Source of the DNA: a virus
Length of the DNA stretch: 64,000 nt
IMG/VR virus record: IMGVR_UViG_3300038309_000252
Span: 62,001 to 126,000 of that record
Reading direction: 5' to 3' (one strand)
The position numbers and the translations under genes were made by a program. Shown one piece after another: positions 1 through 64,000 of the stretch (position 1 is the first letter of the stretch; each line of letters opens with the position of its first letter). The notes beneath the pieces are model-generated. The model did not search any database. It was not told the origin of the DNA and saw nothing but the letters and a program-made list of their open reading frames with translations.

Positions 1-171
1 GAAATTGATGATATTTTACGTGGGGATGATGATTTGATTAAAATAACTTCTCGTATTGAATATATGGATCATATGATTTATTTATTAGAGTCTATTCTAG
101 GGCAAATTAAGCAGCGTGATTTTCAAGTATCTAATCATATAAAGTGGAAGCAATTCCTTGCTGGAAATTGA
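1..171 (+). CDS. uvsY: UvsY recombination mediator, C-terminal fragment
   Basis: The window opens inside a gene; 56 codons remain before TGA. The fragment resembles the last 40 residues of T4 UvsY: a helical stretch ending in QIKQRDFQVSNHIKW and a terminal LAGN, against T4's AIKSRGFAIKHIQD and EAGK. UvsY loads the UvsX recombinase on gp32-coated single strands. As in T4, uvsW follows directly, 8 bases after the stop, which supports the call. The start lies outside the window. Confidence 0.75.
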   Translation, partial: EIDDILRGDDDLIKITSRIEYMDHMIYLLESILGQIKQRDFQVSNHIKWKQFLAGN

Positions 172-179
172 GGTCGATT

Positions 180-1580
180 ATGGAAATTATATCTGTTGAA
201 AAAATTAATGAAGTTTTTATGCATGTTACATCATCAGAAGATATAGAACAACAGATAAAAGATACATTTACCTATGAATATCCTGGAGCAAGATATACTC
301 CACAATTCAAAAAAAGGATTTGGGATGGAAAAGTTTGTCTATATCATACACAAAGAAAGGTATTATATCTTGGTCTTTTAGGTGAATTACAGCAATTCGC
401 TAATAAGTTTCAATATCAAATTGAATATAAAAATGAAGTAATATCTAAACCAAATAACTGTTCATTTGAAGAAATTAATCAATACGTAAATAGTCTTAAA
501 ATTGCCTCTAAAGACAATTTATTAGATGTAAGAGATTATCAGTTAGAAGCTATCCATAAAGGTTTATTTCATAAAAGAATTGTTCTTTTAAGTCCAACTG
601 GTTCTGGAAAATCATTGATCATATATGCAATGATGAGATGGTTAACAGAACAAGGGTTAAAAGTAATTATTGTAGTTCCAACAACAACACTTGTTGAGCA
701 ACTTTATAGCGATTTTCAAGATTATTCCTCTATAAACAAATGGAGTGTAGAAGATCATTGTCAAAAGTTATATTATGGATTTCCTAAGAAGTTTGATAGA
801 AATATATTGATTTCTACCTGGCAATCCATCTATAAACAACCTAAAGAATGGTTTCAGCAATTTAATGCTATTATTGGTGATGAAGCACACCAATTCAAAG
901 CAAAAAGTTTAACAACAATCATGGAAAGATTGATTAATGTTGAATATAAAATTGGAACAACAGGGTCTGTAGACAACAAAAAACTAAATCATCTAATTTT
1001 GCAAGGTATATTTGGAGCAATTCATAAAGTTGTTTCTACAAAGCAATTACAAGATAAAGGACAATTAGCTAATCTTGAAATAACAAGACTTGTATTAGAA
1101 CATTCTGATGACATGCAACCTATGGATATAAATCAAGAAATCGATTTCTTGATTAAAAACCAAAGAAGAAATAAGTTTATTGTTAATCTAGCTGATCAAT
1201 GCAAAGGAAATACTCTTATTTTATTCCAATATGTTGAAAAGCATGGAAATGTATTATATGAGTTATTAAAATCTAAGATAACTAATAGACCAATATATTA
1301 TATTCATGGTCAAACAGAAGTTTCTACAAGAGAAAAAATCAGAAAGATATTATCCTCTGATAAAATTGTTTTAACCTTTGGTGATCATGAAATAACAATA
1401 CAATATGATGAAGATGTTAGAATGATTGATCAATCTATTAAGAAAGGTGAAACGATTACTACAGAAGATAATATCTGTCCACAATGGGTTTATCTTAAAA
1501 TGCAACAACAAAATAATATGAATCTCATGAGTAACATGAACATTAGAACTACTTTAGAGGAATTTTGTAATGAAACCTGA
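180..1580 (+). CDS. uvsW: UvsW helicase, N-terminal cistron
   Basis: Superfamily 2 helicase that in T4 unwinds R-loops and branched recombination intermediates and ends origin-dependent replication. An N-terminal UvsW-type domain (about residues 1-90) is followed by motif I (SPTGSGKS), motif II in the form GDEAHQ, and a motif IV region (NTLILFQYVEKHG). A GTG at 144 would extend the frame, but ATG 180 has a GAGG site just upstream and starts where UvsW homologues start. After residue about 393 the sequence stops resembling UvsW: a 220-base insertion adds about 70 foreign residues and a stop. Motifs V and VI are in the next, overlapping cistron. Confidence 0.85.
   Translation: MEIISVEKINEVFMHVTSSEDIEQQIKDTFTYEYPGARYTPQFKKRIWDGKVCLYHTQRKVLYLGLLGELQQFANKFQYQIEYKNEVISKPNNCSFEEINQYVNSLKIASKDNLLDVRDYQLEAIHKGLFHKRIVLLSPTGSGKSLIIYAMMRWLTEQGLKVIIVVPTTTLVEQLYSDFQDYSSINKWSVEDHCQKLYYGFPKKFDRNILISTWQSIYKQPKEWFQQFNAIIGDEAHQFKAKSLTTIMERLINVEYKIGTTGSVDNKKLNHLILQGIFGAIHKVVSTKQLQDKGQLANLEITRLVLEHSDDMQPMDINQEIDFLIKNQRRNKFIVNLADQCKGNTLILFQYVEKHGNVLYELLKSKITNRPIYYIHGQTEVSTREKIRKILSSDKIVLTFGDHEITIQYDEDVRMIDQSIKKGETITTEDNICPQWVYLKMQQQNNMNLMSNMNIRTTLEEFCNET
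1359..1578. other. 220-base insertion splitting uvsW, flanked by a 10-base direct repeat
   Basis: CTGATAAAAT at 1357-1366 recurs as CTGATAAGAT at 1577-1586. Removing the 220 bases between them joins the helicase reading frame exactly, giving KILSS-DKITKKSIN-AIIIASYG as in other UvsW proteins. 220 is not a multiple of three, so the insertion shifts the frame. It stays open in the upstream frame for about 70 codons and supplies the stop at 1578-1580 plus a GAGG site and ATG (1570) for the downstream part. The boundaries do not fit the group I intron rule (last intron base G), and no Cys/Ser-Asn/His intein borders are visible. Confidence 0.7.
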
Positions 1581-1890
1581 TAAGATAACTAAAAAATCTA
1601 TCAATGCAATAATTATTGCTTCTTATGGAACAACTAGTACAGGTATTAATATTCCAACTCTAGAAAATATTATTTTTGCATCACCAACTAGTTCTATTAT
1701 TAGAGTGTTGCAATCTATTGGTAGAGGTCTTAGAGTTACAAAAACAAAAACAAAATGTAAGTTATTTGATATAGTAGACCACATAAATTGTCTAGGAAAA
1801 GATAATATAACATATAGACAAGGAATTGCACGTCTAAAAATCTATAACGACGAAGAATTTCAAATAAAAACTATAAAGGTTAAAATATGA
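1570..1890 (+). CDS. uvsW: UvsW helicase, C-terminal cistron
   Basis: Carries the second half of the second RecA-like domain: motif V (ASYGTTSTGIN) and motif VI (QSIGRGLR), then the typical UvsW tail. It cannot be a helicase alone. ATG 1570 lies 11 bases before the end of the upstream stop, with GAGG ahead of it, so the two cistrons are probably translationally coupled and the products may assemble into one enzyme. The first five residues come from the insertion. Alternatives are an inactive gene or ribosomal bypass of the insertion. Confidence 0.75.
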   Translation: MKPDKITKKSINAIIIASYGTTSTGINIPTLENIIFASPTSSIIRVLQSIGRGLRVTKTKTKCKLFDIVDHINCLGKDNITYRQGIARLKIYNDEEFQIKTIKVKI

Positions 1891-2267
1891 TATTACCACC
1901 AGTAGTGGTCTTAACTACAATTGCTAATGAGTACATTGTTGGATTTTATCATGGTGAGCATGTGGAAAATGAAATTAATTTAACATTAATTGAATTACCA
2001 CATTATATTCAATTTAATAATGAACAACAAGATAATTATTCATTAATACCTTATGAGACAGATTTACAGAAATATTATAATGTTAAGTCAGCTGATATTA
2101 GTTTCATTTTAATTGCTTCATCAAAGATTTCTAGTAATTATAAAAACTTTTTAAAGATATCTTTTCCTGATCTACTAGATGAAGTTATTAATGAACAATA
2201 TGATTTAAATATTGTTTCTAATAATAGCAATAGGGTAATTCTTAATGGTAATGAAACAAAACATTAA
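1887..2267 (+). CDS. hypothetical protein after uvsW
   Basis: 126 residues, overlapping the uvsW C-terminal cistron by ATGA, so co-transcribed and probably coupled. The N-terminal half looks like a short beta-rich domain (PPVVVLTTIANEYIVGFYHG) and the C-terminal half is helical. I do not recognise a family. It is the last + strand gene before the left inverted repeat, whose transcript runs against it. Confidence 0.6.
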   Translation: MILPPVVVLTTIANEYIVGFYHGEHVENEINLTLIELPHYIQFNNEQQDNYSLIPYETDLQKYYNVKSADISFILIASSKISSNYKNFLKISFPDLLDEVINEQYDLNIVSNNSNRVILNGNETKH

Positions 2268-2307
2268 TTTAAAAATATGATGATTTGATGATGATTTGAA
2301 ATGAGGA

Positions 2308-2730
2308 CATGTTTTTCTGTTACTTAAAATTTAATTTTGAAGATGGATTTCTGCCTCAAACCAACAAAGGATGATTGATTCAATCTTATCTTGTTCAATG
2401 TTTCTTGTTTAATTGAACCAGGTTGATCCAGGTTAATTTGTTGTTCTAGATCATTTGTTGTTTAATGTTTCTTGTTTAATTGTTCTAGATCATTTGTTGT
2501 TCAAGGTTTCTTGTTTAATTGAACCAGGTTGATCCAGGGTTAATTTGTTGTTCAAGGTTTCTTGTTTTATTGATCTAGTTGTTCTAGATCATTTGTTGTT
2601 TTATGTTACCTTTTATGGTATAATGTTTTTTGTTTTATTGATCTAGGTTAATTTAATGTTCTAGATCGTTAAAGTTTTTTTGTTCCTTAAAGAACACATT
2701 TATTATACCATATTTTTGGACAAAAGTCAA
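2308..2730 (-). repeat. left copy of long inverted repeat (IR-L), probable promoter-driven noncoding RNA
   Basis: The reverse complement matches 41420-41895 closely. The first 125 bases from the promoter are nearly identical in the two copies, as is the distal end (AATCAATCATCCTTTG... to about 2308). In between both contain different numbers of the same AT-rich modules (AACAAGAAAC, CCTGGATCAACCTGG, GATCTAGAAC). The transcript would start with a perfect hairpin built from TGTTCTTTAAGGAACA. No reading frame longer than about a dozen codons was seen on the transcribed strand. It fills the gap between the uvsW operon and gp55. Confidence 0.8.
2702..2730 (-). promoter_or_regulatory. sigma-70 promoter of IR-L transcript
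   Basis: On the minus strand: TTGACT, 17 bases, TATAAT. It points away from gp55 into the repeat. The same promoter occurs at 41420-41448. Confidence 0.85.
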
Positions 2731-2763
2731 CTGTATACAGGATTTTTCACAACCCTTCTATAG

Positions 2764-2792
2764 TTGACATCAATGCTGTTAAATGGTAAAAT
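2764..2792 (+). promoter_or_regulatory. sigma-70 promoter for the gp55 operon
   Basis: TTGACA, 17 bases, TAAAAT, 25 bases before the gp55 start. It is back to back with the IR-L promoter. Confidence 0.8.
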
Positions 2793-2817
2793 ATTTTCTT
2801 TCAAAAGGAGTGAAAAT

Positions 2818-3384
2818 ATGGCAGATTATGTTAACAATCTTCAATTCTTAGAAGCAATAAAAGAATATCGTAATCTTAGAAAGCATGCTGAAGAAAATAA
2901 TCTTAAAATGCCTCAAATCCCAAACTATATTGGTGAATGCATTTTACAAATTGCTACTCATTTATCCTATAAATATAATTTTTTGAATTATACCTATAAA
3001 GATGAAATGATTAGTGATGGTATTGAAAATTGTATTACCTACCTAAACAATTTTGATCCTGATAAATCAAGCAATCCATTTGCCTATTTTACCCAAGTAA
3101 TTTACTATGCTTTTATTAGAAGGATTCAAAGAGAAAAGAAGCAATCTATTATCAAAGGTGCTTTGATAAGCAATATTTGTTTATCAGATGAATTTGAAAT
3201 ATTTGAATCTCAAATAGATGATGAAATGCAAATTAATCAATCACTTATTGGTAACGTGCAAAATAATAATCCATATATCAAGAACTTATCAAAAAGTAAT
3301 ACAACAAAAAGACGTAAACTTAAAGAAAAGTTTATCGATAAAGAAGAATTTAATACATCCAATATACTTGAGGAACTGATGTGA
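2818..3384 (+). CDS. 55: late-transcription sigma factor gp55
   Basis: Resembles T4 gp55, the small sigma-like protein that directs host RNA polymerase to late promoters together with gp33 and the gp45 clamp. The diagnostic core is about residues 60-105 (DEMISDGIENCITYL, FDPDKSSNPFAYFTQ, AFIRRIQREKKQ), a sigma region 2-like helix set. The start at 2818 is chosen because AAAGGAG lies just upstream; the frame is open back to 2764, but that overlaps the -35 and -10 boxes. The last bases overlap gp47. Confidence 0.92.
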   Translation: MADYVNNLQFLEAIKEYRNLRKHAEENNLKMPQIPNYIGECILQIATHLSYKYNFLNYTYKDEMISDGIENCITYLNNFDPDKSSNPFAYFTQVIYYAFIRRIQREKKQSIIKGALISNICLSDEFEIFESQIDDEMQINQSLIGNVQNNNPYIKNLSKSNTTKRRKLKEKFIDKEEFNTSNILEELM

Positions 3385-4430
3385 AAATAGCTTTACTTGG
3401 CGATACACATTGGGGAGTAAGAAATGATATGCCTGTGTTTTACAGGCATATGGAAAAATTTTATAATTGGTTTTTTGATCAATTGAAAGAAAATAAAATT
3501 GATCAATTAATCCAACTTGGTGATTTGTTTGATAGGAGGAAATATATCAATCTGAAAACATTACACCAAGCAGAAAAAATCATGTTTCAACCATTAAAAG
3601 CTATGGAGATTCCAACCCATATTATTGTTGGAAATCATGATTCATATTATAAAGATTGCCTTGATGTTAATTCTTTAACATTAATTATTAATCAATATCA
3701 AAATATTACAATTTATAGTAAACCAACAACAGTTTCAATTGATGGTATTTCATGTGATTTCTTTCCATGGATTTGTTCAGATAATGAGAAATCTAGCTTA
3801 CAGTTAATTGAAAATACCAAGTCAAAGTATGCTTTTGGTCATTTTGAATTAGCTGGTTATTTTCAAATTCCTGGTGTTATTTCTGAACATGGAATGAAAA
3901 CACAAGTTTTGAAGAATTATAAGCAGGTTATTAGTGGTCATTATCATACAAGATCACAAAAAGATAATGTTTTATATACTGGTACTCCATATGAAATGAC
4001 ATGGAATGATTATAATGATCCAAAAGGATATCATATCTTAGATACATCTACAGGAAATATTAAGTTTGTCAAATCACCTTTTGTTTCATTTGTCAAAATA
4101 GAATATGATGATTTTAATGCAAAAATGTCTAAAGAAAAATATCAAGTAGATGATTGTTTTGTAAAAGTTATTGTCAAGAATAGAACCAACAATATTATGT
4201 TTGACCAATTTATAAACGACTTGCAAAATCAAGCATTTGATGTTAAAATCATTGAAGATTTTACAGAATATTTGGATGGAGATATTAGTCAAATTGACAA
4301 AATCAACGTTGAAAATACTCTTGATGTTGTGTCAAAATATATCGATTCACTTGAAACCGATATGAATAAAGATAAGATCAAATCATTTGTCAAATCTCTT
4401 TACATTGAGGCATCAAATCTAGAAACATGA
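3381..4430 (+). CDS. 47: recombination nuclease subunit gp47 (Mre11/SbcD-like)
   Basis: Calcineurin-type phosphoesterase that forms the end-processing nuclease with gp46, needed for recombination-dependent replication and host DNA breakdown. Metal-binding motifs in order: GDTHWG near the N terminus, GDLFDRR around residue 47, GNHDSYY around 83 and GHYHTR around 187. Length (349) matches T4 gp47. It overlaps gp55 by four bases and gp46 by four bases, as in a coupled operon. Confidence 0.95.
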   Translation: MKIALLGDTHWGVRNDMPVFYRHMEKFYNWFFDQLKENKIDQLIQLGDLFDRRKYINLKTLHQAEKIMFQPLKAMEIPTHIIVGNHDSYYKDCLDVNSLTLIINQYQNITIYSKPTTVSIDGISCDFFPWICSDNEKSSLQLIENTKSKYAFGHFELAGYFQIPGVISEHGMKTQVLKNYKQVISGHYHTRSQKDNVLYTGTPYEMTWNDYNDPKGYHILDTSTGNIKFVKSPFVSFVKIEYDDFNAKMSKEKYQVDDCFVKVIVKNRTNNIMFDQFINDLQNQAFDVKIIEDFTEYLDGDISQIDKINVENTLDVVSKYIDSLETDMNKDKIKSFVKSLYIEASNLET

Positions 4431-6136
4431 TTATATTCAAGACTATTAGATACAAAAACTTCTTGAGTACAGGTAATCAATTCAATGAGATTGCTTTGAA
4501 TAAAGCAAATGCTACGTTGATTACAGGAAAGAATGGTGAAGGTAAGTCCAGCATTCTTTGTGCATTAACCTTTGGTTTATTTGGAAAACCATTCAGAAAT
4601 ATTTCCAAACCACAACTAATCAATTCTATCAATCAAAAGAATTGTTTGGTTGAAATTGAGTTTGAAACTGGTGAGTCACAATATCTTGTTAAAAGAGGAA
4701 TGAAACCTAATATTTTTGAAATCTATAAAGACTCCATCTTGTTGAATCAAGAAGCTGCATCACGTGATTATCAAAAAGTTTTAGAAAATATCTTAAAATT
4801 AACATATAAGACATTCACACAAGTTGTTATTCTTGGTTCTGCAACATTTGTTCCATTCATGCAATTGCCATTAGCTCAAAGAAGAGAAGTTATTGAAGAA
4901 ATCTTAGATATAAAAATCTTTTCTATTATGAATAATCTTTTAAAGGAAAAGAGTTTGATTATTAAAGAACAAATGTTTAATGTGGAACGAGATATAGAAG
5001 TACAGAATATCCATATTCAAAATATTAAGAAAGTAATTAGTGTGCTTGAATCAAACAAGCAAGATGTTATTAAAACTATTCAAGACCAGATATTATCTAA
5101 TAATAATCAAATAAATGAGCATCAAATTATGATATCAAAAACAGAAAATGATATCATAAAATTAAAAGAAAAGTCAGATAGTTCTGAAATAGAAAAAGCA
5201 TTATCTAATTTACAACGTATGGAAATTAAGGTTAAAACAATATTACATAATGTATTGTCATCTCAGAAGTTTTTTGAGAATAATTTGAAGTGTCAAACAT
5301 GTGAGCAAGATATTCCAGAAAGTCATAAAAATGTTGTTTTAAATCAAATCAATTCAAAAATTAATGAATATCAATCTAAGTTAGAGTCTTTTGATGCTAT
5401 AGCTAAAAAATTAAATGATAAAATGACTAATTTGCATGCATTAAACAATAACATTCAATCATTGTTGCAAGAGCAATTATCTGCATCAAATAATATAAAT
5501 GTATTGCAATCACATAATCAACAATTGTTAAACAAACTTAATGCTGCACAATCAAATAATGATAATATAGACGAAGAACATGTCAAATTAAATGATGCTT
5601 TAGAATTAGCAAATAGTTTGAAGAATAAGAAGTTTGACCTGATAGAATCTAAAATGATGCAAGATATAGCTGGATTACTTTTGAAAGATACGGGAATAAA
5701 AACAGCTATCATTAATGAATATTTACCAGTCATAAATCTGTTAGTTAATAAATATCTATCAGCAATGGATTTTTTTGTTAATTATAATCTAGATTCCTCA
5801 TTCCAAGAATCAATTAAATCAAGAGGCAGAGATACATTTACCTATGATTCTTTTTCAGAAGGTGAAAAAAGAAGATTAGATCTGGCAATTTTGTTTACTT
5901 GGAGGCAAATTGCTAAGATGAAAAATAGTATTAATACCAACATTCTATTTCTTGATGAAGTACTTGATGGATCATTAGATGCATCTGGAATTGATTACTT
6001 TCTATCAATAATGAATCAATTTGGAGAAAATACCAATGTGTTTGTAATAAGTCATCGTGAAGTTGCAGACAAATTTGACAATATTATCAGAGTTCAAAAG
6101 AAAAATCAATTCAGTATAATTAGTTCAGAAACGTAG
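4427..6136 (+). CDS. 46: recombination nuclease subunit gp46 (Rad50/SbcC-like)
   Basis: SMC-type ATPase partner of gp47. Walker A GKNGEGKSS lies at about residue 34, a long coiled coil with a CxxC zinc hook (CQTCEQ, about residue 288) fills the middle, and the C terminus carries the FSEGEKRRLD signature and Walker B LFLDEVLDG. Length 569 is as in T4. Transcribed with gp55 and gp47. Confidence 0.95.
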   Translation: MIIFKTIRYKNFLSTGNQFNEIALNKANATLITGKNGEGKSSILCALTFGLFGKPFRNISKPQLINSINQKNCLVEIEFETGESQYLVKRGMKPNIFEIYKDSILLNQEAASRDYQKVLENILKLTYKTFTQVVILGSATFVPFMQLPLAQRREVIEEILDIKIFSIMNNLLKEKSLIIKEQMFNVERDIEVQNIHIQNIKKVISVLESNKQDVIKTIQDQILSNNNQINEHQIMISKTENDIIKLKEKSDSSEIEKALSNLQRMEIKVKTILHNVLSSQKFFENNLKCQTCEQDIPESHKNVVLNQINSKINEYQSKLESFDAIAKKLNDKMTNLHALNNNIQSLLQEQLSASNNINVLQSHNQQLLNKLNAAQSNNDNIDEEHVKLNDALELANSLKNKKFDLIESKMMQDIAGLLLKDTGIKTAIINEYLPVINLLVNKYLSAMDFFVNYNLDSSFQESIKSRGRDTFTYDSFSEGEKRRLDLAILFTWRQIAKMKNSINTNILFLDEVLDGSLDASGIDYFLSIMNQFGENTNVFVISHREVADKFDNIIRVQKKNQFSIISSET

Positions 6137-6160
6137 CTATTTAAAGATGAGGATAAGTTA

Positions 6161-6565
6161 ATGACTATACTAATTAAAAATAAAAGGATATATACTACAT
6201 TTTCAAGAGAAGGTATACATTGTTTTCCAGAAGCATTAACTGATCCTCAATATAAAACTAATGATGATATGGATGTCAGTTTTCTAGGTTATCCACATAG
6301 ACATATATTTCATTTTTATGTAGAAATTGATGTACAGCATGATAATAGAGATATTGAACTAATACAATTCAAAAGATGGTTAGAATCTATATATAACAAT
6401 TCAACCTTATTTTTAGATAATAAAAGTTGTGAAATGATTGCTGATGATTTGGCGCTTATTATTCATGATAAGTTTCCTACTAAGTCATTTATGATAAAGA
6501 TTAGTGAAGATCTAGAACATGGTATTTGTAAAGAGTATCAAGTAGAAAATAGTTTCATAAAATGA
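6161..6565 (+). CDS. T-fold (QueD-like) protein, possibly in 7-deazaguanine pathway
   Basis: 134 residues with FLGYPHRHIFHFYVEI, a helix (IQFKRWLESIY), SCEMIADDLALII and a final strand MIKISEDLEHG. The strand-strand-helix-helix order, the HRH cluster and the late Glu look like the T-fold of 6-pyruvoyl- or 6-carboxy-tetrahydropterin synthases, but the catalytic Cys and HGH motif of real QueD (present at 56025) are absent. It is fused in an operon with the DpdA-like gene that starts four bases before its end. I infer a role in making or trimming the deazaguanine base, perhaps of the DpdL type; this is not established by sequence alone. Confidence 0.5.
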   Translation: MTILIKNKRIYTTFSREGIHCFPEALTDPQYKTNDDMDVSFLGYPHRHIFHFYVEIDVQHDNRDIELIQFKRWLESIYNNSTLFLDNKSCEMIADDLALIIHDKFPTKSFMIKISEDLEHGICKEYQVENSFIK

Positions 6566-7446
6566 ACTTAGTTAAGACTCCATTACACCTTAATGATATA
6601 TTTTTTTGTCATACTGGTCCAACCTCATTATTACATTATACAAATAATCAACCAGTTCATATGATTTTAGCTCATATGATTGATGAAGATATCAATTATA
6701 GACAATTTTATTATGATTTAAAGAAATCTAACGAAAATGTTTTTTATCATCTTGATAATTCTACCTATGAGATGTATATTCGTGGATTACCACCAATAAG
6801 TATAGATGATTTATTAAAAATTGCTTCATTGATTAATGCAGATTCTGTCATATTACCTGATTTTCCAGGAGAAGACTGGTTTAAAACAGTTGATATTGCC
6901 AAAAAATATATTAATAAAGTAAAAGAAAATGGATATTACACCTGTTTTTGTCCTCAATCAGTTTTAGGGGATATATCTGGTTTACTTCAAAGTTATGAAT
7001 GGGCAATTAATAATCCTTATATTGATTTTATAGGTGTTTCTATCTTAGCATGTCCAATAGCATATGGATATCAATATTTATTGTCCAAAGATATAGAAAA
7101 AATACATGTATATTTGTCAAGATGGGCAATATTTAGATTGCTGGATGAAAGAGGTTTTCTGAATGAAAGTACCATTAAGAAATTTCATTGCTTTGGTTTA
7201 TTTAATGGTCCAAGAGAAATTGAGATTTTAAGAGAATATCATAAATATATTTTTTCATGGGATAGTTTCATTCCTATTTGGAATGCAATTCATGGTATTA
7301 TTTTTGATGATTCACCTACAGGTTTAAGGTATGGAAAAGACATAGATCAGATTGATTACAATAAACGTATTAAAGAAACAAGTGATATTAGTTTTAATAT
7401 AATATCAAATATTAATTATATTTCTAAATTGTGTGAGAAATTATGA
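6562..7446 (+). CDS. dpdA: DpdA-like/TGT-like deazaguanine transglycosylase
   Basis: Resembles phage members of the tRNA-guanine transglycosylase superfamily thought to exchange guanine in DNA for a 7-deazaguanine. Visible marks are LDNSTYEMYIRGLPP (Asp near the substrate loop, about residue 59), ADSVILPDFPGEDW with the conserved Asp pair (about residue 100), PQSVLGDI and FIGVSILACP, all on alternating strands of a TIM barrel. At 294 residues it is shorter than bacterial DpdA. FolE, QueD and QueE at 55-57 kb would supply the base. The family call is moderate, the substrate is inferred. Confidence 0.6.
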   Translation: MNLVKTPLHLNDIFFCHTGPTSLLHYTNNQPVHMILAHMIDEDINYRQFYYDLKKSNENVFYHLDNSTYEMYIRGLPPISIDDLLKIASLINADSVILPDFPGEDWFKTVDIAKKYINKVKENGYYTCFCPQSVLGDISGLLQSYEWAINNPYIDFIGVSILACPIAYGYQYLLSKDIEKIHVYLSRWAIFRLLDERGFLNESTIKKFHCFGLFNGPREIEILREYHKYIFSWDSFIPIWNAIHGIIFDDSPTGLRYGKDIDQIDYNKRIKETSDISFNIISNINYISKLCEKL

Positions 7447-8012
7447 CAATGATCATTGCATTAGCTGGTCCAAAAGGTGTTGGCAAAAATCATTTTTTTA
7501 ATGAAGCTAAATCTATCTTTAACAGATTTGCATGGAAGCAAATTGCTTTTGCAGATCCAATAAAAAACAATATTATTGATATTTTTAATTTGACAAATGA
7601 AAATGATTATGATATATTCAAAAGATCTTCTATAAGTGTAAATAATAATAATATTGAAGGTAGGGATATTGTCCGTAAAATTGGTATGTTAATGAGAAGC
7701 TATGATGAAAATCAATTTGTAAATTATGTTAAGAATAAAATAGAAAGTGATTCCAATAATTCTGCTTGTCCTCCATGCTGGGTTATAACAGATTTAAGAT
7801 TTCACAATGAGTATGAATTAATTAAAAACCAATTACATGGGAAGATTATCAAAATTAAAAATAATAATATCCAATATGATTTTCATGTATCAGAGCTTGA
7901 GTTTGATGATAATTTGTGTGATTTTGTGTTTGATGTAACAAACCTATCAGAAAAAGAATATAAAAGAAAATTGTTAACCTTACTAACTAAACTATTGTGT
8001 TCATATTTTTAA
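7443..8012 (+). CDS. deoxynucleoside monophosphate kinase-like protein (gp1-like)
   Basis: P-loop at the N terminus, GPKGVGKN, then a FADPIK segment and ITDLRFHNE, as in phage dNMP kinases that phosphorylate dGMP, dTMP and hydroxymethyl-dCMP. The P-loop has Asn where Ser/Thr/Asp is usual. It overlaps the DpdA-like gene by four bases. A kinase for the nucleotide pool next to DNA-modification genes fits the operon. Confidence 0.7.
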   Translation: MTMIIALAGPKGVGKNHFFNEAKSIFNRFAWKQIAFADPIKNNIIDIFNLTNENDYDIFKRSSISVNNNNIEGRDIVRKIGMLMRSYDENQFVNYVKNKIESDSNNSACPPCWVITDLRFHNEYELIKNQLHGKIIKIKNNNIQYDFHVSELEFDDNLCDFVFDVTNLSEKEYKRKLLTLLTKLLCSYF

Positions 8013-8022
8013 TGGAGTGATT

Positions 8023-8517
8023 ATGAAGCATATTATGGGAAATAAGTCTACATCTAATCTTACAAATGTCCAAGAAGGTGATTCACAACCAAATGCAGTA
8101 GATTTAAGACTTGATAAAGTTTATTCAATTAGTAATGAAGTATTTGAAATTTCAAATACCCATAAAAAGCATAGAAAAACTACAGTAGTACAACCAGATG
8201 ATGAAGGATATTATAACTTAGAAGTTGGTCATTATGAAATAACTATGGAAAATATTGTAACAATTGGTGAGAATGAAGCAGGAATGGTAATTACAAGATC
8301 ATCATTGAATCGTAATGGATGTTTTTTAACATACGGATTATTTGATTCAGGGTATAGTGGTTTAATTGCTGGAATGCTCCATGTTAATTGTGGACCAATT
8401 AGAATTCAAAAAGGAACAAGAATTGGTCAATTTCTTTGTTTTGATTCCGAATCACTTCAATTGTACACAGGAGATTATGGTCTAGAAAAATCTTTTGACA
8501 AAGCAAGGTATTCATGA
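8023..8517 (+). CDS. dCTP deaminase/dUTPase family protein
   Basis: Trimeric dUTPase-like fold: QPNAVDLRLDKV (motif 1), ITRSSLNRNG (motif 2 with the Arg-Ser pair), DSGYSGLIAGMLHV (motif 3) and GTRIGQFLCF near the C terminus. It would hydrolyse or deaminate dUTP or dCTP to keep uracil out of the DNA. The start is ATG 8023, five bases after GGAG; an upstream GTG at 8017 lacks spacing. The promoter of gp45 is inside its last codons. Confidence 0.75.
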   Translation: MKHIMGNKSTSNLTNVQEGDSQPNAVDLRLDKVYSISNEVFEISNTHKKHRKTTVVQPDDEGYYNLEVGHYEITMENIVTIGENEAGMVITRSSLNRNGCFLTYGLFDSGYSGLIAGMLHVNCGPIRIQKGTRIGQFLCFDSESLQLYTGDYGLEKSFDKARYS

Positions 8518-8523
8518 TATAAT
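8495..8523 (+). promoter_or_regulatory. consensus sigma-70 promoter for gp45-44-62-regA
   Basis: TTGACA, exactly 17 bases, TATAAT. The -35 lies inside the end of the preceding gene. Confidence 0.9.
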
Positions 8524-8549
8524 AGTGTTTTTAATGTGGAGTTATGATT

Positions 8550-9221
8550 ATGAAATTGAGTAAGGAAACCTTATCTATTTTCAAGAACTTTAGTTCTATC
8601 AATATGAATCTTATGATCAAGGCAGGCAATAAGATTTCTACAATTTCTTCTGGAAAGAATATTATTGCTGAAGCAGAGATTCCTGAATTATTTCATTATG
8701 ATTTTGGTATCTATGATCTTAATGAGTTTCTTGGTATCATGAATATGTTTTCTGATCCAGAAGTTATCTTTGAACCAACTTTTTCATCTATTCAAGAAGG
8801 TGCTAATAAGGTTAAGTTTTTTGCAGCTGCACCAGGTATTCTTACATCTGCACCAACTATTAAAGAGTTTCCAAAGACAGATATTGTATTTACTTTGACA
8901 AATACAATGATTAATCAGATTATGAAAAGTTCATCTGTATTGAAGGTTAATGATTTTATTGTCAGCGGAAAAGATGGTGAACTATCTTTAACTGTTAAAG
9001 ATAAATCTAATCCTACTGGTAATATATTCAGTAGTGTTGTTGGTGAAACAAATAGGGTATTTGATGCTTATTTTCAGGTTGATAACTTGAAGATTATAAC
9101 GGGAAATTATGAAGTATCTATTTCAGATAAGAGAATTAGTAGATTTCAATATCAGTCAAGTAATTCAGATTATGATTTAAAATATTTCATTGCTTTAGAA
9201 ATGGATAGTGTATTTGAATAA
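8550..9221 (+). CDS. 45: sliding clamp gp45
   Basis: 224-residue ring-forming processivity clamp of the T4 type, used by the gp43 polymerase and, with gp55 and gp33, as the activator of late transcription. Marks are LSKETLSIFKNFSSIN at the N terminus, FGIYDLNEFLGIM, and the C-terminal LKYFIALEMDS. ATG 8550 is eight bases from GGAG and is preferred over ATG 8544, which is too close. It is directly downstream of a consensus promoter. Confidence 0.93.
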   Translation: MKLSKETLSIFKNFSSINMNLMIKAGNKISTISSGKNIIAEAEIPELFHYDFGIYDLNEFLGIMNMFSDPEVIFEPTFSSIQEGANKVKFFAAAPGILTSAPTIKEFPKTDIVFTLTNTMINQIMKSSSVLKVNDFIVSGKDGELSLTVKDKSNPTGNIFSSVVGETNRVFDAYFQVDNLKIITGNYEVSISDKRISRFQYQSSNSDYDLKYFIALEMDSVFE

Positions 9222-9236
9222 TTAAGGATTTATATT

Positions 9237-10175
9237 ATGAATGAACAATTTCTTTGGGTTGAAAAGTATCGTCCAAAAACAATTGATGAGTGTATCCTTT
9301 CTGATACACTCAAATCAACATTAATGCAATATGTTCATGAAGGTCAGATTCCTAATTTTCTATTTCATGGATCTGCTGGTGTTGGAAAGACAACAGTAGC
9401 AAAAGCAATTTGCAACCAAATTGGAGCAGAATATCTTTTTATTAATGGTTCTGATGAATCAGGAATTGACGTTTTAAGAACAAAAATCAAGAGTTTTGCC
9501 TCAACAATTAGTTTGACCAATGCCAAGAAAATTGTTATTCTTGATGAAGCAGATTATCTAAACCCAAATACAACACAACCAGCATTACGAGCATTTATTG
9601 AGGAATTTGCAAATAATTGCAGATTTATCTTTACTTGTAATTATAAGAATAGAATTATTGAACCTTTACATAGTAGAACAGCAGTAATAGATTTTACATA
9701 TCCATCAGATCAAAAGAATCTTATTGCTGGTCTATTCTACAAAAGGGTTATCAAAATCTTAAAACAAGAAAATATTGAATTTGATCAAAAAGTAGTTGCT
9801 GAATTGATCAAGCAATATTTTCCTGATTATCGTAGAATTATTAACGAACTACAAAGATATAGTATATCTGGAAAGATTGATACAGGTATTTTCGTCAATT
9901 TGTCTAACGAATCATATAAACAACTATTTCAACTTTTGAAATCAAAAAAGTTTAATGATGTTAGAAAGTGGGTTGGTGAAAATTCTGATAAAGATACAAC
10001 AAAAATCTTTAGTCAATTGTATTCCTATTCAGATCAATTTGTGGATCAAAGTTCAGTTCCTTCATTAATAATTATTTTAGCTGATTATCAATATAAGGAT
10101 TCATTTGTCATTGATCATGAATTAAATCTAATGGCATGTTTGACAGAAATTATGAGTGGGTGTAAGTTTCAATGA
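9237..10175 (+). CDS. 44: clamp loader large subunit gp44
   Basis: AAA+ ATPase that opens and loads gp45. N-terminal WVEKYRPKTIDECI, Walker A GSAGVGKTT (about residue 45), Walker B IVILDEADYL and the RFC-type arginine-finger region after FIFTCNYKNRI. 312 residues, as in T4 (319). The gp62 start overlaps its stop by four bases, matching the coupled 44-62 pair of T4. Confidence 0.95.
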   Translation: MNEQFLWVEKYRPKTIDECILSDTLKSTLMQYVHEGQIPNFLFHGSAGVGKTTVAKAICNQIGAEYLFINGSDESGIDVLRTKIKSFASTISLTNAKKIVILDEADYLNPNTTQPALRAFIEEFANNCRFIFTCNYKNRIIEPLHSRTAVIDFTYPSDQKNLIAGLFYKRVIKILKQENIEFDQKVVAELIKQYFPDYRRIINELQRYSISGKIDTGIFVNLSNESYKQLFQLLKSKKFNDVRKWVGENSDKDTTKIFSQLYSYSDQFVDQSSVPSLIIILADYQYKDSFVIDHELNLMACLTEIMSGCKFQ

Positions 10176-10558
10176 ATCCATTTGATTTTGTTAATGCAAT
10201 TACAGTTTCAAAAGAAGATTTAATGCAAACACAGCAAGATGAAAAGAGTTATAATTCATTCTTGGTAAATAGAGCATTATCTTATTTTCCAGATACAATC
10301 ATGTATGCAAATGAAATAAATAAATATTATAATATACCTAAGAAATGGCAATTTGATTTCTTAAGATTATCTATTTCTAAAAGGAAACGCTTTAGTAAAT
10401 GGCACAAACCACCAATAAATACTGATGATGTTAAATTATTGCAAGATTATTATAAATATTCACAAGCGCATGCAATTGAAGCGCTTAAATTGCTAAATCC
10501 AGAACAATTGGATTTGATTAAACAATCAGTACATAAAGGTGGTACAAAAAATGAATAA
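10172..10558 (+). CDS. 62: clamp loader small subunit gp62
   Basis: Short (128 residues) protein in the gp62 position. NPFDFVNAITVSKEDL at the start and the NIPKKWQFDFL, SISKRKRF, KWHKPP run resemble gp62, which completes the pentameric clamp loader. T4 gp62 is longer (187), so this is a reduced version. Its end overlaps regA. Confidence 0.85.
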   Translation: MNPFDFVNAITVSKEDLMQTQQDEKSYNSFLVNRALSYFPDTIMYANEINKYYNIPKKWQFDFLRLSISKRKRFSKWHKPPINTDDVKLLQDYYKYSQAHAIEALKLLNPEQLDLIKQSVHKGGTKNE

Positions 10559-10991
10559 TGCGGTACTATATGATTGGAGTATTGATTCAATGTTAGAAGT
10601 TGAATTATATCTTCCAGATAATTTTCTAAAAATCAAAGAAACCCTTACAAGAATTGGTATTTCTTCAAAAAAAGAAAAGAAGCTATATCAAACTGCACAT
10701 ATCCTTCATAAGCAAGGGAAATATTATATTGTCCATTTTAAGGAATTGTTTCTTTTAGACGGAAAGAATTCTTCATTATCAGTTGAAGATATTGATAGAA
10801 GAAATGCAATTGCAAAAATACTTGAAGATTGGAAACTGTTAAAGATTTCTAAACCTTTTGAAATTGAAGTAAAATCAGTTATTTCCCAATTGAAGATTTT
10901 ACCTTTTAAAGAAAAGGTTGACTGGGAATTGGTTCCAAAGTATAATATTGGTCAACATAAGCAAATTAATAAGGTGGTAAATTATGTCTGA
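10551..10991 (+). CDS. regA: RegA translational repressor
   Basis: Strongly like T4 RegA: ELYLPDNFLKIKETLTRIG, LYQTAHILHKQGKYYIVHFK, an ILEDW helix and the closing DWELVPKYNIG. RegA binds the ribosome-binding sites of early mRNAs, including its own and gp44/45. The ATG at 10551 follows AAGGTGG and overlaps the gp62 stop; the longer frame from GTG 10539 is not needed. Confidence 0.93.
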   Translation: MNNAVLYDWSIDSMLEVELYLPDNFLKIKETLTRIGISSKKEKKLYQTAHILHKQGKYYIVHFKELFLLDGKNSSLSVEDIDRRNAIAKILEDWKLLKISKPFEIEVKSVISQLKILPFKEKVDWELVPKYNIGQHKQINKVVNYV

Positions 10992-11193
10992 CATTTTACA
11001 GCAAAGATTAAATCTTGAATTAACAGTAGCAGAAATTAATGTTATTCTACGTTCTCTTGGAAAGCATCCATTTGAGGAGATTGCAGGATTAATTCAAAAA
11101 ATTAAAGGTCAAGGTGAACAACAATTATCTAATTTAGAAACCCAATTTATTGATGATAATAATGATGAAAAACTAATTATTACAATGTCTTGA
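10984..11193 (+). CDS. small conserved-looking protein after regA
   Basis: 69 residues: LNLELTVAEINVILRSLGKH then a helix PFEEIAGLIQKIKGQGEQQL, an acidic end. Similar small helical proteins follow regA or polymerase genes in other T4-like phages. No function can be read from it. It overlaps regA by eight bases. Confidence 0.6.
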   Translation: MSDILQQRLNLELTVAEINVILRSLGKHPFEEIAGLIQKIKGQGEQQLSNLETQFIDDNNDEKLIITMS

Positions 11194-11205
11194 ATGGATT
11201 AAATT

Positions 11206-11589
11206 ATGGTTATTAACTTTATTTCTCAAGATGAAATGTATGGAACATTGCTTACACAAGCATTAAAAATTGGAAAATCTTATGCTAATGATATTATAGC
11301 TAATATTGATTCACCATTTGAAATTAATGATTTCCCTATAGGAATTCAACAAAATATTATTGAATCTACTTGTTCTAGTTTTCCTGAAAATAGTTATATT
11401 AAACATGCATATAAAATCTTTTCTTTGCATAGGGAGGTGATAAAAGAATTCTTTATTCTCTCATGCTTAGAGCAGCAACAACATATCTATCTAACCAGAT
11501 TTTTCAAGTGTTTATCAAAACTATCAGAAACAGATAACATTGAGAATGTTATCTTAGAATCAATTAATAACATTGACTCCATGACATAA
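11206..11589 (+). CDS. hypothetical protein before the polymerase
   Basis: 127 residues, mostly helical, no motif recognised. In the operon with regA; its last codons contain the -35 box of the polymerase promoter. Confidence 0.5.
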   Translation: MVINFISQDEMYGTLLTQALKIGKSYANDIIANIDSPFEINDFPIGIQQNIIESTCSSFPENSYIKHAYKIFSLHREVIKEFFILSCLEQQQHIYLTRFFKCLSKLSETDNIENVILESINNIDSMT

Positions 11590-11601
11590 TTGTAGTATAC
11601 T
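11573..11601 (+). promoter_or_regulatory. sigma-70 promoter for the DNA polymerase operon
   Basis: TTGACT, 17 bases, TATACT, about 30 bases before the gp43 start. Confidence 0.8.
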
Positions 11602-11631
11602 TTTTCTTTTTGAGGAAGTTCATGAGGAAAC

Positions 11632-14145
11632 ATGTATACAAATATATTTTTATATGATAATTTCTTATATGAACGTGGCATTGAAAATGGCAAGAGATAC
11701 ACTAAATCAATTGCTTTTAAACCAACAGCTTGGGTACATTCCAAACTAAATGAAAAATCTGAATTGTGGCATACTTTATTCAATGAACCTGTATATCCTA
11801 TTCAATTTGAAACAATAAATCATTTTTCTCAATTTATTAATAATTATTCATCAAAAGATATACAGGTTTATCAATCTCCTGGGCACATATATCAATATAT
11901 TGCAGAAACATATCAAGAACAATCATTTTTGACAACTAATGATATTAGTACTTTTATTATTGATATTGAAACTTCAACTGAATCTGGGTTTCCAAATCTA
12001 GAAACCGCTAATGAGGAAATACTGCTTATTTCCATAAGATCACTTGAATCAAATACAGTTATTACATGGGCAAGCAAAACAATTAATATAGCAATTGATT
12101 CTGAATATAGAGCATTTTCAACTGAAATTGAAATGCTTAAAGACTTTATTGCTTGGTGGTCAAACAACTATCCTGATGTGGTTACAGGTTGGAATAGTAA
12201 GTTTTTTGACCTACCATATTTGTATAGAAGATTAAATAAATTATTTGATGAATTAGTAGCAAATCAATTAAGTCCATTTGGAATATGTAAATTAGTTGAA
12301 GCATTTCCTATAGGACGTCAAAGCAAATCATCAAAGGTTGTAATTTCCGGAATTGCAGATTTAGATTATCTTGAACTATACAAAAAGTTTACTTATAGTA
12401 TGCAGGAATCCTATAAGCTGGATTATATTGCCAACCAAGAAATTGGTGCAAAGAAATTGGAAAATCCAGGTTCTACTTTTAAAGATTTTTATACTGATTA
12501 TTGGGATACCTTTGTCCAATACAATATTATTGATACTGAACTTGTTTTGAAGATAGATCAAAAGATGAAATTAATTGATCTTGCTTTAACTTTGTCATAC
12601 GCAGCAAAAATCAATTATGAAGATGTTTTCAGTCCAGTGAAAACTTGGGATGTAATTATCTATAACTTCTTGAATAAGAATAAGATTGTTATTCCAATAA
12701 AGACGCATAAGCAAAAAGAAGGACAATACCAAGGTGGATATGTTAAAGAACCATTAATAGGAAAACATCAATGGTGTTGTTCATTTGATGTGAATTCACT
12801 ATATCCAATGATTATGGTTCAATATAATATGAGTCCTGAAACAATAGCTCCGGAGCATTTTGAAATTACAGTTAATGAGTTATTAGATAATCCTCAAAAG
12901 ATAAACAAATACAAACAATTTATTGATAAGAAAAATTATGCATTATCTGCTAATGGCGTTTGTTTTAAGAAAGATCGTAAAGGTATTTTGCCGTCATTAG
13001 TCCAATATTATTATGATATGCGTGTTGTAACTAAGAAAGAAATGCTTAAAATTAAGCAGCAATTAGAGACAACAAATAATGATGAAAGACAAGATTTAGA
13101 ATCAAAAATTGCTTCTTTGAATAATCAGCAAATGGCATATAAAATTCTTCTTAATTCATTATATGGTGCTTGTGGTACTCCATATTTTAGATATTTTGAC
13201 ACCAGAATTGCTGAAGGAATTACTCTATCTGGGCAATTATCAATTAGATGGATTGAGAATAGATTAAATCAATTTTTGAAACAATTAATGAAAGATGATA
13301 AAGATAGAGTAGTTTTGGTAGATACAGATTCAGTTGTTATTACCATGGATGATTTTGTAAAACAAGTTTATAAAGATAAACAACTATCATCAGAACAAAT
13401 AACAAAAAGCATTGAAAAAGTTGCTAATCAAAAACTTCAAAAAGTTATTGAAACTGGATTTATTGATTTATTTAATTTAATGAATGCATATGAACAAAAA
13501 ATGGTCATGAAATTAGAAAATGTTATTGATGTGATGATAACAGTTAGCAAGAAACGTTATGTAATGTCAGTTCACATTAGTGAAGGAATCCAGTATAAAT
13601 CTCCAAAGCTAAAAATTATGGGTTTGCAAGTCATCAAAACAAGTACACCGTATGTTATTAGAAATAAGCTAAAGGATTCATTACCAATAGCTCTTTATCA
13701 AACAGAAAAAGACATTCAAGATTATGTTAGTGCGTTTGAAGATGAGTTTAATTCATTTACAGCAGAGGAAATTGCATTTCCTAGATCAGTATCTGATATT
13801 GATAAGTTTATGAATAAATCAACAATTTATGGAAAAGGAACACCTATTCATGTCAGAGGATCATTGTTGTATAATTGGTATATTAAAAAGTTAAAATTAG
13901 AAAATAAATATCGGTTAATTCAAAGTGGTGATAAAATCAAGTTTTTATATTTGAAAATGCCTAATATAATTCACGAGGATTGCATTGCTTTTATTGATAA
14001 ATTGCCTGTTGAGTTTAAGTTAAAGGAGTATATTGATTATAAAACTATGTTTGAAAAAACTTTCTTTGATCCTGTACAAGATATTATTCAATCATTAAAT
14101 TGGTCTGCTAAGAAACAATCAACATTAGAAAACTTTTTTTCATAA
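11632..14145 (+). CDS. 43: family B DNA polymerase gp43
   Basis: Replicative polymerase with proofreading exonuclease. Exo I is FIIDIETS (about residue 108), Exo II GWNSKFFDLPYL, Exo III near YNIIDTELV. Polymerase motif A is SFDVNSLYP (about 384), motif B KILLNSLYGACG, motif C VLVDTDSVV (about 562). The last residues, KKQSTLENFF, form a clamp-binding peptide for gp45. 837 residues against 898 in T4. GAGG lies ahead of ATG 11632. No intron or intein interrupts it. Confidence 0.97.
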   Translation: MYTNIFLYDNFLYERGIENGKRYTKSIAFKPTAWVHSKLNEKSELWHTLFNEPVYPIQFETINHFSQFINNYSSKDIQVYQSPGHIYQYIAETYQEQSFLTTNDISTFIIDIETSTESGFPNLETANEEILLISIRSLESNTVITWASKTINIAIDSEYRAFSTEIEMLKDFIAWWSNNYPDVVTGWNSKFFDLPYLYRRLNKLFDELVANQLSPFGICKLVEAFPIGRQSKSSKVVISGIADLDYLELYKKFTYSMQESYKLDYIANQEIGAKKLENPGSTFKDFYTDYWDTFVQYNIIDTELVLKIDQKMKLIDLALTLSYAAKINYEDVFSPVKTWDVIIYNFLNKNKIVIPIKTHKQKEGQYQGGYVKEPLIGKHQWCCSFDVNSLYPMIMVQYNMSPETIAPEHFEITVNELLDNPQKINKYKQFIDKKNYALSANGVCFKKDRKGILPSLVQYYYDMRVVTKKEMLKIKQQLETTNNDERQDLESKIASLNNQQMAYKILLNSLYGACGTPYFRYFDTRIAEGITLSGQLSIRWIENRLNQFLKQLMKDDKDRVVLVDTDSVVITMDDFVKQVYKDKQLSSEQITKSIEKVANQKLQKVIETGFIDLFNLMNAYEQKMVMKLENVIDVMITVSKKRYVMSVHISEGIQYKSPKLKIMGLQVIKTSTPYVIRNKLKDSLPIALYQTEKDIQDYVSAFEDEFNSFTAEEIAFPRSVSDIDKFMNKSTIYGKGTPIHVRGSLLYNWYIKKLKLENKYRLIQSGDKIKFLYLKMPNIIHEDCIAFIDKLPVEFKLKEYIDYKTMFEKTFFDPVQDIIQSLNWSAKKQSTLENFFS

Positions 14146-14157
14146 TGAGGAATAATC

Positions 14158-14418
14158 ATGAAAATTCTTAAATTTACTTCTTCATGGTGTGGTGCATGTG
14201 TTATTTTTGATAGAGAAGTAATTAGTAAATATCAAGGTAATATTCCAATTGAAACTATCGATATTGATAAAAACCTTGATTTGAGTTCAAAATATAGAAT
14301 TGATTTTGTGCCAACATGTATTTTTGTTGATGATAATAATAAAGAGATCAAAAGAATTGTTGGTTTAATTTCATTTAATGATTTTCTATTATCAATTGCT
14401 AAAGAAGGTGTGGAATGA
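14158..14418 (+). CDS. thioredoxin/glutaredoxin-like protein
   Basis: 86 residues with the redox motif WCGAC near the N terminus, the cis-Pro turn in DFVPTCIFVDD and the GLISF end of a thioredoxin fold. A likely electron donor for the ribonucleotide reductase encoded at 35.9-39.5 kb. It overlaps uvsX by four bases. Confidence 0.85.
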   Translation: MKILKFTSSWCGACVIFDREVISKYQGNIPIETIDIDKNLDLSSKYRIDFVPTCIFVDDNNKEIKRIVGLISFNDFLLSIAKEGVE

Positions 14419-15491
14419 GTATTATTCAAAAGATTCGTAAAAATAGTTTAATTAGTCAAACATCTTTATTACCTGAAGCTGATGTTATCCTATCAAAGGA
14501 TACTATTCCAACATCAATCCCTGCATTGAATATTGCTCTTGGTGGTAGTTTAGAAGGTGGTTTACAGTCTGGAATTACTACATGGGCAGGACCATCTAAA
14601 CATTTTAAATCAATGTTTAGTTTAATTATGGCAAAGGGATATCTTGACAAATACTCTGATGGTGCATTGTTGTTCTATGATTCCGAATTTGGAACACCAA
14701 TAGGTTATTTTGATACTTTAGGTATTGATACTTCTAGAGTTATTCATTCACCTATTACAGATGTAGAGCAATTAAAGTTTGATCTTATGAATCAATTATC
14801 TAATTTTGAAAGAACAGACCATGTAATTATTATCATTGATTCAATTGGCAATTTAGCATCAAAAAAAGAAGTTGATGATGCTTTGGATCAAAAGTCTACA
14901 GCAGATATGAGTAGGGCAAAACAATTTAAGTCTTTGTTTAGAATGGTTACTCCGCATCTTATCCTTAAAGATATTCCAATGGTTGTTGTTAATCATACTT
15001 ACAAAACTATGGAACTTTATTCTAGAGATGTTGTTTCTGGAGGAACTGGCAGTTATTATTCTAGTAATATAATTTTTATTTTAGGGAGACAACAAGAAAA
15101 AGAAGGTTCTGATCTTGCTGGATGGAATTTCATTATTAATGTTGAAAAATCAAGGTTAGTTAAAGAAAAGAGCAAGATTCCAATTACTGTCAAATTTAAT
15201 AGTGGATTATCAAAATGGTCTGGTCTAATGGATATTGCCTTAGAAGCTAAGGCAGTAATTCAACCATCTAATAGATCATATTCTAGAGTAAATATGGAAA
15301 CTGGAGAAGTTGAAGCTAAAAAATGGAAATTAGTAGATACAGATTGTGCAGAGTTTTGGGAACCAATTTTACAGCAAAAGGAATTCAAAGAATGGATTGC
15401 AGATAGATATCAAGTTAGTTCTGGTTCTTTAATTAGTGATAAAGATATTGATCAAGAGTTTGAAAAAGATGAGCAGCAAATTGATGTATAA
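14415..15491 (+). CDS. uvsX: UvsX recombinase
   Basis: RecA-like strand-exchange protein of T4-like phages. Walker A appears in the UvsX-specific form GPSKHFKSM (about residue 59), Walker B in VIIIIDSIGNLAS, and the DNA-binding loop region includes VSGGTGSYYSSN. The acidic C-terminal tail is expected to contact gp32. It cooperates with UvsY at the start of the window and gp41. Confidence 0.95.
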   Translation: MSIIQKIRKNSLISQTSLLPEADVILSKDTIPTSIPALNIALGGSLEGGLQSGITTWAGPSKHFKSMFSLIMAKGYLDKYSDGALLFYDSEFGTPIGYFDTLGIDTSRVIHSPITDVEQLKFDLMNQLSNFERTDHVIIIIDSIGNLASKKEVDDALDQKSTADMSRAKQFKSLFRMVTPHLILKDIPMVVVNHTYKTMELYSRDVVSGGTGSYYSSNIIFILGRQQEKEGSDLAGWNFIINVEKSRLVKEKSKIPITVKFNSGLSKWSGLMDIALEAKAVIQPSNRSYSRVNMETGEVEAKKWKLVDTDCAEFWEPILQQKEFKEWIADRYQVSSGSLISDKDIDQEFEKDEQQIDV

Positions 15492-15780
15492 TATTCAAGG
15501 TGAATGGATTGAATTAACTAGTGGCAAATATACTGGTGTAATATACAAATATGGAAGAGTCCAATTCTCTATTCTTAATGAAAAAACAAGTAATGAATCT
15601 CTAAAATGTAGCTTCCAATATAATCTTCATCCAAAGTCCAAAGAAGTTAAAGAAACTTCAAACTTTATTTCACATATTGGACAAATATTAATGAAATTAA
15701 TTGATCAAGGTTTAATTGATAATTCAATTATCTATACAGGTGGTAGTGATAATGAGGTTCGAACAGAAATTATTGACTAA
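15469..15780 (+). CDS. gp40-like small protein between uvsX and gp41
   Basis: Starts inside the end of uvsX and ends inside the start of gp41. Residues include GEWIELTSGKYTGVIYKYG and a final DNSIIYTGG. Position and pattern fit the short protein annotated in T4-like phages as gp40 or head vertex assembly chaperone. Two starts are possible (15469 or 15484); neither has a strong ribosome-binding site. The assignment rests largely on synteny. Confidence 0.55.
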   Translation: MSSKLMYNIQGEWIELTSGKYTGVIYKYGRVQFSILNEKTSNESLKCSFQYNLHPKSKEVKETSNFISHIGQILMKLIDQGLIDNSIIYTGGSDNEVRTEIID

Positions 15781-17131
15781 TTTGATTCATAATGAAGAGT
15801 TTGCTAGAAAAGTTATTCCATTCTTAGATACAAGTTATTTCCATCAGCAATCAGAAAAGGTGATTGCTGAATCTATCATCAAGTTTTTTACAAAGTATAA
15901 TAAGCAACCAACAACAGATATTATCAATATAGAACTTCAGCAATTAGATACTATTTCTGATAAAGAATTAAATGAATGTATTGAACTTATTAATCAATTT
16001 AAAAAAGATGATTCTGATCTAAGATGGTTAATCCAAAAAACTGAAGAATTTTGTAAAAACAAAGCGATTTACAATGCTATTGTTCGTGGTATTAAGATTA
16101 TCGAGGGAAAAGATACCAAATTATCACAGGATGCTATTCCAAAGATTCTTTCAGATGCTTTGGCAGTTTCATTTGATACTGATATAGGTCATGATTATAT
16201 TGATGATGCTGATTTAAGATTTGATTTCTATAGAAAGGTTGAAGAAAAAATATCTTTTGATTTAGATTTGATGAATACCATTACAAATGGTGGATTGTCA
16301 AGAAAATCTCTTAATGTAATTTTAGCTGGAACTGGTGCTGGAAAATCTTTGTTTATGTGTCATACAGCAGCAAATGCTTTATCACAAGGCAATAATGTTT
16401 TATACATTACTTTAGAAATGGCAGAAGAAAGAATTGCAGAAAGGATAGATGCAAATCTATTTGATATCAATATTGACCAATTGAAATCACTTGATCAAGA
16501 AAAATATCAAAACCGAATTAAGCAAATTGCTAGTAAAACACATGGAAAATTGATTATCAAGGAATACCCAACTGCTGCAGCACATTCTGGTCATTTTAGA
16601 GCATTGATAGAAGAATTAAAAGTAAAGAGACAATTTATTCCAGATTTGCTTATTATAGATTACTTGAATATTTGTTCTAGTGCTAGAATTAAATTAGGTA
16701 CATCAGCAAATACCTATATGTTTGTTAAAGCTATAGCAGAAGAATTACGTGGATTAGCAGTAGAATACAATGTTCCTCTTCTAACAGCAACACAAACAAA
16801 TAGAACTGGATTTGATAATTCAGATGTGAATATAACAGATACAAGTGAAAGTTTTGGATTGCCTGCTACATCTGATTTGATGTTTGCTTTAATTCGAACA
16901 GAACAGTTGGATGTTGTCAATCAGATTTTAATAAAGCAATTAAAAAATAGATATTCAGATCCAGCATCTAATAAAAGATTTGCTATTGGTGTTGATAGAG
17001 AAAAGATGAAATTATATAATCTTGCTAATAATCAACAAGATGAATGGGTAGATTTTGGAAATCAAGAAGCTTTTGAATATCGACCAAAACTAAATAATAG
17101 GAGTAATGATTATAATAGTTTCAATTTCTGA
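15752..17131 (+). CDS. 41: replicative DNA helicase gp41 (DnaB-type)
   Basis: Hexameric 5'-3' helicase that partners the primase. The N terminus is FEQKLLTNLIHNEEF, Walker A GTGAGKSLF lies about residue 195, Walker B is LLIIDYLNI, and the DnaB-type Q-rich loop is LTATQTNRTGF. ATG 15752 follows GGTGG and matches the usual start; the frame is open from 15716. It overlaps the preceding gene by 29 bases. Confidence 0.95.
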   Translation: MRFEQKLLTNLIHNEEFARKVIPFLDTSYFHQQSEKVIAESIIKFFTKYNKQPTTDIINIELQQLDTISDKELNECIELINQFKKDDSDLRWLIQKTEEFCKNKAIYNAIVRGIKIIEGKDTKLSQDAIPKILSDALAVSFDTDIGHDYIDDADLRFDFYRKVEEKISFDLDLMNTITNGGLSRKSLNVILAGTGAGKSLFMCHTAANALSQGNNVLYITLEMAEERIAERIDANLFDINIDQLKSLDQEKYQNRIKQIASKTHGKLIIKEYPTAAAHSGHFRALIEELKVKRQFIPDLLIIDYLNICSSARIKLGTSANTYMFVKAIAEELRGLAVEYNVPLLTATQTNRTGFDNSDVNITDTSESFGLPATSDLMFALIRTEQLDVVNQILIKQLKNRYSDPASNKRFAIGVDREKMKLYNLANNQQDEWVDFGNQEAFEYRPKLNNRSNDYNSFNF

Positions 17132-17139
17132 TAATAAAA

Positions 17140-17268
17140 ATGCAAGACAAAATCAATGTCAAAGACCAAATAAATCTAGTATTAAATGGTCATCCAAATG
17201 TAAATAAGGATCAAAAACCACAGATTAAATTATCAGAATTACCTCCGCTTAAACCTAGAACTTTATGA
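17140..17268 (+). CDS. possible 42-residue peptide after gp41
   Basis: An ATG frame of 42 codons, hydrophilic, ending PPLKPRTL. No good ribosome-binding site is seen. It lies between gp41 and the terminator and may be chance. Confidence 0.3.
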   Translation: MQDKINVKDQINLVLNGHPNVNKDQKPQIKLSELPPLKPRTL

Positions 17269-17355
17269 ATTTCTTAACAAAAACCACTAGATACTTTTTA
17301 CTAAATAATACACTTGGAGATTAGGATCATCTGGGTTACTTTAGTGTAATTCATG

Positions 17356-17376
17356 AAATCCACATGTGGATTTTTT
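17356..17376 (+). terminator. rho-independent terminator of the replication operon
   Basis: AAATCCACATGTGGATTTTTT: a six-base stem with a CATG loop followed by a T run. It closes the gp43-uvsX-gp41 operon. Confidence 0.75.
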
Positions 17377-17418
17377 GCTATATATTAAATAATTTGACCA
17401 TTAATGGAACATTCACTT

Positions 17419-18888
17419 ATGCTAAACATATTTTCATTTCGATCATATATTGATAACATCTTAACTGAAGCTACAAAAGCAGAATTAGATTTACAAAAAG
17501 AAAATAATTATAAGTTTATTAATCAAATTATGTCTGAAATTGAGTTTGATGGTAAGTATACAATTGAAGGTTCAACTACTTTAATTTTAAGAATTCAAAC
17601 AAAAGAACCTAATGTTAGATTTTTAGTTAAACAACAATTTGAAAAATGGTTAGCATCACATAGTTATCAACTTGATCCTAATAATGATCTTAAAAATACA
17701 TCATTAATTATTAAACCTGATGGTTCTACTCTAAAACTTGTTTTTAAAGACGAAACTGGTGGTGTATCTGGTGGTAGTAAATTAGCTGGTGATTCTGAAT
17801 CAGCACAATGTTTGTATGCTGCTGTTTTATTAGGTGGATTTGCTTTAGATAAACCAGAAGATTTTTTAGATCATTATAAATCTATATTATCAAATTGTGA
17901 TATTCCATCTAAAGCATTGGATACAGTTCTAAAAACTATTGTTCCAAATCCAGACTGGGCACAATCTTGTATTAAAGTTGCGCATGGTATTAATAATTTT
18001 CTAGTTACCAAAAGAAAAGCATCAGATAAATTAGCAAAATATACTTTTCATAGAGGTTCAACTGTAGTTAAAAAAATTAATGCATTTTTTGAAAAAGCAA
18101 AAACTGAGTATAATTTATTAGCTAAGAATGATGATGATGCTCCAATATGCCCAAATGATGTCAATAAATGGAATCCAGCAGATATTTGGTTGTTAACACC
18201 ACAAGCAATTTCTAAAATTAACGCATTTAATCCAGCATCATTAGCTGATCTTAATGATTTTATTTTACAATTATATAATGACAATGAAGGTTTTGGCATT
18301 TCATTAAAAAAACTTAGTAAAAATAGTACAGTTAGTTTACAAGTTAATAATCATCCTTCTGATCCTGATTCATATAATGTTGACGCTGCTTTTAAAGAAT
18401 TTATGTGTACTTCAGATTCAAATAATGGTTATATTGTAGCTGATCTTCATGGTGAGCAAATATTAATTCAGTTTAGAGTATTTGAAGGATTTAGCTGGAG
18501 GTGTGAAATTAAAGGTAAAGCTGCTTCACATGGAAAAGCAGGATTTGGTGTAATTAATCAATTATTAAAAAGAGTATCAAAAATTACATTATCACCAGAA
18601 AATGAAGTCAAAACAATATTGAAAACTGGAAAAGGAAAAGAAATTATTGAATCAAGATATAATCAACTTGTTAACAGTACTTTTATAAGAAGTAAAGATA
18701 AAGGATTAAAATTAAGCTCTTTAGATAATTATGATATTAGATGGCAGTTTTCAAAGTATATGGTATTAGAATTATTTACAATTTTAATGTCACTAACACC
18801 TCAACAAAGAAATCGATTTACTCATGATATAGTTGCTTATGCTAAATCACAAACAGAGTTTTCTTCAGTATATATAAAGTTTGAGTAA
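17419..18888 (+). CDS. hypothetical 489-residue protein with possible capsid-targeting sequence
   Basis: No domain is recognised. The N terminus reads MLNIFSFRSYIDNILTEA: an amphipathic helix ending in LTE-A, which fits the prohead-protease rule of T4 ((L/I)xE followed by A or G) and resembles the next gene's start. The interior has KWNPADIWLLTP and WRCEIKGKAASHGKAG, the kind of polar motif seen in nuclease-type folds, but this is not proof. The start at 17419 has GGA ten bases upstream; 17404 is an alternative. First gene after a terminator. Confidence 0.65.
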   Translation: MLNIFSFRSYIDNILTEATKAELDLQKENNYKFINQIMSEIEFDGKYTIEGSTTLILRIQTKEPNVRFLVKQQFEKWLASHSYQLDPNNDLKNTSLIIKPDGSTLKLVFKDETGGVSGGSKLAGDSESAQCLYAAVLLGGFALDKPEDFLDHYKSILSNCDIPSKALDTVLKTIVPNPDWAQSCIKVAHGINNFLVTKRKASDKLAKYTFHRGSTVVKKINAFFEKAKTEYNLLAKNDDDAPICPNDVNKWNPADIWLLTPQAISKINAFNPASLADLNDFILQLYNDNEGFGISLKKLSKNSTVSLQVNNHPSDPDSYNVDAAFKEFMCTSDSNNGYIVADLHGEQILIQFRVFEGFSWRCEIKGKAASHGKAGFGVINQLLKRVSKITLSPENEVKTILKTGKGKEIIESRYNQLVNSTFIRSKDKGLKLSSLDNYDIRWQFSKYMVLELFTILMSLTPQQRNRFTHDIVAYAKSQTEFSSVYIKFE

Positions 18889-18890
18889 AC

Positions 18891-20150
18891 ATGTTATCAT
18901 TTCGTCAATATATTTCAAAAATTATTACAGAACAATTTCTTGTTGAAGAACAGAATGTTCACATGACTCATGTTGAAGATTTAGTTCTAATAGACGGTTC
19001 AAAAGGCGCTACTCAAGCAATTGCTTTTTTAAATGATTTGCTAAGCATGTTATCTGGTAATAGTAAATCTAGTGTAACTGCAACTGTAAAATGGGATGGT
19101 GCTCCTGCTATTTTTGCTGGTATTGATCCATCTGATAATAAGTTCTTTGTTGCAAAAAAGGGATTATTTAATAAAACTCCTTTAGTATATAAGACACCAC
19201 AAGATATTGCTGCTGATTCTAAAATGTCACCTGATTTAGCTAATAAGATGAATATAGCTCTAGATGAATTCAAAAAATTAGGAATCAAATCTGGAGTAAT
19301 TCAAGGCGATATTATGTTTACAAATGATACTTTGAAAAAAGAAGATATTAAAGGTGAAACATACATTACATTTCATCCAAATACTATTGTATATGCTATT
19401 CCGTATGATAGCGATTTAGGACAACAAATCAGAAAAGCAAAGATTGGTGTTGTTTGGCATACTAAATATACTGGTTCTTCTTTTGAATCAATGCAAGCGG
19501 AATTTGGTCGACCAATTTCAGAAACCTTAAAGAAAGTACCTTCTGTATGGATGGATGATGCCACATATAAAGATTATTCTGGTGTCGCAACATTTACTGC
19601 TAATGAGTCAAAACAGGTTAAAGCATTATTATCTAAAGCAAATCAATTATTAGCAAAACTTAAAATATTAGATAATATTAGTTCTGATACAGAACTTACA
19701 ACATTAATACAAACTTTCAATAATTCAATTATTAGGGCAGGTGAAAAAGTTGCTGATCCTATAAATCATGTAGCAATGCTTATTCAATGGATTAAGAATA
19801 GGTATGAAGGTATTATTGCTAGTAAAAAACAAGAAGCAACAAAGAAAAAGTTTCAAGATGAATGTGACAAAATAGTAAAGAAACTAGAAGATAATAAACA
19901 GCAAATAATTCTAATGTATCAATTTATAAATAATTTAGTCGATATCAAACAATTGATTATTGCTAAGATGAATCAAGCTAGTCATATTAATACTTTTATA
20001 AAAGATGCCTCAGGGTTTCATGTAACTGGAGTAGAAGGATTTGTTGCTATTGATCATTTAACAGGTAATGCTGTAAAGATTGTTGATAGAATGGAGTTTT
20101 CGAAAAATAATTTTAGCTCAGAAATTATAAAAGGATGGCAAAAAAGTTGA
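18891..20150 (+). CDS. nucleotidyltransferase/ligase-like protein, possible internal virion protein
   Basis: Motifs of the covalent nucleotidyltransferase (ligase/capping) superfamily are visible: motif I ATVKWDGAPAIFAG (lysine nucleophile, about residue 64), a motif III-like GVIQGDIMFT, motif IV VEGFVAI and motif V-like AVKIVD near the C terminus. Similar proteins occur in other T4-like phages without known substrate. The N terminus MLSFRQYISKIITEQ looks like the preceding gene's and could be a capsid-targeting peptide cut after ITE. It overlaps the next gene by 16 bases. Confidence 0.65.
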   Translation: MLSFRQYISKIITEQFLVEEQNVHMTHVEDLVLIDGSKGATQAIAFLNDLLSMLSGNSKSSVTATVKWDGAPAIFAGIDPSDNKFFVAKKGLFNKTPLVYKTPQDIAADSKMSPDLANKMNIALDEFKKLGIKSGVIQGDIMFTNDTLKKEDIKGETYITFHPNTIVYAIPYDSDLGQQIRKAKIGVVWHTKYTGSSFESMQAEFGRPISETLKKVPSVWMDDATYKDYSGVATFTANESKQVKALLSKANQLLAKLKILDNISSDTELTTLIQTFNNSIIRAGEKVADPINHVAMLIQWIKNRYEGIIASKKQEATKKKFQDECDKIVKKLEDNKQQIILMYQFINNLVDIKQLIIAKMNQASHINTFIKDASGFHVTGVEGFVAIDHLTGNAVKIVDRMEFSKNNFSSEIIKGWQKS

Positions 20151-22321
20151 AAATTGATCAGCAATTGTTGGAATCCGTAAGTAATCAAATTATTATTGGA
20201 TTTGGAAGATTTAATCCACCAACAATTGGGCATCAATTGCTAATAGAATTCATAAAAAGGTATGCCAATCAACAGCATATACCTTATAAGATTTATGTTA
20301 CTGCAACACAGGATAAAAAGAAAAATCCTTTACCACAAAATAGGAAATTATATTATCTTAATATGATGTTTCCTAATACTAATTTTGTAGGCACATCACC
20401 AACTGAAAGGACAATTATTGAAGTTCTTAAAGAATTAAATAAAACTTATTCAAATATTATTCTAGTTGCTGGTTCAGATAGAGTTGCTGAATTTCAAAAA
20501 CTAATTTCCAGTAGAAATGGAAAGGATTATGAATATACTACAATTAATGTAATGTCTGCTGGTGAACGTGATCCAGATAGTGATTCAGCATCAGGAATGT
20601 CTGCAACTAAAATGCGAGAAGCAGCAAAAAATGGTGATTTCGAATCATTCAAAAGTGGTATACCATCATCAATGAAACAAATAGATGCTAAAAAATTGAT
20701 GAATGAGGTTAGAGAAGGATTAGGTGTTGGTCCAGTAAAAGAAAGTATAAATGGGATAACAGATATTAGAGAAAAATATTATCGTGGTAAATTATTTCAT
20801 AATGGTCAATTAATAGAAACTAAAAATGAAGATGTATTTCAAATAATTAAATGTGGTACAAACCATATTATTGTAAAAGATATATTTGGAAATAGGTCTT
20901 CTAGATGGTTATATGAAGTACAACCATTGTCTGAAGCAACATCATTTTCAATTTTAAATGATAAAAATAAATTTGCTGCTATGGTAGCAAACTTATTAGA
21001 AGTTGATGTTGATAAAAATGATAGTCCAGATGATATTATCAATAAAAGCATTAATTCGCTTAAAAATAAAAAATTAACTGATGATTTGGAAAGTATAGCA
21101 AAGCAAATAATTTCTCATTCCAAAAAGATTGGAATTCAAATAGATCGTAAAAATATACCACTAAATCTACAAACAAGTGTAACAGAAGAAATAGATTTAG
21201 ATAGGTTATTTGATCTAATACCTATTATTGATCAATATAAAAATAGAGAAAATAATAGTTATCTAAATAATGAAGTATGTAATTTACCAATCAGTTTAAA
21301 ATCTAAAGCATTGATTCCTATTAATGGACAATTAAGGAGAACTAACTTGAGTTATAATTTAGAAAGTATCAATAGTGCTGAAGAATACCATATGATGAAA
21401 CAATCTCGTGGTATGCAAAAATTAATTGAACATTATATGGATAATGGTCATGAATATTGGAATGCTGTAATTCTAGCTAAAGAATCAGCAGCTGAAGCAT
21501 TGAATGAAGCATGTAAAAGCAAAAAAAGTAAAGTTACTGAACAAGATGATGAAGACATGGAAGATGATGAAGACATGTATTTAGAGTTAGATGATGGTGA
21601 CTTTGAAGACGAGGAAGATGATGAAGACATGGAAGATGATGAAGACATGGAAGATGATGAAGACATGGAAGATGATGAAGACATGGAAGATGATGAAGAC
21701 ATGGAAGATGATGAAGATCTTACTGAGCACTATAATGGTAATGAAAAAACATTAATTGAAACCTATATGGATCAGATTGCAATGTTTAGTGAATTAGATG
21801 AAGTATTGAGCGCTGCTGATCGTATGAAGCGCGCAAAGATTTTTGCCAGATCTGCAGGTAAAAGAATGGCATCAAGACTGCGTAATGCTGGTAAGCTAGC
21901 TTCAAAAGAAAAGTTAATGCAACGAGCACAATCAACCGCCATTCGTAAGCTAAAAACAAAGTTATTGAAAAAAGATCCTTCTGAGGCATCACCTGGTGAA
22001 TTAGCTAAAGTTGAAAAGAAACTTCAATCCCCACAAGCAAAAATGAGTATTAAAAAGTTTGCTCTTAAGCTATATCCAATTCTAAAGAAAAAGGATGCAG
22101 AACGAGTAGCAAAAGCTAAAGAGAAGAAAGAGGAGTATTCTGCTATCAATGAATATTCCTGGAAACCTGGTGATGAAGTAGCTCCACCAAGTAAAGCTGA
22201 AAGAGAAAGAGCAGAAAAAAGGTTTAAAGCAGTATCTGGTATTTCAAGTAGGAAAGCTGGACGTAAAGAGTTCGGTGATAGAATGGATCAAACACGTTTA
22301 GATAAATTACGTGATGAATGA
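20135..22321 (+). CDS. nucleotidyltransferase with acidic repeat and basic C-terminal domain
   Basis: Residues 17-190 form an NMN- or pantetheine-phosphate adenylyltransferase-like domain: FGRFNPPTIGHQLL (the xxGH motif) and SGMSATKMREAA (the SxTxxR motif). A middle part of unknown type follows, then seven near-identical EDDEDM acidic repeats (about residues 470-530), then a strongly basic helical domain (RMKRAKIFARSAGKRM... KLKTKLLKK). The basic domain recurs in structural or injected proteins of other T4-like phages as I remember them. 728 residues, much larger than a housekeeping adenylyltransferase. Confidence 0.65.
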   Translation: MAKKLKIDQQLLESVSNQIIIGFGRFNPPTIGHQLLIEFIKRYANQQHIPYKIYVTATQDKKKNPLPQNRKLYYLNMMFPNTNFVGTSPTERTIIEVLKELNKTYSNIILVAGSDRVAEFQKLISSRNGKDYEYTTINVMSAGERDPDSDSASGMSATKMREAAKNGDFESFKSGIPSSMKQIDAKKLMNEVREGLGVGPVKESINGITDIREKYYRGKLFHNGQLIETKNEDVFQIIKCGTNHIIVKDIFGNRSSRWLYEVQPLSEATSFSILNDKNKFAAMVANLLEVDVDKNDSPDDIINKSINSLKNKKLTDDLESIAKQIISHSKKIGIQIDRKNIPLNLQTSVTEEIDLDRLFDLIPIIDQYKNRENNSYLNNEVCNLPISLKSKALIPINGQLRRTNLSYNLESINSAEEYHMMKQSRGMQKLIEHYMDNGHEYWNAVILAKESAAEALNEACKSKKSKVTEQDDEDMEDDEDMYLELDDGDFEDEEDDEDMEDDEDMEDDEDMEDDEDMEDDEDMEDDEDLTEHYNGNEKTLIETYMDQIAMFSELDEVLSAADRMKRAKIFARSAGKRMASRLRNAGKLASKEKLMQRAQSTAIRKLKTKLLKKDPSEASPGELAKVEKKLQSPQAKMSIKKFALKLYPILKKKDAERVAKAKEKKEEYSAINEYSWKPGDEVAPPSKAERERAEKRFKAVSGISSRKAGRKEFGDRMDQTRLDKLRDE
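21614..21717 (+). repeat. 18-base tandem repeat in coding sequence
   Basis: Five full copies of GAAGATGATGAAGACATG plus a partial one, encoding EDDEDM. A separate copy lies about 65 bases upstream. The near identity of the copies points to recent expansion. Confidence 0.9.
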
Positions 22322-22401
22322 CAATATATTTTTAATCAATTTACAATTTTTGCAACAGAATCTTCAATAAGGTCTTCAATAAAAGGAAATACGAGGATAA
22401 A

Positions 22402-23916
22402 ATGTCTATAAAAGATATATTAAATCGAAATAAAAATGCAGGTAATAAAGGTAATAAACCTACACCTGTAAAAGATTTCATTCATCAACAAGCAAATAAT
22501 CCAATTAAAGATGCTAGTCCTGTTATAAAGGATTTTATTAAAAATAGACAACACAATGAAGTAAAACATACTCCATTAAAAGATGCAATTTCTTCTGTTA
22601 AAGATAATGAAGTAAAACATACTCCATTAAAAGATGCAATTTCTTCTGTTAAAGATAATGAAGTAAAACATACTCCATGGGGTACTCCATTAAAAGATGC
22701 AATGACTTCTATTAAAGATAATGAACATACTCCATTAAAAGATATTGCTGATAACATTTCCAAAAATGTACATATGCCACATCTTCCAAGAAATAATGAT
22801 CTTACAATTAAAGATACAGCACATAATATAGCTGATACTGTTAAAACTAATATTTCAGATACATTTAATAGCATTAAATCTAGATTTAATGCTAAAGATC
22901 ATGCTCATTTAGATGCTATTAAAGATAATATAACAGAAGTTGTTAATAATGTTAAACATATTCCAAATATTGATGCAGCATCATTTATTGATAAAGTTAA
23001 AACTGGAATTGATAATAAGATTGATGATATTAAATTAGGTTTCCCTGTTTCTGACCATCATATTTTAGATAATATTAAAACACAAGTAACTTCTACAGTT
23101 AATAATATTAAAAACAATGGTTTAGGAAATATTAGAAATAATATTTCAAATACTATTGAGACTGTAAAAGATGACATTCATGATTTTTTCGATGATAAAA
23201 ATATTAATTTAGATACCATAAAAGATACTGCTGATAATATTAAATCAAATATTGGTGAACATCTTTCAGATTTTATGCAAGGTGATCATCCTGTAATAGA
23301 TAATATTGAATCTGAAGTAATGAATATTATTAATAATATTAAAAATAGTATTGGTGGAATCTCTGGTTCAGGAATAGTAATTAATACACTATTATCATCA
23401 TTAAATGGTGTTAAACAATTAATTATGCATTCACCAACTGAAATTACATCTGCTATTACCATGGTGAGCAATCTTATTCATAAATTAAATAACTTTAATG
23501 TGCTTGGTGGTGGTAAGGCATCTTTAATTATTGATTTTATTGATATGTTTTTAAATAATATTACAAAATTACTATCATTAGGAGGTTCTGCTGTTAATAT
23601 AATTGATGATATTATTTCTGTTCTTGAAGAGATTCTTCCTAATAAATCAGAACCACCATCTGTCCCAGCTGTCCCAGAACAACCTAGTATGTCTGATGTA
23701 GTAATACATCAACAAGATGAAGTAAATACAAGCGATATGGCAAGTATTGATGATGACCAATTAGTATCACATGAATCTACAGTATCTATTTCTGATAATA
23801 CTAATAAAGATGATTTATGCTCTAATATTGATCAATTATCTGATCATGGATTTGTCATCGAACATGTAGATACTTTTAATGTATATATACATGATAAAGA
23901 TCATAGTGATAATTAA
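22402..23916 (+). CDS. amphipathic-repeat protein, function unknown
   Basis: 504 residues. Near the N terminus, a 17-residue unit beginning NEVKHTPLKDAI is repeated twice exactly and twice in degraded form (22555-22740). Residues 130-320 hold many degenerate helical repeats of the type DNIKxxVxxxVNNIK, like LEA or perilipin amphipathic helices. A hydrophobic Gly-rich stretch and an acidic tail follow. GAGGA precedes the ATG. Between nucleotidyltransferase and membrane-protein genes, it may be a virion or membrane-surface protein. Confidence 0.6.
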   Translation: MSIKDILNRNKNAGNKGNKPTPVKDFIHQQANNPIKDASPVIKDFIKNRQHNEVKHTPLKDAISSVKDNEVKHTPLKDAISSVKDNEVKHTPWGTPLKDAMTSIKDNEHTPLKDIADNISKNVHMPHLPRNNDLTIKDTAHNIADTVKTNISDTFNSIKSRFNAKDHAHLDAIKDNITEVVNNVKHIPNIDAASFIDKVKTGIDNKIDDIKLGFPVSDHHILDNIKTQVTSTVNNIKNNGLGNIRNNISNTIETVKDDIHDFFDDKNINLDTIKDTADNIKSNIGEHLSDFMQGDHPVIDNIESEVMNIINNIKNSIGGISGSGIVINTLLSSLNGVKQLIMHSPTEITSAITMVSNLIHKLNNFNVLGGGKASLIIDFIDMFLNNITKLLSLGGSAVNIIDDIISVLEEILPNKSEPPSVPAVPEQPSMSDVVIHQQDEVNTSDMASIDDDQLVSHESTVSISDNTNKDDLCSNIDQLSDHGFVIEHVDTFNVYIHDKDHSDN

Positions 23917-23954
23917 TAAATCATAGGTATATTAACTATATATTTTTAACCATC

Positions 23955-24233
23955 ATGGTTATTAAACGATTCAGAAATAAAATCCATAAAGACCACAGAA
24001 TTAATTCTGTGGTCTTTAATTATTTCAATATTAGTTTATTAATAGCTAGTAGTTTTATTGGTGGTGGTTTAGGTTTTATTCTTTATGATAGCACATATTC
24101 AGTTACACATCAAACATTAATTATATCAGGACTATTACTTGGATTTATATTTGGATTAATTATAATTTGTTTTATAATTATATCAGAGTTTATTGAGAAA
24201 TTACAAGTTTTTAAATTTTTACATAAAAAGTAA
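23955..24233 (+). CDS. small membrane protein, two transmembrane segments
   Basis: Two hydrophobic helices, ISLLIASSFIGGGLGFILY and LIISGLLLGFIFGLIIICF, separated by a short loop, with a basic N terminus. No ribosome-binding site is visible before ATG 23955, and a 30-base perfect palindrome lies in codons 12-21. Translation may start elsewhere or the palindrome may be a terminator that the frame happens to cross. Confidence 0.5.
   Translation: MVIKRFRNKIHKDHRINSVVFNYFNISLLIASSFIGGGLGFILYDSTYSVTHQTLIISGLLLGFIFGLIIICFIIISEFIEKLQVFKFLHKK
23988..24017. terminator. 30-base perfect palindrome, terminator-like
   Basis: AAAGACCACAGAATT and its exact reverse complement, followed by AATTATTTC. Rho-independent terminators have this form, but the T run is poor and it sits inside an open frame. 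Confidence 0.5.
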
Positions 24234-24252
24234 GAAAGCATTGAATAATACA

Positions 24253-24516
24253 ATGAATCTATATGTTGATGCATTGAATGATGATACGTATCATGCATTT
24301 TCAAACATAAATGAAAAAATAGCTCATTGGAATGAAATTAAAAAGAAACGTGAGGAAATAGCAAAAGCAATTGAAAGAGAAAATCCTGGTATAAACATGT
24401 CAAAAAAGATGGCTATTTCAACTTCAGCTGCTAAAAAATTCATTAATAAGAAACTTAGAAAAAAGAAAAAAGAATTAACACAATCATACATCAATTATCT
24501 TGACATGATTAGCTAA
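24253..24516 (+). CDS. small basic hypothetical protein
   Basis: 87 residues, helical; the C-terminal half is rich in Lys (NKKLRKKKKELTQSY). The frame is open from 24193 but the first convincing ATG is at 24253. No family recognised. Confidence 0.5.
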   Translation: MNLYVDALNDDTYHAFSNINEKIAHWNEIKKKREEIAKAIERENPGINMSKKMAISTSAAKKFINKKLRKKKKELTQSYINYLDMIS

Positions 24517-24530
24517 TTAAGGAGATATCT

Positions 24531-24785
24531 ATGCCTCTTTGGAGTAAAGAAGAAACTGTAGCTGGTCAACCTAAATGGTTATCTAAAATGCATTTGCCTA
24601 CAGGAACAACTATTGTATTGATTGATAATGATGAAGCTGGATTATCAGAAAATACTAGTATTGGCATTTCAACACCTGGTTGGTGGTTAAAAAAGACTTG
24701 GGTAAATGCCAGTGGTGAAAGTCAATATAGTAATGAATTACTAGTATCTATGGATGATGTTCCACCACCACCAGAATTACCTTAA
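24531..24785 (+). CDS. small conserved phage protein, probable virion component
   Basis: 84 residues: PLWSKEETVAGQPKWL at the start, STPGWWLKKTW in the middle and a Pro-rich end. Short proteins with an SPGWW-type motif are common among structural genes of T4-like phages. AAGGAG lies eight bases before the ATG. Confidence 0.6.
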   Translation: MPLWSKEETVAGQPKWLSKMHLPTGTTIVLIDNDEAGLSENTSIGISTPGWWLKKTWVNASGESQYSNELLVSMDDVPPPPELP

Positions 24786-24799
24786 TAACTTTTTTCGTT

Positions 24800-25180
24800 A
24801 TGTTTGAAGTTCCAATTACAGAAAAGACATTTTTAATTATAGCTATGCATCACTATGATAAAACACAGTGTGAATCTATAGATGAATTTAATGATGATTT
24901 AAAGCGTTTTAGTTATTTAAAAAAGTTATTTGGTCGTTATTTAGACAATAATGAGTTAAAAGAAAGGTTAATTTTGAATCATATTATTGTTCTTTACAAT
25001 ATGTTTGGTCTAATAACAACTGATTTGCTATTTTACAAGATGGATAAGAAATATTGGAACATACTTGCAACATTTCTTATTTTTCTTGATAAAATGCCGG
25101 AATATATTCCAGATTTTCAAATTAATATAAACAACATGAAATTAGATTATAATATTTTATCTATTTTGAGGTCATTGTAA
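24800..25180 (+). CDS. conserved T4-like hypothetical protein
   Basis: 126 residues, helical, with KKLFGRYLDNNELKERLI, NHIIVLYNMFG and a closing LIFLDKMPEYIP. The pattern recurs in marine T4-like phages without assigned role. Tightly packed with its neighbours. Confidence 0.6.
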   Translation: MFEVPITEKTFLIIAMHHYDKTQCESIDEFNDDLKRFSYLKKLFGRYLDNNELKERLILNHIIVLYNMFGLITTDLLFYKMDKKYWNILATFLIFLDKMPEYIPDFQININNMKLDYNILSILRSL

Positions 25181-25183
25181 TAA

Positions 25184-25921
25184 ATGTCTGCTTTTACAGA
25201 TAATTTAATTGCATTTAGATTATTATATTTGCTAATGAAACCATTCAATAAAACTGAAGCATATAAACTTGGTATTATTGATGATACAGGCAAACTTCTT
25301 AAAAAAATGAAAGATTTATCATCTCAAGATGAAAGGAATGCTTATAATTACTTAACAAGATTTGTTTTTAATGTCAAAAGAATCCTTAATAGATTGCCTG
25401 GTGGTGAATCTAAGATAAAAAATCTTGTCGCTTCTGTTTCTTTAATTAAAGAAAATTATCAGAATCCAATCATGGATGAATGGATGATTTTTGAAAGTTT
25501 AATAAAGAACCTTAATATGATTGATAAAGGCATTCTATTTGTTGAAGAAATCATTATGCTTGAACATATGTTTCAAGACTCTTTTCTAACAGAAGATACT
25601 CCTGCTAATTCAACTGGAGCTATGGTTTCAACAGATATCCCAGTAGTTAGAAAAAGACCAAGAGTAATTAGACGTTTTATTGTTAATGATACAGTATATA
25701 ATAAATTCAAAAAAGGAAAAGAAAAATTCAAAAAATGGTCTGAATACCTTAATTTAGATGATGAAGGTGAAAAAATGATTTATGATTTTGCAAGAAAAAA
25801 TCATAGAGGAATTATTATATTACATAATGGCGATCAAGTTAAAGCTATAAGATATAATAGACGTGGTGGTGGAAAATGGGCAAAGATTTCAAGGAATTCA
25901 AGGAAAAAAAATAATGGCTAA
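25184..25921 (+). CDS. conserved hypothetical protein, possible structural role
   Basis: 245 residues. The N-terminal half is helical, the middle has DTPANSTGAMVSTDIPVV, a flexible segment typical of processed phage proteins (preceded by FLTE, a possible protease site), and the C-terminal half is basic with NHRGIIILHNGDQVKAIRY. Function unknown. It overlaps the spanin gene by eight bases. Confidence 0.55.
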   Translation: MSAFTDNLIAFRLLYLLMKPFNKTEAYKLGIIDDTGKLLKKMKDLSSQDERNAYNYLTRFVFNVKRILNRLPGGESKIKNLVASVSLIKENYQNPIMDEWMIFESLIKNLNMIDKGILFVEEIIMLEHMFQDSFLTEDTPANSTGAMVSTDIPVVRKRPRVIRRFIVNDTVYNKFKKGKEKFKKWSEYLNLDDEGEKMIYDFARKNHRGIIILHNGDQVKAIRYNRRGGGKWAKISRNSRKKNNG

Positions 25922-26537
25922 TATAATTGCTATAATAATTGGTGTATTTAAAAATCCATTATTAAGATCATTTTTACTTGGATTTTTGTTTGTTTCTAGT
26001 TTATTTATTTGTTTTTATGCTGGAAGACATAAAGGTTATAACCAATGCTTTTCCCAAATTAAAATTGATCATAAAAACTGGCAAGAACGTATTTCAACTT
26101 TACAAAAAGAGTACTCTGATAAATTATCAGAAATTACTCAAGAGTATCAAGATAAAGAATTATTATTGCAAACTGCTTTAGATACTGTTGATGAAACAAA
26201 AGAAGAACAAGAAAAAAATAAACCTTCACCAGTAATTACAAAATATGTAAGAATATATCTTCCTGTACAAGTAGATAGACCTGTGCCAAAAGGTATTATT
26301 AAATTACATAATTTGTCTGCAAAAGGATTACCTTTATCAAAAGATAATCAGACTGATGCTGCAGAAGAATCTAAAGTTCCATTATCAACAGTAGCTTCTA
26401 CTGTGGCAAAAAACTATTATCAGTATAACATTCAGCGTGAAAGAATGATAGCATTACAACGAATGGTAAAAGATTTTCAACAAAAACAGCATGATCTTGA
26501 AGTAAAAAGGAAAATTGAAGAAGGTAAATCAAAATGA
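25914..26537 (+). CDS. inner-membrane spanin (Rz-like)
   Basis: 207 residues: one N-terminal transmembrane helix (SFLLGFLFVSSLFICFYAG) and a long charged coiled coil (residues 50-115, then again at the C terminus). A small lipoprotein gene overlaps its end, the classic i-spanin/o-spanin arrangement for outer-membrane disruption at lysis. The start is ATG 25914; the frame is open from 25863. Confidence 0.75.
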   Translation: MANIIAIIIGVFKNPLLRSFLLGFLFVSSLFICFYAGRHKGYNQCFSQIKIDHKNWQERISTLQKEYSDKLSEITQEYQDKELLLQTALDTVDETKEEQEKNKPSPVITKYVRIYLPVQVDRPVPKGIIKLHNLSAKGLPLSKDNQTDAAEESKVPLSTVASTVAKNYYQYNIQRERMIALQRMVKDFQQKQHDLEVKRKIEEGKSK

Positions 26538-26704
26538 TAAAAGTAACCTTATTTTTCTTAGTGTTATTTCTATTTGGAATTGCTGGATGTGCTAATCAAC
26601 CAACAATTGTTCATAGAGAGCAATTACAATTAGATATTCCACCATTTCTTCTTAAAGCACCACCACAACTTATTTTGTTACCAGAAGAAAATCATCAAAA
26701 GTGA
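26534..26704 (+). CDS. outer-membrane spanin lipoprotein (Rz1-like)
   Basis: 56 residues. A signal peptide ends in the lipobox FGIAGC; the mature part is short and Pro-rich (DIPPFLLKAPPQL). It overlaps the i-spanin gene by four bases. Together they imply a Gram-negative host. Confidence 0.8.
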   Translation: MIKVTLFFLVLFLFGIAGCANQPTIVHREQLQLDIPPFLLKAPPQLILLPEENHQK

Positions 26705-26705
26705 A

Positions 26706-26930
26706 TTATTTTTTTGATTTAAGTTTATCTTTAGGGTGTATTTTACCTCTGGAAAGTAATTCAGTATATATACTTTCAAAATAAATCCAATCAGAAAGAT
26801 TTGGTGGACCAACTTTAATCATTGTTGTTACAAACCCAAATTGTAATAAGATAAAAATAAGCAAGTTTACAAACCATTTATTGAATCTAACATATTTGTT
26901 ATTAGCTAAATAAGATTTAAGTTTTTTCAT
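26706..26930 (-). CDS. small membrane protein on the opposite strand
   Basis: 74 residues with a transmembrane stretch (WFVNLLIFILLQFGFVTTMI) and a conserved-looking DWIYFESIYTELLSRGKIHP tail. It lies alone on the minus strand between two + genes and has no obvious ribosome-binding site, so it is uncertain. Confidence 0.5.
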   Translation of the reverse strand: MKKLKSYLANNKYVRFNKWFVNLLIFILLQFGFVTTMIKVGPPNLSDWIYFESIYTELLSRGKIHPKDKLKSKK

Positions 26931-26951
26931 AGAAGTTTAAGGATTATAATC

Positions 26952-27365
26952 ATGTTAATACCTTTTTCCATGGATGACCTCCACATATATTTATTAATGC
27001 TTATTTGTATTTTTATTTATGGTGTCATAATGTATGATGTTGTTTTTAGTAAACATCCAATGTATATTAGTGGTGATTATTCTATGTTATATCCTAGTGT
27101 ATGGTTACAAAAAATAAAAACTTATTTTAATATTAACAATGAATATACTGAAAAGAAATCGATAAAAATTAGACTTAAAACGTATATTAATTATATTAAA
27201 AGATATTTAACAGTAATTAAAGTTAATTTACAATGGAAATTGAGGTTAAAATTGAGGTTAAGTTGGGTACATTATTATATTAATTTATGTTTATGTTGGT
27301 TGATATACTATTATTACAAACTTAAGTTTTTGATCAAGTTTATGATCAAAAAAAAGGCGCAATAA
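26952..27365 (+). CDS. membrane protein, function unknown
   Basis: 137 residues; an N-terminal transmembrane helix (YLLMLICIFIYGVIMYDVVF), a basic middle and a second hydrophobic segment (YINLCLCWLIYYYY). TAAGGA precedes the ATG. It is the last + gene before the convergent terminator, next to the spanins, so a lysis-related role such as a holin is possible but unproven. Confidence 0.55.
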   Translation: MLIPFSMDDLHIYLLMLICIFIYGVIMYDVVFSKHPMYISGDYSMLYPSVWLQKIKTYFNINNEYTEKKSIKIRLKTYINYIKRYLTVIKVNLQWKLRLKLRLSWVHYYINLCLCWLIYYYYKLKFLIKFMIKKKAQ

Positions 27366-27376
27366 ATGCGCCTTTT
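27347..27376. terminator. bidirectional terminator between convergent operons
   Basis: AAAAGGCGCA, five-base loop, TGCGCCTTTT, with an A run on the left and a T run on the right. It serves the + operon ending at 27365 and the gp32 operon ending at 27394. Confidence 0.85.
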
Positions 27377-27393
27377 ACATTAAAAGTCAGATT

Positions 27394-28311
27394 TCATTCA
27401 TCAGCTAATGATTGAAAATATGCCACCATTTCATCATCATTATCTGATTCCAAAGGTTGCTTTTTAGATTTTCCAACTTCTGGTGTTTCTTTGACCTTAG
27501 CTTCCATTATAGGTTCTTCGATTTCTTTAATATTTACAGAAACTTCTTTTGCTGAAAAGTTTTTGTTAGTAAGACCTAACACAGCATTCAACTTTTGTTT
27601 CAATTGTTCATATGTCTTAAAGTTTGATTCATCAATAAGTTCAGATAATTTATAACACTTATTTGCAATTTGCATAATTTCTTCATCAGAATCAGATATT
27701 GGTGCTGGTGATTCAAACTCAGAAGAATCATAGTTTGGAAATCCATCTGCTTGCTTGATTCGCAGTTTGAAGTTAGCTCCTTCCCAAAAATCAAAAACAT
27801 TCACTGGTTCCTGATCTTCAAATAATGGTTTTGCTTTATCAATAATCTTATCAAAGATTTTCTTGCCATACTTGAATAGAAATACCTTTCCATTATTTTC
27901 TGGATGTTTTGGATCATTAACAACAAGAATATTAGAAATGTAATTCAACTTCCTTTTTTGATCTCTTACTTGTTTTCTAGCAGGAGACTTATCATCATTA
28001 GTAGAATTCCATAGTTCTATATTCAATTCATTAACAGGATCCCCCTTGTTAATAGTTGTCAATGAGTTTTCAATGTACCATTTTCCAGTTGGTCCTTTAA
28101 ATCCATGAGTAAATAACTTAACCCATGGTAGAGCATTCTCAACACTTGGAAGAAAACGAATTGTAGCAGAACCATTACCTGCTTTATCACGTTCTAGCTT
28201 CCAAAAACGATCGTCATTATAATCTTTCCTTTCATTCTGCTCAAACTCTTTAATGATCTTGCTAAAATCATTATTACGTGTTGCGCGCACAGATTTGATA
28301 TCAAACGACAT
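27394..28311 (-). CDS. 32: single-stranded DNA-binding protein gp32
   Basis: 305 residues with gp32 marks: the basic N-terminal cooperativity region, TIRFLPSVENALPWVKLF, FTHGFKGPTGKWYIENS, an OB-fold core and an acidic C-terminal tail ending DDEMVAYFQSLADE. The Cys residues that bind zinc in T4 gp32 are absent here, as in cyanophage-type gp32. It coats single strands and organises UvsX, UvsY, primase and polymerase. Driven by a consensus promoter at 28406-28434. Confidence 0.93.
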   Translation of the reverse strand: MSFDIKSVRATRNNDFSKIIKEFEQNERKDYNDDRFWKLERDKAGNGSATIRFLPSVENALPWVKLFTHGFKGPTGKWYIENSLTTINKGDPVNELNIELWNSTNDDKSPARKQVRDQKRKLNYISNILVVNDPKHPENNGKVFLFKYGKKIFDKIIDKAKPLFEDQEPVNVFDFWEGANFKLRIKQADGFPNYDSSEFESPAPISDSDEEIMQIANKCYKLSELIDESNFKTYEQLKQKLNAVLGLTNKNFSAKEVSVNIKEIEEPIMEAKVKETPEVGKSKKQPLESDNDDEMVAYFQSLADE

Positions 28312-28345
28312 ATTACACCTCTTTTAACGACATATAAACGAAATA

Positions 28346-28501
28346 TTAATTATATTTTTCTGATGCAGGAAATTGATAAAGATCACGTTTATTAGTTTTT
28401 CTTTTATTATACTGCTTCTTTTGCTTTTTGTCAAGTGATTCCTTTTTATCCTTATTATCCCACATATAATCAAATTTATTCTTATGAAAAGTCTTACTCA
28501 T
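28346..28501 (-). CDS. small basic protein before gp32
   Basis: 51 residues, very Lys-rich (MSKTFHKNKFDYMWDNKDKK at the start, FPASEKYN at the end). The gp32 promoter lies inside this frame. No family recognised; basic composition suggests nucleic-acid binding. Confidence 0.5.
   Translation of the reverse strand: MSKTFHKNKFDYMWDNKDKKESLDKKQKKQYNKRKTNKRDLYQFPASEKYN
28406..28434 (-). promoter_or_regulatory. consensus sigma-70 promoter for gp32
   Basis: On the minus strand: TTGACA, 17 bases, TATAAT, inside the small gene 28346-28501. Confidence 0.9.
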
Positions 28502-28521
28502 AAATTAAACCCTAAACCTCC

Positions 28522-28737
28522 TTAAAATGACAACAATAGATTATTTTCCTTTTTAATATTAAGATCATTTTTTAACTTAGCTTTCAATGCAGCATTAACA
28601 TTTTTTGCAATTTGCTCTGGTTCAATATCATATCTATTGCAATATTCAAGGATGACATCTAGACATGTCATCCTATTTTTGATTGCTATTAATTCAATTT
28701 TTTCAGAGAAAATATTTTTGTTAATTTTCTTAGCCAT
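28522..28737 (-). CDS. 33: late-transcription coactivator gp33
   Basis: 71 residues: FSEKIELIAIKNRMTCLDVI, LEYCNRYDIEPEQIAKNV and a helical end finishing in the hydrophobic ENNLLLSF, the type of C-terminal clamp-binding tail that gp33 uses to contact gp45. gp33 bridges the clamp and RNA polymerase at late promoters with gp55. GAGG precedes ATG 28737; the frame is open from 28764. Confidence 0.85.
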   Translation of the reverse strand: MAKKINKNIFSEKIELIAIKNRMTCLDVILEYCNRYDIEPEQIAKNVNAALKAKLKNDLNIKKENNLLLSF

Positions 28738-28760
28738 AATTATCCTCTTTTGTTTGATTG

Positions 28761-28892
28761 TCAAACATCATAATCAAATAACCATAATTCATCGTTACAT
28801 GTATTAATCCTAAAATCCACTGGAAACTTTTTTTCCTGTTCTTGTTCTTTTAATTGGGTATTCGTTAAGAAGTTGCTTGGATCCTTCTTCAT
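28761..28892 (-). CDS. possible small gene overlapping the clpP end
   Basis: Reading frame of 43 codons from ATG 28892, overlapping the 3' end of clpP in another frame, then running 49 bases past it. The C-terminal end, CNDELWLFDYDV, looks protein-like. No ribosome-binding site is visible. Confidence 0.35.
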   Translation of the reverse strand: MKKDPSNFLTNTQLKEQEQEKKFPVDFRINTCNDELWLFDYDV

Positions 28893-29556
28893 TGGATGGA
28901 CAGGTTGTATTTGATTGTGATTGCTGCTCATGTTCATGTTTACATTCATGATTTTCATTTCCTTCAACTTTATTAAGAAACTTTAAACGTTCTTGAAATC
29001 TATTACGAATTTGATCAGCATCAAACCATAATTCAACTCCAGATTTTACACCTTCTAATTCTTCAGAAGTCAAGAAACCATCATAGGTTTCATGAAGCAT
29101 TTTCTCAATCATTTTGACAGTAAATTCTGTGTGTGCCTTTACATTCCTTGCACTTCCTTGCGATTCAAAAAAAGCAGTATGAATCATCATATAAGCACTA
29201 TCAAAGACCACAATTTGATCGCAATACATGGCAATCATAGAAGCAGCAGAAAAACATGGACCAACAAGCATTGCTGTAGTTGTTGCTTGAGTATACTTCA
29301 ATCCTTCAATAATTGCAAATGTGGAATCAAGACTGCCTCCAGAAGAATTAATAAATAAATTAATAGAATCATTTTCATCTGAATTAAATAAAATAGTCAA
29401 AAAATCACGATACTTATCTGGGCAATCAATTTCATTGTCTAAAAATACATCATGATGCTGGTAGATTTTTTGTATAGTCTTAATATACTGATCTACTGGA
29501 GTATCAAAAATCTTTGCAAAGATTTTTGATTGTGATGGATTAATATCATTATTCAT
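28810..29556 (-). CDS. ClpP-like serine protease
   Basis: ClpP/crotonase fold: FINSSGGSLDSTFAI, the nucleophile region GPCFSAASMIAMYCD (Ser in AASM) and the His region YMMIHTAFF. The last 45 residues are a polar His/Gln-rich tail not found in ClpP. Phage ClpP-like proteases occur in T4-like phages and may process capsid or host proteins. Start ATG 29556 after GAGG; the frame opens at 29565. No catalytic AAA+ partner is adjacent. Confidence 0.8.
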   Translation of the reverse strand: MNNDINPSQSKIFAKIFDTPVDQYIKTIQKIYQHHDVFLDNEIDCPDKYRDFLTILFNSDENDSINLFINSSGGSLDSTFAIIEGLKYTQATTTAMLVGPCFSAASMIAMYCDQIVVFDSAYMMIHTAFFESQGSARNVKAHTEFTVKMIEKMLHETYDGFLTSEELEGVKSGVELWFDADQIRNRFQERLKFLNKVEGNENHECKHEHEQQSQSNTTCPSNEEGSKQLLNEYPIKRTRTGKKVSSGF

Positions 29557-29572
29557 AGTTATCACCTCTATT

Positions 29573-30220
29573 CTATACTAAAATTTGATATTGCTTTCTG
29601 AAATATGCAAACTTATCAATCCATTTTTCTCTATCTTTACTAACAAATAGTTGGATTCCATAGTCTGGAACAGCAATAATAATTCTAAGTGATGGTATTG
29701 TTATACCAAATAATTCTTCAAACATCAAAGAATATACAGATACTTGCATCCAATAATTTTCAATCCATTCATTTCTTTTTGGTTTGGATGAAGTCTTGAA
29801 ATCAATTACAGACAATTCACCATCAAATTCACCAATACAGTCTACAGTTCCAGCTACTAGTAATGAAGGAGAATACATTCTAGATTCTAGACAATGAATA
29901 TTGTCAATTCTATCTAATACAGGTTCTAATTTATTAAATATTTCTTTTTCAAATATTCCTGGAGATGCCTTCCCTGTAAGAAGAAATTGCTCACATAAAC
30001 TATGTATTTCAGTTCCAAAAGCAGATGATTTTTTTTGTATTCTTTCAGCTTCTTCAATTCCTACCTTTTCAATCCATTTATCAATTGAATCTTTTGTTAC
30101 TAGTTTTAGGACAGAAGTTACAGAAGGCATAATATCACCATTGATACTTGAATATGTCCTTCCTTCATCTGTATTAATTTGATCAAGATGTGGAAAATCA
30201 TGATGTATAAAAGTTTTCAT
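29573..30220 (-). CDS. PD-(D/E)XK exonuclease (RecB/Cas4-like)
   Basis: 215 residues with the nuclease core: a conserved HSLCEQF helix (about residue 74), then GTVDCIGEF and SVIDFKTS, the D...(D/E)xK arrangement, then the Q of YWMQVSVYSLM. Such nucleases in T4-like phages are thought to act in DNA recombination or processing. Flanked by clpP and the endolysin. Confidence 0.75.
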   Translation of the reverse strand: MKTFIHHDFPHLDQINTDEGRTYSSINGDIMPSVTSVLKLVTKDSIDKWIEKVGIEEAERIQKKSSAFGTEIHSLCEQFLLTGKASPGIFEKEIFNKLEPVLDRIDNIHCLESRMYSPSLLVAGTVDCIGEFDGELSVIDFKTSSKPKRNEWIENYWMQVSVYSLMFEELFGITIPSLRIIIAVPDYGIQLFVSKDREKWIDKFAYFRKQYQILV

Positions 30221-30232
30221 ACCATACCTAAT

Positions 30233-31279
30233 TTAGATAAGTTCAAAATGAAATGGATCAATCAATGTTGATAATGATGCTTTTTGACTAGAAGAGTATA
30301 AATCCACATTTTTAGCTAAATCTAGGAATCTAATATCACCATATGCCCAGCATGATCCCCATCTTAATGGTATTTGTAATTCTTTTGCCACAGATTGAAC
30401 TGCTGTTGCTAATGACATATATGATGCTTTCAATTTAAGGTCATTCAATTCCTGATGTTGCAACAAAGGTTTAAAATATTCATAAAACCCACGTTTTTTC
30501 TTAGCAATATCTGGTGAATTATACCCTACTTTATTTAGTGCTGCAAGATAATAATCAGGATGTGATTTAGGATCAATATTAGATGGAATATTTTGTTTAA
30601 AAAATAAAACAGTAATATCTGCAGCAATTTGAGGATCATTCATCATATCTGGTCTTTCATCAATTGGAATACCTGAAAGTTTAGCAAACTTTTCGTAATT
30701 ATATCTTCCTGTCAATTGAATGAATCCCCTACCATAATATTTTCCACCATCATCTGCTTTAATATTACCTAAGATTTTTCCTTGTGGAGTTGTTGGTCCA
30801 TATATAAAATTAAAAAACTCTGCTCTAGTACCTTTGTTTTTCGTTTTCCAATTAGCATATTTATTTGCTAAAGATGCATTACCATGAAAAATTGATGGAA
30901 ATATTTTTAACAATCTATTAGATGAGTATTCATAATATTCTTCTTGACATTTCCATTCACATTCACCACCAACAATACCCAATACGGAAGCTTTTTGAAC
31001 TGGTGTAAAAAATTGATATTTATCACATGCTTTAATCAATAACGCAATATTGGTTTTTAATTCAGAATTATAAGGTTTAGGTGGAATTATATCATCATAA
31101 ATTGGAGTTGGCAATAATATGTCAATTGCTGAACCAGATTGATGTGATTGCGTCATTTCTTTCTTATGTTCTTTTGCAGCGCTTCCTAATGTAAACTGTA
31201 CAGGACTTGTAGAATATAATTTATCTATTAGTTTTATAAGTTTAGGATTAATAGATTTGATTAACGGATTTATTGTCAT
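30233..31279 (-). CDS. endolysin: GH19-type lysozyme domain inserted in an M15-type peptidase
   Basis: The first 60 residues and the last 65 together resemble one M15 D,L-peptidase: QSHQSGSAIDI (the SxHxxGxAxD zinc motif) near residue 45, and LRWGSCWAYGDI with DPFHFEL (the HFE motif) at the C terminus. Between them (about residues 75-285) sits a GH19 chitinase/lysozyme-like domain with the catalytic Glu in VGGECEW and the signature YYGRGFIQLTGRYNY. So two cell-wall activities are nested. 348 residues; overlaps phoH by four bases. Confidence 0.75.
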   Translation of the reverse strand: MTINPLIKSINPKLIKLIDKLYSTSPVQFTLGSAAKEHKKEMTQSHQSGSAIDILLPTPIYDDIIPPKPYNSELKTNIALLIKACDKYQFFTPVQKASVLGIVGGECEWKCQEEYYEYSSNRLLKIFPSIFHGNASLANKYANWKTKNKGTRAEFFNFIYGPTTPQGKILGNIKADDGGKYYGRGFIQLTGRYNYEKFAKLSGIPIDERPDMMNDPQIAADITVLFFKQNIPSNIDPKSHPDYYLAALNKVGYNSPDIAKKKRGFYEYFKPLLQHQELNDLKLKASYMSLATAVQSVAKELQIPLRWGSCWAYGDIRFLDLAKNVDLYSSSQKASLSTLIDPFHFELI

Positions 31280-32100
31280 TGATAATCCTCCTCATTATCA
31301 TCATAATTCATTTTGGCAATAATATATTCTTTAACAATATTGCTTCTTATAATGTCTTCAATTCCGAATTCAATATGAGCAAGTGATCTCATTTTTTTAG
31401 TGACATTCTTAAATCTTAATAACCCAGACATATCATTTTTTTTCTTATTTAAATCAGTTTGTCTATAATCACCACAGAATAAGATTTTTGAATTATAACC
31501 AACTCGAGTCATTATAGAGTCTAATTCTTCCCATGTCAGGTTTTGACATTCATCCACAATGATAATACAATTGTCAAATGTCATTCCTCTAATAAATGAC
31601 GTTGAAACAAACTCAACATGTTTTTGTTCTTCTAATCTATCCCATGCATCTTTTCTATCAAATAAAGTTTCACAAATCTGTTTATAAGGAAGTTGATATA
31701 TATCAAGTTTTTCATCAACTGATCCTGGAAGATGACCAATTTCTCTTCCTTGCACTGCTGATCTGACAACTAATAATTTATTATATTTACCTTTCATTAA
31801 AATTTCTTCAATACTTTTATACAAAGCACAGAAGGTTTTTCCTGTACCAGCTACACCATGAAGCATTATAAAGGAATTATCTTCATTATACAATGAAAAA
31901 AACTTACTTTGATTTTCTGTTAAAGGTTGAAATGTTTTAAGATCATCAATTTTAATTTTTAATTGATTTTTATGAAGTTTTTGTTGTTTATTAGTTGTTA
32001 TTTCTGTGGATTGCAGGATGAAAGAAATGTCATTAATGTCATTAATTGATGAATGACCATTACCATTTAAATGATTAGCTTTCCATGTTTGTTTAGACAT
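31276..32100 (-). CDS. phoH: PhoH-like ATPase
   Basis: P-loop ATPase of the PhoH family, common in marine and T4-like phages, with RNA-helicase-like relatives. Walker A GVAGTGKTFCAL lies about residue 81, VRSAVQGREIGHLPG is the family signature, Walker B is CIIIVDECQN, and a sensor region KILFCGDYRQTD follows. The first 55 residues are an unrelated polar extension. Confidence 0.9.
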   Translation of the reverse strand: MSKQTWKANHLNGNGHSSINDINDISFILQSTEITTNKQQKLHKNQLKIKIDDLKTFQPLTENQSKFFSLYNEDNSFIMLHGVAGTGKTFCALYKSIEEILMKGKYNKLLVVRSAVQGREIGHLPGSVDEKLDIYQLPYKQICETLFDRKDAWDRLEEQKHVEFVSTSFIRGMTFDNCIIIVDECQNLTWEELDSIMTRVGYNSKILFCGDYRQTDLNKKKNDMSGLLRFKNVTKKMRSLAHIEFGIEDIIRSNIVKEYIIAKMNYDDNEEDYQ

Positions 32101-32126
32101 GAAGCATTATTACTCCTTAAAGATGT

Positions 32127-32360
32127 TTATTTGATGTTTAATTGACTACCTGGTGTAGTTGAATGAATTTTTTGCATTACCTCCTTAAATCCTTGATCTG
32201 TGCGACGTATTCCCAATCTAACAGGATCGCCAAGATGTGGTGGTGTAATTATCAATTCCAATTCAGGATTATCAAGTAAATACTGATCACGTTTATCATA
32301 AGAAATAATTTCCTCAAATGTTATTCCAGTTATTTTATTACGAAATTCATATAATGCCAT
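32127..32360 (-). CDS. small conserved phage protein
   Basis: 77 residues: LYEFRNKITGITFEE resembles the FmdB-type strand pair but has no zinc Cys; the end has PVRLGIRRTDQGFKEVMQKI, a pattern seen in many T4-like phages. Function unknown. Confidence 0.65.
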   Translation of the reverse strand: MALYEFRNKITGITFEEIISYDKRDQYLLDNPELELIITPPHLGDPVRLGIRRTDQGFKEVMQKIHSTTPGSQLNIK

Positions 32361-32398
32361 CTATTTACCTCATTAATTATTTATGATTTGTTAAAAAC

Positions 32399-32426
32399 AA
32401 AAGGCACCAGGATCCTGGTGCCTTTT
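32399..32426. terminator. rho-independent terminator
   Basis: A 28-base perfect palindrome from AAAAGGCACCAG to its complement, with A and T runs at the ends. It ends the operon whose last gene stops at 32452. Confidence 0.85.
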
Positions 32427-32451
32427 CAAAATAATTAGATATTACAAAATC

Positions 32452-32796
32452 TTAATCATTATCATCGCTTGAAGAGAAATTGTGGTATTCAATAACGACA
32501 GAAGTTACAGACAAATTTTGAATTGTTTTAATTTGATCAATAATATCAAATGTTTTGTCATAATCAACAACACTGCCAGAAATAACTGCTTTTACAAGAA
32601 TATCATTTTCAGTACTTGGAATTAATTCAACATCCATTCCATAATGCATATTAACTTTTATTTGAGAAGGAATAACAATGTTATTATCTAGCTTCTTAAT
32701 GTCTAAAAGAACATTATTAAAACGTTTCCATGCTTCACTAAAAGCAGAAGAATCTACTTTAAGTTCAATATTGGCAAAAAAATAAATATTTTCCAT
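32452..32796 (-). CDS. hypothetical protein
   Basis: 114 residues with an alternating strand-helix pattern and an acidic end (SSSDDND). ATG 32796 follows GAGG; the frame is open from 32808. No family recognised. Just downstream of the PAAR gene. Confidence 0.55.
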   Translation of the reverse strand: MENIYFFANIELKVDSSAFSEAWKRFNNVLLDIKKLDNNIVIPSQIKVNMHYGMDVELIPSTENDILVKAVISGSVVDYDKTFDIIDQIKTIQNLSVTSVVIEYHNFSSSDDND

Positions 32797-32838
32797 TTCA
32801 TACCTCATTTAACATAAACAAAACAATCTTGATTTGAA

Positions 32839-33117
32839 TTAACCTGCAAAAACTGTAGAACTTCCTTGAGCATTTGTAGAACCACAAGCTATTGAATCAC
32901 CAACACGAGCTACTCCTTTTCCGTTTACAATTACTGTACTACTTCCACTACTTTGTGTTGATGTATGTGGTGGAATACCATGTGGACCCCAAGAATCACC
33001 AACTCTATGAACACCTTTACCATCAACAAAAACATCAGTTGATGCACTAGTATTAGCTCTTGGTGGAGCATTTGCATGTCCTGAACACATATCACCAAGT
33101 CTAACAACTGCAGGCAT
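32839..33117 (-). CDS. PAAR-motif spike tip protein
   Basis: 92 residues of PAAR repeats: VVRLGDMCSGH at the start, FVDGKGVHRVGDSW and VNGKGVARVGDSIACGS. PAAR proteins sharpen the tip of the gp5-type membrane-piercing spike of contractile tails and bind a metal through the conserved His and Cys. A structural gene within an otherwise mixed minus-strand operon. Confidence 0.9.
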   Translation of the reverse strand: MPAVVRLGDMCSGHANAPPRANTSASTDVFVDGKGVHRVGDSWGPHGIPPHTSTQSSGSSTVIVNGKGVARVGDSIACGSTNAQGSSTVFAG

Positions 33118-33247
33118 TTTTAATCTCTTTATTTAAATTATTTTTTTCTAAACGTCTTAATGCCTTTCTAGTTTTTCCATGTGGACCATGCTTTGGTTGA
33201 TTGTTCCACAAAGCTAACAAATGAAAATTACGAGTTTTGATTTTCAT
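33101..33247 (-). CDS. tiny basic protein of the GPHGKT family
   Basis: 48 residues overlapping the PAAR gene start. It contains KHGPHGKTRKALRR, matching SGPHGKTTKANRR in the early protein at 48216. Shared motif and basic character suggest a nucleic-acid-binding peptide family. AGGATAATAAA precedes the ATG. Confidence 0.55.
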   Translation of the reverse strand: MKIKTRNFHLLALWNNQPKHGPHGKTRKALRRLEKNNLNKEIKNACSC

Positions 33248-33261
33248 TTTATTATCCTGTA

Positions 33262-33813
33262 TTAGATGGTATTAGATGCTGCTTTTTCTGCAGCAGCTTT
33301 TTGCTCTAATTCTTGTTGCCTAGCTAATCTTCTCATTTTCAATTTTTGATACCTTGTCAATGGTTTTTCTTCCAATGGAGGAACTTCTGGAGGATTATCA
33401 ACCATTGGGATGAATCCTGCTTCTGCAATTACTTTATATGTTAACTTAGGATATAAATGCGGCAAGGTTTGATCTTTGACAGCAATCAAAATTGCTACTT
33501 CATCAGGATGTAAAACTTCACACATACGAATAAATGCATCTTCACGTTTCATCATTGGTATATCTTTTTTACAAAAGATATCAAACTTTCCAATTTGGGC
33601 AATAAATGGAACACCAGTCAATCCTTGTGGTTCCAATGCTTTTTTAAATGGTGGAATACCTGATGGAAGAATGAATTTTCCATTTGGAACATACGCATGG
33701 AAAAATAGTTTGCCTAATGGACCACCATTACCTTGCTTCTTATATGTTGTTTGAAAAAGACTCAAATCATTATTCAATTCTTTTAAAACGTCTGTGATAT
33801 ATTTTGTAGTCAT
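33262..33813 (-). CDS. conserved T4-like hypothetical protein
   Basis: 183 residues. Contains GNGGPLGKLFFHAYVPNG, a LHPDEVAILIAVKDQ segment and MVDNPPEVPPLEE before a basic Ala/Gln-rich tail. Proteins with this layout are found in marine T4-like phages. Overlaps the next gene upstream by four bases. Confidence 0.6.
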   Translation of the reverse strand: MTTKYITDVLKELNNDLSLFQTTYKKQGNGGPLGKLFFHAYVPNGKFILPSGIPPFKKALEPQGLTGVPFIAQIGKFDIFCKKDIPMMKREDAFIRMCEVLHPDEVAILIAVKDQTLPHLYPKLTYKVIAEAGFIPMVDNPPEVPPLEEKPLTRYQKLKMRRLARQQELEQKAAAEKAASNTI

Positions 33814-34553
33814 ACTTTAACTCTACGCTTAATGTTTTTTGTTAATTTTGTAACTTTTCTTGTTTTTGGTTTATTATTAACCTGATTACAGTCATTAATA
33901 ATAGACTCAATCATCTTTTGAAATTGTACCAATCGCCTTCTTGGCAGCAATCTATAATTTTCAACAATATCATTATCTGATATATTTATAGCAGAAAGTA
34001 GTTCTTGATTAAGATCATTAAACAACAATCCAACTTTTTTTGCAACTGCACTTGATATATTATTCATAATTAAATATGTTTTCATGGAAAACACTTCATT
34101 TTTCAAAATGAAATCATCTATAGCTTGATCGACATCAGAAGCAACTACTTGCACAAGATTAAGTAGTCTTTGATTTGGGTTTGGTTTATTGTTTAATACA
34201 ATAGTTTGTGGTTTATAGTTAGTGGACAAATTAATAACTTCTTGTGTAAGTTTTTGAATATTATCAATATCAATATATTGAGCTCGTCTAATTAAATGAC
34301 CAATAACTCCAATTTTCCTTATTGATAAAAAGGATGAATTTGATATAAAATCTATAGATGGAAATTTCAATATATTTTTTACAAAGTACTCCGCAGCATC
34401 TCTGTAATTCTTTTCTGACCAATTTTCATTATACCAATTCAATGCATTAATTAAGTCTATTTTGTAATTATCTTCTGAAATAATAGGTTCATTAACAATT
34501 GGTTTCTTTCTGCGTGTTTTTGGTTGGTCTTGAACTAAGGTTTCTGTTTCCAT
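33810..34553 (-). CDS. conserved hypothetical protein, basic ends
   Basis: 247 residues, helical, with a Lys/Arg-rich C terminus (RKVTKLTKNIKRRVKV) and N-terminal KTRRKK. The helical core includes SFLSIRKIGVIGHLIRRAQ. It may bind DNA or RNA, but no family is identified. Confidence 0.55.
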   Translation of the reverse strand: METETLVQDQPKTRRKKPIVNEPIISEDNYKIDLINALNWYNENWSEKNYRDAAEYFVKNILKFPSIDFISNSSFLSIRKIGVIGHLIRRAQYIDIDNIQKLTQEVINLSTNYKPQTIVLNNKPNPNQRLLNLVQVVASDVDQAIDDFILKNEVFSMKTYLIMNNISSAVAKKVGLLFNDLNQELLSAINISDNDIVENYRLLPRRRLVQFQKMIESIINDCNQVNNKPKTRKVTKLTKNIKRRVKV

Positions 34554-34557
34554 TATT

Positions 34558-34944
34558 TTAACCCATGTATGGATAGCTAGGATTTTTCAATGAATCAATT
34601 GAATCAATATTATTATTGAATTTAAACTTAGTTATAGAATCCCATCTGAAAGATCTCCATGCTTGTTTATCTACATCAAACACACGACATGCTGAATTAT
34701 GTGGACTATTATGCTTTGAATCTTGTGGATCACTAGATTCATTTAATGTCTTAGGACGCATATCTTCTGGAATTAAATCCATGACCATCGTACAGTTCAT
34801 AACTCGTTCTGAACCATCAAGTTTTGTAAATGTAATTTCCATGTTTGATTCTGGATCATGCAGCAAATTGTATATAAAAATACGAGTACTTATTACTTCA
34901 TCTTCTGTAAGAGATGTCTTAAAAGGATTAATAATTTCAATCAT
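34558..34944 (-). CDS. SH3-like conserved phage protein
   Basis: 128 residues: EITFTKLDGSERVMNCTM followed by a spacer and CRVFDVDKQAWRSFRWDSI, the pattern of a small SH3-like beta-barrel family (DUF2693-like) common in T4-like phages. Role unknown. Confidence 0.65.
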   Translation of the reverse strand: MIEIINPFKTSLTEDEVISTRIFIYNLLHDPESNMEITFTKLDGSERVMNCTMVMDLIPEDMRPKTLNESSDPQDSKHNSPHNSACRVFDVDKQAWRSFRWDSITKFKFNNNIDSIDSLKNPSYPYMG

Positions 34945-34982
34945 ATTTTCACTCCAAATTACATTATTTGGAATATTATAAT

Positions 34983-35417
34983 CTAACTTGTGGTTTCTGT
35001 CAATGGATTAATTTCATCAATCAATTTTGATATATGACTATATGATACACGAGCATTAATGATTCTATTGTAATAAAGATCAGGATTTTCTAGAACACGT
35101 CTATCAATTTGTTCACGCATTTCTAGATAATTGGCATGCGATTTCATTTTGCAAAAATGAAGAATTTCTCTTCTGAAGTTTTCTTCACCTAATAATTTCA
35201 CATCAGATTTTAATTGATCTGATGATGACCAGTAATCTTTCCAATCAGATTCAACATTAATTCTTTTCTTTTTTCCTTTAATAACCTTATACTTTGTACA
35301 ATAAAATTGTTTCAATCCAATATATTGTTTGCCTGAAATAAGATTAGTTATTAAATAAACAAATGCCTTATATTGAGGATCAATTGAATCCACTATTTGA
35401 GTTTTGTGATACCACAT
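34983..35417 (-). CDS. GIY-YIG-like endonuclease
   Basis: 144 residues. FVYLITNLISGKQYIGLK matches the GIY-YIG core, ESDWKDYWSSSDQLKSD and LGEENFRREILHFCK follow, and YYNRIINARV closes it, as in a free-standing nuclease family common in T4-like phages. It overlaps deformylase by 38 bases, so it is settled in the operon rather than a recent invader. Confidence 0.75.
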   Translation of the reverse strand: MWYHKTQIVDSIDPQYKAFVYLITNLISGKQYIGLKQFYCTKYKVIKGKKKRINVESDWKDYWSSSDQLKSDVKLLGEENFRREILHFCKMKSHANYLEMREQIDRRVLENPDLYYNRIINARVSYSHISKLIDEINPLTETTS

Positions 35418-35889
35418 TCTTCTTGTATTTCTTTAACTGCTTCAAAACTCTAGAATTATCAAATTCAATGATTTTGTCAATGAATAGAATGCCATTTAAA
35501 TGATCAATTTCATGTTGTACACAAATTGCATCTATATCTTTATATATATTCTCTTGACAAATCCCTTCAATATCTTGGTATGAAACATGTATTGTTTTAT
35601 ATCTTTTAACTCTTCCAGATATTCCAGGTATTGATAAACAACCTTCTTCAGAAATGATAAAATCATAATAATCTATAATAACTGGATTGATTAAAACATT
35701 AAAACTATTCCTATCTATTGATGTATCAAAGCAAATAACTCTTGAATTAATTCCAACTTGTGGAGCAGATAATCCAATTCCATTATTTGAGTACATACTG
35801 TCTTTCATTTTTTTAATAAAAGAAACAGGAAAGGCAGCATCGGAAGAATACTGCCTTAATATCTCATTTGGATATGTAATAATTTTCAT
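35380..35889 (-). CDS. def: peptide deformylase
   Basis: All three deformylase motifs are present: GIGLSAPQVG, EEGCLSIPG and VQHEIDHLNG (Cys and two His bind the metal, Glu is catalytic). 169 residues, with a C-terminal extension. It removes formyl groups from new proteins; phage copies are thought to speed protein maturation. Confidence 0.93.
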   Translation of the reverse strand: MKIITYPNEILRQYSSDAAFPVSFIKKMKDSMYSNNGIGLSAPQVGINSRVICFDTSIDRNSFNVLINPVIIDYYDFIISEEGCLSIPGISGRVKRYKTIHVSYQDIEGICQENIYKDIDAICVQHEIDHLNGILFIDKIIEFDNSRVLKQLKKYKKNVVSQNSNSGFN

Positions 35890-35903
35890 GTGTCATGTCC
35901 AAA

Positions 35904-37640
35904 TCATGTCCAAACAGATCCCCATGAACCAGTTAAAGAACCTTTAGAATAGCTGGTTCCCTTTTGCTCAAAAAAGTTTGAATGTTCAGGAGCATTAATA
36001 ATTTCTTCTACCCATGGTAAAGGATTCTTCTTTACCTTGAATATTCCTTTCATTCCTAAAGCAATCAATCTTCTATCTGCAATATATCTAATATACTTCT
36101 TAACTTCTTGCTCTGTTAAACCTTGGACCCCACCAGTTTTAAAAGCAAGATCAATAAACTTATCCTCTAATTCCACCATTTTTTCTGCGATATTATATAG
36201 TTGACCTTTAATGTCATCTGTCCATAGTGCTCTATGTTCTTTAAGAATTTCCTTAAACAACCATGTCATTCCTTCCACGTGACAATTCCCAGTAACAGAT
36301 ATCTTTCCATTTGAGCGAATTAAAAATGCAGAACCAGGAACAGAAACGCAATAAAATTGTGTTGGTTCATGTGTAATATATCTCTTAACTACAGTTGATG
36401 ATTTGATATATCGAAATGTATTTGAACTTTCAATATATTCACCACAAGCTAATAAAGCAATACAATCAATAACTTCTTTAATTTCTTTTTTCATCACATA
36501 ACTTTCATTATTAATTAAATATAATGAAGTTAATTGAATCCAATATTCAATTGCTTCTCTTGCCCATCTACTTGAAACATAATTTAACTGCCAATAAAAC
36601 CAATTTGGATCTAGTAATTCCCAAAAAATACAATTAATCATTTTTAAATCTTCTGTGGTTAGATTATCTCTACCAATACGCAATTCACCAGTTCTAATAT
36701 AATGTGCTCTACCAGATGATGTTGATGCAGTAAATACTCCTTCCTCACACACCATCCTATGATCAGAAGTAACATGCTGATGAAACGAATCGCTTTCAAA
36801 AATATATGATTCTGATCTACTAGAAACAATAATATCTTTTGGTTTTGTGAACGAAAGTTCTTTATTTTTGATATTATATTGCATCAAAATAGTATCCATA
36901 TCTACTTCAGATATTTTTTTCCATCCGGTCAAAGTTAGTACTTCTGTATCGCCATGCAAGCAGGATTCATCTTTAATTGACCATGCAATCATTTGTCCCA
37001 TTCCATTCATTTTATTATATCTTGTAAAGTTTAATAACATGATGAAAGAAGAAAATAGTTGCATTCCTTCTGTAAAAGCAGAAAAAGCAGCAATTTGTTG
37101 GATAATTTGTTTTTCATTTGTATCCATAAATGTTTCAATAAATTCATGTTTTTCACGCATTTCTTCATATTCAACAAATTGCTGATAAGTAGATTCTGGC
37201 ATTCCTAAAGTATCAATTAAATGAGAATATGCTTGAATATGTACTGCTTCTCTTGCAGCAAAAGACATTAACATCATTCTAATTTCAGGTTTAGGAAACA
37301 ATGGAAGATATTTTGTTACATATGCACCAGCTACATCTACATCAGATTGAGTAAACAATCTAAAAATCTGTGTCAAGAAATACTTTTCTGTAGATGATAA
37401 TTTTGTTTTCCAATCCATAACATCTTGATGCAATGATACTTCATCAACTACCCAGTGCATCTTTTCGTGTACATGATAAAACTCAAATGCTTTAGGATAT
37501 TCAAATGGTTTGTAGTGATTTCTTGGAGTAAAAATACTTCTTTTCTTATTAGTTTGTGATTTCTTTTCATCCATGTATTCTTTTAAATCATATTCTGTGG
37601 TATTAACATGAATTACATTGTTATCATTTAATTCTGTCAT
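35904..37640 (-). CDS. nrdB: ribonucleotide reductase class I small subunit with intein
   Basis: Exteins carry the diiron centre: EAVHIQAYSH, FSAFTEGMQLF and, across the intein, SIKDES joined to CHVEG. The precursor is 578 residues and the spliced protein about 352. The intein covers 36285-36962. The start is ATG 37640, nine bases after GAAGG; ATG 37649 overlaps the nrdA stop but is too close to that site. With nrdA and thyX it forms a deoxynucleotide-supply operon. Confidence 0.93.
   Translation of the reverse strand: MTELNDNNVIHVNTTEYDLKEYMDEKKSQTNKKRSIFTPRNHYKPFEYPKAFEFYHVHEKMHWVVDEVSLHQDVMDWKTKLSSTEKYFLTQIFRLFTQSDVDVAGAYVTKYLPLFPKPEIRMMLMSFAAREAVHIQAYSHLIDTLGMPESTYQQFVEYEEMREKHEFIETFMDTNEKQIIQQIAAFSAFTEGMQLFSSFIMLLNFTRYNKMNGMGQMIAWSIKDESCLHGDTEVLTLTGWKKISEVDMDTILMQYNIKNKELSFTKPKDIIVSSRSESYIFESDSFHQHVTSDHRMVCEEGVFTASTSSGRAHYIRTGELRIGRDNLTTEDLKMINCIFWELLDPNWFYWQLNYVSSRWAREAIEYWIQLTSLYLINNESYVMKKEIKEVIDCIALLACGEYIESSNTFRYIKSSTVVKRYITHEPTQFYCVSVPGSAFLIRSNGKISVTGNCHVEGMTWLFKEILKEHRALWTDDIKGQLYNIAEKMVELEDKFIDLAFKTGGVQGLTEQEVKKYIRYIADRRLIALGMKGIFKVKKNPLPWVEEIINAPEHSNFFEQKGTSYSKGSLTGSWGSVWT
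36285..36962 (-). mobile_element. intein in NrdB (226 residues)
   Basis: Begins CLHGDTEVLTLTGWKKISEV (blocks A), has block B QHVTSDHRM (TxxH), and ends FYCVSVPGSAFLIRSNGK... with SVTGN followed by Cys. The usual penultimate His is Gly. No LAGLIDADG or other endonuclease motif is seen in the central part, so it is probably a mini-intein or one with a decayed endonuclease. It sits between two metal ligands of the enzyme, two residues from each. Confidence 0.93.
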
Positions 37641-37645
37641 TGATT

Positions 37646-39469
37646 TCATCCTTCACAAGCAATACAAGAAGAATCATCTTTTAACATATCTTTCAAATCT
37701 TCAATCTTTTCTCTTGCAATTTTCTTTCCTACTAAATCCGCTTTCTTGATATTTTCGGAACGACAATAATATAAAGATTTTAACCCTTGTTTCCATGCCA
37801 TTAAATGCACCAAATGAACATATTCAATGTTTGCAGTTGGCACAAAAAATAGATTAATGGATTGTGCTTGACAAACATATGGTTGCCTATCTGCTGCATG
37901 TTGAATAATCCATGCTTGATCGATTTCCATAGCTGTTTTAAATATTTTCTTTTCATATTCATCAAGAAAATTCAATTCAGAAACAGAACCATCATTAGCA
38001 ATGATTTCAGACCATACTTCTTCTATATTTTTTCCTTTTTCATCTAGAAGTTTTTCTAAATATTTGTTTCTATGTACCCTTGTTCCATTAATACCTTTTT
38101 CAAGGTAAACATTTGCTCTTAATGGTTCAACAGATGGTGAAGTATTAAGAATAATAGAAGATGATGCATTTGGAGCAATTGCAAATAAATGACTATTTCT
38201 TACTGGAAAATCACTTAAAATACTATCAGGACATGCACCACGATCTTTACCAAGTTGGGTGGTTTTATCCTTAGCTTGAGTATGAATATTTTTCCAAATA
38301 TTTCTATTAAGACCAGAAGCAATTGCAGATTCAAAAGGAATCTTCTTTTTCATCAATAAATTATGCCATCCAAGCGCTCCAATACCAATAGAGCGCTCTG
38401 AAATCGCAGATACAATTGCTCTTTTTAGTTCAAGAAACTTCTTACCTTTTTGAATAAATACTTCCAGTACATTATCAAGCATTTCTACGATGTCTGGGAT
38501 GAAATCTTTATTATCTTTCCAATCATCATAATATTCAAGATTCACAGATGATAAGCAACAAACAAATGTCCTTTCATTATTGGTAGCTAATGTAATTTCA
38601 CTACATAGATTTGAACCATTGCTTTTTAACCCTAACTTCTGTTGATATTCTGGGAAATATCTATTTACTGTATCAATGAACCAAAGGTAAGGTTCACCAG
38701 TTTCCATTCTGATCGTAATAATTCTTTCCCACAATTCCTTCACAGATGCATAATCCACCACACTTTTATCAAATGGATTAAGTAATGGAAACTTATCTAA
38801 TTCTTCTTTTTCTTGTTGTGATAGATTAGAACCATTCAATGATAATGCTTCAACTCTTCTCATAAAATCATCTGTAATATTTACTCCATGGTGAATATTA
38901 AGACATTTTCTATTTGAATCTCCACCAGTTGGTTTTCTCATTTCTAGAAATTCAATAATTTCTGGATGATTAATATCAAGATAAGCTGCTGTGGCACCAC
39001 GTCTTGTTGTACCTTGCTTAAATGCCAATGTATCAACATCATAAGTCTTTAAATGCGGAATAATACCAGATGATTTCCTGTCACCTGGACGAAGATTTAC
39101 ATGTAAACCAACACCACCACCAACAACTGCTAGCATTCTTGTTTCTGAACTAGTTTCAAGAATACTTTCCATGGAATCATCAAGAAAAGAACCAAAACAT
39201 GAAATTGGCAATGATCGTGATGAATTATTATAGCTTAAAATTGGTGATGCAAAACTTAACCACATCTTAGAACTATAATCATATAATCTTTGTGCATGTT
39301 GTAAATTGCTTCCAAATATTTTTGATATAAAAGCAAATCTATGTTGTGGAGAAGTTTCTCCCTCTTGCATGTAACCTTCTTTTAATCTTTCTAACCCTGA
39401 TTCTGAAAATAGATTATCTCTTGAATAATCTATTTTAATATCATTAATAAAATCTATTGTATTGCTCAT
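37646..39469 (-). CDS. nrdA: ribonucleotide reductase class I large subunit
   Basis: 607 residues. Signatures include LPISCFGSFLDDS (active-site Cys), GTTRRGATAAYLDINHPEI, SNLCSEI and the C-terminal redox pair SSCIACEG. There is no ATP-cone at the N terminus, so activity regulation by dATP is probably lost. ATG 39469 overlaps the thyX stop; the frame is open from 39487. No intein here. Confidence 0.95.
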   Translation of the reverse strand: MSNTIDFINDIKIDYSRDNLFSESGLERLKEGYMQEGETSPQHRFAFISKIFGSNLQHAQRLYDYSSKMWLSFASPILSYNNSSRSLPISCFGSFLDDSMESILETSSETRMLAVVGGGVGLHVNLRPGDRKSSGIIPHLKTYDVDTLAFKQGTTRRGATAAYLDINHPEIIEFLEMRKPTGGDSNRKCLNIHHGVNITDDFMRRVEALSLNGSNLSQQEKEELDKFPLLNPFDKSVVDYASVKELWERIITIRMETGEPYLWFIDTVNRYFPEYQQKLGLKSNGSNLCSEITLATNNERTFVCCLSSVNLEYYDDWKDNKDFIPDIVEMLDNVLEVFIQKGKKFLELKRAIVSAISERSIGIGALGWHNLLMKKKIPFESAIASGLNRNIWKNIHTQAKDKTTQLGKDRGACPDSILSDFPVRNSHLFAIAPNASSSIILNTSPSVEPLRANVYLEKGINGTRVHRNKYLEKLLDEKGKNIEEVWSEIIANDGSVSELNFLDEYEKKIFKTAMEIDQAWIIQHAADRQPYVCQAQSINLFFVPTANIEYVHLVHLMAWKQGLKSLYYCRSENIKKADLVGKKIAREKIEDLKDMLKDDSSCIACEG

Positions 39470-40338
39470 GAGCTTTCTGTTTCCCAAAGTTTCCTAAATT
39501 GATTCCAATTTGATAAATTACCTTGTAAATATGGACTAAATGAATCATGTAATACAGGTGTTGCTTGATGTTCTAAAGGAGAAGCATGAATTGGATTACT
39601 CTTGACCAATCTTTCAAATAGCTTCATGTCATCATCAATTGATGGTGAGGTTTGATCGTGCTTAAGATATGAAACTCTGCAACATCTTGCTGCGCTTATT
39701 TTTGGCAAAAAATAATGATCAGTTTTATATCTTGGATCATTATATAGTGTATCAATTTCACTAGATTTGATATATGGAAGATGCCATTCTCCAGCATGTA
39801 ATTCAACTGGTTTTGAATTATTTAATGCGGATTTCATTTCTTTAGCTAACGTTTGAATCTCTGGTTGAGCATCCGGATGATCTCGTAAATTGAAAAAATT
39901 ATCCCATTCTGTTGAAGTAACAACACCTTCTACATACATGAATGGTTCAAGTAATCTATTTACAATTTGTTTATGTACACCTAAATCATACATGTATTCT
40001 GCTACATCAGCATTGTAATTAGCTGCTGCTATCCATTCTGCCTTTGCTAACTCTAAATCAGGATACTCTAATTCATCATTTGCTTGCATTCCAGGTTTAT
40101 TCCTTCCCCAAAATACAGGAATTGCTGGATTAGTACGTACCTGTTCAATAAGTTTTGATGTTGGAATAGCTCTTGATGAAGAAAAGTTTCTACTGAATAC
40201 TCTATGGGTATTAAACTCTGCAAGAATAAACCTATGAAACTTAACTTGCATTGTTGTAATTCTGAATAATTTATTGTGAAGTAGTGGATCATACTTATCA
40301 ATATTTACTGAATCTGCAATAATCTTTGCCTCAATCAT
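39466..40338 (-). CDS. thyX: FAD-dependent thymidylate synthase ThyX
   Basis: Converts dUMP to dTMP with FAD and folate. The ThyX motif appears as HRVFSRNFSSSRAIP, and ELHAGEWHLPY and AARCCRVSYL (dUMP side) follow. GTG 40347 begins the open frame, but ATG 40338 has AAGGTG six bases upstream. Overlaps nrdA. Confidence 0.93.
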   Translation of the reverse strand: MIEAKIIADSVNIDKYDPLLHNKLFRITTMQVKFHRFILAEFNTHRVFSRNFSSSRAIPTSKLIEQVRTNPAIPVFWGRNKPGMQANDELEYPDLELAKAEWIAAANYNADVAEYMYDLGVHKQIVNRLLEPFMYVEGVVTSTEWDNFFNLRDHPDAQPEIQTLAKEMKSALNNSKPVELHAGEWHLPYIKSSEIDTLYNDPRYKTDHYFLPKISAARCCRVSYLKHDQTSPSIDDDMKLFERLVKSNPIHASPLEHQATPVLHDSFSPYLQGNLSNWNQFRKLWETESS

Positions 40339-40348
40339 TATGTTCACC

Positions 40349-41341
40349 TTAACATTTTTTCCAAAAAGAAAATCTAGCTTTAGCTTCTAATCCTGAATAA
40401 GTATTTTCTTGAATAATATCAACAATATCTTCTGATGAATAACCAGCTAATATCATTTCATTGATATCTTTTTGCTTTATGAATTCAGGAAAAAGACAAA
40501 CCTTAAAATCTTGATTGATAGTCTTTTCGATCAAATGAGATATTGTTTTTGATCTTGGTTCATTATCATATATTATAATAATATTATCTTTATTTCTTTG
40601 CAAGAAATTACCATTAAATGTAGAACCAGATACAGCAATTGCATTTGGAAGAAATAATGAGTCTATTGGTCCTTCAACCACCAAAATAGGTTTATTGATA
40701 TTTATTCTATCCAATCCATAGATTGCATCTTTTGCCTGGTCAATTTTGATGGTGTAATATTTAGGAAAATGATTATCAATACTTCTTCCTTGAAATGCAA
40801 ACCAATGATTGTTTTCTATGTAAGGAATAATTAACCTTGGATGGTCATCATTATATTCAAACTTATTTGGGATAATTGAATTGACAAATTGCATGAACCC
40901 AGGTGTATAATAAAGTATATTAAAATATTTATCTGGAATCTTTCTATTTTTTACATATGAAAAAACTGGATGATCTTCATCCAATTCTGCTATAGACTGC
41001 AATCCAATATTTACATCAACAATATTATTGTCAATTGTTTCTTTTTCTTTAATGCCAATTGAAACAGGATAAGGATTATACTTATCTAGTACATATTCAT
41101 CAAAACTTGTTGGATCAATAGTTCTTAAGAAATATCTAAAAGATGAACTATAACCACAATTATGGCATTTAACAAATAATTGATCTTTATGTTTATAGAT
41201 GTAGCATCTAGCTTTCTTCTTATTTGAAGAACTATCACCACAAATTGGACAAGAAAAGTTCCAAATATAATTACCTTTATACTTGAAGTTTCTTAGTTTA
41301 CAATTTAATTGATTGGCGTAATTTACATCAACAAATAACAT
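40349..41341 (-). CDS. 61: DNA primase (gp61/DnaG-type)
   Basis: N-terminal zinc ribbon CPICGDSSSN ... CHNCGYSSS, then the TOPRIM domain with VVEGPIDSLFLP and IIIIYDNEPRSK. It makes primers for lagging-strand synthesis with gp41. The start is ATG 41341, eight bases after GGGG; the longer frame from 41470 runs through its own promoter. It heads the minus-strand operon. Confidence 0.92.
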   Translation of the reverse strand: MLFVDVNYANQLNCKLRNFKYKGNYIWNFSCPICGDSSSNKKKARCYIYKHKDQLFVKCHNCGYSSSFRYFLRTIDPTSFDEYVLDKYNPYPVSIGIKEKETIDNNIVDVNIGLQSIAELDEDHPVFSYVKNRKIPDKYFNILYYTPGFMQFVNSIIPNKFEYNDDHPRLIIPYIENNHWFAFQGRSIDNHFPKYYTIKIDQAKDAIYGLDRININKPILVVEGPIDSLFLPNAIAVSGSTFNGNFLQRNKDNIIIIYDNEPRSKTISHLIEKTINQDFKVCLFPEFIKQKDINEMILAGYSSEDIVDIIQENTYSGLEAKARFSFWKKC

Positions 41342-41365
41342 TGTTATGATCCCCAATTTTTGAAT

Positions 41366-41394
41366 ATTATATACCAATTTGATCAATTGGTCAA
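41366..41394 (-). promoter_or_regulatory. sigma-70 promoter of the primase operon
   Basis: On the minus strand: TTGACC, 17 bases, TATAAT, 25 bases before the primase start and back to back with the IR-R promoter. Confidence 0.85.
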
Positions 41395-41419
41395 TATTCT
41401 TTTTTTGTTCTAAAAAGAC

Positions 41420-41448
41420 TTGACTTTTGTCCAAAAATATGGTATAAT
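41420..41448 (+). promoter_or_regulatory. sigma-70 promoter of IR-R transcript
   Basis: TTGACT, 17 bases, TATAAT, identical to the IR-L promoter and pointing away from the primase into the repeat. Confidence 0.85.
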
Positions 41449-41895
41449 AAATGTGTTCTTTAAGGAACAAAAAAACTTTAACGATCTAGAACATTAAATT
41501 AACCTAGATCAATTAAACAAAAAACATTATACCATAAAAGGTAACCTTAAGGTAACTTTAAACAATAAATGATCTAGAACAACTAAACAATGTAACATTG
41601 CAACAAAAGTGCAACATAAAAATCTATTATTTTGAATTTTTCATGTATAAATATCTCTGAGATGTTTGAAGATACTTAGAAACAAGATTAAACAAGAAAC
41701 ATTGAACAACAAATTAACCCTGGATCAACCTGGTTCAATTAAACAAGAAACATTGAACAACAAATTAACCCTGGATCAACCTGGTTCAATTAAACAATAA
41801 ATAATCTAGAACAAGATAATATTAAATCAATCATCCTTTGTTGGTTTGAGGCAGAAATCCATCTTTAAAATTAAATTTTAAGTAACAGAAAACAT
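41420..41895 (+). repeat. right copy of long inverted repeat (IR-R), probable promoter-driven noncoding RNA
   Basis: Reverse-complement partner of 2308-2730. It shares the promoter, the 5' hairpin, the first 125 bases and the distal end, and contains two tandem 60-base modules (around 41692-41811) with CCTGGATCAACCTGG. It has an extra block, about 41580-41690, absent from the left copy, holding a TATAAATA octamer (41646-41653), the T4 late-promoter sequence. No coding frame is seen. Downstream genes are on the other strand. Confidence 0.8.
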
Positions 41896-42006
41896 ACATG
41901 ATTAAAGAATCATGTATTCATGGTATGATTAGATTTAGTTAGATCGTTAGGAACTAACGATTATGATTCTGTGGATTAAGACTTTAAGGTAACGTTAATG
42001 TTACCT
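41894..42006. other. cluster of three hairpins
   Basis: A ten-base stem (ATACATGATT, loop AAAG, 41894-41917), an eight-base stem (ATCGTTAG, loop GAA, 41943-41961) and a seven-base stem (AGGTAAC, 41987-42006). They lie between IR-R and the first early gene, where transcripts from both sides meet, so they may stop both. T runs are weak. Confidence 0.55.
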
Positions 42007-42040
42007 AAGTTTGATTGATGAAAGATGAAGCATTAGTTGT

Positions 42041-42301
42041 TTAAGCAGCAATGTAGTTCACGTGTAATTCATCATTTGTATTGGCGAATGATTTAATGTT
42101 TAATTTTGTATGAAAAGATCTTTTTGCATAAAATCTTTCATATACTGATTCTATATATTCCTTTGTTTCAATACCAGTAAGATCATGGGCAAATACTGGT
42201 ACTTCTTGATTGTAATGTCCAAATTTAAAATTTTTTGGAAAATTACAATCATGATGTGGAAATTCTATTGTTTTCATTGTCCTTTTCGTCCATTCATACA
42301 T
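42041..42301 (-). CDS. hypothetical early protein
   Basis: 86 residues from ATG 42301; ATG 42277 is also possible and neither has a well-spaced ribosome-binding site. Contains EFPHHDCNFPKNFKFGHYN and a helical end. No family recognised. It is the promoter-distal gene of the leftward early cluster. Confidence 0.5.
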   Translation of the reverse strand: MYEWTKRTMKTIEFPHHDCNFPKNFKFGHYNQEVPVFAHDLTGIETKEYIESVYERFYAKRSFHTKLNIKSFANTNDELHVNYIAA

Positions 42302-42380
42302 GAATGATGTGTTTATGGAAACCAATTAGATGCTTAGCAATTGGTTAGTTCATTCTTCACCACTATACCTTCTGAAGGTA

Positions 42381-42404
42381 AGAAGGCAGGTTAACCTGCC
42401 TTCT
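42381..42404 (-). terminator. hairpin containing the stop codon of the next gene
   Basis: AGAAGGCAGG, loop TTAA, CCTGCCTTCT. The loop contains the TAA of the gene ending at 42391. No T run follows. Confidence 0.6.
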
Positions 42405-42870
42405 CCTTACACATATAGAAGTATGTTGATGCCACAGAAGGTTTCATTCCTTCAATGCCATCCACAAATAGCTTGATGATATTGCTTCTGGTCCTATCAG
42501 CATCTGGACACTTTTTATATATATCCAAAGCAATCGCTAGCTTGGATTCGCTTCTGGTCTTCCTTGGACCAGTTGCCTTAGCATTAACTGCCTTTTTAGG
42601 TTTTGCCTTAGAAACTGCATCATTCTTTGGTCTATATAGTTTAGAAATAATTTCTCCAACATTACTATACCTTTTAGGTGTTAAGGTTTCCTTAGCGGTT
42701 TCATGAGCTAAGGATTTGTCTTTAGACCTACCTTTGCAATCATCAATGTAGGATTCAATCCTATCAACCAGGGATTCAACTTCTTGGTCAATATCGTCTT
42801 CCTCCTCTGAGGAATCTATAAGGATTTGGTCCACATCAACAACTGGGCAATGGCATTTAACGTCATCCAT
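42391..42870 (-). CDS. early protein with C-terminal ASTYFY domain
   Basis: 159 residues. The N-terminal half is acidic (SSEEEDDIDQEVESL), the middle basic and flexible (KAKPKKAVNAKATGPRKTR). The last 50 residues, with ALDIYKKCPDADRTRSNI and MKPSVASTYFYMCKEKAG, match the C terminus of the protein at 45330, so a shared helical domain is fused to unlike N termini. GGAGG lies seven bases before ATG 42870 and four before ATG 42873. Confidence 0.7.
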   Translation of the reverse strand: MDDVKCHCPVVDVDQILIDSSEEEDDIDQEVESLVDRIESYIDDCKGRSKDKSLAHETAKETLTPKRYSNVGEIISKLYRPKNDAVSKAKPKKAVNAKATGPRKTRSESKLAIALDIYKKCPDADRTRSNIIKLFVDGIEGMKPSVASTYFYMCKEKAG

Positions 42871-42903
42871 CATTCGTCCTCCAATCACCTACATGATGGT
42901 AAT

Positions 42904-42932
42904 AGCTTAAACTATGTTTGCTAACTTGTCAA
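42904..42932 (-). promoter_or_regulatory. probable early promoter
   Basis: On the minus strand TTGACA, 17 bases, TAAGCT. The -35 is consensus; the -10 is weak. Confidence 0.5.
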
Positions 42933-43035
42933 CTGTGTGAAATTAATACATGCATGTGTGTGGAAATGAAATAGCATCTGGTCTATTGCTAGACCAGATG
43001 CTGTATAATCGCATTGCATTCATGGTATGCCTGGT

Positions 43036-43377
43036 TCAGATCGAAAGGCAATCAATTATTGCTTGATTGAACACACGCTTGTAATTATCGACAAGGTCTT
43101 CCTTGAAATAAATGAATTGGTCATGAATGTAATACATTGGAATAGATGGACGTTTGACCACACAGGCATTATAGGTTTCCTGTTTCAATTCCATTAAATC
43201 ATCCTCAGAAATCCCATTTGGGATTTCAATGGATTTTGTTGAATAGAATTGCTTCTGTGCATTATGCCTTGCAAGCATTTCAACCAAGGTAAACATTACC
43301 TGGTCTGCATGATCAACACCATGTTCCATAATGGAATTATACATGGTTTCATTATTGGCAATGGAATCAAACTTCAT
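43036..43377 (-). CDS. hypothetical early protein
   Basis: 113 residues, starting MKFDSIANNETMYNSI with GAGG six bases ahead; the frame opens at 43425. Helical, no motif recognised. It has its own promoter (43414-43442). Confidence 0.6.
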   Translation of the reverse strand: MKFDSIANNETMYNSIMEHGVDHADQVMFTLVEMLARHNAQKQFYSTKSIEIPNGISEDDLMELKQETYNACVVKRPSIPMYYIHDQFIYFKEDLVDNYKRVFNQAIIDCLSI

Positions 43378-43413
43378 GATATACCTCGCAATCACCATTT
43401 TCATTGTGGTTAC

Positions 43414-43442
43414 AATGTAACACAAGCGATAATGGTTGTCAA
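43414..43442 (-). promoter_or_regulatory. early promoter
   Basis: On the minus strand CATAGTTGACA, 17 bases, TACATT, 37 bases before the start at 43377. Confidence 0.7.
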
Positions 43443-43475
43443 CTATGCACGAATGATTCAGATTCCAGGTCTTTC

Positions 43476-43549
43476 AGCTAGGCACCATGGTGCCTAGCTC
43501 AGCTAGGCACCACAACTAGGAATAGACGCTAAGCGCGAGCTTAGCGTCT
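43476..43549 (-). terminator. two strong hairpins between early genes
   Basis: A perfect 24-base palindrome (43476-43499, arms AGCTAGGCACCA) and an 11-base stem (AGACGCTAAGC, loop GCGA, 43524-43549). A further partial copy of AGCTAGGCACC lies between them. They follow the gene ending at 43567 on the minus strand and probably terminate it. Confidence 0.65.
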
Positions 43550-43566
43550 CCACCACTATGCCTTTA

Positions 43567-43749
43567 TTAACGGGTTTCCTTCAGGATTTCGCGCGCATAT
43601 GCCTTTGCTGTTGCTTCCGTATATCCGCGTGTTGAATGCATGAGGTAGACCTTAATTTCATTCCTGATGTCGGACATCGAAAGTGTTGGATTCACCGACA
43701 CCATCATATCCATATAGTTTCTGGCATCTTGCTTAATAGTCTTCTTCAT
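43567..43749 (-). CDS. small early protein, paralogue of 49826 gene
   Basis: 60 residues: DARNYMDMMVSVNPTLSMSD and ATAKAYAREILKETR. The pattern (aromatic-Met helix, NPxxSxSxI, then TAKxYAxxLKKE) is shared with the proteins at 49826 and, more weakly, 53055. AAGGAG lies seven bases before ATG 43749. Its own promoter precedes it. Confidence 0.65.
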   Translation of the reverse strand: MKKTIKQDARNYMDMMVSVNPTLSMSDIRNEIKVYLMHSTRGYTEATAKAYAREILKETR

Positions 43750-43779
43750 CACTACGCTCCTTCACCAAACAATGACTAC

Positions 43780-43809
43780 ATCATACCCTAAGCAGTTCAC
43801 ACGTGTCAA
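43780..43809 (-). promoter_or_regulatory. early promoter
   Basis: On the minus strand AGTTGACA, 18 bases, TATGAT, upstream of the gene starting at 43749. Confidence 0.7.
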
Positions 43810-43816
43810 CTGTTCA

Positions 43817-44281
43817 TTAATTGAGCGCTAACCTGAATGACAACAGGTACACGTCTTCAAACCTGTCTTTGATATTTTGAATCCTTTCCATACATGTATC
43901 CAATGAATGATCACCATAAACCAAACGCTCAATCAACCACCAATCGTCTATTGGCATGCGCTGCAATTGCAAACCATGCATGCCATTAGCAAGAAACAGC
44001 TTGGCAGACTTGGAAGCAACATAAGATGCCACCAGCAGCATTGCTTCATCCTTGGATTCACAAGAATCCTTAAGAACCTCGACATGAGGATCATTAAGCA
44101 GCGATATCCAATGCAGGTCAACAACATCAGGAGCGATATTGTTAAATATCAAGCTACCATCAGTTTCTGTTTTTTCGATCCAAGACTTGAATCGATTAGC
44201 AGCATTGACGTCAAAGGATTCATCCTCACATTTCAAGGATTCAATCATTCCAAAAACAGTCATAGATGTAGATGTAGTCAT
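43817..44281 (-). CDS. hypothetical early protein
   Basis: 154 residues; middle segment DVVDLHWISLLNDPHVEVLK and MLLVASYVASKSAKLFLANG are helical. No family recognised. Start ATG 44281 with AGGA upstream. Confidence 0.6.
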   Translation of the reverse strand: MTTSTSMTVFGMIESLKCEDESFDVNAANRFKSWIEKTETDGSLIFNNIAPDVVDLHWISLLNDPHVEVLKDSCESKDEAMLLVASYVASKSAKLFLANGMHGLQLQRMPIDDWWLIERLVYGDHSLDTCMERIQNIKDRFEDVYLLSFRLALN

Positions 44282-44349
44282 TTTTGGTTCCTATTGATAC
44301 TGATCGCAAAGAACTTGAACGTATGATTCTACTGGATTAACCAGTATCT

Positions 44350-44520
44350 TCAACTCCTATTCATTGCGAAATGGTAGTTCTCCTCGTCCTCCCTAAGGAT
44401 TTCACGAAGATCATCATCATCTTCTTCATCCAGAAGACAAAGATCGATATCCAATCCCTTCCAGGATTTAAAATCCTCTGAACTAAGAATGTCAAAATCA
44501 TCCGGACCAAAATCGTTCAT
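44350..44520 (-). CDS. small acidic early protein
   Basis: 56 residues, highly acidic (CLLDEEDDDDLREILREDEE). AGGTGACT precedes the ATG and a promoter lies at 44562-44590. Small acidic phage proteins often mimic DNA or bind host enzymes; that is only a possibility here. Confidence 0.6.
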   Translation of the reverse strand: MNDFGPDDFDILSSEDFKSWKGLDIDLCLLDEEDDDDLREILREDEENYHFAMNRS

Positions 44521-44561
44521 AGTCACCTACCTTGTCACCTACCTTGCGATTCCTGTGGTGC

Positions 44562-44590
44562 ATAGTAGCAAAGGCATTCTAGGATGTCAA
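44562..44590 (-). promoter_or_regulatory. early promoter
   Basis: On the minus strand AGTTGACA, 17 bases, TACTAT, upstream of the acidic gene. Confidence 0.75.
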
Positions 44591-44593
44591 CTA

Positions 44594-44870
44594 TCCACTA
44601 TTGCTTCATGTGGCATCATGGATCCTAGGTACCTTAGGCACACCATCGTTTTTGATTTTGACCTATCATATAGGCAATGGCATTGGTTGTCAACTATGTA
44701 GTTTTTATACATGGCATTGCATTGCCTTGCCAGGAAGACTAAGGACTATGGATTCAGGGATGCCTCTGTGACGCGCTACGCTGCCCTACGTTGAACGATC
44801 TCGAGCAAGAAGCTACCCTACTAGCTCTCATATCCAAAGTTCATAGGTACCCATGAATGCACCATTTCTA
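44594..44870. other. noncoding spacer between divergent early clusters
   Basis: I see no gene here apart from a promoter at 44665-44693. It includes a short imperfect palindrome around CCTAGGTACCTTAGG (44622-44636) and a G/C-rich stretch at 44770-44830 that I checked for a tRNA without success. Confidence 0.4.
44665..44693 (-). promoter_or_regulatory. early promoter
   Basis: On the minus strand CATAGTTGACA, 17 bases, TATGAT. Only a 19-codon frame lies before the next promoter, so the transcript probably runs on into the leftward genes. Confidence 0.7.
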
Positions 44871-45058
44871 CATAGTTGACAATGGGTTAACACCATGGCA
44901 AGCTATACCAATGATGGCAACACTGCCATTGAGGAATGAAGGCAATTGCCATGTATAAAACCTACATAGTTGACAATGGGTTAACACCATGGCAAGCTAT
45001 ACCAATGATGGCAACACTGCCATTGAGGAATGAAGGCAATTGCCATGTATAAAACCTA
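44871..45058 (+). repeat. 94-base tandem repeat, two copies
   Basis: 44871-44964 and 44965-45058 appear identical; the first 11 bases (CATAGTTGACA) recur at 45059. Each unit has the early-promoter -35 core but no good -10 at 17 bases, plus internal palindromes (ATGGCAACACTGCCAT, GGCAATTGCC). It lies at the divergence point of the two early clusters. Confidence 0.85.
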
Positions 45059-45063
45059 CATAG

Positions 45064-45091
45064 TTGACACAGCGAAAGACTGTGATATGCT
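45064..45091 (+). promoter_or_regulatory. possible early promoter
   Basis: AGTTGACA, 16 bases, TATGCT, directly after the tandem repeat. Confidence 0.5.
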
Positions 45092-45162
45092 AGACCTCGA
45101 TTGACAATTGAGGAATGGACCAGGCAGGATGCTATTCAGGTTTGTGTATCATTCGTGCATAG

Positions 45163-45191
45163 TTGACAATGTAGTTGAGGTGTTGCATAAT
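45163..45191 (+). promoter_or_regulatory. early promoter for tRNA-Leu and following gene
   Basis: CATAGTTGACA, 17 bases, CATAAT, 20 bases before the tRNA. Confidence 0.8.
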
Positions 45192-45211
45192 ACACCCATG
45201 ATGAATGAAAT

Positions 45212-45295
45212 GCCCTGGTGGTGGAATGGTAGACACTGGAGACTTAAAATCTCCTGCCAGTAGGCGTGTCGGTTCGAATCCGACCCAGGGTACCA
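45212..45295 (+). tRNA. tRNA-Leu (anticodon UAA)
   Basis: Acceptor GCCCTGG pairs with CCAGGGT (one G-U), the anticodon stem GGAGA/TCTCC holds the loop CTTAAAA with anticodon TAA, a long type II variable arm follows, and the T arm is GTCGGTTCGAATCCGAC. CCA is encoded. UUA is a heavily used codon in this AT-rich genome, so this tRNA probably supplements the host. Confidence 0.95.
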
Positions 45296-45329
45296 TTTTC
45301 TTTTAATATGGTGATGTGAGGTATATATT

Positions 45330-46025
45330 ATGAATGAATATGAATGCGTTACTTTCATTTCAGATACCCTAGTTAAGGCAGCTGCTTCTCAAGCAGTTTC
45401 TGACGCTAATGGTAAGATTGAAAAGTGTGCATATGATATTTTCATTACGGACAAGATGATTGAGAATATCAATGCTATGGCATGTAATAATGATTCATCA
45501 TCTGATGAAGATCATACTGCCATAAACACGCTTCTTTCTGATATCTGGGCATCGAGATTTAGCGTCTTTGATGGTTTGTATAAGTCTGCGTATGAGTTTT
45601 CATATAATAAAGAAGTAGACCGTTTGTCTAAGGCAGGAATTGATCCTGTACCTTATGGTGATGTTATCAAAGGCAATGCTTTTGTGATGCCTTCTCCAAG
45701 GAAGAAGACCAGCAAAAAGAAGAGTCTTGCTGAGACTAGCAAAGCTATAGAACCTGTTGACAATTCAGAAGATCCTATTGATGATGAACCAGAAGTAAAG
45801 ACTCCAAAGACTCCAATTCCTGCAAAAAAGGTTAAGGAAAAGGTAGTTAAGGAAAAGGCACCAAAAGTAAGGAATGGCACATTGCTTGAGAAAGCTCTTG
45901 AAATCTACAAGCAAGAAGTTAATCCGACTAGAAAGGTTATGATGCATATGTTTATTGACAAGCTGGGTATGAAACCCAACAGTGCATCTACATACTTCTA
46001 CTTCTGTAAGGATCGCGCTGGTTAA
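45330..46025 (+). CDS. early protein with C-terminal ASTYFY domain
   Basis: 231 residues. N-terminal helical domain (about 1-125), a flexible Lys/Pro linker (KKTSKKKSLAETSK, then PKTPIPAKKVKEK), and a C-terminal domain ALEIYKQEVNPTRKVMMHMF ... KPNSASTYFYFCKDRAG shared with the protein at 42391. GAGG precedes the ATG. It follows the tRNA in one transcript. Confidence 0.7.
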   Translation: MNEYECVTFISDTLVKAAASQAVSDANGKIEKCAYDIFITDKMIENINAMACNNDSSSDEDHTAINTLLSDIWASRFSVFDGLYKSAYEFSYNKEVDRLSKAGIDPVPYGDVIKGNAFVMPSPRKKTSKKKSLAETSKAIEPVDNSEDPIDDEPEVKTPKTPIPAKKVKEKVVKEKAPKVRNGTLLEKALEIYKQEVNPTRKVMMHMFIDKLGMKPNSASTYFYFCKDRAG

Positions 46026-46037
46026 CCAGCGCGATCC
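46010..46037 (+). terminator. 28-base hairpin containing the stop codon
   Basis: GGATCGCGCTGG, loop TTAA, CCAGCGCGATCC: a perfect 12-base stem whose loop is part of the TAA stop. No T run follows. Confidence 0.65.
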
Positions 46038-46059
46038 ATTTGGCAAAATGGAGACCTTT

Positions 46060-46332
46060 ATGGGATGCTGCTTTCATATATCTGTAAACTATTTGAATGC
46101 ATCAATCAAGAATGGAAACCCTAATGGTTTATGGTTTCAGAAATTGGATGATGGACGATACAAAATTATCCATTCTGGTTCATTGTGGGTTTGGCAACAA
46201 TTGTTTGCTCCTGGAAGGATAGTGAACAGGAATCAACTTGAATTCTTCATAACTGAATATGAAGGTGATGCATACATTGTTGACAGGTTCAATGAAATGC
46301 CAGCTTCTGGAAAGAAGCTAGCTTCTGGATGA
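46060..46332 (+). CDS. hypothetical early protein
   Basis: 90 residues starting MGCCFHISVNYLNASI; contains WFQKLDDGRYKIIHSGSLWV, a beta-rich stretch. GGAG lies ahead of ATG 46060; the frame is open further back through the preceding gene. No family recognised. Confidence 0.55.
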   Translation: MGCCFHISVNYLNASIKNGNPNGLWFQKLDDGRYKIIHSGSLWVWQQLFAPGRIVNRNQLEFFITEYEGDAYIVDRFNEMPASGKKLASG

Positions 46333-46342
46333 TGGTGGGAAC

Positions 46343-46525
46343 ATGAACAGAAAATCTAATAGTCTTGTAATGAAATGGATCATTTGTGAACACTTGCCAC
46401 AGGAACAGTCTTGTGGCAATGCGTCCAGCAATGAGGCAACACGCAGCGTTAAGTCTAGACCAGCTGTCAAATGTGCTTGGGTGTTGCAAAAGGACATAGT
46501 TGACAAGCAATCCAAAATTGGGTAA
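46343..46525 (+). CDS. possible small basic protein
   Basis: 60 residues, GTGGGA before the ATG. The frame runs into the -10 box of the next promoter. Cys-containing (ICEHLPQEQSCG) but no clear zinc motif. It may be real or chance. Confidence 0.4.
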   Translation: MNRKSNSLVMKWIICEHLPQEQSCGNASSNEATRSVKSRPAVKCAWVLQKDIVDKQSKIG

Positions 46526-46528
46526 CAT
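46500..46528 (+). promoter_or_regulatory. early promoter
   Basis: CATAGTTGACA, 17 bases, TAACAT, before the gene at 46577. Confidence 0.75.
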
Positions 46529-46576
46529 GGTACCCATAGTGAAATAAGGTTTTAGGCAATGACAAGGAGTGAATTA

Positions 46577-46972
46577 ATGGAGCAACCTAGCTTTATAGTT
46601 GAAGTTCGTGATTTGATGCTTAAAGATGATCCCAATTTCCAAACTTTGGTTTCTAATGGCATCATGACTGTGGAAAACGTTATTGAATTGACAGAGACAA
46701 TCGCAACATATACTGCTATGGCAATGTTTGATTCAGATACTCCATATAAAAATATCAATGATATTCCTCCTGAAGATGCAAAGCTGATTTCAAATTATTG
46801 TGGTTCTGCCAACATTCCCAATTGGGAAGTTGTTGATTTTCCAAAGACGGAAACTGGTGCCATCGATAGCATATTTACGCTTGAATATGCTATCAAGCAG
46901 GTATACCTCGAGAAGTTCTTTAAAACCATTAATGAAATGGAAGATCAGATTGCAGAGTTTGGAGGAGCATAA
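46577..46972 (+). CDS. early protein, first of a duplicated pair
   Basis: 131 residues. Paralogous to the protein at 47688 over its whole length: RDLMLKDDPNFQTLVSNGI, DTPYKNINDIPPEDAKLI, IPNWEVVDFPKTE and AIKQVYLEKFFKTINEMEDQI. AAGGAG lies seven bases before ATG 46577. Function unknown. Confidence 0.7.
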   Translation: MEQPSFIVEVRDLMLKDDPNFQTLVSNGIMTVENVIELTETIATYTAMAMFDSDTPYKNINDIPPEDAKLISNYCGSANIPNWEVVDFPKTETGAIDSIFTLEYAIKQVYLEKFFKTINEMEDQIAEFGGA

Positions 46973-46979
46973 TTTGACC

Positions 46980-47018
46980 AGTGTCAATGGATACCTCGAG
47001 GTATCCATTGACACTTTT
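46980..47018 (+). terminator. rho-independent terminator
   Basis: A 16-base stem from AGTGTCAATGGATACC with loop TCGA, then TTTT. It ends the transcript of the preceding gene. Confidence 0.85.
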
Positions 47019-47041
47019 CCTTCAGACTCATTTCTACATAG

Positions 47042-47070
47042 TTGACAATTAAACCACCATGCGTTATCAT
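47042..47070 (+). promoter_or_regulatory. early promoter
   Basis: CATAGTTGACA, 17 bases, TATCAT. Promoter and leader are nearly identical to those at 47620. Confidence 0.8.
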
Positions 47071-47107
47071 GTAACCATGATGAAGGTTGGTTGACAAAGG
47101 AGCTATG

Positions 47108-47278
47108 ATGATCAACGAGACGATCCTGTGGGAAGAAGCTAAGGAAGTTGAATCCTGGTTTGATAACCTTTCTGAGGAGGCAATCCAGGCAATGGAGGAC
47201 GATGTAGAATGGCAAGACTCTTGGGAGACTCTCCTCTTGGAGGATCCCAAGGCAATTGATGCCTATGTGAGCGCATGA
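47108..47278 (+). CDS. small acidic early protein
   Basis: 56 residues, acidic and Trp-rich (ILWEEAKEVESWFDNLSEEA, EDDVEWQDSWE). AAAGGAG precedes it; ATG 47108 has better spacing than ATG 47105. It overlaps the next gene by four bases. Confidence 0.6.
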   Translation: MINETILWEEAKEVESWFDNLSEEAIQAMEDDVEWQDSWETLLLEDPKAIDAYVSA

Positions 47279-47604
47279 AAACTCTACTTGGCATTAATCC
47301 AATCAGGTTACAAACATACTTTAATGATGACATTTCCAAGCATCCATTGGAGGTCATCATGTACCTTTCTGCAGCATACTCAAAGGTATTAGCGTACTCA
47401 GACATTGATAGCGGCAATCATGAAGGTATGCCAACAAATGCATCTGATCAGCTTCTTGATCTGGTCAAAACACATGCAATGATTTTAATGCCCAGTATAT
47501 CTATTGATAACATAGAGACTGTTATGGATCAGTGTAGAATTAACATTGACCATATATATTGTGGAATGTATCATTCAATTTTACATACATTAAAATCAGT
47601 CTAA
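47275..47604 (+). CDS. hypothetical early protein
   Basis: 109 residues, helical, coupled by ATGA to the acidic gene before it. Contains HPLEVIMYLSAAYSKVLAYS. No family recognised. Confidence 0.55.
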   Translation: MKTLLGINPIRLQTYFNDDISKHPLEVIMYLSAAYSKVLAYSDIDSGNHEGMPTNASDQLLDLVKTHAMILMPSISIDNIETVMDQCRINIDHIYCGMYHSILHTLKSV

Positions 47605-47619
47605 ATCATTCTTGCATAG

Positions 47620-47648
47620 TTGACAATTAAACCACCATGCCTTATCAT
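47620..47648 (+). promoter_or_regulatory. early promoter
   Basis: CATAGTTGACA, 17 bases, TATCAT; a duplicate of the 47042 promoter with its leader. Confidence 0.8.
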
Positions 47649-47687
47649 GTAACCATGATGAAGAAGGCAATGTCAAGGAGTGAATCA

Positions 47688-48062
47688 ATGGCACTAAGTT
47701 TGCCCAGCAATGTTGTTAAAATCCGAGATTTGATGCTCAAGAAGGAACCCAATTTTAAAAGATTGGTATCTAATGGCATCAAAACTATGAATAACGTTAT
47801 TGAATTGACAGAGGTAATTGCTGCATGTACCGCTACAGCAATGTTTACTACAGATACCCCATATAAAAATATCAAGGATATTCCTCGTGAAGATGTAAAG
47901 CTGATTTTGAAATATACCGGTTCGAACTACATTCCCAATTGGGGAGTTGTTGATTTTCCAAAAACGGAAAATGGTACCTATACTAGTATTGCATATGCTA
48001 TCAAGCAGGTATACCTCGAGAAGTTCTTTGAAACCATTAATGAAATGGAAGATCAGATTTAA
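47688..48062 (+). CDS. early protein, second of a duplicated pair
   Basis: 124 residues, paralogue of 46577: RDLMLKKEPNFKRLVSNGI, DTPYKNIKDIPREDVKLI, IPNWGVVDFPKTE. AAGGAG before ATG 47688; the frame opens at 47637 within the leader. It ends at MEDQI, shorter than its partner. Confidence 0.7.
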   Translation: MALSLPSNVVKIRDLMLKKEPNFKRLVSNGIKTMNNVIELTEVIAACTATAMFTTDTPYKNIKDIPREDVKLILKYTGSNYIPNWGVVDFPKTENGTYTSIAYAIKQVYLEKFFETINEMEDQI

Positions 48063-48141
48063 ATCTGTTAAAAAATAATATATATAGTATATGCTTGACC
48101 AAGACCAAGAACTACCTGCAGTCTGAATCGTTCTTGCATAG

Positions 48142-48170
48142 TTGACAATCACACCTTCATGTCCTATAAT
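48142..48170 (+). promoter_or_regulatory. consensus early promoter
   Basis: CATAGTTGACA, 17 bases, TATAAT. Confidence 0.9.
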
Positions 48171-48215
48171 ATAACCATCATGAAGAAGAGCACGACACGG
48201 ATTAAGGTTAGGAAC

Positions 48216-48320
48216 ATGGACGCTGTCTATATGTTTAAGCGGAAGTCTGGTCCTCATGGGAAAACCACCAAGGCAAACCGCAGGGAACACAAGGTTAACC
48301 TGGTGAAGAATTGGGATTGA
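48216..48320 (+). CDS. tiny basic early protein of the GPHGKT family
   Basis: 34 residues, very basic, with RKSGPHGKTTKANRREHKV. The motif recurs in the 48-residue protein at 33101. AAGG lies eight bases before ATG 48216; ATG 48180 is also in frame but lies at the expected transcription start. The stop is inside a hairpin. Confidence 0.55.
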   Translation: MDAVYMFKRKSGPHGKTTKANRREHKVNLVKNWD

Positions 48321-48342
48321 TCAGGGAATCCCTGATCAATCC
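48314..48342 (+). terminator. 13-base-stem hairpin over a stop codon
   Basis: GGATTGATCAGGG, loop AAT, CCCTGATCAATCC. The TGA stop of the preceding gene is in the left arm. Followed by TTAAG, not a T run. Confidence 0.65.
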
Positions 48343-48361
48343 TTAAGCATTGTGAGAGAAC

Positions 48362-48631
48362 ATGTACTACGTGATCAATACATTTCAGAAATCTAAACCA
48401 TCATTTGTCTATCGTGAAGACATTTATGTCGATAATCACTCGCTAGCTTACATCCTTCATTACTTTGAAGAACTTTGGCACACCAAGTTCAGGGATGAGA
48501 CGCGTCCATATGATGTCGAGGACAAGCGTCACCGATATGGCGATGCTCAATCACAAATCGAGCTCTGGATTTGGGAGATCAACGAGTCTGAATACCAAAC
48601 GTATAAAAGTCAAGGTGTAATTGAAATCTAG
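48362..48631 (+). CDS. hypothetical early protein
   Basis: 89 residues: SLAYILHYFEELWHTKFRDE and a charged region before IELWIWEINESEYQ. GTGAGAG precedes the ATG. No family recognised. Its TAG stop is in a hairpin. Confidence 0.6.
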   Translation: MYYVINTFQKSKPSFVYREDIYVDNHSLAYILHYFEELWHTKFRDETRPYDVEDKRHRYGDAQSQIELWIWEINESEYQTYKSQGVIEI

Positions 48632-48644
48632 TCGTAGATTTCAA
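48621..48644 (+). terminator. ten-base-stem hairpin over a stop codon
   Basis: TTGAAATCTA, loop GTCG, TAGATTTCAA; the TAG stop spans stem and loop. Confidence 0.6.
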
Positions 48645-48670
48645 TATTAAAGGATGCACAGGAGTACAAA

Positions 48671-49015
48671 ATGGCAAGTGTTGTCGGTGATTTTTTTGTC
48701 GAGAAGATGGCATTTGATTCTTCTTCTCAGAAGATTGAAATGACAGCTTTCCTGATGGAAAACAGCATGGAAGCGATTGTACTTGCCAGTTTGATTGAAT
48801 CCTTTAAATCTGAATTGATGCTGGCAAATAGAATAACAATGGATGGTGAAATCGTGGATAATCCCGGTGATCCATTTACTGATTATGAAGTACAAATACT
48901 CCAACACCTAGATGGCGCAATCCGGTATTATTCTACCCTGGCACAGTTGGAAGAATGGGATAGGTATTTGACCACAATTCATTCAGTTTTGGACGGGATT
49001 TTGAATTATGCGTGA
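48671..49015 (+). CDS. hypothetical early protein
   Basis: 114 residues, acidic, helical, AGGAG before the ATG. Contains VVGDFFVEKMAFDSSSQKI. No family recognised. Confidence 0.6.
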   Translation: MASVVGDFFVEKMAFDSSSQKIEMTAFLMENSMEAIVLASLIESFKSELMLANRITMDGEIVDNPGDPFTDYEVQILQHLDGAIRYYSTLAQLEEWDRYLTTIHSVLDGILNYA

Positions 49016-49052
49016 TTCGTGAACAGTTAACCTTACATGGCATGGAATTTGC

Positions 49053-49373
49053 ATGGAGAATCAGAAAATGGAAACTGTACAAGGTGTAGTTGAACCAGAT
49101 TCAAAAGACGTTAATCAATGTATGAACATGGCAAAGGAATTGGCGCTTATTGCATTGCTAGACGAATTAGTTAATGAAGAGAAGCGTGTAATCGATCAAT
49201 TAAAGAAAATTGTCGAGCAATCGATTAAAGAAAACCACCAGGAAAGACCAATGAATGAGTTTGTGCCAAAGACAGACTTAGGTAGAAAATTGCTTGAACT
49301 ACGTCAAGCGTATATTCACGATGGTGGCGAATTAATCAACGCTGATCAATTAGATATGATGGATTGGAGATAG
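49053..49373 (+). CDS. hypothetical early protein
   Basis: 106 residues, charged helices (LLDELVNEEKRVIDQLKKI). Starts at 49053 or 49068. No family recognised; transcribed with its neighbours. Confidence 0.55.
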   Translation: MENQKMETVQGVVEPDSKDVNQCMNMAKELALIALLDELVNEEKRVIDQLKKIVEQSIKENHQERPMNEFVPKTDLGRKLLELRQAYIHDGGELINADQLDMMDWR

Positions 49374-49376
49374 TTA

Positions 49377-49748
49377 ATGGTTACAATGGTTAATCCTGTA
49401 GAATCCTTTGTGCGTGATCACTATGTGATCAGTAATGCAACGATGGAAAAGTTGAAGTTCTTTAATGAACAGTATCAAATTGCGTTAAACGGGATTAGTG
49501 ATCTATGTGAAAGTTGGCGCAACAAGATGTATGAATCGCTTAATGACCTGCTTGGGTATAAAACAGCTTTGCTAAGCACTAGCGAAAGTGAAACATTCAT
49601 TAATGAATACTACATGCGATTCAAATCAGAATACCCTGAAATTGATAACGCAATGGTGCTCATGCTCGAGCAAATTGAACTGATTATTGATGATACACTG
49701 GCATTGATGATGGATTCTGAACCAATTCTGAAATGGACTTTGAATTAA
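49377..49748 (+). CDS. hypothetical early protein
   Basis: 123 residues, helical and acidic. GGAG lies seven bases before the ATG. No family recognised. Confidence 0.55.
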   Translation: MVTMVNPVESFVRDHYVISNATMEKLKFFNEQYQIALNGISDLCESWRNKMYESLNDLLGYKTALLSTSESETFINEYYMRFKSEYPEIDNAMVLMLEQIELIIDDTLALMMDSEPILKWTLN

Positions 49749-49768
49749 ACTGCATCATTCTTGCATAG

Positions 49769-49797
49769 TTGACAACATGAAATAACCTTGGTATCAT
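49769..49797 (+). promoter_or_regulatory. early promoter
   Basis: CATAGTTGACA, 17 bases, TATCAT. Confidence 0.8.
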
Positions 49798-49825
49798 ACA
49801 TACCTAGTGAATAAAGGAGTGTGTG

Positions 49826-50029
49826 ATGAAATACAACAACTATCGTGCCGCTCAACAATATTGGTCCATGGTTGCCACAAATAATCCAGATTGGTCCATC
49901 AGCACGATTCAACATGAAGTGTATAATTTCATGTTGATTAGTCTGACTAAATCAACTGCCAAGGTATATGCTTCAAAGTTGAAGAAAGAAATGATGTTCA
50001 AGACCTTTGACAAGAAGGATCCTGCTTAA
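49826..50029 (+). CDS. small early protein, paralogue of 43567 gene
   Basis: 67 residues: AAQQYWSMVATNNPDWSIST, then KSTAKVYASKLKKEM. Same pattern as the protein at 43567. AAAGGAG precedes ATG 49826. Confidence 0.65.
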   Translation: MKYNNYRAAQQYWSMVATNNPDWSISTIQHEVYNFMLISLTKSTAKVYASKLKKEMMFKTFDKKDPA

Positions 50030-50035
50030 TTTCAT

Positions 50036-50061
50036 GCTGGTGTAGCTCAGTTGGTAGAGCA
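50036..50061 (+). pseudogene. truncated tRNA: 5' acceptor strand and D arm
   Basis: GCTGGTGTAGCTCAGTTGGT followed by AGAGCA is the standard 5' third of a bacterial tRNA, with D stem GCTC/GAGC and a D loop AGTTGGTA. At the anticodon stem position the sequence changes to the start of the next gene. No 3' half is found nearby, so the tRNA is broken; its anticodon is lost. Confidence 0.8.
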
Positions 50062-50065
50062 AATC

Positions 50066-50281
50066 ATGAAAATTAATTACTTCAAAACGTTACTTGAGGC
50101 AGCAAATGGAAATCCCAGTTCTCAATTTGAAATGGGTTTAATATATGAACATGGAATTGGAGTTGACAAAAGCACCATTGTTGCTGTAAAATGGTTCAAA
50201 CTAGCTGAAGATCAAGGCAATGTTAATGCCAAAATTAAATTGAATTATTTGTATTTCAATCGTGATATTAAGCACCAATAG
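50066..50281 (+). CDS. Sel1-repeat protein
   Basis: 71 residues with one and a half Sel1 (TPR-like) repeats: NPSSQFEMGLIYEHGIGVDK, AVKWFKLAEDQGNVNAKI. Sel1 repeats mediate protein binding. The start ATG follows the truncated tRNA by four bases with no clear ribosome-binding site other than TAGAGC of the tRNA. Confidence 0.65.
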   Translation: MKINYFKTLLEAANGNPSSQFEMGLIYEHGIGVDKSTIVAVKWFKLAEDQGNVNAKIKLNYLYFNRDIKHQ

Positions 50282-50290
50282 GAAATGATA

Positions 50291-52501
50291 ATGAATAGTG
50301 TGAATACCACAGATGTTATTGCCAATCTTCTTTCTAATGAAAAATTAATTATACTGCGTAAAAATACATCTACAGCATCATTTAACATCGAAACCCGTAT
50401 TTTAACTTTGCCTATTTGGCATGATATCCCAGATTATGTCGAACAGCTTTTAATTCTTCATGAAGTTGGTCATGCATTGTATACAACTTCTGAATTATCA
50501 GATGCATTAGGTTCTGTCCTACCATTTCCTGAAGGACAGGTTTATCTAAATGTTGTAGAAGACGCTAGAATTGAAAAATTAATTAAAAGAAGATATCCTG
50601 GTGCTATTAAGGTAATCAATAAAGGTTATGATTATCTTAATAAGTCTAATTTCTTTAATATTGAAGGAAAGGATTTAGATTTATTGCATACTATTGATAA
50701 ACTTAATATCTTTTTTAAGATTGGCATTGAAAGCAGTTTCACTCCTAAAGAACAGAATTTCATTGATCGTATTTCTAACGCAGAAACGGTCCAAGATGCA
50801 ATTGATATATCAATTGATTTATTTAATTACTGTAAGGATCAGAAGGATTCCTTTAGAAAAAAGGATAAAGGAAATGATGAGTCTGAATCTGATAATGTCC
50901 AATCAGATTATACTGATCAATCAGCTGATCAATCAGAAATTCAAATCTCTTCAGCTGAAGATGATTCGATGGATTCTGATTCATCTGATAAGTGTGGCAA
51001 TCAAAATAATAAAGATAATGATTGTCAACCAGATGAATCAAATTGTACTTCTTCTGGATCAGGAGATGAAAATGGTTCAAACCAAATTCAACAACCATTT
51101 ACCCAAGCTTCAGTAGATTCTAATCTTTCAAATATTATAGAAAATAAAGGTTTATTTATTAGCTTTATTCCTCCTCTATATGATTATATTATTCCATACA
51201 AAGAAATATATGAAGAGTCTTTATCAGAAGCTCTAAAATCTAGAAATGATCAAAAGGATTTTAATTTGCAAGAACATATTGAAAATGATCATGCATTTAA
51301 TAAGTTCAAAACTGATTTGAATAATGATATTGCCTTTATGATCAAAGAATTTGAAATGAGAAAAGCTGCAGCTGCGCATAAAAGACAGCAAATTTCTAAA
51401 ACTGGGCAATTGGATTCCAAGAAACTTTGGGGATATAAAATCAAAGAGGATTTATTCAAGGCATATACAACAACAAAAGACGGCAAAAATCATGGGATGG
51501 TGTTTCTTCTTGACTGGTCTTCTTCCATGAGACCAATTAATTCTACAATTGATCAATTGATCAGTTTGGTTGTTTTTTGCCGTAAAATGCAAATACCATT
51601 TAAAGTTCTTGCTTTTAGCAATGAGGAATCATTAGTTAAATCTTTATTTTCATCTCAAGTAGAGCAAATTGCAGATAAAAGATTTGAGCTAAAGCAAAAT
51701 CTAATTGAAAAAGGAATTGATGTAATATCGGATTTAAATGATAAACCATTTTATTTGCTTGAGTTTTTTTCAAGCGATATGTCTCAATATGAATTTAATA
51801 CGGCAATTTATCTTTTGAAAAGAGAAGTTGTTGTTAGAAGGTATAAATTACATAGCACACCATTGAATAATGCATTACTTACCATGTATGATTATATTGC
51901 GACATTTCTTGATAAATCAAAAACTGATATTCTGACATTTGTTGTATTAACAGATGGGCAAGGTGAACCTTTGCCGCAGGAAATTGTTACTTCAAAAAAT
52001 ATATCATTCGGTATGTCGCACCATGATTTTTTCAAGATTGGTGATAAATACTATAGATGGCATAGCTATGCAGCTGAGCAAACAAGAATTATTTTATCTG
52101 CTATCAAAAGCAAATATCATTGTAACGTTATTGGATTTCATTTAATAGCTCCGCATGGTTATGCTATACGAGGAAACATTAGTGTTTTATTTCCAAGTCA
52201 TGAACTACGATGCAAATGGTTAAAAGATAATGCTGAAAGAATATCTTTGCTTGTATATGATAGTATTAAGAAAAAGAATAATTCACAAGGTTATTATTTA
52301 ATTAATGATGTTGGGTATGATAAATTATTTATCATCTCAAAAGATTTCAATATAGACGATTATGAAAAGGAATTAAATATCTTAGAAAAAGAAGCAAGCA
52401 CATCAAGTATTGTTAAAAAGTTTAATACCTATATGTCAGGCAAGAAAACATCAAGAAAATTGCTAACAGCAATTGTTGATAATATTTCAAAGCAATTATA
52501 G
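50291..52501 (+). CDS. metallopeptidase/VWA-domain protein (CobT-like)
   Basis: The N-terminal region has a zinc-peptidase motif HEVGHALYT (about residue 58) with a downstream VVEDARIEKLI helix; the middle is acidic and Ser/Asp-rich; the C-terminal third is a von Willebrand A domain with the metal site DWSSSM (about residue 405) and LTDGQG. This layout matches CobT-like partners of CobS/MoxR ATPases in T4-like phages; the ATPase gene is at 53949. The pair probably remodels a protein complex in the host. ATG 50291 has AGG eight bases upstream. Confidence 0.75.
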   Translation: MNSVNTTDVIANLLSNEKLIILRKNTSTASFNIETRILTLPIWHDIPDYVEQLLILHEVGHALYTTSELSDALGSVLPFPEGQVYLNVVEDARIEKLIKRRYPGAIKVINKGYDYLNKSNFFNIEGKDLDLLHTIDKLNIFFKIGIESSFTPKEQNFIDRISNAETVQDAIDISIDLFNYCKDQKDSFRKKDKGNDESESDNVQSDYTDQSADQSEIQISSAEDDSMDSDSSDKCGNQNNKDNDCQPDESNCTSSGSGDENGSNQIQQPFTQASVDSNLSNIIENKGLFISFIPPLYDYIIPYKEIYEESLSEALKSRNDQKDFNLQEHIENDHAFNKFKTDLNNDIAFMIKEFEMRKAAAAHKRQQISKTGQLDSKKLWGYKIKEDLFKAYTTTKDGKNHGMVFLLDWSSSMRPINSTIDQLISLVVFCRKMQIPFKVLAFSNEESLVKSLFSSQVEQIADKRFELKQNLIEKGIDVISDLNDKPFYLLEFFSSDMSQYEFNTAIYLLKREVVVRRYKLHSTPLNNALLTMYDYIATFLDKSKTDILTFVVLTDGQGEPLPQEIVTSKNISFGMSHHDFFKIGDKYYRWHSYAAEQTRIILSAIKSKYHCNVIGFHLIAPHGYAIRGNISVLFPSHELRCKWLKDNAERISLLVYDSIKKKNNSQGYYLINDVGYDKLFIISKDFNIDDYEKELNILEKEASTSSIVKKFNTYMSGKKTSRKLLTAIVDNISKQL

Positions 52502-52516
52502 GTACATGGTGATACG

Positions 52517-52996
52517 ATGGAATCCAATCATAAAGAGAATGGGTTTACGTTAATTGAGCTAATGATTGTTGTATCAATTATCGGTATTCTTGCTACGATT
52601 GCAATTCCATCGTATCAAAAGTATGTCATACGTGCTAAATTAGCAACAGCATTTGTGTTTCTTGGATCCTTTAAAACAGATATTGTGGAATATTACACAA
52701 TGTATGGTAGATTTCCACAACAAAATGATCCACAATTAAAAGATATATTTCCCATTAATAATATATCATCAAAATATCTTAAATCACTAGAGTATGTATA
52801 TAAAGATGATGATACTGCATTAATGATAGCAACTATTAATCCAAGTATATTTCCAAGTTATGAACACTTAACAAATCCTCAATTAGTCTTTCAAGCTACA
52901 GGCAACATGTCAAATGTTCAATTCAAATGCTATAGGTATAAAAACTCTATACCTCCTGCTTATTTGCCTTCAATTTGTCGTGAGTCTATTCAATAA
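52517..52996 (+). CDS. type IV pilin-like protein
   Basis: 159 residues. Short leader ending KENG, then [20 protein letters not shown]: the prepilin-peptidase cleavage site, Phe1 and Glu5, and the hydrophobic pilin helix. The C-terminal pair Cys138 and Cys154 would close the disulfide-bonded loop of type IVa pilins. It looks intact and lies 15 bases after the CobT-like gene, with GGTGAT before its ATG, so it is probably co-transcribed. A phage-made pilin could enter host pili and alter phage or DNA uptake; the role is inferred. Confidence 0.85.
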
Positions 52997-53003
52997 TTGA
53001 ATA

Positions 53004-53032
53004 TTGACATTCAAGCTGATTTGAGGCATAAT
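53004..53032 (+). promoter_or_regulatory. early promoter
   Basis: TTGACA, 17 bases, CATAAT. Confidence 0.75.
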
Positions 53033-53054
53033 ATTATCATGCAATGGAGGAAGA

Positions 53055-53258
53055 ATGAAATTTAAATATGCTAATGAAATGTCTGATTTTGAAATTGCCC
53101 AGCATACATGGGAAGTATTTCAACGTGATTATCCATATGATTCCATAGTGTTGCTCCGTGATTTCACGGAGGAAACACTCAAGACCTCATTTAACATGAG
53201 TAGCTCAAAAGCAAAGAGGTATGCAAATGAAGTTTATAAATTGTATTTTGGAAGCTAA
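53055..53258 (+). CDS. small early protein of the 43567/49826 type
   Basis: 67 residues: FEIAQHTWEVFQRDYPYDS and MSSSKAKRYANEVYKLYFG. The second half keeps the SxAKxYAxxxxK pattern of the proteins at 43567 and 49826. AATGGAGGAAG precedes the ATG. Confidence 0.6.
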   Translation: MKFKYANEMSDFEIAQHTWEVFQRDYPYDSIVLLRDFTEETLKTSFNMSSSKAKRYANEVYKLYFGS

Positions 53259-53313
53259 ATAATAGGGTATTGCGTAATTAATATCTAAATAATCTCCACT
53301 TCTATGTGGTTTA

Positions 53314-53351
53314 TGCCTCAATTTATTTCAAATAGATTGAGGCATTTTTTT
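53314..53351 (+). terminator. rho-independent terminator
   Basis: TGCCTCAAT, 13-base loop, ATTGAGGCA and a run of seven T. Confidence 0.9.
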
Positions 53352-53371
53352 CTAATAAAAAGAGGTCTGTT

Positions 53372-53578
53372 ATGTTAATTATTGATGATCCTAATAGTGT
53401 TCTGGTTTCTATTATTGTCGACAAAACCCAGCAAGAAGAAAAGTATGCAATTGCATATTCTGGCGCAGATTGGGAGCACGAATTTAAATTTGGTGACATT
53501 GTTTCAGCTAATGAAATTGACCAATTGCTAGCTAAGGAAGGAACTGTGTGGGTTAATTCTCCTATTGTGTATATTTGA
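53372..53578 (+). CDS. hypothetical protein, first of a tandem pair
   Basis: 68 residues: MLIIDDPNSVLVSIIVDKTQ and KYAIAYSGADWEHEFKFGD. GAGGT before the ATG. Nearly the same as the next gene. Function unknown. Confidence 0.6.
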   Translation: MLIIDDPNSVLVSIIVDKTQQEEKYAIAYSGADWEHEFKFGDIVSANEIDQLLAKEGTVWVNSPIVYI

Positions 53579-53648
53579 TTATCTTGCAAGATGTTTACAA
53601 AGATATAGGTTAAGACAGGTGAGGTCTGTTATGAAAAAGAGGTCTGTT

Positions 53649-53885
53649 ATGTTAATTATTGAAGATCCTAATAGTGTTCTTATTTCTATTCTTGTTGACA
53701 AAACCAAGCAAGAAGAAAAGTATGCAATTGCATATTCTGGAGCAGATTGGAAGGATGATTTTAAATTTGGTGATATTATTTCATCTAATGACATTGACCA
53801 ATTGCTTAGCAATTGGTCTGACCAATTGCTAGCTAAGGAAGGAACTGTGTTGGGTAATTCCCCTTCCCCTATTGTATATATTTGA
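53649..53885 (+). CDS. hypothetical protein, second of a tandem pair
   Basis: 78 residues; copy of the gene at 53372 with a short insertion that repeats DQLL. The leader AAGAGGTCTGTTATG is itself duplicated (53618-53651), so ATG 53631 is an alternative start. The frame is open from 53565. Confidence 0.6.
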   Translation: MLIIEDPNSVLISILVDKTKQEEKYAIAYSGADWKDDFKFGDIISSNDIDQLLSNWSDQLLAKEGTVLGNSPSPIVYI

Positions 53886-53890
53886 AGCAA

Positions 53891-53919
53891 TTGACAGTCA
53901 TCTCCATTTGATCTATACT
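53891..53919 (+). promoter_or_regulatory. sigma-70 promoter for the ATPase-que operon
   Basis: TTGACA, 17 bases, TATACT, 30 bases before the ATPase start. Confidence 0.8.
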
Positions 53920-53948
53920 ATGTTCACCAATTGAGAAGAGGATTTAAC

Positions 53949-55163
53949 ATGGCAAAGCAAAATATTGTAGCAGTTATCTTTAATAAGGTATGTGAAAAGT
54001 ATCCTGATATTGCTTCAACTAGAACTGCAACTTCTAACCAACTGAAAAGTGTTTGTTCTTATATTCATCAATCTATGAATCAATATAAGGTAAGTAGAGG
54101 TGTATATAGATTCCCAGAAGATTTAATTTATACACCTTCTGTTGAGCACAATGATTCAATTGAACAGGATACCACACATTCACAATGCTCTACAATGGAA
54201 ATGCACAATGCATTGTCTTCAGTAACTTCCATTTCATCTATGAAAACATTTGATGAATCCGCAATGTTAATTCCCAAAATTGATCCAAATTATGTTGCTT
54301 TTGGCAATCACACTATGGTTGAAAAGATTATTAAATCTAATATTTTTTACCCAGTTTATATTACAGGACCAACTGGAAATGGCAAGTCAACAATGGTGGA
54401 ACAAGTTTGTGCTAAACTTAAACGACCATTGATTAGAATTAACCTAAATGCCATGACCGATGAAGATCAATTGATTGGAACCAAAACTCTTGTGGATGGA
54501 AATATCCAAGTAGTTGAAGGACCAATTCTAAAAGCAATGAAAAATGGTTATATATTGCTTCTTGATGAAATTGATGTATCAAATAGCAATACCATTCTTT
54601 GTATCCAAAATATCATGGAAGGAAAACCATATTATTTCAAGTTAAACAATACTATTATCCATCCTGCAAAAGGATTCAATGTCTTTGCAACTGCCAATAC
54701 TAAAGGAAAAGGTTCTGACGATGGAAGGTATATTGGAACAAATATATTGAATGAAGCTTTTCTAGAAAGATTTGGAATTGTTATTGAGCAAGATTATCCA
54801 TCTGCAGCTATTGAAACCCAAATTATAAGGAAGGCAATGGTATTGCATGATTGCTATGATGATAATGAGCAATTACTTGCCCTATTGATTAAATGGGTCT
54901 CTGCAATTCGGAAAACCTATAACAATGGTGGCATAGAAGAAACTATTACGACACGCAGATTGCTTCATATTGTAAAAGCATATTCTATTTTTAAGAATAT
55001 CAAAAAGTCTATTGAATTGTGTTGTAATCGCTTTGATGCCACAACTAAAGCTGGATTTATTGAGTTGTTTAATAATCTATCACCAGAAGATAATGAAGAT
55101 ACTAATCAGAATTCTGAATCCGATACTTCTGAAGTGAAAACTAATTTAGATAATAACGTTTAA
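53949..55163 (+). CDS. MoxR/CobS-like AAA+ ATPase
   Basis: 404 residues. Walker A GPTGNGKSTM (about residue 137), Walker B YILLLDEIDV, sensor 1 FATANTKGKG and the arginine-finger segment EAFLERFG. CobS-like ATPases work with CobT-like VWA proteins such as that at 50291. The acidic C-terminal tail is likely flexible. AGAGG precedes ATG 53949. Confidence 0.88.
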   Translation: MAKQNIVAVIFNKVCEKYPDIASTRTATSNQLKSVCSYIHQSMNQYKVSRGVYRFPEDLIYTPSVEHNDSIEQDTTHSQCSTMEMHNALSSVTSISSMKTFDESAMLIPKIDPNYVAFGNHTMVEKIIKSNIFYPVYITGPTGNGKSTMVEQVCAKLKRPLIRINLNAMTDEDQLIGTKTLVDGNIQVVEGPILKAMKNGYILLLDEIDVSNSNTILCIQNIMEGKPYYFKLNNTIIHPAKGFNVFATANTKGKGSDDGRYIGTNILNEAFLERFGIVIEQDYPSAAIETQIIRKAMVLHDCYDDNEQLLALLIKWVSAIRKTYNNGGIEETITTRRLLHIVKAYSIFKNIKKSIELCCNRFDATTKAGFIELFNNLSPEDNEDTNQNSESDTSEVKTNLDNNV

Positions 55164-55176
55164 GATTGGAGTAACT

Positions 55177-56022
55177 ATGTTTAAGGTATCTGAAATATTT
55201 TATTCCTTGCAAGGTGAAGGTTTATATACTGGTACTCCTAGTATCTTTCTAAGACTATATGGATGTAATTTTAGGTGTGCTGGATTTGGAATGCCTAAAG
55301 GTCAATTATCTACAGAAGCAGATGAAATTGCCAAGCATGCTTTAGAATATACTGATATTTCACAAGTACCTCTAGTCAAGACTGGTTGTGATTCCTTTGT
55401 TTCTTGGCATCCTGCATTCAAGCATTTGTCATCTAAAATGACAAATGATGAGATTTGTTCTAAGATTCAAACTTTGTTGCCATATCATCAATGGAATTAT
55501 GAACATCTCATATTTACTGGTGGAGAACCATTATTGATTGGTCTTCAAAAGAGACTAGTTGATTTTCTATTACATGAGTTTAATGGTGGTCTTAATTATA
55601 TTACATTTGAAACCAATGGTACTCAAAGACTAACACAAGAGTTTATGGATTTCCTTTATGATTGGTCTGATCTACGTCTATCAGATGCAATTACTTTTAG
55701 CGTATCTCCAAAACTTTCAAATAGTGGTGAGTCTAAAGAGCAATCAATTCAACCAGAAGTTATAGCTTTGTACCAACAAGTTGGTCAAACTTATCTGAAG
55801 TTTGTAATTGGAACAGAAGAAGATATGAATGAATGTTTGGATGTAATTGAATTGTATAGAGACTTTGGTTTTGAAGGAGATGTGTATGTAATGCCAGTTG
55901 GTGGAGAAGAAACTATGTATAATCTAAATAAATGTGGTGTTGCTAAGCTAGCTTTGAAGCATGGTCTAAAATATAGTGATAGACTCCAAATATCATTATT
56001 CAAAAATAATTGGGGAACATAA
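55177..56022 (+). CDS. queE: 7-carboxy-7-deazaguanine synthase QueE (radical SAM)
   Basis: Turns 6-carboxytetrahydropterin into CDG. QueE marks: FYSLQGEGLYTGTPSIF, LYGCNFRC, FTGGEPLL and VSPKLSNSGE. The iron-sulfur motif is unusual: after CxxxC a 36-residue segment precedes GCDSFVSW, which matches the third Cys and following DTxxxW of normal QueE. 281 residues, longer than usual because of this insertion. Confidence 0.88.
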   Translation: MFKVSEIFYSLQGEGLYTGTPSIFLRLYGCNFRCAGFGMPKGQLSTEADEIAKHALEYTDISQVPLVKTGCDSFVSWHPAFKHLSSKMTNDEICSKIQTLLPYHQWNYEHLIFTGGEPLLIGLQKRLVDFLLHEFNGGLNYITFETNGTQRLTQEFMDFLYDWSDLRLSDAITFSVSPKLSNSGESKEQSIQPEVIALYQQVGQTYLKFVIGTEEDMNECLDVIELYRDFGFEGDVYVMPVGGEETMYNLNKCGVAKLALKHGLKYSDRLQISLFKNNWGT

Positions 56023-56024
56023 AA

Positions 56025-56633
56025 ATGCAAAAATGGTCAATAGATAAGAAGTTTTCATTCTGCTATGGACACAGGGTTTGGTCTCAAGAATTAAAACATA
56101 CATTATGTGAATCACATGATGCAAGACCAAAATGTAGACATTTACATGGGCATGAAGCACATGTAAATGTTTATCTTGAAAGTGATGTTTTAGAAAACGG
56201 AATGGTAACAGATTTTAATCATTTAGGATGGTTAAAAGACTTCTTCAATCAAACCATTGACCACAAATTCATCTTTGATATTAATGATCCAATTATTGAT
56301 TCATTGTTAATTCCTACTTACAGTATCGTTACAAAATCTCAAAGATTAAGTTATAATACAATATTACCAGACAACTTTAGTGATACATTTATATGCAATA
56401 CTTTAGATTTATCCATTGCAAAAAAGAATAAACAAATTAATAGTCCAGAATATGATGTCCTTGAAGGAATTATATTAGTTGATTTTGTTCCAACATCAGA
56501 AAATCTATCCAAATGGATTTATGATATCGTAAATGATAAAATGAAAAGTATTGGTGTCAAAACAACAAAAGTTGAATGGCAAGAAACACCTAATTCCAGA
56601 GCTTCATATTCACATGAAAATAGTTGTACATAA
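56025..56633 (+). CDS. queD: 6-carboxytetrahydropterin synthase QueD
   Basis: T-fold enzyme converting dihydroneopterin triphosphate to 6-carboxytetrahydropterin. Catalytic Cys and zinc His are in FCYGHRVW and KCRHLHGHEAHV; the substrate Glu is in VEWQETPNSRASY. 202 residues, with a mid insertion relative to bacterial QueD (about 120). GGGGAA precedes ATG 56025. Confidence 0.88.
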   Translation: MQKWSIDKKFSFCYGHRVWSQELKHTLCESHDARPKCRHLHGHEAHVNVYLESDVLENGMVTDFNHLGWLKDFFNQTIDHKFIFDINDPIIDSLLIPTYSIVTKSQRLSYNTILPDNFSDTFICNTLDLSIAKKNKQINSPEYDVLEGIILVDFVPTSENLSKWIYDIVNDKMKSIGVKTTKVEWQETPNSRASYSHENSCT

Positions 56634-56635
56634 TC

Positions 56636-57307
56636 TTGAAAGAAAAATCTGATCCTAAATTAGGTGAATTAATTCATGAGTTATTATTAAGAAAAAATAT
56701 TGAAAATCCAACTATAAAAAGTGATATATCACCAGAATTAAAAATTAAACAACTAGAAACTAATTTTACAAATATTTTATCTGATCTTGGACTAGATTTA
56801 ACAAATGATTCATTGTCAGATACATCTTTACGTGTTGCAAAAATGTTTGTTAATGAATTATTTTGGGGACTTGATTATACCAAGTTTCCAAAATGCACTA
56901 CTGTAAAAAATACAATAGATTATAAATCATCTTTTGTCATGGAGCGAAATATCGCTGTTAGATCTACTTGTGAACATCATCTGGTGATTATTGATGGTAG
57001 TGCTTCTCTTGCATATAAACCATATAATAAAACAATTGGACTATCTAAATTAAATAGAATTGTTGAGTTTTTTGCAAAAAGACCACAAATTCAAGAAAGA
57101 TTAACAGAACAAATAGCTGAAACATTATCATATGTTACAGATTCACCTGATGTAGCAGTTTTCATAGATGCTGTGCATTATTGTGTAAAAGCTAGAGGCA
57201 TTCAAGATTCACAATCATCAACAATTACTTTTGCAACTAGAGGTGTGTTTAGTGATTTTAATTCTTCACTAAGGAAAGAATTCCTAGATTTTGCCTCATT
57301 AAAATAA
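56636..57307 (+). CDS. folE: GTP cyclohydrolase I FolE
   Basis: First step to 7-deazaguanine (and folate): GTP to dihydroneopterin triphosphate. The zinc and active-site motif is RSTCEHHLVIIDG, with a second ligand Cys in YCVKARGIQD, and GLSKLNRIVEFFAKRPQIQE is present. No ATG lies before the essential N-terminal helix, so the start is probably TTG 56636, just after the queD stop (TTG 56624 is possible). Confidence 0.88.
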   Translation: MKEKSDPKLGELIHELLLRKNIENPTIKSDISPELKIKQLETNFTNILSDLGLDLTNDSLSDTSLRVAKMFVNELFWGLDYTKFPKCTTVKNTIDYKSSFVMERNIAVRSTCEHHLVIIDGSASLAYKPYNKTIGLSKLNRIVEFFAKRPQIQERLTEQIAETLSYVTDSPDVAVFIDAVHYCVKARGIQDSQSSTITFATRGVFSDFNSSLRKEFLDFASLK

Positions 57308-57316
57308 ATGGAAAGT

Positions 57317-59713
57317 TCAGATATATCTTTTTTGTACATATGATTGATAGCTTGATTCTTGATTTCTTGCGTCTTTTGGTACCACAACAGTTTGATTACT
57401 ATTATTTACATTAGTAGTTGGTGCATTAACTACTGTTGGTGCATTAACAACTGCTGTTTGCCTTTTTTCTGCCTCCATGTTTGCTGCTGATTGGTTATAG
57501 ACATTATTTGCACTAGTTAATGGATTTTGTGGTGGAATACTAATATTTACATTAGGTGATGCTGGAGTTGGAATAATTATTTGTGGTACTGGTAATTGTT
57601 TATATTGTGGAACTACTTGTGGTTGAACATTAACAGAAGGTTGTTGAATTAATGGAGCATTAGTTTCAGGTAAAACTTGTTGATTTGTAGTTGCTTCTAC
57701 ATTAAAACTTTTTTGATTACTTGCATTAATTACTGGTGTACTTACTTGAGATGTATTTGTATCAATATTTGTTGTATTTTGTTGTGTATTGTTCTGATTA
57801 AGTTTTACTGGTGTAATTTTAGTTGGTTGTAAAGATACATCCTTTGGATTTACAGGATTAAACTTAACAGGAGTACTCTTTGGAGTTTCTTCCTTGATTT
57901 GAACTTTAGGTTTTAATGATTCAGTTGGTGGTAATACTGGTGTGATTTTTGGTGGTGGAATAATAACAAGTTGTGATTTTTCTGGGTTTTTATTATCCGG
58001 AACTTTATTAATTGGAACTGCTGGTTCTTCTTTTGGTTTTACAAGTTCTTTTGGTGCTGTTTCAGGTGTCAAAGGAACTAATTTGTGATTTTTATCAACA
58101 ACCATTGGTTGTTGCAATTGATCTACAGGTTTCTGATTAGCTGGAACTTCAGTATCTTTACCTTGTATTAATTCTGCTCCTTGTTCTGCTATATATCCTC
58201 CAGCAGCTTTTCCTGCTTTACCTGTAAAATAACCTAATCCAGCTCCAACTAGTCCACCAACAATTGTTCCAACACCTGGAAAAATCATTGTACCAATAGC
58301 TGCTCCAGCAGCACCAGCTGCTAAAGTACCACCAACCATTCCAACACTTTCACCAACAGCTCGTGCTTTTTGTGTATTTGCCTGATGTTCTGTAATTTGC
58401 CCTGCGGCAAGTTGTTGATTAGCTGCGCTTATACCTTGATATCCTTCTAAAACTCCTTCACCAACAAGTAATGCTGTGCCAGCAACTCCTGCTGCTTTTG
58501 CACCAATTCCAAGAACACGAAGAGCTCTTGCTCCTTTTGATGCAGTTGATAATCCTTCTACAGCAGTTCCTGTTGCTCTTCCTAATCCTTTTGATGCACC
58601 AAATCCTTTACCAGCAATTTGTGTTCCAGCTTCTAATGCAGATGCACCATATGAGGATTTTCCAGCAATAGAGGCAGCTCTTGAAAGACCAGTACCAGCT
58701 CTTCCTGTTCCTCCAGGAATTATTTTAGGGGGTATACCTGGTCGACCAGGTATTGGTCTTGGTATGTTTGGTGGAACACTTGGTGGTACTCTTGGTGGAA
58801 CACTTGGTGGTACTCTTGGTGGAACACTTGGTGGTACTCTTGGTGGTACTTTATGAGCTCCAGTTCTAGGTAGTGGAGTCTCTCCTGGGATAGATGTTCT
58901 TGGTTTTTTAAATCTATCAAAAAGCGATCTTCTTGTTTTTGGACCGCCTCTTTTTTGTTGCCTCTGTAGTCTTTTTTGTTGCCTCTGTAGTCTTTTTTGT
59001 TGCCTCTGTTGTCTTCTTTGCTGACGAGTTTGTCTTGGTTTTCTTGGTGTTCTTCTTGGAAGATTAAATGGAGAACTTGTATCATCATTTTCAGTGTCAG
59101 GGGATTTTTTACTAATTAATTTTAATAGATCAATTATGATATCAGTATTTGCATATATTTTTTTAAGAACAACTGTTTGATCATTAACGAGTTTATTCGC
59201 TTCATTCAATAATTCTTCAGAATCAGCTTTTCTAGCTACTACTTTTCTTTTTCCGAATTGATTATATAATGTTAAATCAGTTTTCTTAGCAACTACTAAT
59301 GATTTTTCTGTATTTTGTTGAATATTTGATAATTTGGTTAATACACTTTGTTTAGAAGCTAATGAAGAAACCCTGTTATCAACATTTGATATGCTAGGTT
59401 TATAAGGTATTAATTTATTTGCAATTATTTTTGCAATATTTTCTAAATCATTATATTGTTTTAAAGTATTGGTATTTTCTGGTGGTTGAGTACCAGGTTG
59501 TAAAGACCTTATATATTCTTTAGAATAAGCATCTAATAAAACATTTTTATTATTTCTTATAGGATTGATTCTTTGCCCAGTATCAACAGTATTGAGTATT
59601 GACTGAGTTTTAAATATAGCAATCAATTCCTTAAATAAAGGAACTAATTCATCAAATGCATTTGACAGACTATTTGATTGCTGCTTTAAAAGTACTGGTG
59701 ATAAATATGACAT
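57317..59713 (-). CDS. large repeat-containing virion protein candidate
   Basis: 798 residues. Order: helical N terminus (about 1-210), an Arg/Gln repeat (RLQRQQK units) and Pro-rich tandem PPRVPPSV units (about 225-330), a Gly/Ala-rich part with glycine-zipper membrane-like helices (VGGTLAAGAAGAAIGTMIF, then VGGLVGAGLGYFTG, about 450-500), and a long Pro/Gln/Asn-rich tail. It lies where a tape measure would, after the frameshift-linked tail chaperone genes. No enzymatic motif. Tape-measure or membrane-channel function is an inference. Confidence 0.6.
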   Translation of the reverse strand: MSYLSPVLLKQQSNSLSNAFDELVPLFKELIAIFKTQSILNTVDTGQRINPIRNNKNVLLDAYSKEYIRSLQPGTQPPENTNTLKQYNDLENIAKIIANKLIPYKPSISNVDNRVSSLASKQSVLTKLSNIQQNTEKSLVVAKKTDLTLYNQFGKRKVVARKADSEELLNEANKLVNDQTVVLKKIYANTDIIIDLLKLISKKSPDTENDDTSSPFNLPRRTPRKPRQTRQQRRQQRQQKRLQRQQKRLQRQQKRGGPKTRRSLFDRFKKPRTSIPGETPLPRTGAHKVPPRVPPSVPPRVPPSVPPRVPPSVPPNIPRPIPGRPGIPPKIIPGGTGRAGTGLSRAASIAGKSSYGASALEAGTQIAGKGFGASKGLGRATGTAVEGLSTASKGARALRVLGIGAKAAGVAGTALLVGEGVLEGYQGISAANQQLAAGQITEHQANTQKARAVGESVGMVGGTLAAGAAGAAIGTMIFPGVGTIVGGLVGAGLGYFTGKAGKAAGGYIAEQGAELIQGKDTEVPANQKPVDQLQQPMVVDKNHKLVPLTPETAPKELVKPKEEPAVPINKVPDNKNPEKSQLVIIPPPKITPVLPPTESLKPKVQIKEETPKSTPVKFNPVNPKDVSLQPTKITPVKLNQNNTQQNTTNIDTNTSQVSTPVINASNQKSFNVEATTNQQVLPETNAPLIQQPSVNVQPQVVPQYKQLPVPQIIIPTPASPNVNISIPPQNPLTSANNVYNQSAANMEAEKRQTAVVNAPTVVNAPTTNVNNSNQTVVVPKDARNQESSYQSYVQKRYI

Positions 59714-59714
59714 G

Positions 59715-59897
59715 TTATTTTCTTTGCTGTTGCTTCTCTTTTTCTTCTTCCAAATATCGAATTAACATTGTTATATAAATCTCTCTTTCAAATGGAATCA
59801 TATTTTCTAAATCTGCCAAAGAATATTTGTGGTATTGCATTAGCGCAAAGTTCATCTTGTAATAGTTGAATAAATCATCATGCGCTAATGCAATTAA
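59715..59897 (-). CDS. -1 frame extension of the gp26-like protein
   Basis: Sixty codons in the -1 frame, continuing LIALAHDDLFNYYK, MNFALMQYHKYSLADLE, NMIPFEREIYITMLIRYLEEE. Reading passes from the gp26-like frame through the run of eight T with no gap, to give a 300-residue fusion. An internal ATG (59855) could also start it independently. The product resembles the T part of G/GT tail assembly chaperones by position and mechanism. Confidence 0.8.
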   Translation of the reverse strand, partial: LIALAHDDLFNYYKMNFALMQYHKYSLADLENMIPFEREIYITMLIRYLEEEKEKQQQRK

Positions 59898-59903
59898 AAA
59901 AAA
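59834..59903 (-). promoter_or_regulatory. programmed -1 ribosomal frameshift signal
   Basis: Slippery heptamer T TTT TTT (59897-59903) in the right phase, directly before the TAA of the zero frame. Two bases later begins a perfect 14-base stem, ATTGCATTAGCGCA (59881-59894) pairing with TGCGCTAATGCAAT (59834-59847), loop 33 bases: a stimulatory structure. Confidence 0.85.
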
Positions 59904-60616
59904 CTTGATAGTCCTTCAATATATTTGTCATGATGCAAATTACATACAGGGCAATCATAAGAAACATCAATTCTGACAGATGGCAAAGTATTAAAAAATA
60001 CAATAATATGTTGAAACTGTGCACTGGTAAGATTTTCTAAAAATGTAATCAATTCTTCTTTTGAAGTATCTTTTGCCCAATATACTTGTTCATCATCATA
60101 GATATAATCAATACAATCAATGATGATATCTAAAGCTAATTGTTGTTCATTTTCTTTTGAAGCTTCAATTTTTTTAAGTACTTCAAACGATGGGTATTTC
60201 ATACAAATACCAACATTATCAAATAATGTAAACTTACTTTGGTGGTTTTCTTGAAATACTACATGTGCTTCTTCAAGATTAACATTAACTGTTGCTCTTG
60301 CTTTTGGATTATCCTTTCCGTGATCTATATCACAAGCAAATAATAAAGTTACAATTTCACCAATTGATTTTGCCCTAATTTGCAAAAACATATATTCGAT
60401 ATCAAATGATGCTAACGATTCTAAATTAACTTGTGATTTAGCACAAGATGAAATTGTATCTTTAATAGTATCTAAAATTACATTTACATTTTTAGATTGT
60501 TGAGCTAGCATTAATGCCTTTTCTTCCTTAACTAGAAAAGGTCTATATTTAAATTCTTTCTTTGAAGAAGGAATAGTAATAGTATAAATTGGTAAAACAT
60601 TCTGTGGTAATGTCAT
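59894..60616 (-). CDS. gp26-like baseplate/tail assembly protein
   Basis: 240 residues. N-terminal YTITIPSSKKEFKYRPFLVKEEK, and a C-terminal zinc-ribbon-like end CPVCNLHHDKYIEGLSSFF, which mark the T4 gp26 baseplate family (PF12322-like). A frameshift at its last codons extends it by 60 residues. Overlaps gp16 by four bases. Confidence 0.8.
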   Translation of the reverse strand: MTLPQNVLPIYTITIPSSKKEFKYRPFLVKEEKALMLAQQSKNVNVILDTIKDTISSCAKSQVNLESLASFDIEYMFLQIRAKSIGEIVTLLFACDIDHGKDNPKARATVNVNLEEAHVVFQENHQSKFTLFDNVGICMKYPSFEVLKKIEASKENEQQLALDIIIDCIDYIYDDEQVYWAKDTSKEELITFLENLTSAQFQHIIVFFNTLPSVRIDVSYDCPVCNLHHDKYIEGLSSFF

Positions 60617-61065
60617 TGTATATCCTCATTGTCAGATTGAAGCAAATCATGAATCATTTTATTTAGATTAGAAGTTGGACCAACAAAAATTGCAGTGTTA
60701 GTAACGTTATTTGGTGTTATATTATCTTTAGAATCTTTTGATAATGATTTTACTTTTACAGATAAATCAATCAATTGATGGTTTATATCTGCAATTTGTT
60801 TCATTAGGTTTCCAACTACCTCAAATGCTCTAGGATGTTCTGACTGTTTGGCAATTTCCAAAGCTGCGTCTAGTGCTTCTTGTCCTTGAGCTAGTAATTC
60901 AAAAAGATTTTGTCTTGTTGTGTAATAATCATCATCAATACAATGTTGTAATTCAGGTGATTTACGTAAAGATGGCAATTGCATTGGTTGTTCTTTACTA
61001 GCTTCATTATTTTCAACATTAAATAATTTATCCAATGAATCAATAGTTTTTACTTTGTCTATCAT
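60613..61065 (-). CDS. 16: terminase small subunit gp16
   Basis: 150 residues. DDDYYTTRQNLFELLAQGQ and IAKQSEHPRAFEVVGNLMKQ form the coiled-coil core of T4-type gp16, which recognises and regulates DNA packaging by gp17. The large subunit is outside the window. Confidence 0.88.
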   Translation of the reverse strand: MIDKVKTIDSLDKLFNVENNEASKEQPMQLPSLRKSPELQHCIDDDYYTTRQNLFELLAQGQEALDAALEIAKQSEHPRAFEVVGNLMKQIADINHQLIDLSVKVKSLSKDSKDNITPNNVTNTAIFVGPTSNLNKMIHDLLQSDNEDIQ

Positions 61066-61649
61066 GGTGTAGTGCCTGAAGTAGTTTGTGATGCTGATGT
61101 ACTTGTTGAACTAGAAGATGATGTTCCAGGAGAAGAAGTCCAATATTTATATTGCCATGCCACATTAAGTGTTAATATTTCATTACTATCACTTGACAAG
61201 TTTAATTCTCCAATAGATTTTGGATATGCTTCATGAATAGTAATAACTTGTTGTATATTTCCATCTACAGATATTATATTAATAACAAAATCTTTGACAT
61301 AATCATCATAAAACCCAATGCTTTTTGTGATTGGATTTATGATTAAATATAACCAATTTTTGAACATTTCAAATATCGTTAATTGAGCATCCAAATAAAA
61401 ATTTGTTTGTATTGGTTCAAATGTCCTATCATAAGGAAATTCTCTATCTTCACCAATTGTTTTATATGGTGCTGTTGATATATTAAGTCCTGGTATAGAA
61501 ACAGAAGAACAAAATAATGTGGTTAAATGACTTGGATCAGATACAGAATACTCTTTAGATCCTGTTGGAAATGTCAATTCAACAGAATATTTATTTGCTC
61601 TTGCAAGATTTCTTGTTTTAATAGCTGCAATAAAATCTATTAATTCCAT
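61062..61649 (-). CDS. tail tube-fold baseplate protein (gp54/gp19-like)
   Basis: 195 residues: NLARANKYSVELTFPTG, CSSVSIPGLNISTAPYKTIG, YDRTFEPIQTNFYLD, YDDYVKDFVINI and HEAYPKSIGELNLS, the strand order of T4-type tube proteins (gp19, gp54). A Ser/Thr-rich tail follows. Which of the tube paralogues it is cannot be told; with gp48 nearby, the tube initiator gp54 is plausible. Start moved from 61688 to ATG 61649, after the upstream stop. Confidence 0.75.
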   Translation of the reverse strand: MELIDFIAAIKTRNLARANKYSVELTFPTGSKEYSVSDPSHLTTLFCSSVSIPGLNISTAPYKTIGEDREFPYDRTFEPIQTNFYLDAQLTIFEMFKNWLYLIINPITKSIGFYDDYVKDFVINIISVDGNIQQVITIHEAYPKSIGELNLSSDSNEILTLNVAWQYKYWTSSPGTSSSSSTSTSASQTTSGTTP

Positions 61650-61656
61650 AATGGTC

Positions 61657-62352
61657 TCAAAATATTGATTTAACTTTTGACAAAGCACGATTAATAATTG
61701 ATTTTGATTTTCTACTTCTTTTTTTAGATTCTGCCCATACTTCTACTGTTTTAGCTCCATAAAACTTTTCAACAGGTAATAACATTGCTGTTGCCCAGTC
61801 TTCAGAATCGATTGCAAGTAATGGTGTTTGTATTTGTGATGTCAAATATCTATGTACACATGGTTTAGCTGTTCTAAATCTAGACATAGAACTAATCATT
61901 GCCCAACTAAACTTCAATCTTGTATATTGATTGTAATCATTATTTGAACGAAAACTATTCAAATTTGTCAAAAGAAAAACACGCTCTTTATATGGTAAAT
62001 AATGCATATTTAATCCAATAAATCCATTATCTGTTTTTCTAAATGGAAATACTAATGGAAATGCATCCCAATATGGAAGATTTTTTGTTTTAGCATGGTA
62101 TCCAAATAAATACAATTTTCCTGGTGTAATTGATATTTTATGTCTACTAGTACTAGATAAAATTAATGGAATAGCACGTACTTTTGAAAGTTTTTGTATT
62201 TGATCTTGATACCATTTTTTTGATTTCCCAACAGCTTGCCTTAATTCATAAGGACTTTTCTTAAAAATATCTTCATATAAAGAAGGATTTTTAGGAGTTA
62301 CTACTTTTTTAGCGGATGTAGTTTTAGGAATATTTGGTTTAGCTGGTTTCAT
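61657..62352 (-). CDS. conserved T4-like protein, possible DNA end protector gp2
   Basis: 231 residues. A KYEL-type helix start, then ITPGKLYLFGYHAKTKNLPY, WDAFPLVFPFRKTDNGFIGL and NMHYLPYKERVFLL, then a basic C terminus. Similar proteins beside gp4 in marine T4-like phages are often annotated as gp2, the DNA end protector. I cannot confirm that equivalence from sequence alone. Confidence 0.55.
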   Translation of the reverse strand: MKPAKPNIPKTTSAKKVVTPKNPSLYEDIFKKSPYELRQAVGKSKKWYQDQIQKLSKVRAIPLILSSTSRHKISITPGKLYLFGYHAKTKNLPYWDAFPLVFPFRKTDNGFIGLNMHYLPYKERVFLLTNLNSFRSNNDYNQYTRLKFSWAMISSMSRFRTAKPCVHRYLTSQIQTPLLAIDSEDWATAMLLPVEKFYGAKTVEVWAESKKRSRKSKSIINRALSKVKSIF

Positions 62353-62795
62353 GATTTAGACCACAATTGCTTTTCTGTTATGACAAGAAATTGGTAACCT
62401 CTTTGTTGACAATATTGTCTTGCTGCATTCCATTTTGCTTGATTCTTTCCATATGTTAATACTTCATTTATATATCTTTGTGTCTTTCGATGTTGATTTT
62501 CTGGTGGTTGTGTTTGCTTAAATGGTTTAATTTCTACTAAATAAGTATTAATAATGTTATTTTTATCTTTGACTTGAATCTTGAAATCAACAAAATATCT
62601 ATGCATTTTATTATCTGTTGGGCATATATAAGGAATAATTGTTGTTTCAGAACTCCATTTTAAAATAGATGGATTATGATCACACCAAATAGCAAATCTA
62701 GTTTCCCAAGATGATCTCATAATAATATCTGTTGGATCACCTTGATACTTTTCAGGATGAATAGGTTTATATTTTCTTTTGTAGGATTCGCTCAT
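62349..62795 (-). CDS. 4: head completion nuclease gp4
   Basis: 148 residues: YKPIHPEKYQGDPTDIIMRS, SWETRFAIWCDHN, KWSSETTIIPYICPTDNK, YFVDFKIQVKD and LVEIKPFKQT, then QAKWNAARQYCQQRGYQFL. The DFxI...(E)IKP core is a PD-(D/E)XK-type nuclease used at head completion. Same length as T4 gp4 (150). Confidence 0.92.
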   Translation of the reverse strand: MSESYKRKYKPIHPEKYQGDPTDIIMRSSWETRFAIWCDHNPSILKWSSETTIIPYICPTDNKMHRYFVDFKIQVKDKNNIINTYLVEIKPFKQTQPPENQHRKTQRYINEVLTYGKNQAKWNAARQYCQQRGYQFLVITEKQLWSKS

Positions 62796-62831
62796 TAACC
62801 ATTATTTAGTAGTTTAAACGGATTTAATAAT

Positions 62832-63992
62832 ATGGCAGATTCACCATCATCTCAAAATAGTAATTTAGAAACAGGACAGTCAAAACCAACTAATTCTTCA
62901 CAGCAAGCTCCAACTACTAATAATACTGTTCCATTACCTAAAGATTTTGAAACTAGTTCTGTAGTTTATCCATCTGATTTATTATCTTCTGATTCCAGAT
63001 ATGGTGGAAATTATGTAATGTTTAATATTAGTGTACATCAAGATTCATATTTAATGAAAAATGGTAAGGAACCAACTGTAGCATCTTCTGCTGCTGTGAC
63101 AAGAACAAATTATACAGAACAATATGATCAAAAAGCTATAGGAGCTGCTTCTGGTACTACTGCGTTTTTCGGTGGTGCTGGTGTCAGTTCAATGATATCT
63201 AGTCTTGATAAGAAAAGAGCATTACATGTAACATCTTTGTTATCTGTAGGAGCAGGAGTAGTTACTGCATCGATAGCAGGAGCAAAGTATAAAACATTGC
63301 AGAAAGCAATTTGCTTATATATGCCCAATTCATTAGACGTTAAATATGGGATTGAATGGGGAGAAACAAACCTTAATCCTATGGTTATGCTTGCATTAGG
63401 ATTAAGCAAACTATCAGGTTTTGATACTGTTATTAATAATAATATTGAAATGGCAAATAATCTATGGAATGGTGATAATATTGCTAAAGGTACAGTAGAA
63501 GTTGATCCAAATGTTGCTGGATTGAAAACTATGATGCAAAATCTTGTATTGAAAGTTCCAGGTTCAGGTGATATGACTAGTATTTCATCTGGTCGTGCTG
63601 CCAATCCAATGGCAGAACAAATATTCAAAGATGTTAATTTTAGATCATTTTCCTTTTCCTATAAGTTTTTTCCAAAAAATCAAAATGAATTAAATACTGT
63701 TCTTGATATCATAAAAACTTTTAAATTTCATATGCATCCAGAATATCCAGATCCTAGCGCTTATGTTTACATTTATCCATCTATTTTTGATATTAAATAT
63801 TATCATAATGGTGAAGAAAATACTGCTTTATTCAAACATACAACAGCAGCATTAGATAATATGACAGTAAATTACACACCACAAGATTCTTATACTTCTT
63901 TTGCAAATGGAGCTCCTTCACAAATTAGTATAGAATTATCATTTAGAGAATTAGTAACTCTAACTAAATCTGATATTGAAAGTGGATTCTAA
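62832..63992 (+). CDS. 48: baseplate tail tube cap gp48
   Basis: 386 residues, divergent from gp4 on the other strand. YPSDLLSSDSRYGGNYVMFN, a Gly/Ala hydrophobic region, FSFSYKFFPKNQNELNTVLD, IIKTFKFHMHPE and a beta-rich end. This matches T4 gp48 (364 residues), which caps the baseplate hub and starts the tube. The N-terminal 40 residues are polar and Ser/Thr/Gln-rich. Confidence 0.85.
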   Translation: MADSPSSQNSNLETGQSKPTNSSQQAPTTNNTVPLPKDFETSSVVYPSDLLSSDSRYGGNYVMFNISVHQDSYLMKNGKEPTVASSAAVTRTNYTEQYDQKAIGAASGTTAFFGGAGVSSMISSLDKKRALHVTSLLSVGAGVVTASIAGAKYKTLQKAICLYMPNSLDVKYGIEWGETNLNPMVMLALGLSKLSGFDTVINNNIEMANNLWNGDNIAKGTVEVDPNVAGLKTMMQNLVLKVPGSGDMTSISSGRAANPMAEQIFKDVNFRSFSFSYKFFPKNQNELNTVLDIIKTFKFHMHPEYPDPSAYVYIYPSIFDIKYYHNGEENTALFKHTTAALDNMTVNYTPQDSYTSFANGAPSQISIELSFRELVTLTKSDIESGF

Positions 63993-64000
63993 TTATGTAT

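Follow-up and report, generated by a model that had tools for sequence, protein, structure and literature searches.

The window analysed here, a 64,000-base stretch (bases 62001-126000 of the 132,600-base IMG/VR virus record IMGVR_UViG_3300038309_000252), contains long repeats that carry an outward promoter and no gene. What would a virus use them for? The 132.6 kb genome is that of a T4-like virus of bacteria, with about 30% GC. The original prediction was that window positions 2308-2730 and 41420-41895, which we call A and B, are reverse-complement copies of one another. This is correct (E ~1e-101), and A in fact reaches ~2745. The two are 91% identical over 162 bp at one end and 99% identical over 126 bp at the other, with a modular middle between. 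The prediction also took the two as possibly paired replication origins. The pairing fails because the gene-free family has four copies in the 132.6 kb record, each 0.38-0.48 kb long.

Searching the record with copy A gives five pieces that make up these four copies: C at 38421-38862 (+), A at 64308-64730 (+), B at 103420-103892 (-), and D as two fragments, one at each contig end, 132331-132582 and 6-162, both (-). Taken together with a four-way alignment, the search places C at record 38421-38877 (+), A at record 64308-64745 (window 2308-2745; record strand +, RNA strand -), B at record 103415-103895 (window 41415-41895; record strand -, RNA strand +) and D at record 132317-132600 plus 1-162 (-). 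Only A and B belong to the window; C is elsewhere in the record and D runs across the contig join. B and D are oriented opposite to A and C. A single copy cut by circular assembly is the best reading of D, since a 65-base direct repeat common to both contig ends (record 1-65 and 132536-132600) falls inside it. The order of its flanks, a gene-5-like hub/lysozyme and then gp25 and gp6, is that of the related phage Melnitz and supports the join. The same terminal repeat means that the number of iterons or modules in D may be collapsed or mis-assembled. There is no ORF longer than 44 aa within A or B, and the only ORF that reaches into B is that of the primase, by way of an alternative upstream TTG start.

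The four-way alignment is sharply conserved at both ends and has a modular middle of variable length. One conserved end is ~130 bp and holds the promoter; inside it a block of 60 columns, hairpin and promoter, is invariant among the four copies. The opposite end carries AAGATGGATTTCTGCYTCAAACCAACAAAGGA, on the RNA 3' side (window 2325-2396 in A, 41809-41880 in B). The outward promoter, TTGACT-17-TATAAT, is a near-consensus sigma-70 promoter with an extended -10, the same in every copy; in A (2702-2730, - strand) and B (41420-41448, + strand) it matches the consensus at 11 of 12 positions and has TG ahead of the -10. Its predicted +1, at 2695 in A and 41455 in B just as the original prediction had it, is the first base of a hairpin, GTTCTTTAAGGAAC (2682-2695, - strand, and 41455-41468, + strand), of which the genome has exactly four copies. 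Judged by sequence alone, the promoter is of the early type, with near-consensus -35 and -10 boxes, rather than the MotA-dependent middle type, and the TGCTT core of a MotA box is absent from the stretch TTGACTTTTGTCCAAAAATATGGTATAAT on direct reading. Its spacer resembles those of Melnitz promoters such as TTGACTTTTGTTATAAAAACATGTATAAT, and promoters of the TTGACTTTTGT type also lie between genes of that phage.

A second extended -10, TATGGTATAAT, lies ~80 bp downstream and faces the first in all four copies. The inverted pair TATGGTATAAT...ATTATACCATA so formed encloses two hairpins (2614-2712 in A, 41438-41536 in B). We considered a DNA cruciform here and rejected it, as the single strand folds only moderately better than shuffles (z ~-2.8 in A and ~-3 in B). 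A palindrome, CTGTATACAG, sits just upstream of the -35 in A (2731-2740), C and D and is absent from B; its three occurrences in the genome are all in the elements. In both A and B the element promoter stands back to back with a predicted operon promoter, that of gp55-47-46 (2764-2792, + strand) and that of the primase operon (41366-41394, - strand), as originally proposed. We found no terminator on the RNA strand inside A or B; of the two, only B has a terminator-like hairpin, ~90 bp past the end of the element.

The middle of each copy is built from two types of iteron, i1 (GTTCTAGATCATTTGTTG) and i2 (GAACCAGGTTGATCCAGG(G)TTAATTTGTTG), each present two or three times per copy. They are 18 and ~29 nt long and unevenly spaced. 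Nearly all their matches in the genome fall inside the four elements (10 of 11 for i1, 8 of 8 for i2). The array of A spans 2410-2598, with i2 at 2410 and 2517 and i1 at 2443, 2482 and 2581, while that of B (41563-41812) is broken by a unique insert of ~100 bp at ~41590-41690. The RNA strand is 46-48% A, and its AT skew lies at the 98th to 99.7th percentile. The 100-bp window of lowest duplex stability sits just downstream of the +1 in A, C and D, although it ranks only among the weakest 3-6% of the genome. Third-position skew, taken gene by gene, does not flip at the elements after correction for gene strand.

Copy A is flanked by uvsW plus one small ORF on one side and gp55-47-46 on the other, B by primase (followed by thyX and ribonucleotide reductase genes, the latter assigned by homology to Melnitz) and a GC-richer island, C by the genes for the terminase large subunit (gene 17) and tail sheath (gene 18), and D by the gene-5-like hub and gp25. 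The neighbours first named for A and B, gp55/46/47 and primase/nrd/thyX, are confirmed. The spacing between elements is 25.9, 39.1, 28.8 and 38.7 kb, and a minimum of 25.9 kb is more even than chance would give (P ~0.01 against points placed at random, 0.005 against randomly chosen gene gaps). Several of the neighbours deserve a remark in their own right. The uvsW-like helicase upstream of A (144-1890, + strand), which has an orthologous position in Melnitz, is a single ORF there and two ORFs here, in different frames and overlapping at 1570-1580; this is a frameshift, a split gene or an assembly error. At 809 aa the terminase large subunit (record 35979-38408) exceeds T4 gp17 in length, and its family matches come in pieces; it may contain an intein or insertion. 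At 38-41% GC, the island (window ~42000-50000) stands out from a genome of 30% GC. It holds a tRNA-Leu and numerous small ORFs that match no family, and a promoter box like GCATAGTTGACAAT recurs in it; within a non-coding stretch, 44868-45069 consists of two overlapping exact 108-bp copies, a tandem repeat.

On the T4 record, oriF lies 0.9 kb past uvsW, oriE is inside gene 5, oriA and gene 61 are ~1.2 kb apart and oriG is in gene 34. A, just after uvsW, is in the neighbourhood of oriF, and D, just after gene 5, is in that of oriE. B adjoins primase, which corresponds loosely to oriA and gene 61, and C has no T4 counterpart. In this comparison, made post hoc, two of the four elements thus fall near T4 origins, one more does so loosely and one does not.

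Our tentative reading, held at somewhat less than even confidence, is that the elements are four copies of a single early-promoter-driven replication-origin cassette resembling T4 oriE and oriF. From their sequence, copy number, architecture, spacing and locations we infer a sequence of transcription, R-loop formation, protein binding and initiation. The host sigma-70 polymerase would fire from the outward promoter at an early stage of infection and make a gene-free, A-rich RNA capped by the 5' hairpin. This RNA would run through the stretch of weak duplex and then the iteron array, and it, or its R-loop, would prime leading-strand synthesis. A protein of the phage or the host may bind the iterons and open the DNA or load the replisome. 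The phage encodes homologues of UvsW, UvsX, gp32 and primase, and UvsW could later clear the R-loops as it does in T4. Four near-evenly spaced cassettes would give this phage several interchangeable origins, compared with at least five unrelated ones in T4. It is possible, and we hold this wider claim more loosely, that one standard cassette of early promoter, facing promoter, hairpins and iterons has replaced the heterogeneous T4 origins at these four sites.

The original idea of origins, without the pairing, has circumstantial support: near-identical promoter blocks and iteron arrays in four otherwise gene-free gaps, an early-type promoter, an A-rich RNA strand, a weak window in A, C and D, over-dispersed spacing, and a syntenic placement like that of oriF, oriE and loosely oriA. 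Against it we count the modest weakness of the duplex, the lack of a skew flip, the post hoc nature of the T4 match, the position of C, and the direction of the RNA of D, which runs with gene 5 where that of T4 oriE runs against it. Relatives also manage without the element.

The evidence from RNA structure could equally well come from a functional RNA. The elements would then be a four-copy gene for a stable early noncoding RNA of ~340-430 nt acting in trans as a regulator, decoy or sponge. The promoter is strong, its +1 falls on a 5' stem-loop, the hairpins are invariant and there is no ORF. Folding relative to shuffles gives z = -7.0, -1.8, -4.9 and -4.5 across the four copies, so the minimum energy is below that of shuffles in A, C and D; however, B is weakest (-1.8), and the signal is partly due to repeated palindromic modules. 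The invariant pairs offer no covariation, the number of modules in the middle varies, and a terminator is missing inside A and B, the hairpin of B lying past its end. The Rfam covariance-model search that was proposed at the outset gave no match at any element at the gathering score, nor at E<=1 around all copies. Action in trans does not predict even spacing either, and we consider this explanation unlikely.

The origin reading is not mutually exclusive with another, that the elements are module-boundary recombination repeats of the kind found in Campylobacter group II phages, by which phage recombination would shuffle or invert modules of the genome. Four similar extragenic repeats do divide this genome into four modules of 26-39 kb, like RR1-RR4 in CP21 and CP220. 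The original prediction of inversion is possible from the opposite orientations. Apart from one inverted block, from primase to gp32 (window 27394-41470), Melnitz (gp46 45% identity) is collinear nearly throughout, and B is at one end of this, the only large inversion seen. The block is also inverted relative to T4, where those genes share a strand with 46/47/55. However, no copy or convincing remnant of the element was found at the far end of the inversion. Recombination does not require a conserved promoter or hairpin, and the elements have no sequence similarity to CP21. As an explanation of its own we judge this quite unlikely.

A protein-bound DNA site, possibly sensitive to methylation and used for packaging, partition or as an operator, would account for the dense GATC and TCTAGA in the iterons. 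The iteron content makes A, C and D the densest GATC stretches, the top-ranking 400-bp windows of the genome, with B tied with several others; for TCTAGA the enrichment is 14-fold. A D12-family adenine methylase domain is also encoded (record 59732-60604), and one copy of the element lies between the terminase and sheath genes. Such a site leaves the conserved outward promoter unexplained, and T4-type packaging is not known to require four such sites, so we find it improbable. A P1-like Dam-sensitive packaging site was considered, and no specificity could be assigned to the methylase. The methylase ORF (record 59528-60715, - strand) is 3.6 kb from A and has no match in NCBIfam or PDB.

A selfish, non-autonomous dispersed element would fit lineage-specific extra DNA at a junction where the gap in relatives is ~120 bp or less, but it is very improbable given that the four-way alignment shows no terminal inverted repeats or target duplications and that the copies always lie at gene boundaries and are evenly spaced.

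Lack of conservation in relatives had been proposed as a refutation, and in the distant relatives available the element is indeed not conserved. The junction before gp55 is a gap of 496 bp here and ~120 bp or less in the 47 related loci where it could be measured. The primase and sheath junctions of the closest relatives (primase 49%, sheath 56%) also do without the element, and no convincing homologue turned up in nine related virus records, 80 gp55 loci and 51 primase and sheath loci. Searches of phage sequences and pattern searches of IMG/VR found nothing convincing, nor did a plasmid collection, with one 45-bp match. Genome contigs gave one 20-mer in Bradyrhizobium that we take as chance. 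Self-comparison of six related genomes yields mainly coding repeats and short intergenic repeats, and those of the latter that we inspected mostly look like duplicated promoter regions. Because the homologue searches gave no convincing match and the junctions in relatives lack it, the element appears lineage-specific on present data from distant relatives.

How do these elements compare with known systems? ColE1, with its RNA I/RNA II origin, may be similar in being gene-free with facing promoters and a structured RNA that could prime, but it is a single-copy plasmid origin, and the plasmid collection search found no sequence relation. RNA-based origins are also known in extrachromosomal mycobacterial prophages (PMC7157519). 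Those of Alma and LadyBird likewise occupy a gene-free region of a few hundred bp and express a noncoding RNA needed for replication; unlike the elements here, they are single copies in temperate prophages next to parABS.

In T4, oriE has iterons and requires an early promoter, and oriF and oriG call for a promoter together with an A+T-rich unwinding element (PMC3016281). Like oriE and oriF (and oriG), the elements are dispersed, several per genome, and predicted to be promoter-driven; like oriE they combine an early promoter with iterons, as far as sequence tells. No role has been assigned to the oriE iterons (PMC3016281). The T4 origins have no common motif (PMC3016281), share no sequence and overlap or adjoin genes, whereas here there is one intergenic cassette in four copies. 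Also, oriF and oriG use MotA middle promoters, which T4-type relatives such as Melnitz lack (PMC9004378). In outline the element looks like a promoter-driven origin, but we do not class it with oriF and oriG since its promoter is not of the middle type.

The four repeats RR1-RR4 of the T4-type Campylobacter phages CP21 and CP220 are another comparison. They are related, mostly extragenic and modular, and they split an AT-rich T4-type genome into four modules of 28-55 kb (PMC4546147). They differ in being 1-2.9 kb long, with 72-86 bp units, a 13-bp core and bipartite arms, in having genes inside some, and in having no promoter reported. The best match shown between the elements and CP21 by blastn is 23 bases (E 0.019), so we do not class them together, there being no sequence relation. 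T4 origins are reported to coincide with recombination hot spots, according to a work cited as reference 11 of PMC3016281. If the elements are origins, comparing the four copies of the promoter-plus-iteron cassette would reveal the bases that such an origin needs, and its sequence requirements could be deduced by aligning the copies of a single genome. The same result would tie the choice of origins in T4 to the unexplained four repeats of the Campylobacter T4-type phages.

Follow-up and report, generated by a model that had tools for sequence, protein, structure and literature searches.

Two adjacent genes of an uncultivated T4-like phage probably encode head cargo: both proteins carry an N-terminal leader, would be cleaved in the head and would leave it together with the DNA, and the second protein would act as an RNA-ligase-like enzyme on nucleic acid ends. 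Our analysis supports the leader being a capsid-targeting sequence of the T4 type. Since this head-loading tag lies on two neighbours, one of which resembles an enzyme of the RNA ligase type, ready-made enzymes are probably injected with the phage DNA. The cargo is new, while the packaging mechanism is already known. The window analysed here comprises 64,000 nucleotides, bases 62001-126000 of a 132.6-kb IMG/VR virus record; positions refer to the window unless the record is named.

The gene pair and its N termini

The two genes lie downstream of window ORFs for a polymerase, UvsX and a gp41-type helicase, in an AT-rich genome (30% GC). Protein 1 (17419..18888, plus strand) belongs to the phrog_1462 family (PHROG 1.3e-42); a GGA stands about 10 nt upstream of its start at 17419, and an alternative start is found at 17404. 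Protein 2 (18891..20150, plus strand) matches DUF6267 (PF19782; Pfam 1.1e-104). Among isolates it is closest, at 45-46% identity, to proteins of Methylophilales phage Melnitz and Stenotrophomonas phage DLP6, which likewise have a leader on their DUF6267 protein; Pelagibacter phage HTVC008M and cyanophages come next. Protein 3 (20135..22321, plus strand) begins with a cytidylyltransferase/NMN-adenylyltransferase-like domain (PF01467 1.7e-6, phrog_3041 4e-62). Between gp41 and protein 1, at 17355-17380, the palindrome AATCCACATGTGGATT is followed by T's, a terminator-like arrangement that suggests a transcript of their own for the following genes. Late expression is without support from a promoter scan, because the T4 late promoter TATAAATA was not enriched in the window (6 vs 14.7 expected). 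Further along, an ORF at 22402-23916 contains KDxxSSVKDNEVKHTPL repeats with a weak likeness to tape-measure proteins. A GH19 chitinase-like domain, probably an endolysin, is encoded at 30233-31279 (minus strand) and adjoins PhoH, a PD-(D/E)XK-type nuclease and a Clp-protease-like protein.

Homologues of gp21, gp22 and gp23 are encoded at 45.7-48.5 kb of the record, the gp21 protease homologue at record positions 45705-46349. The same phage thus co-encodes a gp21-type prohead protease, whose predicted cleavage specificity is of the (L/I)xE type; its gp23 presents TLNE/D at the expected place (slashes mark cut sites).

According to the original prediction, two adjacent proteins open with a similar peptide, and this proved correct. 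The N termini MLNIFSFRSYIDNILTE-A (protein 1) and MLSFRQYISKIITE-Q (protein 2) are identical in 8/13 residues and form the top-scoring pair among the 2,775 N-terminal pairs given by the 75 gene calls of the phage, the runner-up having 6 identical residues. Such likeness was reached in 0.02% of shuffles. The leader of protein 1 (MLNIFSFRSYIDNILTE; 17419..17469, plus strand) has a predicted cut after Glu17 (LTE/A), and that of protein 2 (MLSFRQYISKIITEQFLVE; 18891..18947, plus strand) after Glu19, with Glu14 as the alternative. The leader of protein 2, with F4, Y7 and I8 at the key positions, scores 14.6; only two ORFs of the phage exceed 6, and the other one, of 74 residues on the minus strand (record positions 88706-88930), scores high without an LxE. 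Protein 1 keeps the same spacing of key residues, shifted by 3. The search for the same leader elsewhere in this phage, proposed together with the prediction, gave no convincing carrier beyond these two proteins.

The comparison with T4 internal proteins, also part of that prediction, agrees with the sequences in NC_000866, in which IPII and IPIII start with MKTYQEFIAE/A and IPI with MKTFKEFTSTTTPVSTITE/A. As in these proteins, the leaders take up the N-terminal 10-19 residues, with an aromatic residue or Leu at position 4, an aromatic residue at 7, Ile or Leu at 8 and an (L/I)xE end, and the phage encodes a gp21-type protease. In contrast to T4, the leader of protein 1 starts 3 residues later, and the residue after the predicted cut is often acidic in DUF6267 proteins, whereas it is Ala in the internal proteins. 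The cargo differs as well: T4 internal proteins are small and basic, while here an RNA-ligase-like enzyme and an uncharacterised protein are encoded beside replication genes. The original view of the cleavage sites stands as regards the leader itself but is refined for protein 2, where Glu14 is the less likely cut. Glu19 is invariant in 42 sequences and lines up with the invariant final leader Glu of relatives, so the more likely cut is FLVE/EQN, leaving a leader of 19 residues as in IPI. The Pfam match in protein 2 opens at residue 22, past the leader. In the AF2 models, protein 1 has a helix at residues 5-17 with a pLDDT of about 37, and residues 1-23 of protein 2 (pLDDT <50) adjoin a well-predicted core.

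Leaders in relatives and in cyanophage virions

Across 80 viral-contig loci, the 10-mer just before the DUF6267 domain reads M-(K/L)-(S/N/K)-(F/L)-(K/S/N)-x-(F/Y)-(I/L)-(T/A)-E. A fixed regular expression places the leader immediately ahead of DUF6267 in 47/54 non-redundant relatives, compared with a mean of 1.7 after shuffling. Residue 4 is F/L/Y in 27/28 leaders, residue 7 is F/Y in 24/28 and residue 8 is I/L/V in 28/28. These conserved positions are those that matter in T4, where IPIII leader mutants link residues 4 and 7 to targeting and residues 8 and 10 to processing (PMC9026906). The invariance of Glu at position 10 is not independent evidence, since this residue was required during peptide collection.

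The leader is not restricted to DUF6267. In the same loci it was present on 12/29 cytidylyltransferases, on 3/5 phrog_1462 proteins and, against a shuffle mean of 5.3, on 39/311 further genes nearby; none of the replication proteins had it (0/11 gp41, 0/3 UvsX). Among the other carriers are a HAD protein (phrog_415, 1.7e-6; polynucleotide kinase-related), a zeta-toxin-like P-loop protein, an SprT-like protein and kinase proteins. As unrelated folds have it in common, the leader is more readily understood as a signal for targeting than as a piece of a domain. The HAD phosphatase-like carriers, weakly related to polynucleotide kinase, occur in the same cassette as DUF6267 (L013 2170-2814, L014 979-1623, L019, L020, L023, L030 and L037). 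The leader is optional for DUF6267 and phrog_1462 proteins: six phrog_1462 relatives have a clear one (L098, L132, L140, L165, L029, L042) and many others do not, and it is missing from those DUF6267 proteins of cyanophages that we examined.

Virion proteomes of cyanophages allowed a comparison with proteins detected in particles. In purified S-CREM2 virions, 52 proteins were identified by mass spectrometry (MS; PMC10665884). We scored the 219 annotated proteins of this phage with a matrix built solely from metagenomic DUF6267 leaders, and the top two scores, for the cytidylyltransferase ORF154 and for ORF13, both belong to proteins detected in virions. Of the non-structural proteins with a score of at least 8, 5/7 were MS-detected, the SAM hydrolase, APH kinase and cytidylyltransferase among them, vs 23/188 of the others (Fisher p = 0.00075). 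At a score of at least 6 the figures were 6/10 vs 22/185 (p = 0.00073), and this cut-off includes the Cas9-like protein. Four virion-detected non-structural enzymes carry the leader, namely a SAM hydrolase (MKDFDSFLEE), an APH-type kinase (MKRFDAFLTE), the Cas9-like protein (PLRFASFMAE after 15 extra residues, score 7.3) and the cytidylyltransferase. High scorers absent from the MS list are ORFs 175 and 199. The virion-detected ORFs with a leader in S-CREM2 (OR473000) are 6, 12, 13, 14, 136 and 154 (L179, L180).

Similar observations come from other cyanophages. The S-SM1 cytidylyltransferase T4-GC190, present in virions, begins with MKKFSAFLNE/A (PMC3037559), and the S-SCSM1 NMNAT-like protein, also with a leader, is in the virion list (PMC9602691). 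In S-SZBM1, the cytidylyltransferase with the leader MRFRQFIIE/A is in the virion list, and the adjacent DUF6267 protein and the phrog_1462 protein before it (ORFs 141, 142), both leaderless, are absent from it (PMC9146016). S-SCSM1 ORF90, which is related to phrog_1462, shows no clear leader and is nevertheless annotated as a virion protein (PMC9602691). The cytidylyltransferase/NMNAT of these four cyanophages is an MS-detected protein with the same leader as here, and its gene neighbourhood is as here in most of them; S-CREM2 differs. The distribution of the leader is different, however. DUF6267 is without it in S-SM1 and in S-SZBM1. Here it lies on DUF6267 and also on the phrog_1462 protein, and the cytidylyltransferase has instead a possible LxE site alone, its N terminus MAKKLKIDQQLLE/S showing no clear leader.

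The authors of two of the MS studies warn that carry-over after CsCl purification is possible (PMC9602691, PMC10665884). That virion-detected enzymes carry the leader supports true packaging in S-CREM2 rather than carry-over. The paper on S-CREM2 virions makes no mention of targeting or N termini (PMC10665884), the MS texts consulted report no leader removal from the virion-detected proteins of relatives, and our literature search found no paper in which cargo of cyanophages or pelagiphages is linked to a capsid-targeting sequence. The initial description of these N termini as capsid-targeting-like is supported by several lines that agree: sequence, position-specific conservation, unrelated carriers and cyanophage virion MS.

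The DUF6267 protein and its neighbours

One of the two proteins had been predicted to contain ligase-type nucleotidyltransferase motifs. This is protein 2, in which K67-W-D-G, Q138-G-D140, E382-G-x-V385 and V395-K396 are invariant in 42 sequences. Lysyl-AMP nucleotidyltransferases carry their motifs I, III, IV and V in the order seen here for KWDG, QGD, EGxV and VK. T4 RNA ligases Rnl1 and Rnl2 and other members of this class share with DUF6267 the KxDG of motif I, the EGxV of motif IV and the Lys of motif V; DUF6267 differs in having Asp for Glu at motif III (D140) and a long, helical insertion that separates motif III from motif IV. A Foldseek search of the PDB with the protein 2 model gave no significant match. 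When the Foldseek candidates were aligned with VIA-align, the best structural alignments were with RNA ligases, which took all of the top 17 places with Z 6.2-7.0 (rmsd 4.1-5.1 over 167-213 residues), although a Z of about 7 may reflect a mere common arrangement. No match in sequence between DUF6267 and a solved ligase could be detected, and profile searches of PDB sequences with DUF6267 or the protein 1 family returned nothing meaningful. Motifs and modest structural match together support the assignment of protein 2 to the lysyl-AMP nucleotidyltransferases of the ligase type, with RNA ligases as the closest likeness and with a predicted activity. We found no mention of DUF6267 in the literature searched. 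Unlike T4 Rnl1 and Rnl2, which are made after infection, DUF6267 would be packaged.

The protein 1 family has conserved WNPADIW and GxSLKK motifs, suggestive of a PD-(D/E)XK nuclease, with no Pfam or structural match behind them. Pfam found no consistent domain in 35 family members, Foldseek gave no significant match to the protein 1 model, and VIA-align returned small-domain matches only.

In protein 3 the nucleotidyltransferase domain is followed by acidic repeats and a basic C-terminal module. The repeats are tandem (DEDMED; window 21448-21702), and the module (residues ~540-672) is common to leader-bearing proteins of relatives. Modules of this kind (phrog_23027-like) also occur in loci L066, L058, L012 and L088. 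Their carriers are cytidylyltransferases, P-loop kinases or small proteins that stand alone, and several of these have leader-like N termini. The basic module may be a second packaging-related part.

Proposed packaging and injection, and alternative explanations

We propose that the N-terminal helix, with an aromatic residue or Leu at 4, an aromatic residue at 7, Ile or Leu at 8 and a terminal Glu, would bind the prohead scaffold core, and that the gp21-type protease would cut it off after (L/I)xE. The mature enzymes would remain in the head and exit with the DNA at infection, and protein 2 would most likely work on nucleic acid ends as soon as infection begins, sealing RNA cut by host defences, for instance. 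Packaging has good support; for this phage we infer it together with cleavage and injection, and likewise the substrate and role of protein 2 at nucleic acid ends. The original prediction favoured an action on host nucleic acids, but a role in repairing RNA or DNA in the course of infection is no less likely.

The leader could instead be a helix by which the proteins dock onto some other complex of the phage, such as the replisome, and they would then act only within the cell that produces them. We consider this unlikely. The genes come directly after uvsX-gp41 in several phages, and a short amphipathic N-terminal helix might bind many partners, but the leader matches the T4 targeting sequence at one position after another, down to a terminal (L/I)xE for which docking would have no use. 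Moreover, gp41 and UvsX themselves are without the leader, and in S-CREM2 it lies on virion-detected ORFs 6, 12, 13 and 14, far from the replication cluster.

Alternatively, the leader might package proteins whose main role is structural, in head assembly, their enzyme domains being inactive or unimportant. T4 IPIII does affect head assembly (PMC9026906), and some of the cargo ends in the basic module, with a net charge of +17 to +29. We nonetheless think this explanation improbable: the catalytic motifs of DUF6267 are invariant and the cargo folds are highly varied, which fits enzymes better. A chance resemblance of two N termini, which short peptides and the preference of an AT-rich genome for F, Y, I, K and N would favour, is very improbable, being already contradicted by the rank of the pair and by the retention of the leader in relatives.

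Returning to leader-tagged, injected cargo, a wider reading is possible, although we hold it as tentative. Aquatic T4-like phages may carry in the head a leader-tagged enzyme kit that includes the RNA-ligase-like DUF6267, a polynucleotide kinase-related HAD phosphatase, a P-loop kinase and a nucleotidyltransferase. The kit would be injected with the DNA and would repair defence-cut RNA or DNA from time zero.

In summary, DUF6267, a family of unknown function with 384 phage records, gains a likely place and a likely chemistry. Cyanophage virion proteomes repeatedly list unexpected enzymes, and their authors were unable to say which are cargo and which are contaminants. A leader that can be recognised in the sequence would help to tell the two apart and to predict injected genes. 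It could provide a means of searching the genomes of aquatic phages for enzymes of host takeover or counter-defence that are packaged in advance.

Follow-up and report, generated by a model that had tools for sequence, protein, structure and literature searches.

A conserved -1 frameshift signal links gp26- and gp51-type reading frames in a probable tail assembly chaperone gene of T4-like phages

Here we describe a locus on the minus strand of an IMG/VR virus record (IMGVR_UViG_3300038309_000252) in which two reading frames of the gp26 and gp51 types meet at a run of thymines. The window that was analysed is a stretch of 64,000 nucleotides, covering positions 62,001 to 126,000 of that record, and all coordinates refer to it. 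The first frame, at 59894-60616, encodes a protein of 240 residues of the gp26 family (phrog_150), which matches the Pfam family T4_baseplate (PF12322) with E 5.9e-56 and 190 bits against a cut-off of 24.5, and which we interpret as a short tail assembly chaperone (TAC-N, or 'G'). Its 3' end reads GGA CTA TCA AGT TTT TTT TAA, where an 8-T run (59903-59896) contains the slippery heptamer T TTT TTT (59903-59897), kept across relatives as T TTT TTN. A slip of one base into the -1 frame after this heptamer would give LIALAHDDLFNYYKMNFALMQYHKYSLADLENMIPFEREIYITMLIRYLEEEKEKQQQRK, followed by TAA at 59717-59715. The -1 frame is open without a gap from the heptamer onwards, and its 60 codons (59718-59897, minus strand) encode a C-terminal domain of the gp51 type, the 'T' part of a presumed long form (TAC-NC); the resulting fusion of 300 residues matches phrog_150 with E 4.5e-76. 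Two nucleotides past the heptamer begins a putative frameshift stimulator (59834-59894, minus strand), a stem of 14 perfect Watson-Crick pairs between the arms 59894-59881 and 59847-59834 with a 33-nt loop, both arms of which fall within the -1 coding frame. A first-pass annotation, made from the sequence alone, had pointed to the slippery run before the stop, to the gap-free 60-codon continuation and to the perfect stem with its two coding arms, and the coordinates of all three are borne out. The window has 70 ORFs that are 120 codons or longer; four of them carry a heptamer of the X XXY YYZ form in their last codons, and only the gp26-family ORF has behind it a -1 extension of at least 50 codons.

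The chaperone frames lie immediately upstream of an ORF encoding a tape-measure-like protein of 798 residues (57317-59713, minus strand; phrog_794, E 1.2e-10; phrog_167, E 3.5e-8), whose ATG at 59713 is placed one nucleotide past the -1 frame stop, and a large ORF occupies the tape-measure position in most relatives. Part of this protein (58476-58856) consists of tandem repeats of the PPRVPPSVPP and QRRQQRQQKR types. The same gene cluster encodes a tail tube protein (gp19-like; 61062-61688, minus strand; phrog_45, E 1.9e-42), a small terminase subunit, a DNA end protector (gp2-like) and a head closure protein (gp4-like). The small terminase gene (60613-61065, minus strand; PF11053, phrog_445) sits between those for the tail tube and the chaperone, with a stop codon that overlaps the start of the chaperone gene. 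On the plus strand, at 55177-57307, a Radical SAM protein (QueE-like, its best Pfam match falling under the curated cut-off), a 6-pyruvoyl tetrahydropterin synthase (QueD-like) and a GTP cyclohydrolase I (FolE) are encoded in a row; these correspond to early steps of the 7-deazaguanine (preQ0-type) pathway, which is often tied to phage DNA modification.

Searches of phage records with the fusion (tblastn) matched 1014 records, mostly from phages of Synechococcus, Salmonella, Vibrio, Escherichia and Aeromonas, the nearest relatives found being about 54% identical; none were found in genome_contigs. The extension by itself matches phrog_634, 'baseplate hub assembly catalyst' (gp51), with E 3.5e-26, and has matches in 673 phage records, among which are the C-termini of full-length gp51 from coliphages and from Acinetobacter phage Acj9. 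Its treatment in public records is uneven, as two loci show (L056, 4765-4899, and L058, 4715-4898): the annotated start of g51 in S-RSM4 lies about 18 codons inside the domain, and in ACG-2014j the extension is unannotated.

Profile comparisons relate both T4 proteins to the fused gene. The T4 gp26 family aligns with the G part (hhalign 99.4%, columns 23-240), the gp51 family of T4, Aeromonas phages and Acj9 aligns with almost the full length of the fusion profile (99.2%, columns 16-289, 241 columns), and the two families align with one another (97.2%), T4 gene 26 being a homologue of the short form and gene 51 of the entire fusion. In T4, Acj9 and one Aeromonas phage, 26 and 51 are separate, divergent neighbouring genes. 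Taken with the homology to both proteins, this arrangement suggests that the same two forms are made in different ways: judged from the sequences, the cyanophage/KVP40-type group appears to rely on a single gene with a frameshift, and the T4 group on two genes, for which a frameshift would be unnecessary. A single PF12322 gene was found in the 132.6-kb virus record, which is possibly incomplete and so leaves, strictly speaking, some room for a separate gp51 gene elsewhere.

The slip site is the most constant feature of the locus. Both halves were found in 158 loci, a set in which the window's own locus is counted and some contigs recur, and in 157 of these the T part lies in the -1 frame directly behind T TTT TTN, where N is C (78 loci), T (57), A (21) or G (one). 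In the exception (L048, 727-1606) the gp26 frame is apparently broken, being interrupted after about 85 residues through either a sequencing error or a broken gene. Dropping loci more than 85% alike left a non-redundant set of 86, in every one of which the P-site codon is TTT, the codon before it is NNT (of seven kinds: AGT, GAT, AAT, TCT, GCT, ACT and GGT) and the A-site codon starts with TT (TTC, TTT, TTA or TTG, for Phe or Leu), with the 0-frame stop following zero to three codons past the slip site. The in-phase X XXY YYZ heptamer that characterizes bacterial-type -1 frameshifting is therefore conserved throughout this set (86/86). Given the codon usage of the same genes, the chance of a constant P-site TTT would be about 1e-14 and that of the preceding NNT about 1e-20, values which assume independent loci and, as the loci are not independent, overstate the significance. 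The amino acids vary around the invariant bases, which argues for selection on the nucleotides themselves. The proposal of a G/GT-like programmed -1 frameshift made in the first-pass annotation is upheld: the extension is the homologous gp51 C-terminus, and the slip site shows no variation. In phage lambda the slippery heptamer is G GGA AAG, unlike T TTT TTT here.

Downstream of the heptamer, an excess of RNA folding is seen both in this phage, where the 85 nt that follow have a fold z-score of -4.05, and across the family. In a scan of 34 loci with 85-nt windows, the z-score reaches its minimum at the base right after the heptamer (mean -1.33), against means of -0.92 to +0.32 at other offsets. 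When the 86 loci were compared with their synonymous recodings, the mean z at this same offset was -1.62 (s.e. 0.18), and eight control windows put through the same test gave -0.65 to +0.22. The bases that pair vary by phage: two loci (L002 and L072) have an 8-bp outer stem around a loop of about 60 nt, short hairpins occur in S-ShM2, S-SKS1, S-RSM4 and L038, and long-loop stems in L041, L046, L065 and L114. A conserved long-loop stem was considered as a candidate and rejected, as pairing between its 5' zone (0-22) and 3' zone (44-72) was unenriched relative to synonymous recodings (mean z 0.10), and an Rfam scan of the region returned a chance match only. Conservation in related T4-like phages, which the first-pass annotation had put forward as a check on both the T run and the stem, thus holds fully for the former and in part for the latter: a downstream structure is common, and plausibly stimulatory across the family, but the 14-bp stem itself belongs to this phage alone. 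Perfect inverted repeats of at least 14 bp with loops of up to 60 nt number three in the window, compared with 0.07 expected from dinucleotide shuffles; the two others (23987-24018 and 46980-47015, with loops of 4 and 8 nt) are possibly terminators. We lean towards a scenario in which the heptamer is frozen while the stimulatory structure is selected and yet continually reinvented, with each phage pairing different bases within the first 70 nt or so of a coding region, and the 14-bp stem would then represent an extreme case.

Directly observed are the layout of the reading frames, the homology between the extension and gp51, a slip site that does not vary, the surplus of folding downstream and the synteny, and on their strength we consider it very probable that the locus is a G/GT-type tail assembly chaperone of a T4-like phage, made by -1 frameshifting. 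We infer that ribosomes slip at this site, at a rate such that most would end at the TAA and release the 240-residue short form (gp26, TAC-N), while a minority, aided by the downstream stem, would slip -1 on T TTT TTT to produce the 300-residue long form (TAC-NC), which joins a gp51-type C-terminal domain to the short form. If lambda gpG/gpGT is a guide, the short form would coat the tape measure protein encoded by the adjacent gene, and the rarer long form would recruit tail tube subunits. Tail assembly chaperone is a better description than the baseplate gene label given at first pass. In lambda, too, the coding region that directly precedes the tape measure gene gives a short form and, rarely, a form extended in the -1 frame (Levin et al. 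1993; Xu et al. 2004, 2013). An AlphaFold2 model of G built from 49 sequences (pLDDT 89, pTM 0.83) matches gp26-family models in BFVD, with a best TM of about 0.8. Searches of the PDB returned no match for G, either with this model at E<=0.001 or by profile, and with them no fold or sequence shared with the lambda and HK97 chaperones; lambda G is therefore cited as a functional analogue and not as a member of the same family.

Other explanations of the paired frames account less well for these observations. Were gp26 and gp51 two genes, with a small gp51 using its own internal start and the overlap reflecting gene packing, one would have the annotation adopted in the public records of S-RSM4, P-HM1 and KVP40, and the -1 frame of this phage has an ATG as codon 15. 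However, the first possible start in that frame ranges from codon -48 to codon 32 across relatives and is not conserved, whereas residue conservation in the extension begins at codon 2, with residues upstream of the annotated starts conserved. In 18 of the 86 non-redundant loci no ATG, GTG or TTG occurs before codon 18, so that the extension there is not an independently started gene, and a two-gene arrangement, which we regard as very improbable, would leave the invariant T TTT TTN and the -1 relation of the 157 loci unexplained. Transcriptional slippage, in which the fusion mRNA would come from the polymerase and not from ribosomal frameshifting, suits the eight T of this phage but not most relatives, where the run is just six T before a C, A or G. 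Six T is short for polymerase slippage. We attach hardly any weight to this mechanism, as the phasing N NNT TTT TTN exactly fits tandem tRNA slippage and downstream RNA structure would be unexpected if the polymerase slipped. That the source is a single metagenome-derived virus record might suggest that the frame change is a sequencing error, or that one continuous ORF has decayed into a pseudogene; this is refuted by the frame relation, which recurs at 157 loci across many assemblies and in isolate genomes too, and we give the explanation negligible probability.

Within the preferred reading of a -1 ribosomal frameshift, the 14-bp stem might still owe its presence to chance or to another role and not act as a stimulator, which we consider unlikely. 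Its register is unconserved, the closest relatives pairing other bases, and while the folding excess is significant (p<0.05) in 43% of loci, about half have no marked structure. The spacer between heptamer and structure is usually 5-9 nt, and the 2 nt found here bring the stem closer. Because of this short distance and the unconserved register, the stimulatory role is one that we infer. A ribosome on the slip site would melt the outer 5-7 or so pairs of the stem, and the effective barrier would be its G+C-rich inner half (TAGCGCA/TGCGCTA). Against an incidental stem, recoding the peptide of the stem region synonymously 20,000 times, with the codon usage of the operon, never gave a stem of even 13 bp, and the folding excess of the family peaks exactly at the stem position.

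An earlier survey of T4-like phages reportedly found frameshifting conserved in several groups, with T4 using genes 26 and 51, and its chaperones are said to belong to the same protein families as those described here. As represented by later citations, Vladimirov, Gautam and Davidson (Virology 2022, pmid 34826709) identified the tail assembly chaperone genes of T4-like phages; it is cited for T4-like phages with separate short and fused chaperone genes (PMC10885494) and for the same kind of poly-T -1 frameshift signal in TAC-N genes (PMC12846349). By these accounts, the link between gp26/gp51 and chaperone frameshifting, drawn in the first-pass annotation, was published in 2022, and the mechanism set out here had already been proposed for T4-like phages. 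Relative to those published chaperones, the present phage is a distant member with an unusually perfect stem. In phage Adele (Pakpunavirus, Vandenendeviridae; PMC12846349), which belongs to a different phage family from this T4-like phage, a conserved GTTTTT motif that ends TAC-N is described as the site of a comparable -1 frameshift. The family-wide downstream structure, free of any fixed register, may be new, and is the sole part of this work that we did not trace to earlier studies.

Together these results give good support to a frameshift signal that is genuine and very widely conserved, if ordinary in kind. In cyanophages, gp51 is only about 20% as long as its non-cyanophage counterparts (PMC3037559), a difference that follows if the short cyanophage-type 'gp51' is, as seems most likely, the frameshifted tail of gp26 and not a free protein. 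In many public records the two halves are entered as separate genes, or the second half is missing. For T4 gp51, which is essential and of unknown function (PMC3004832), this reading would provide a concrete and testable role as the long form of the chaperone. More broadly, this family of loci offers a good natural set in which stimulatory RNA structures turn over while the slip site stays fixed.
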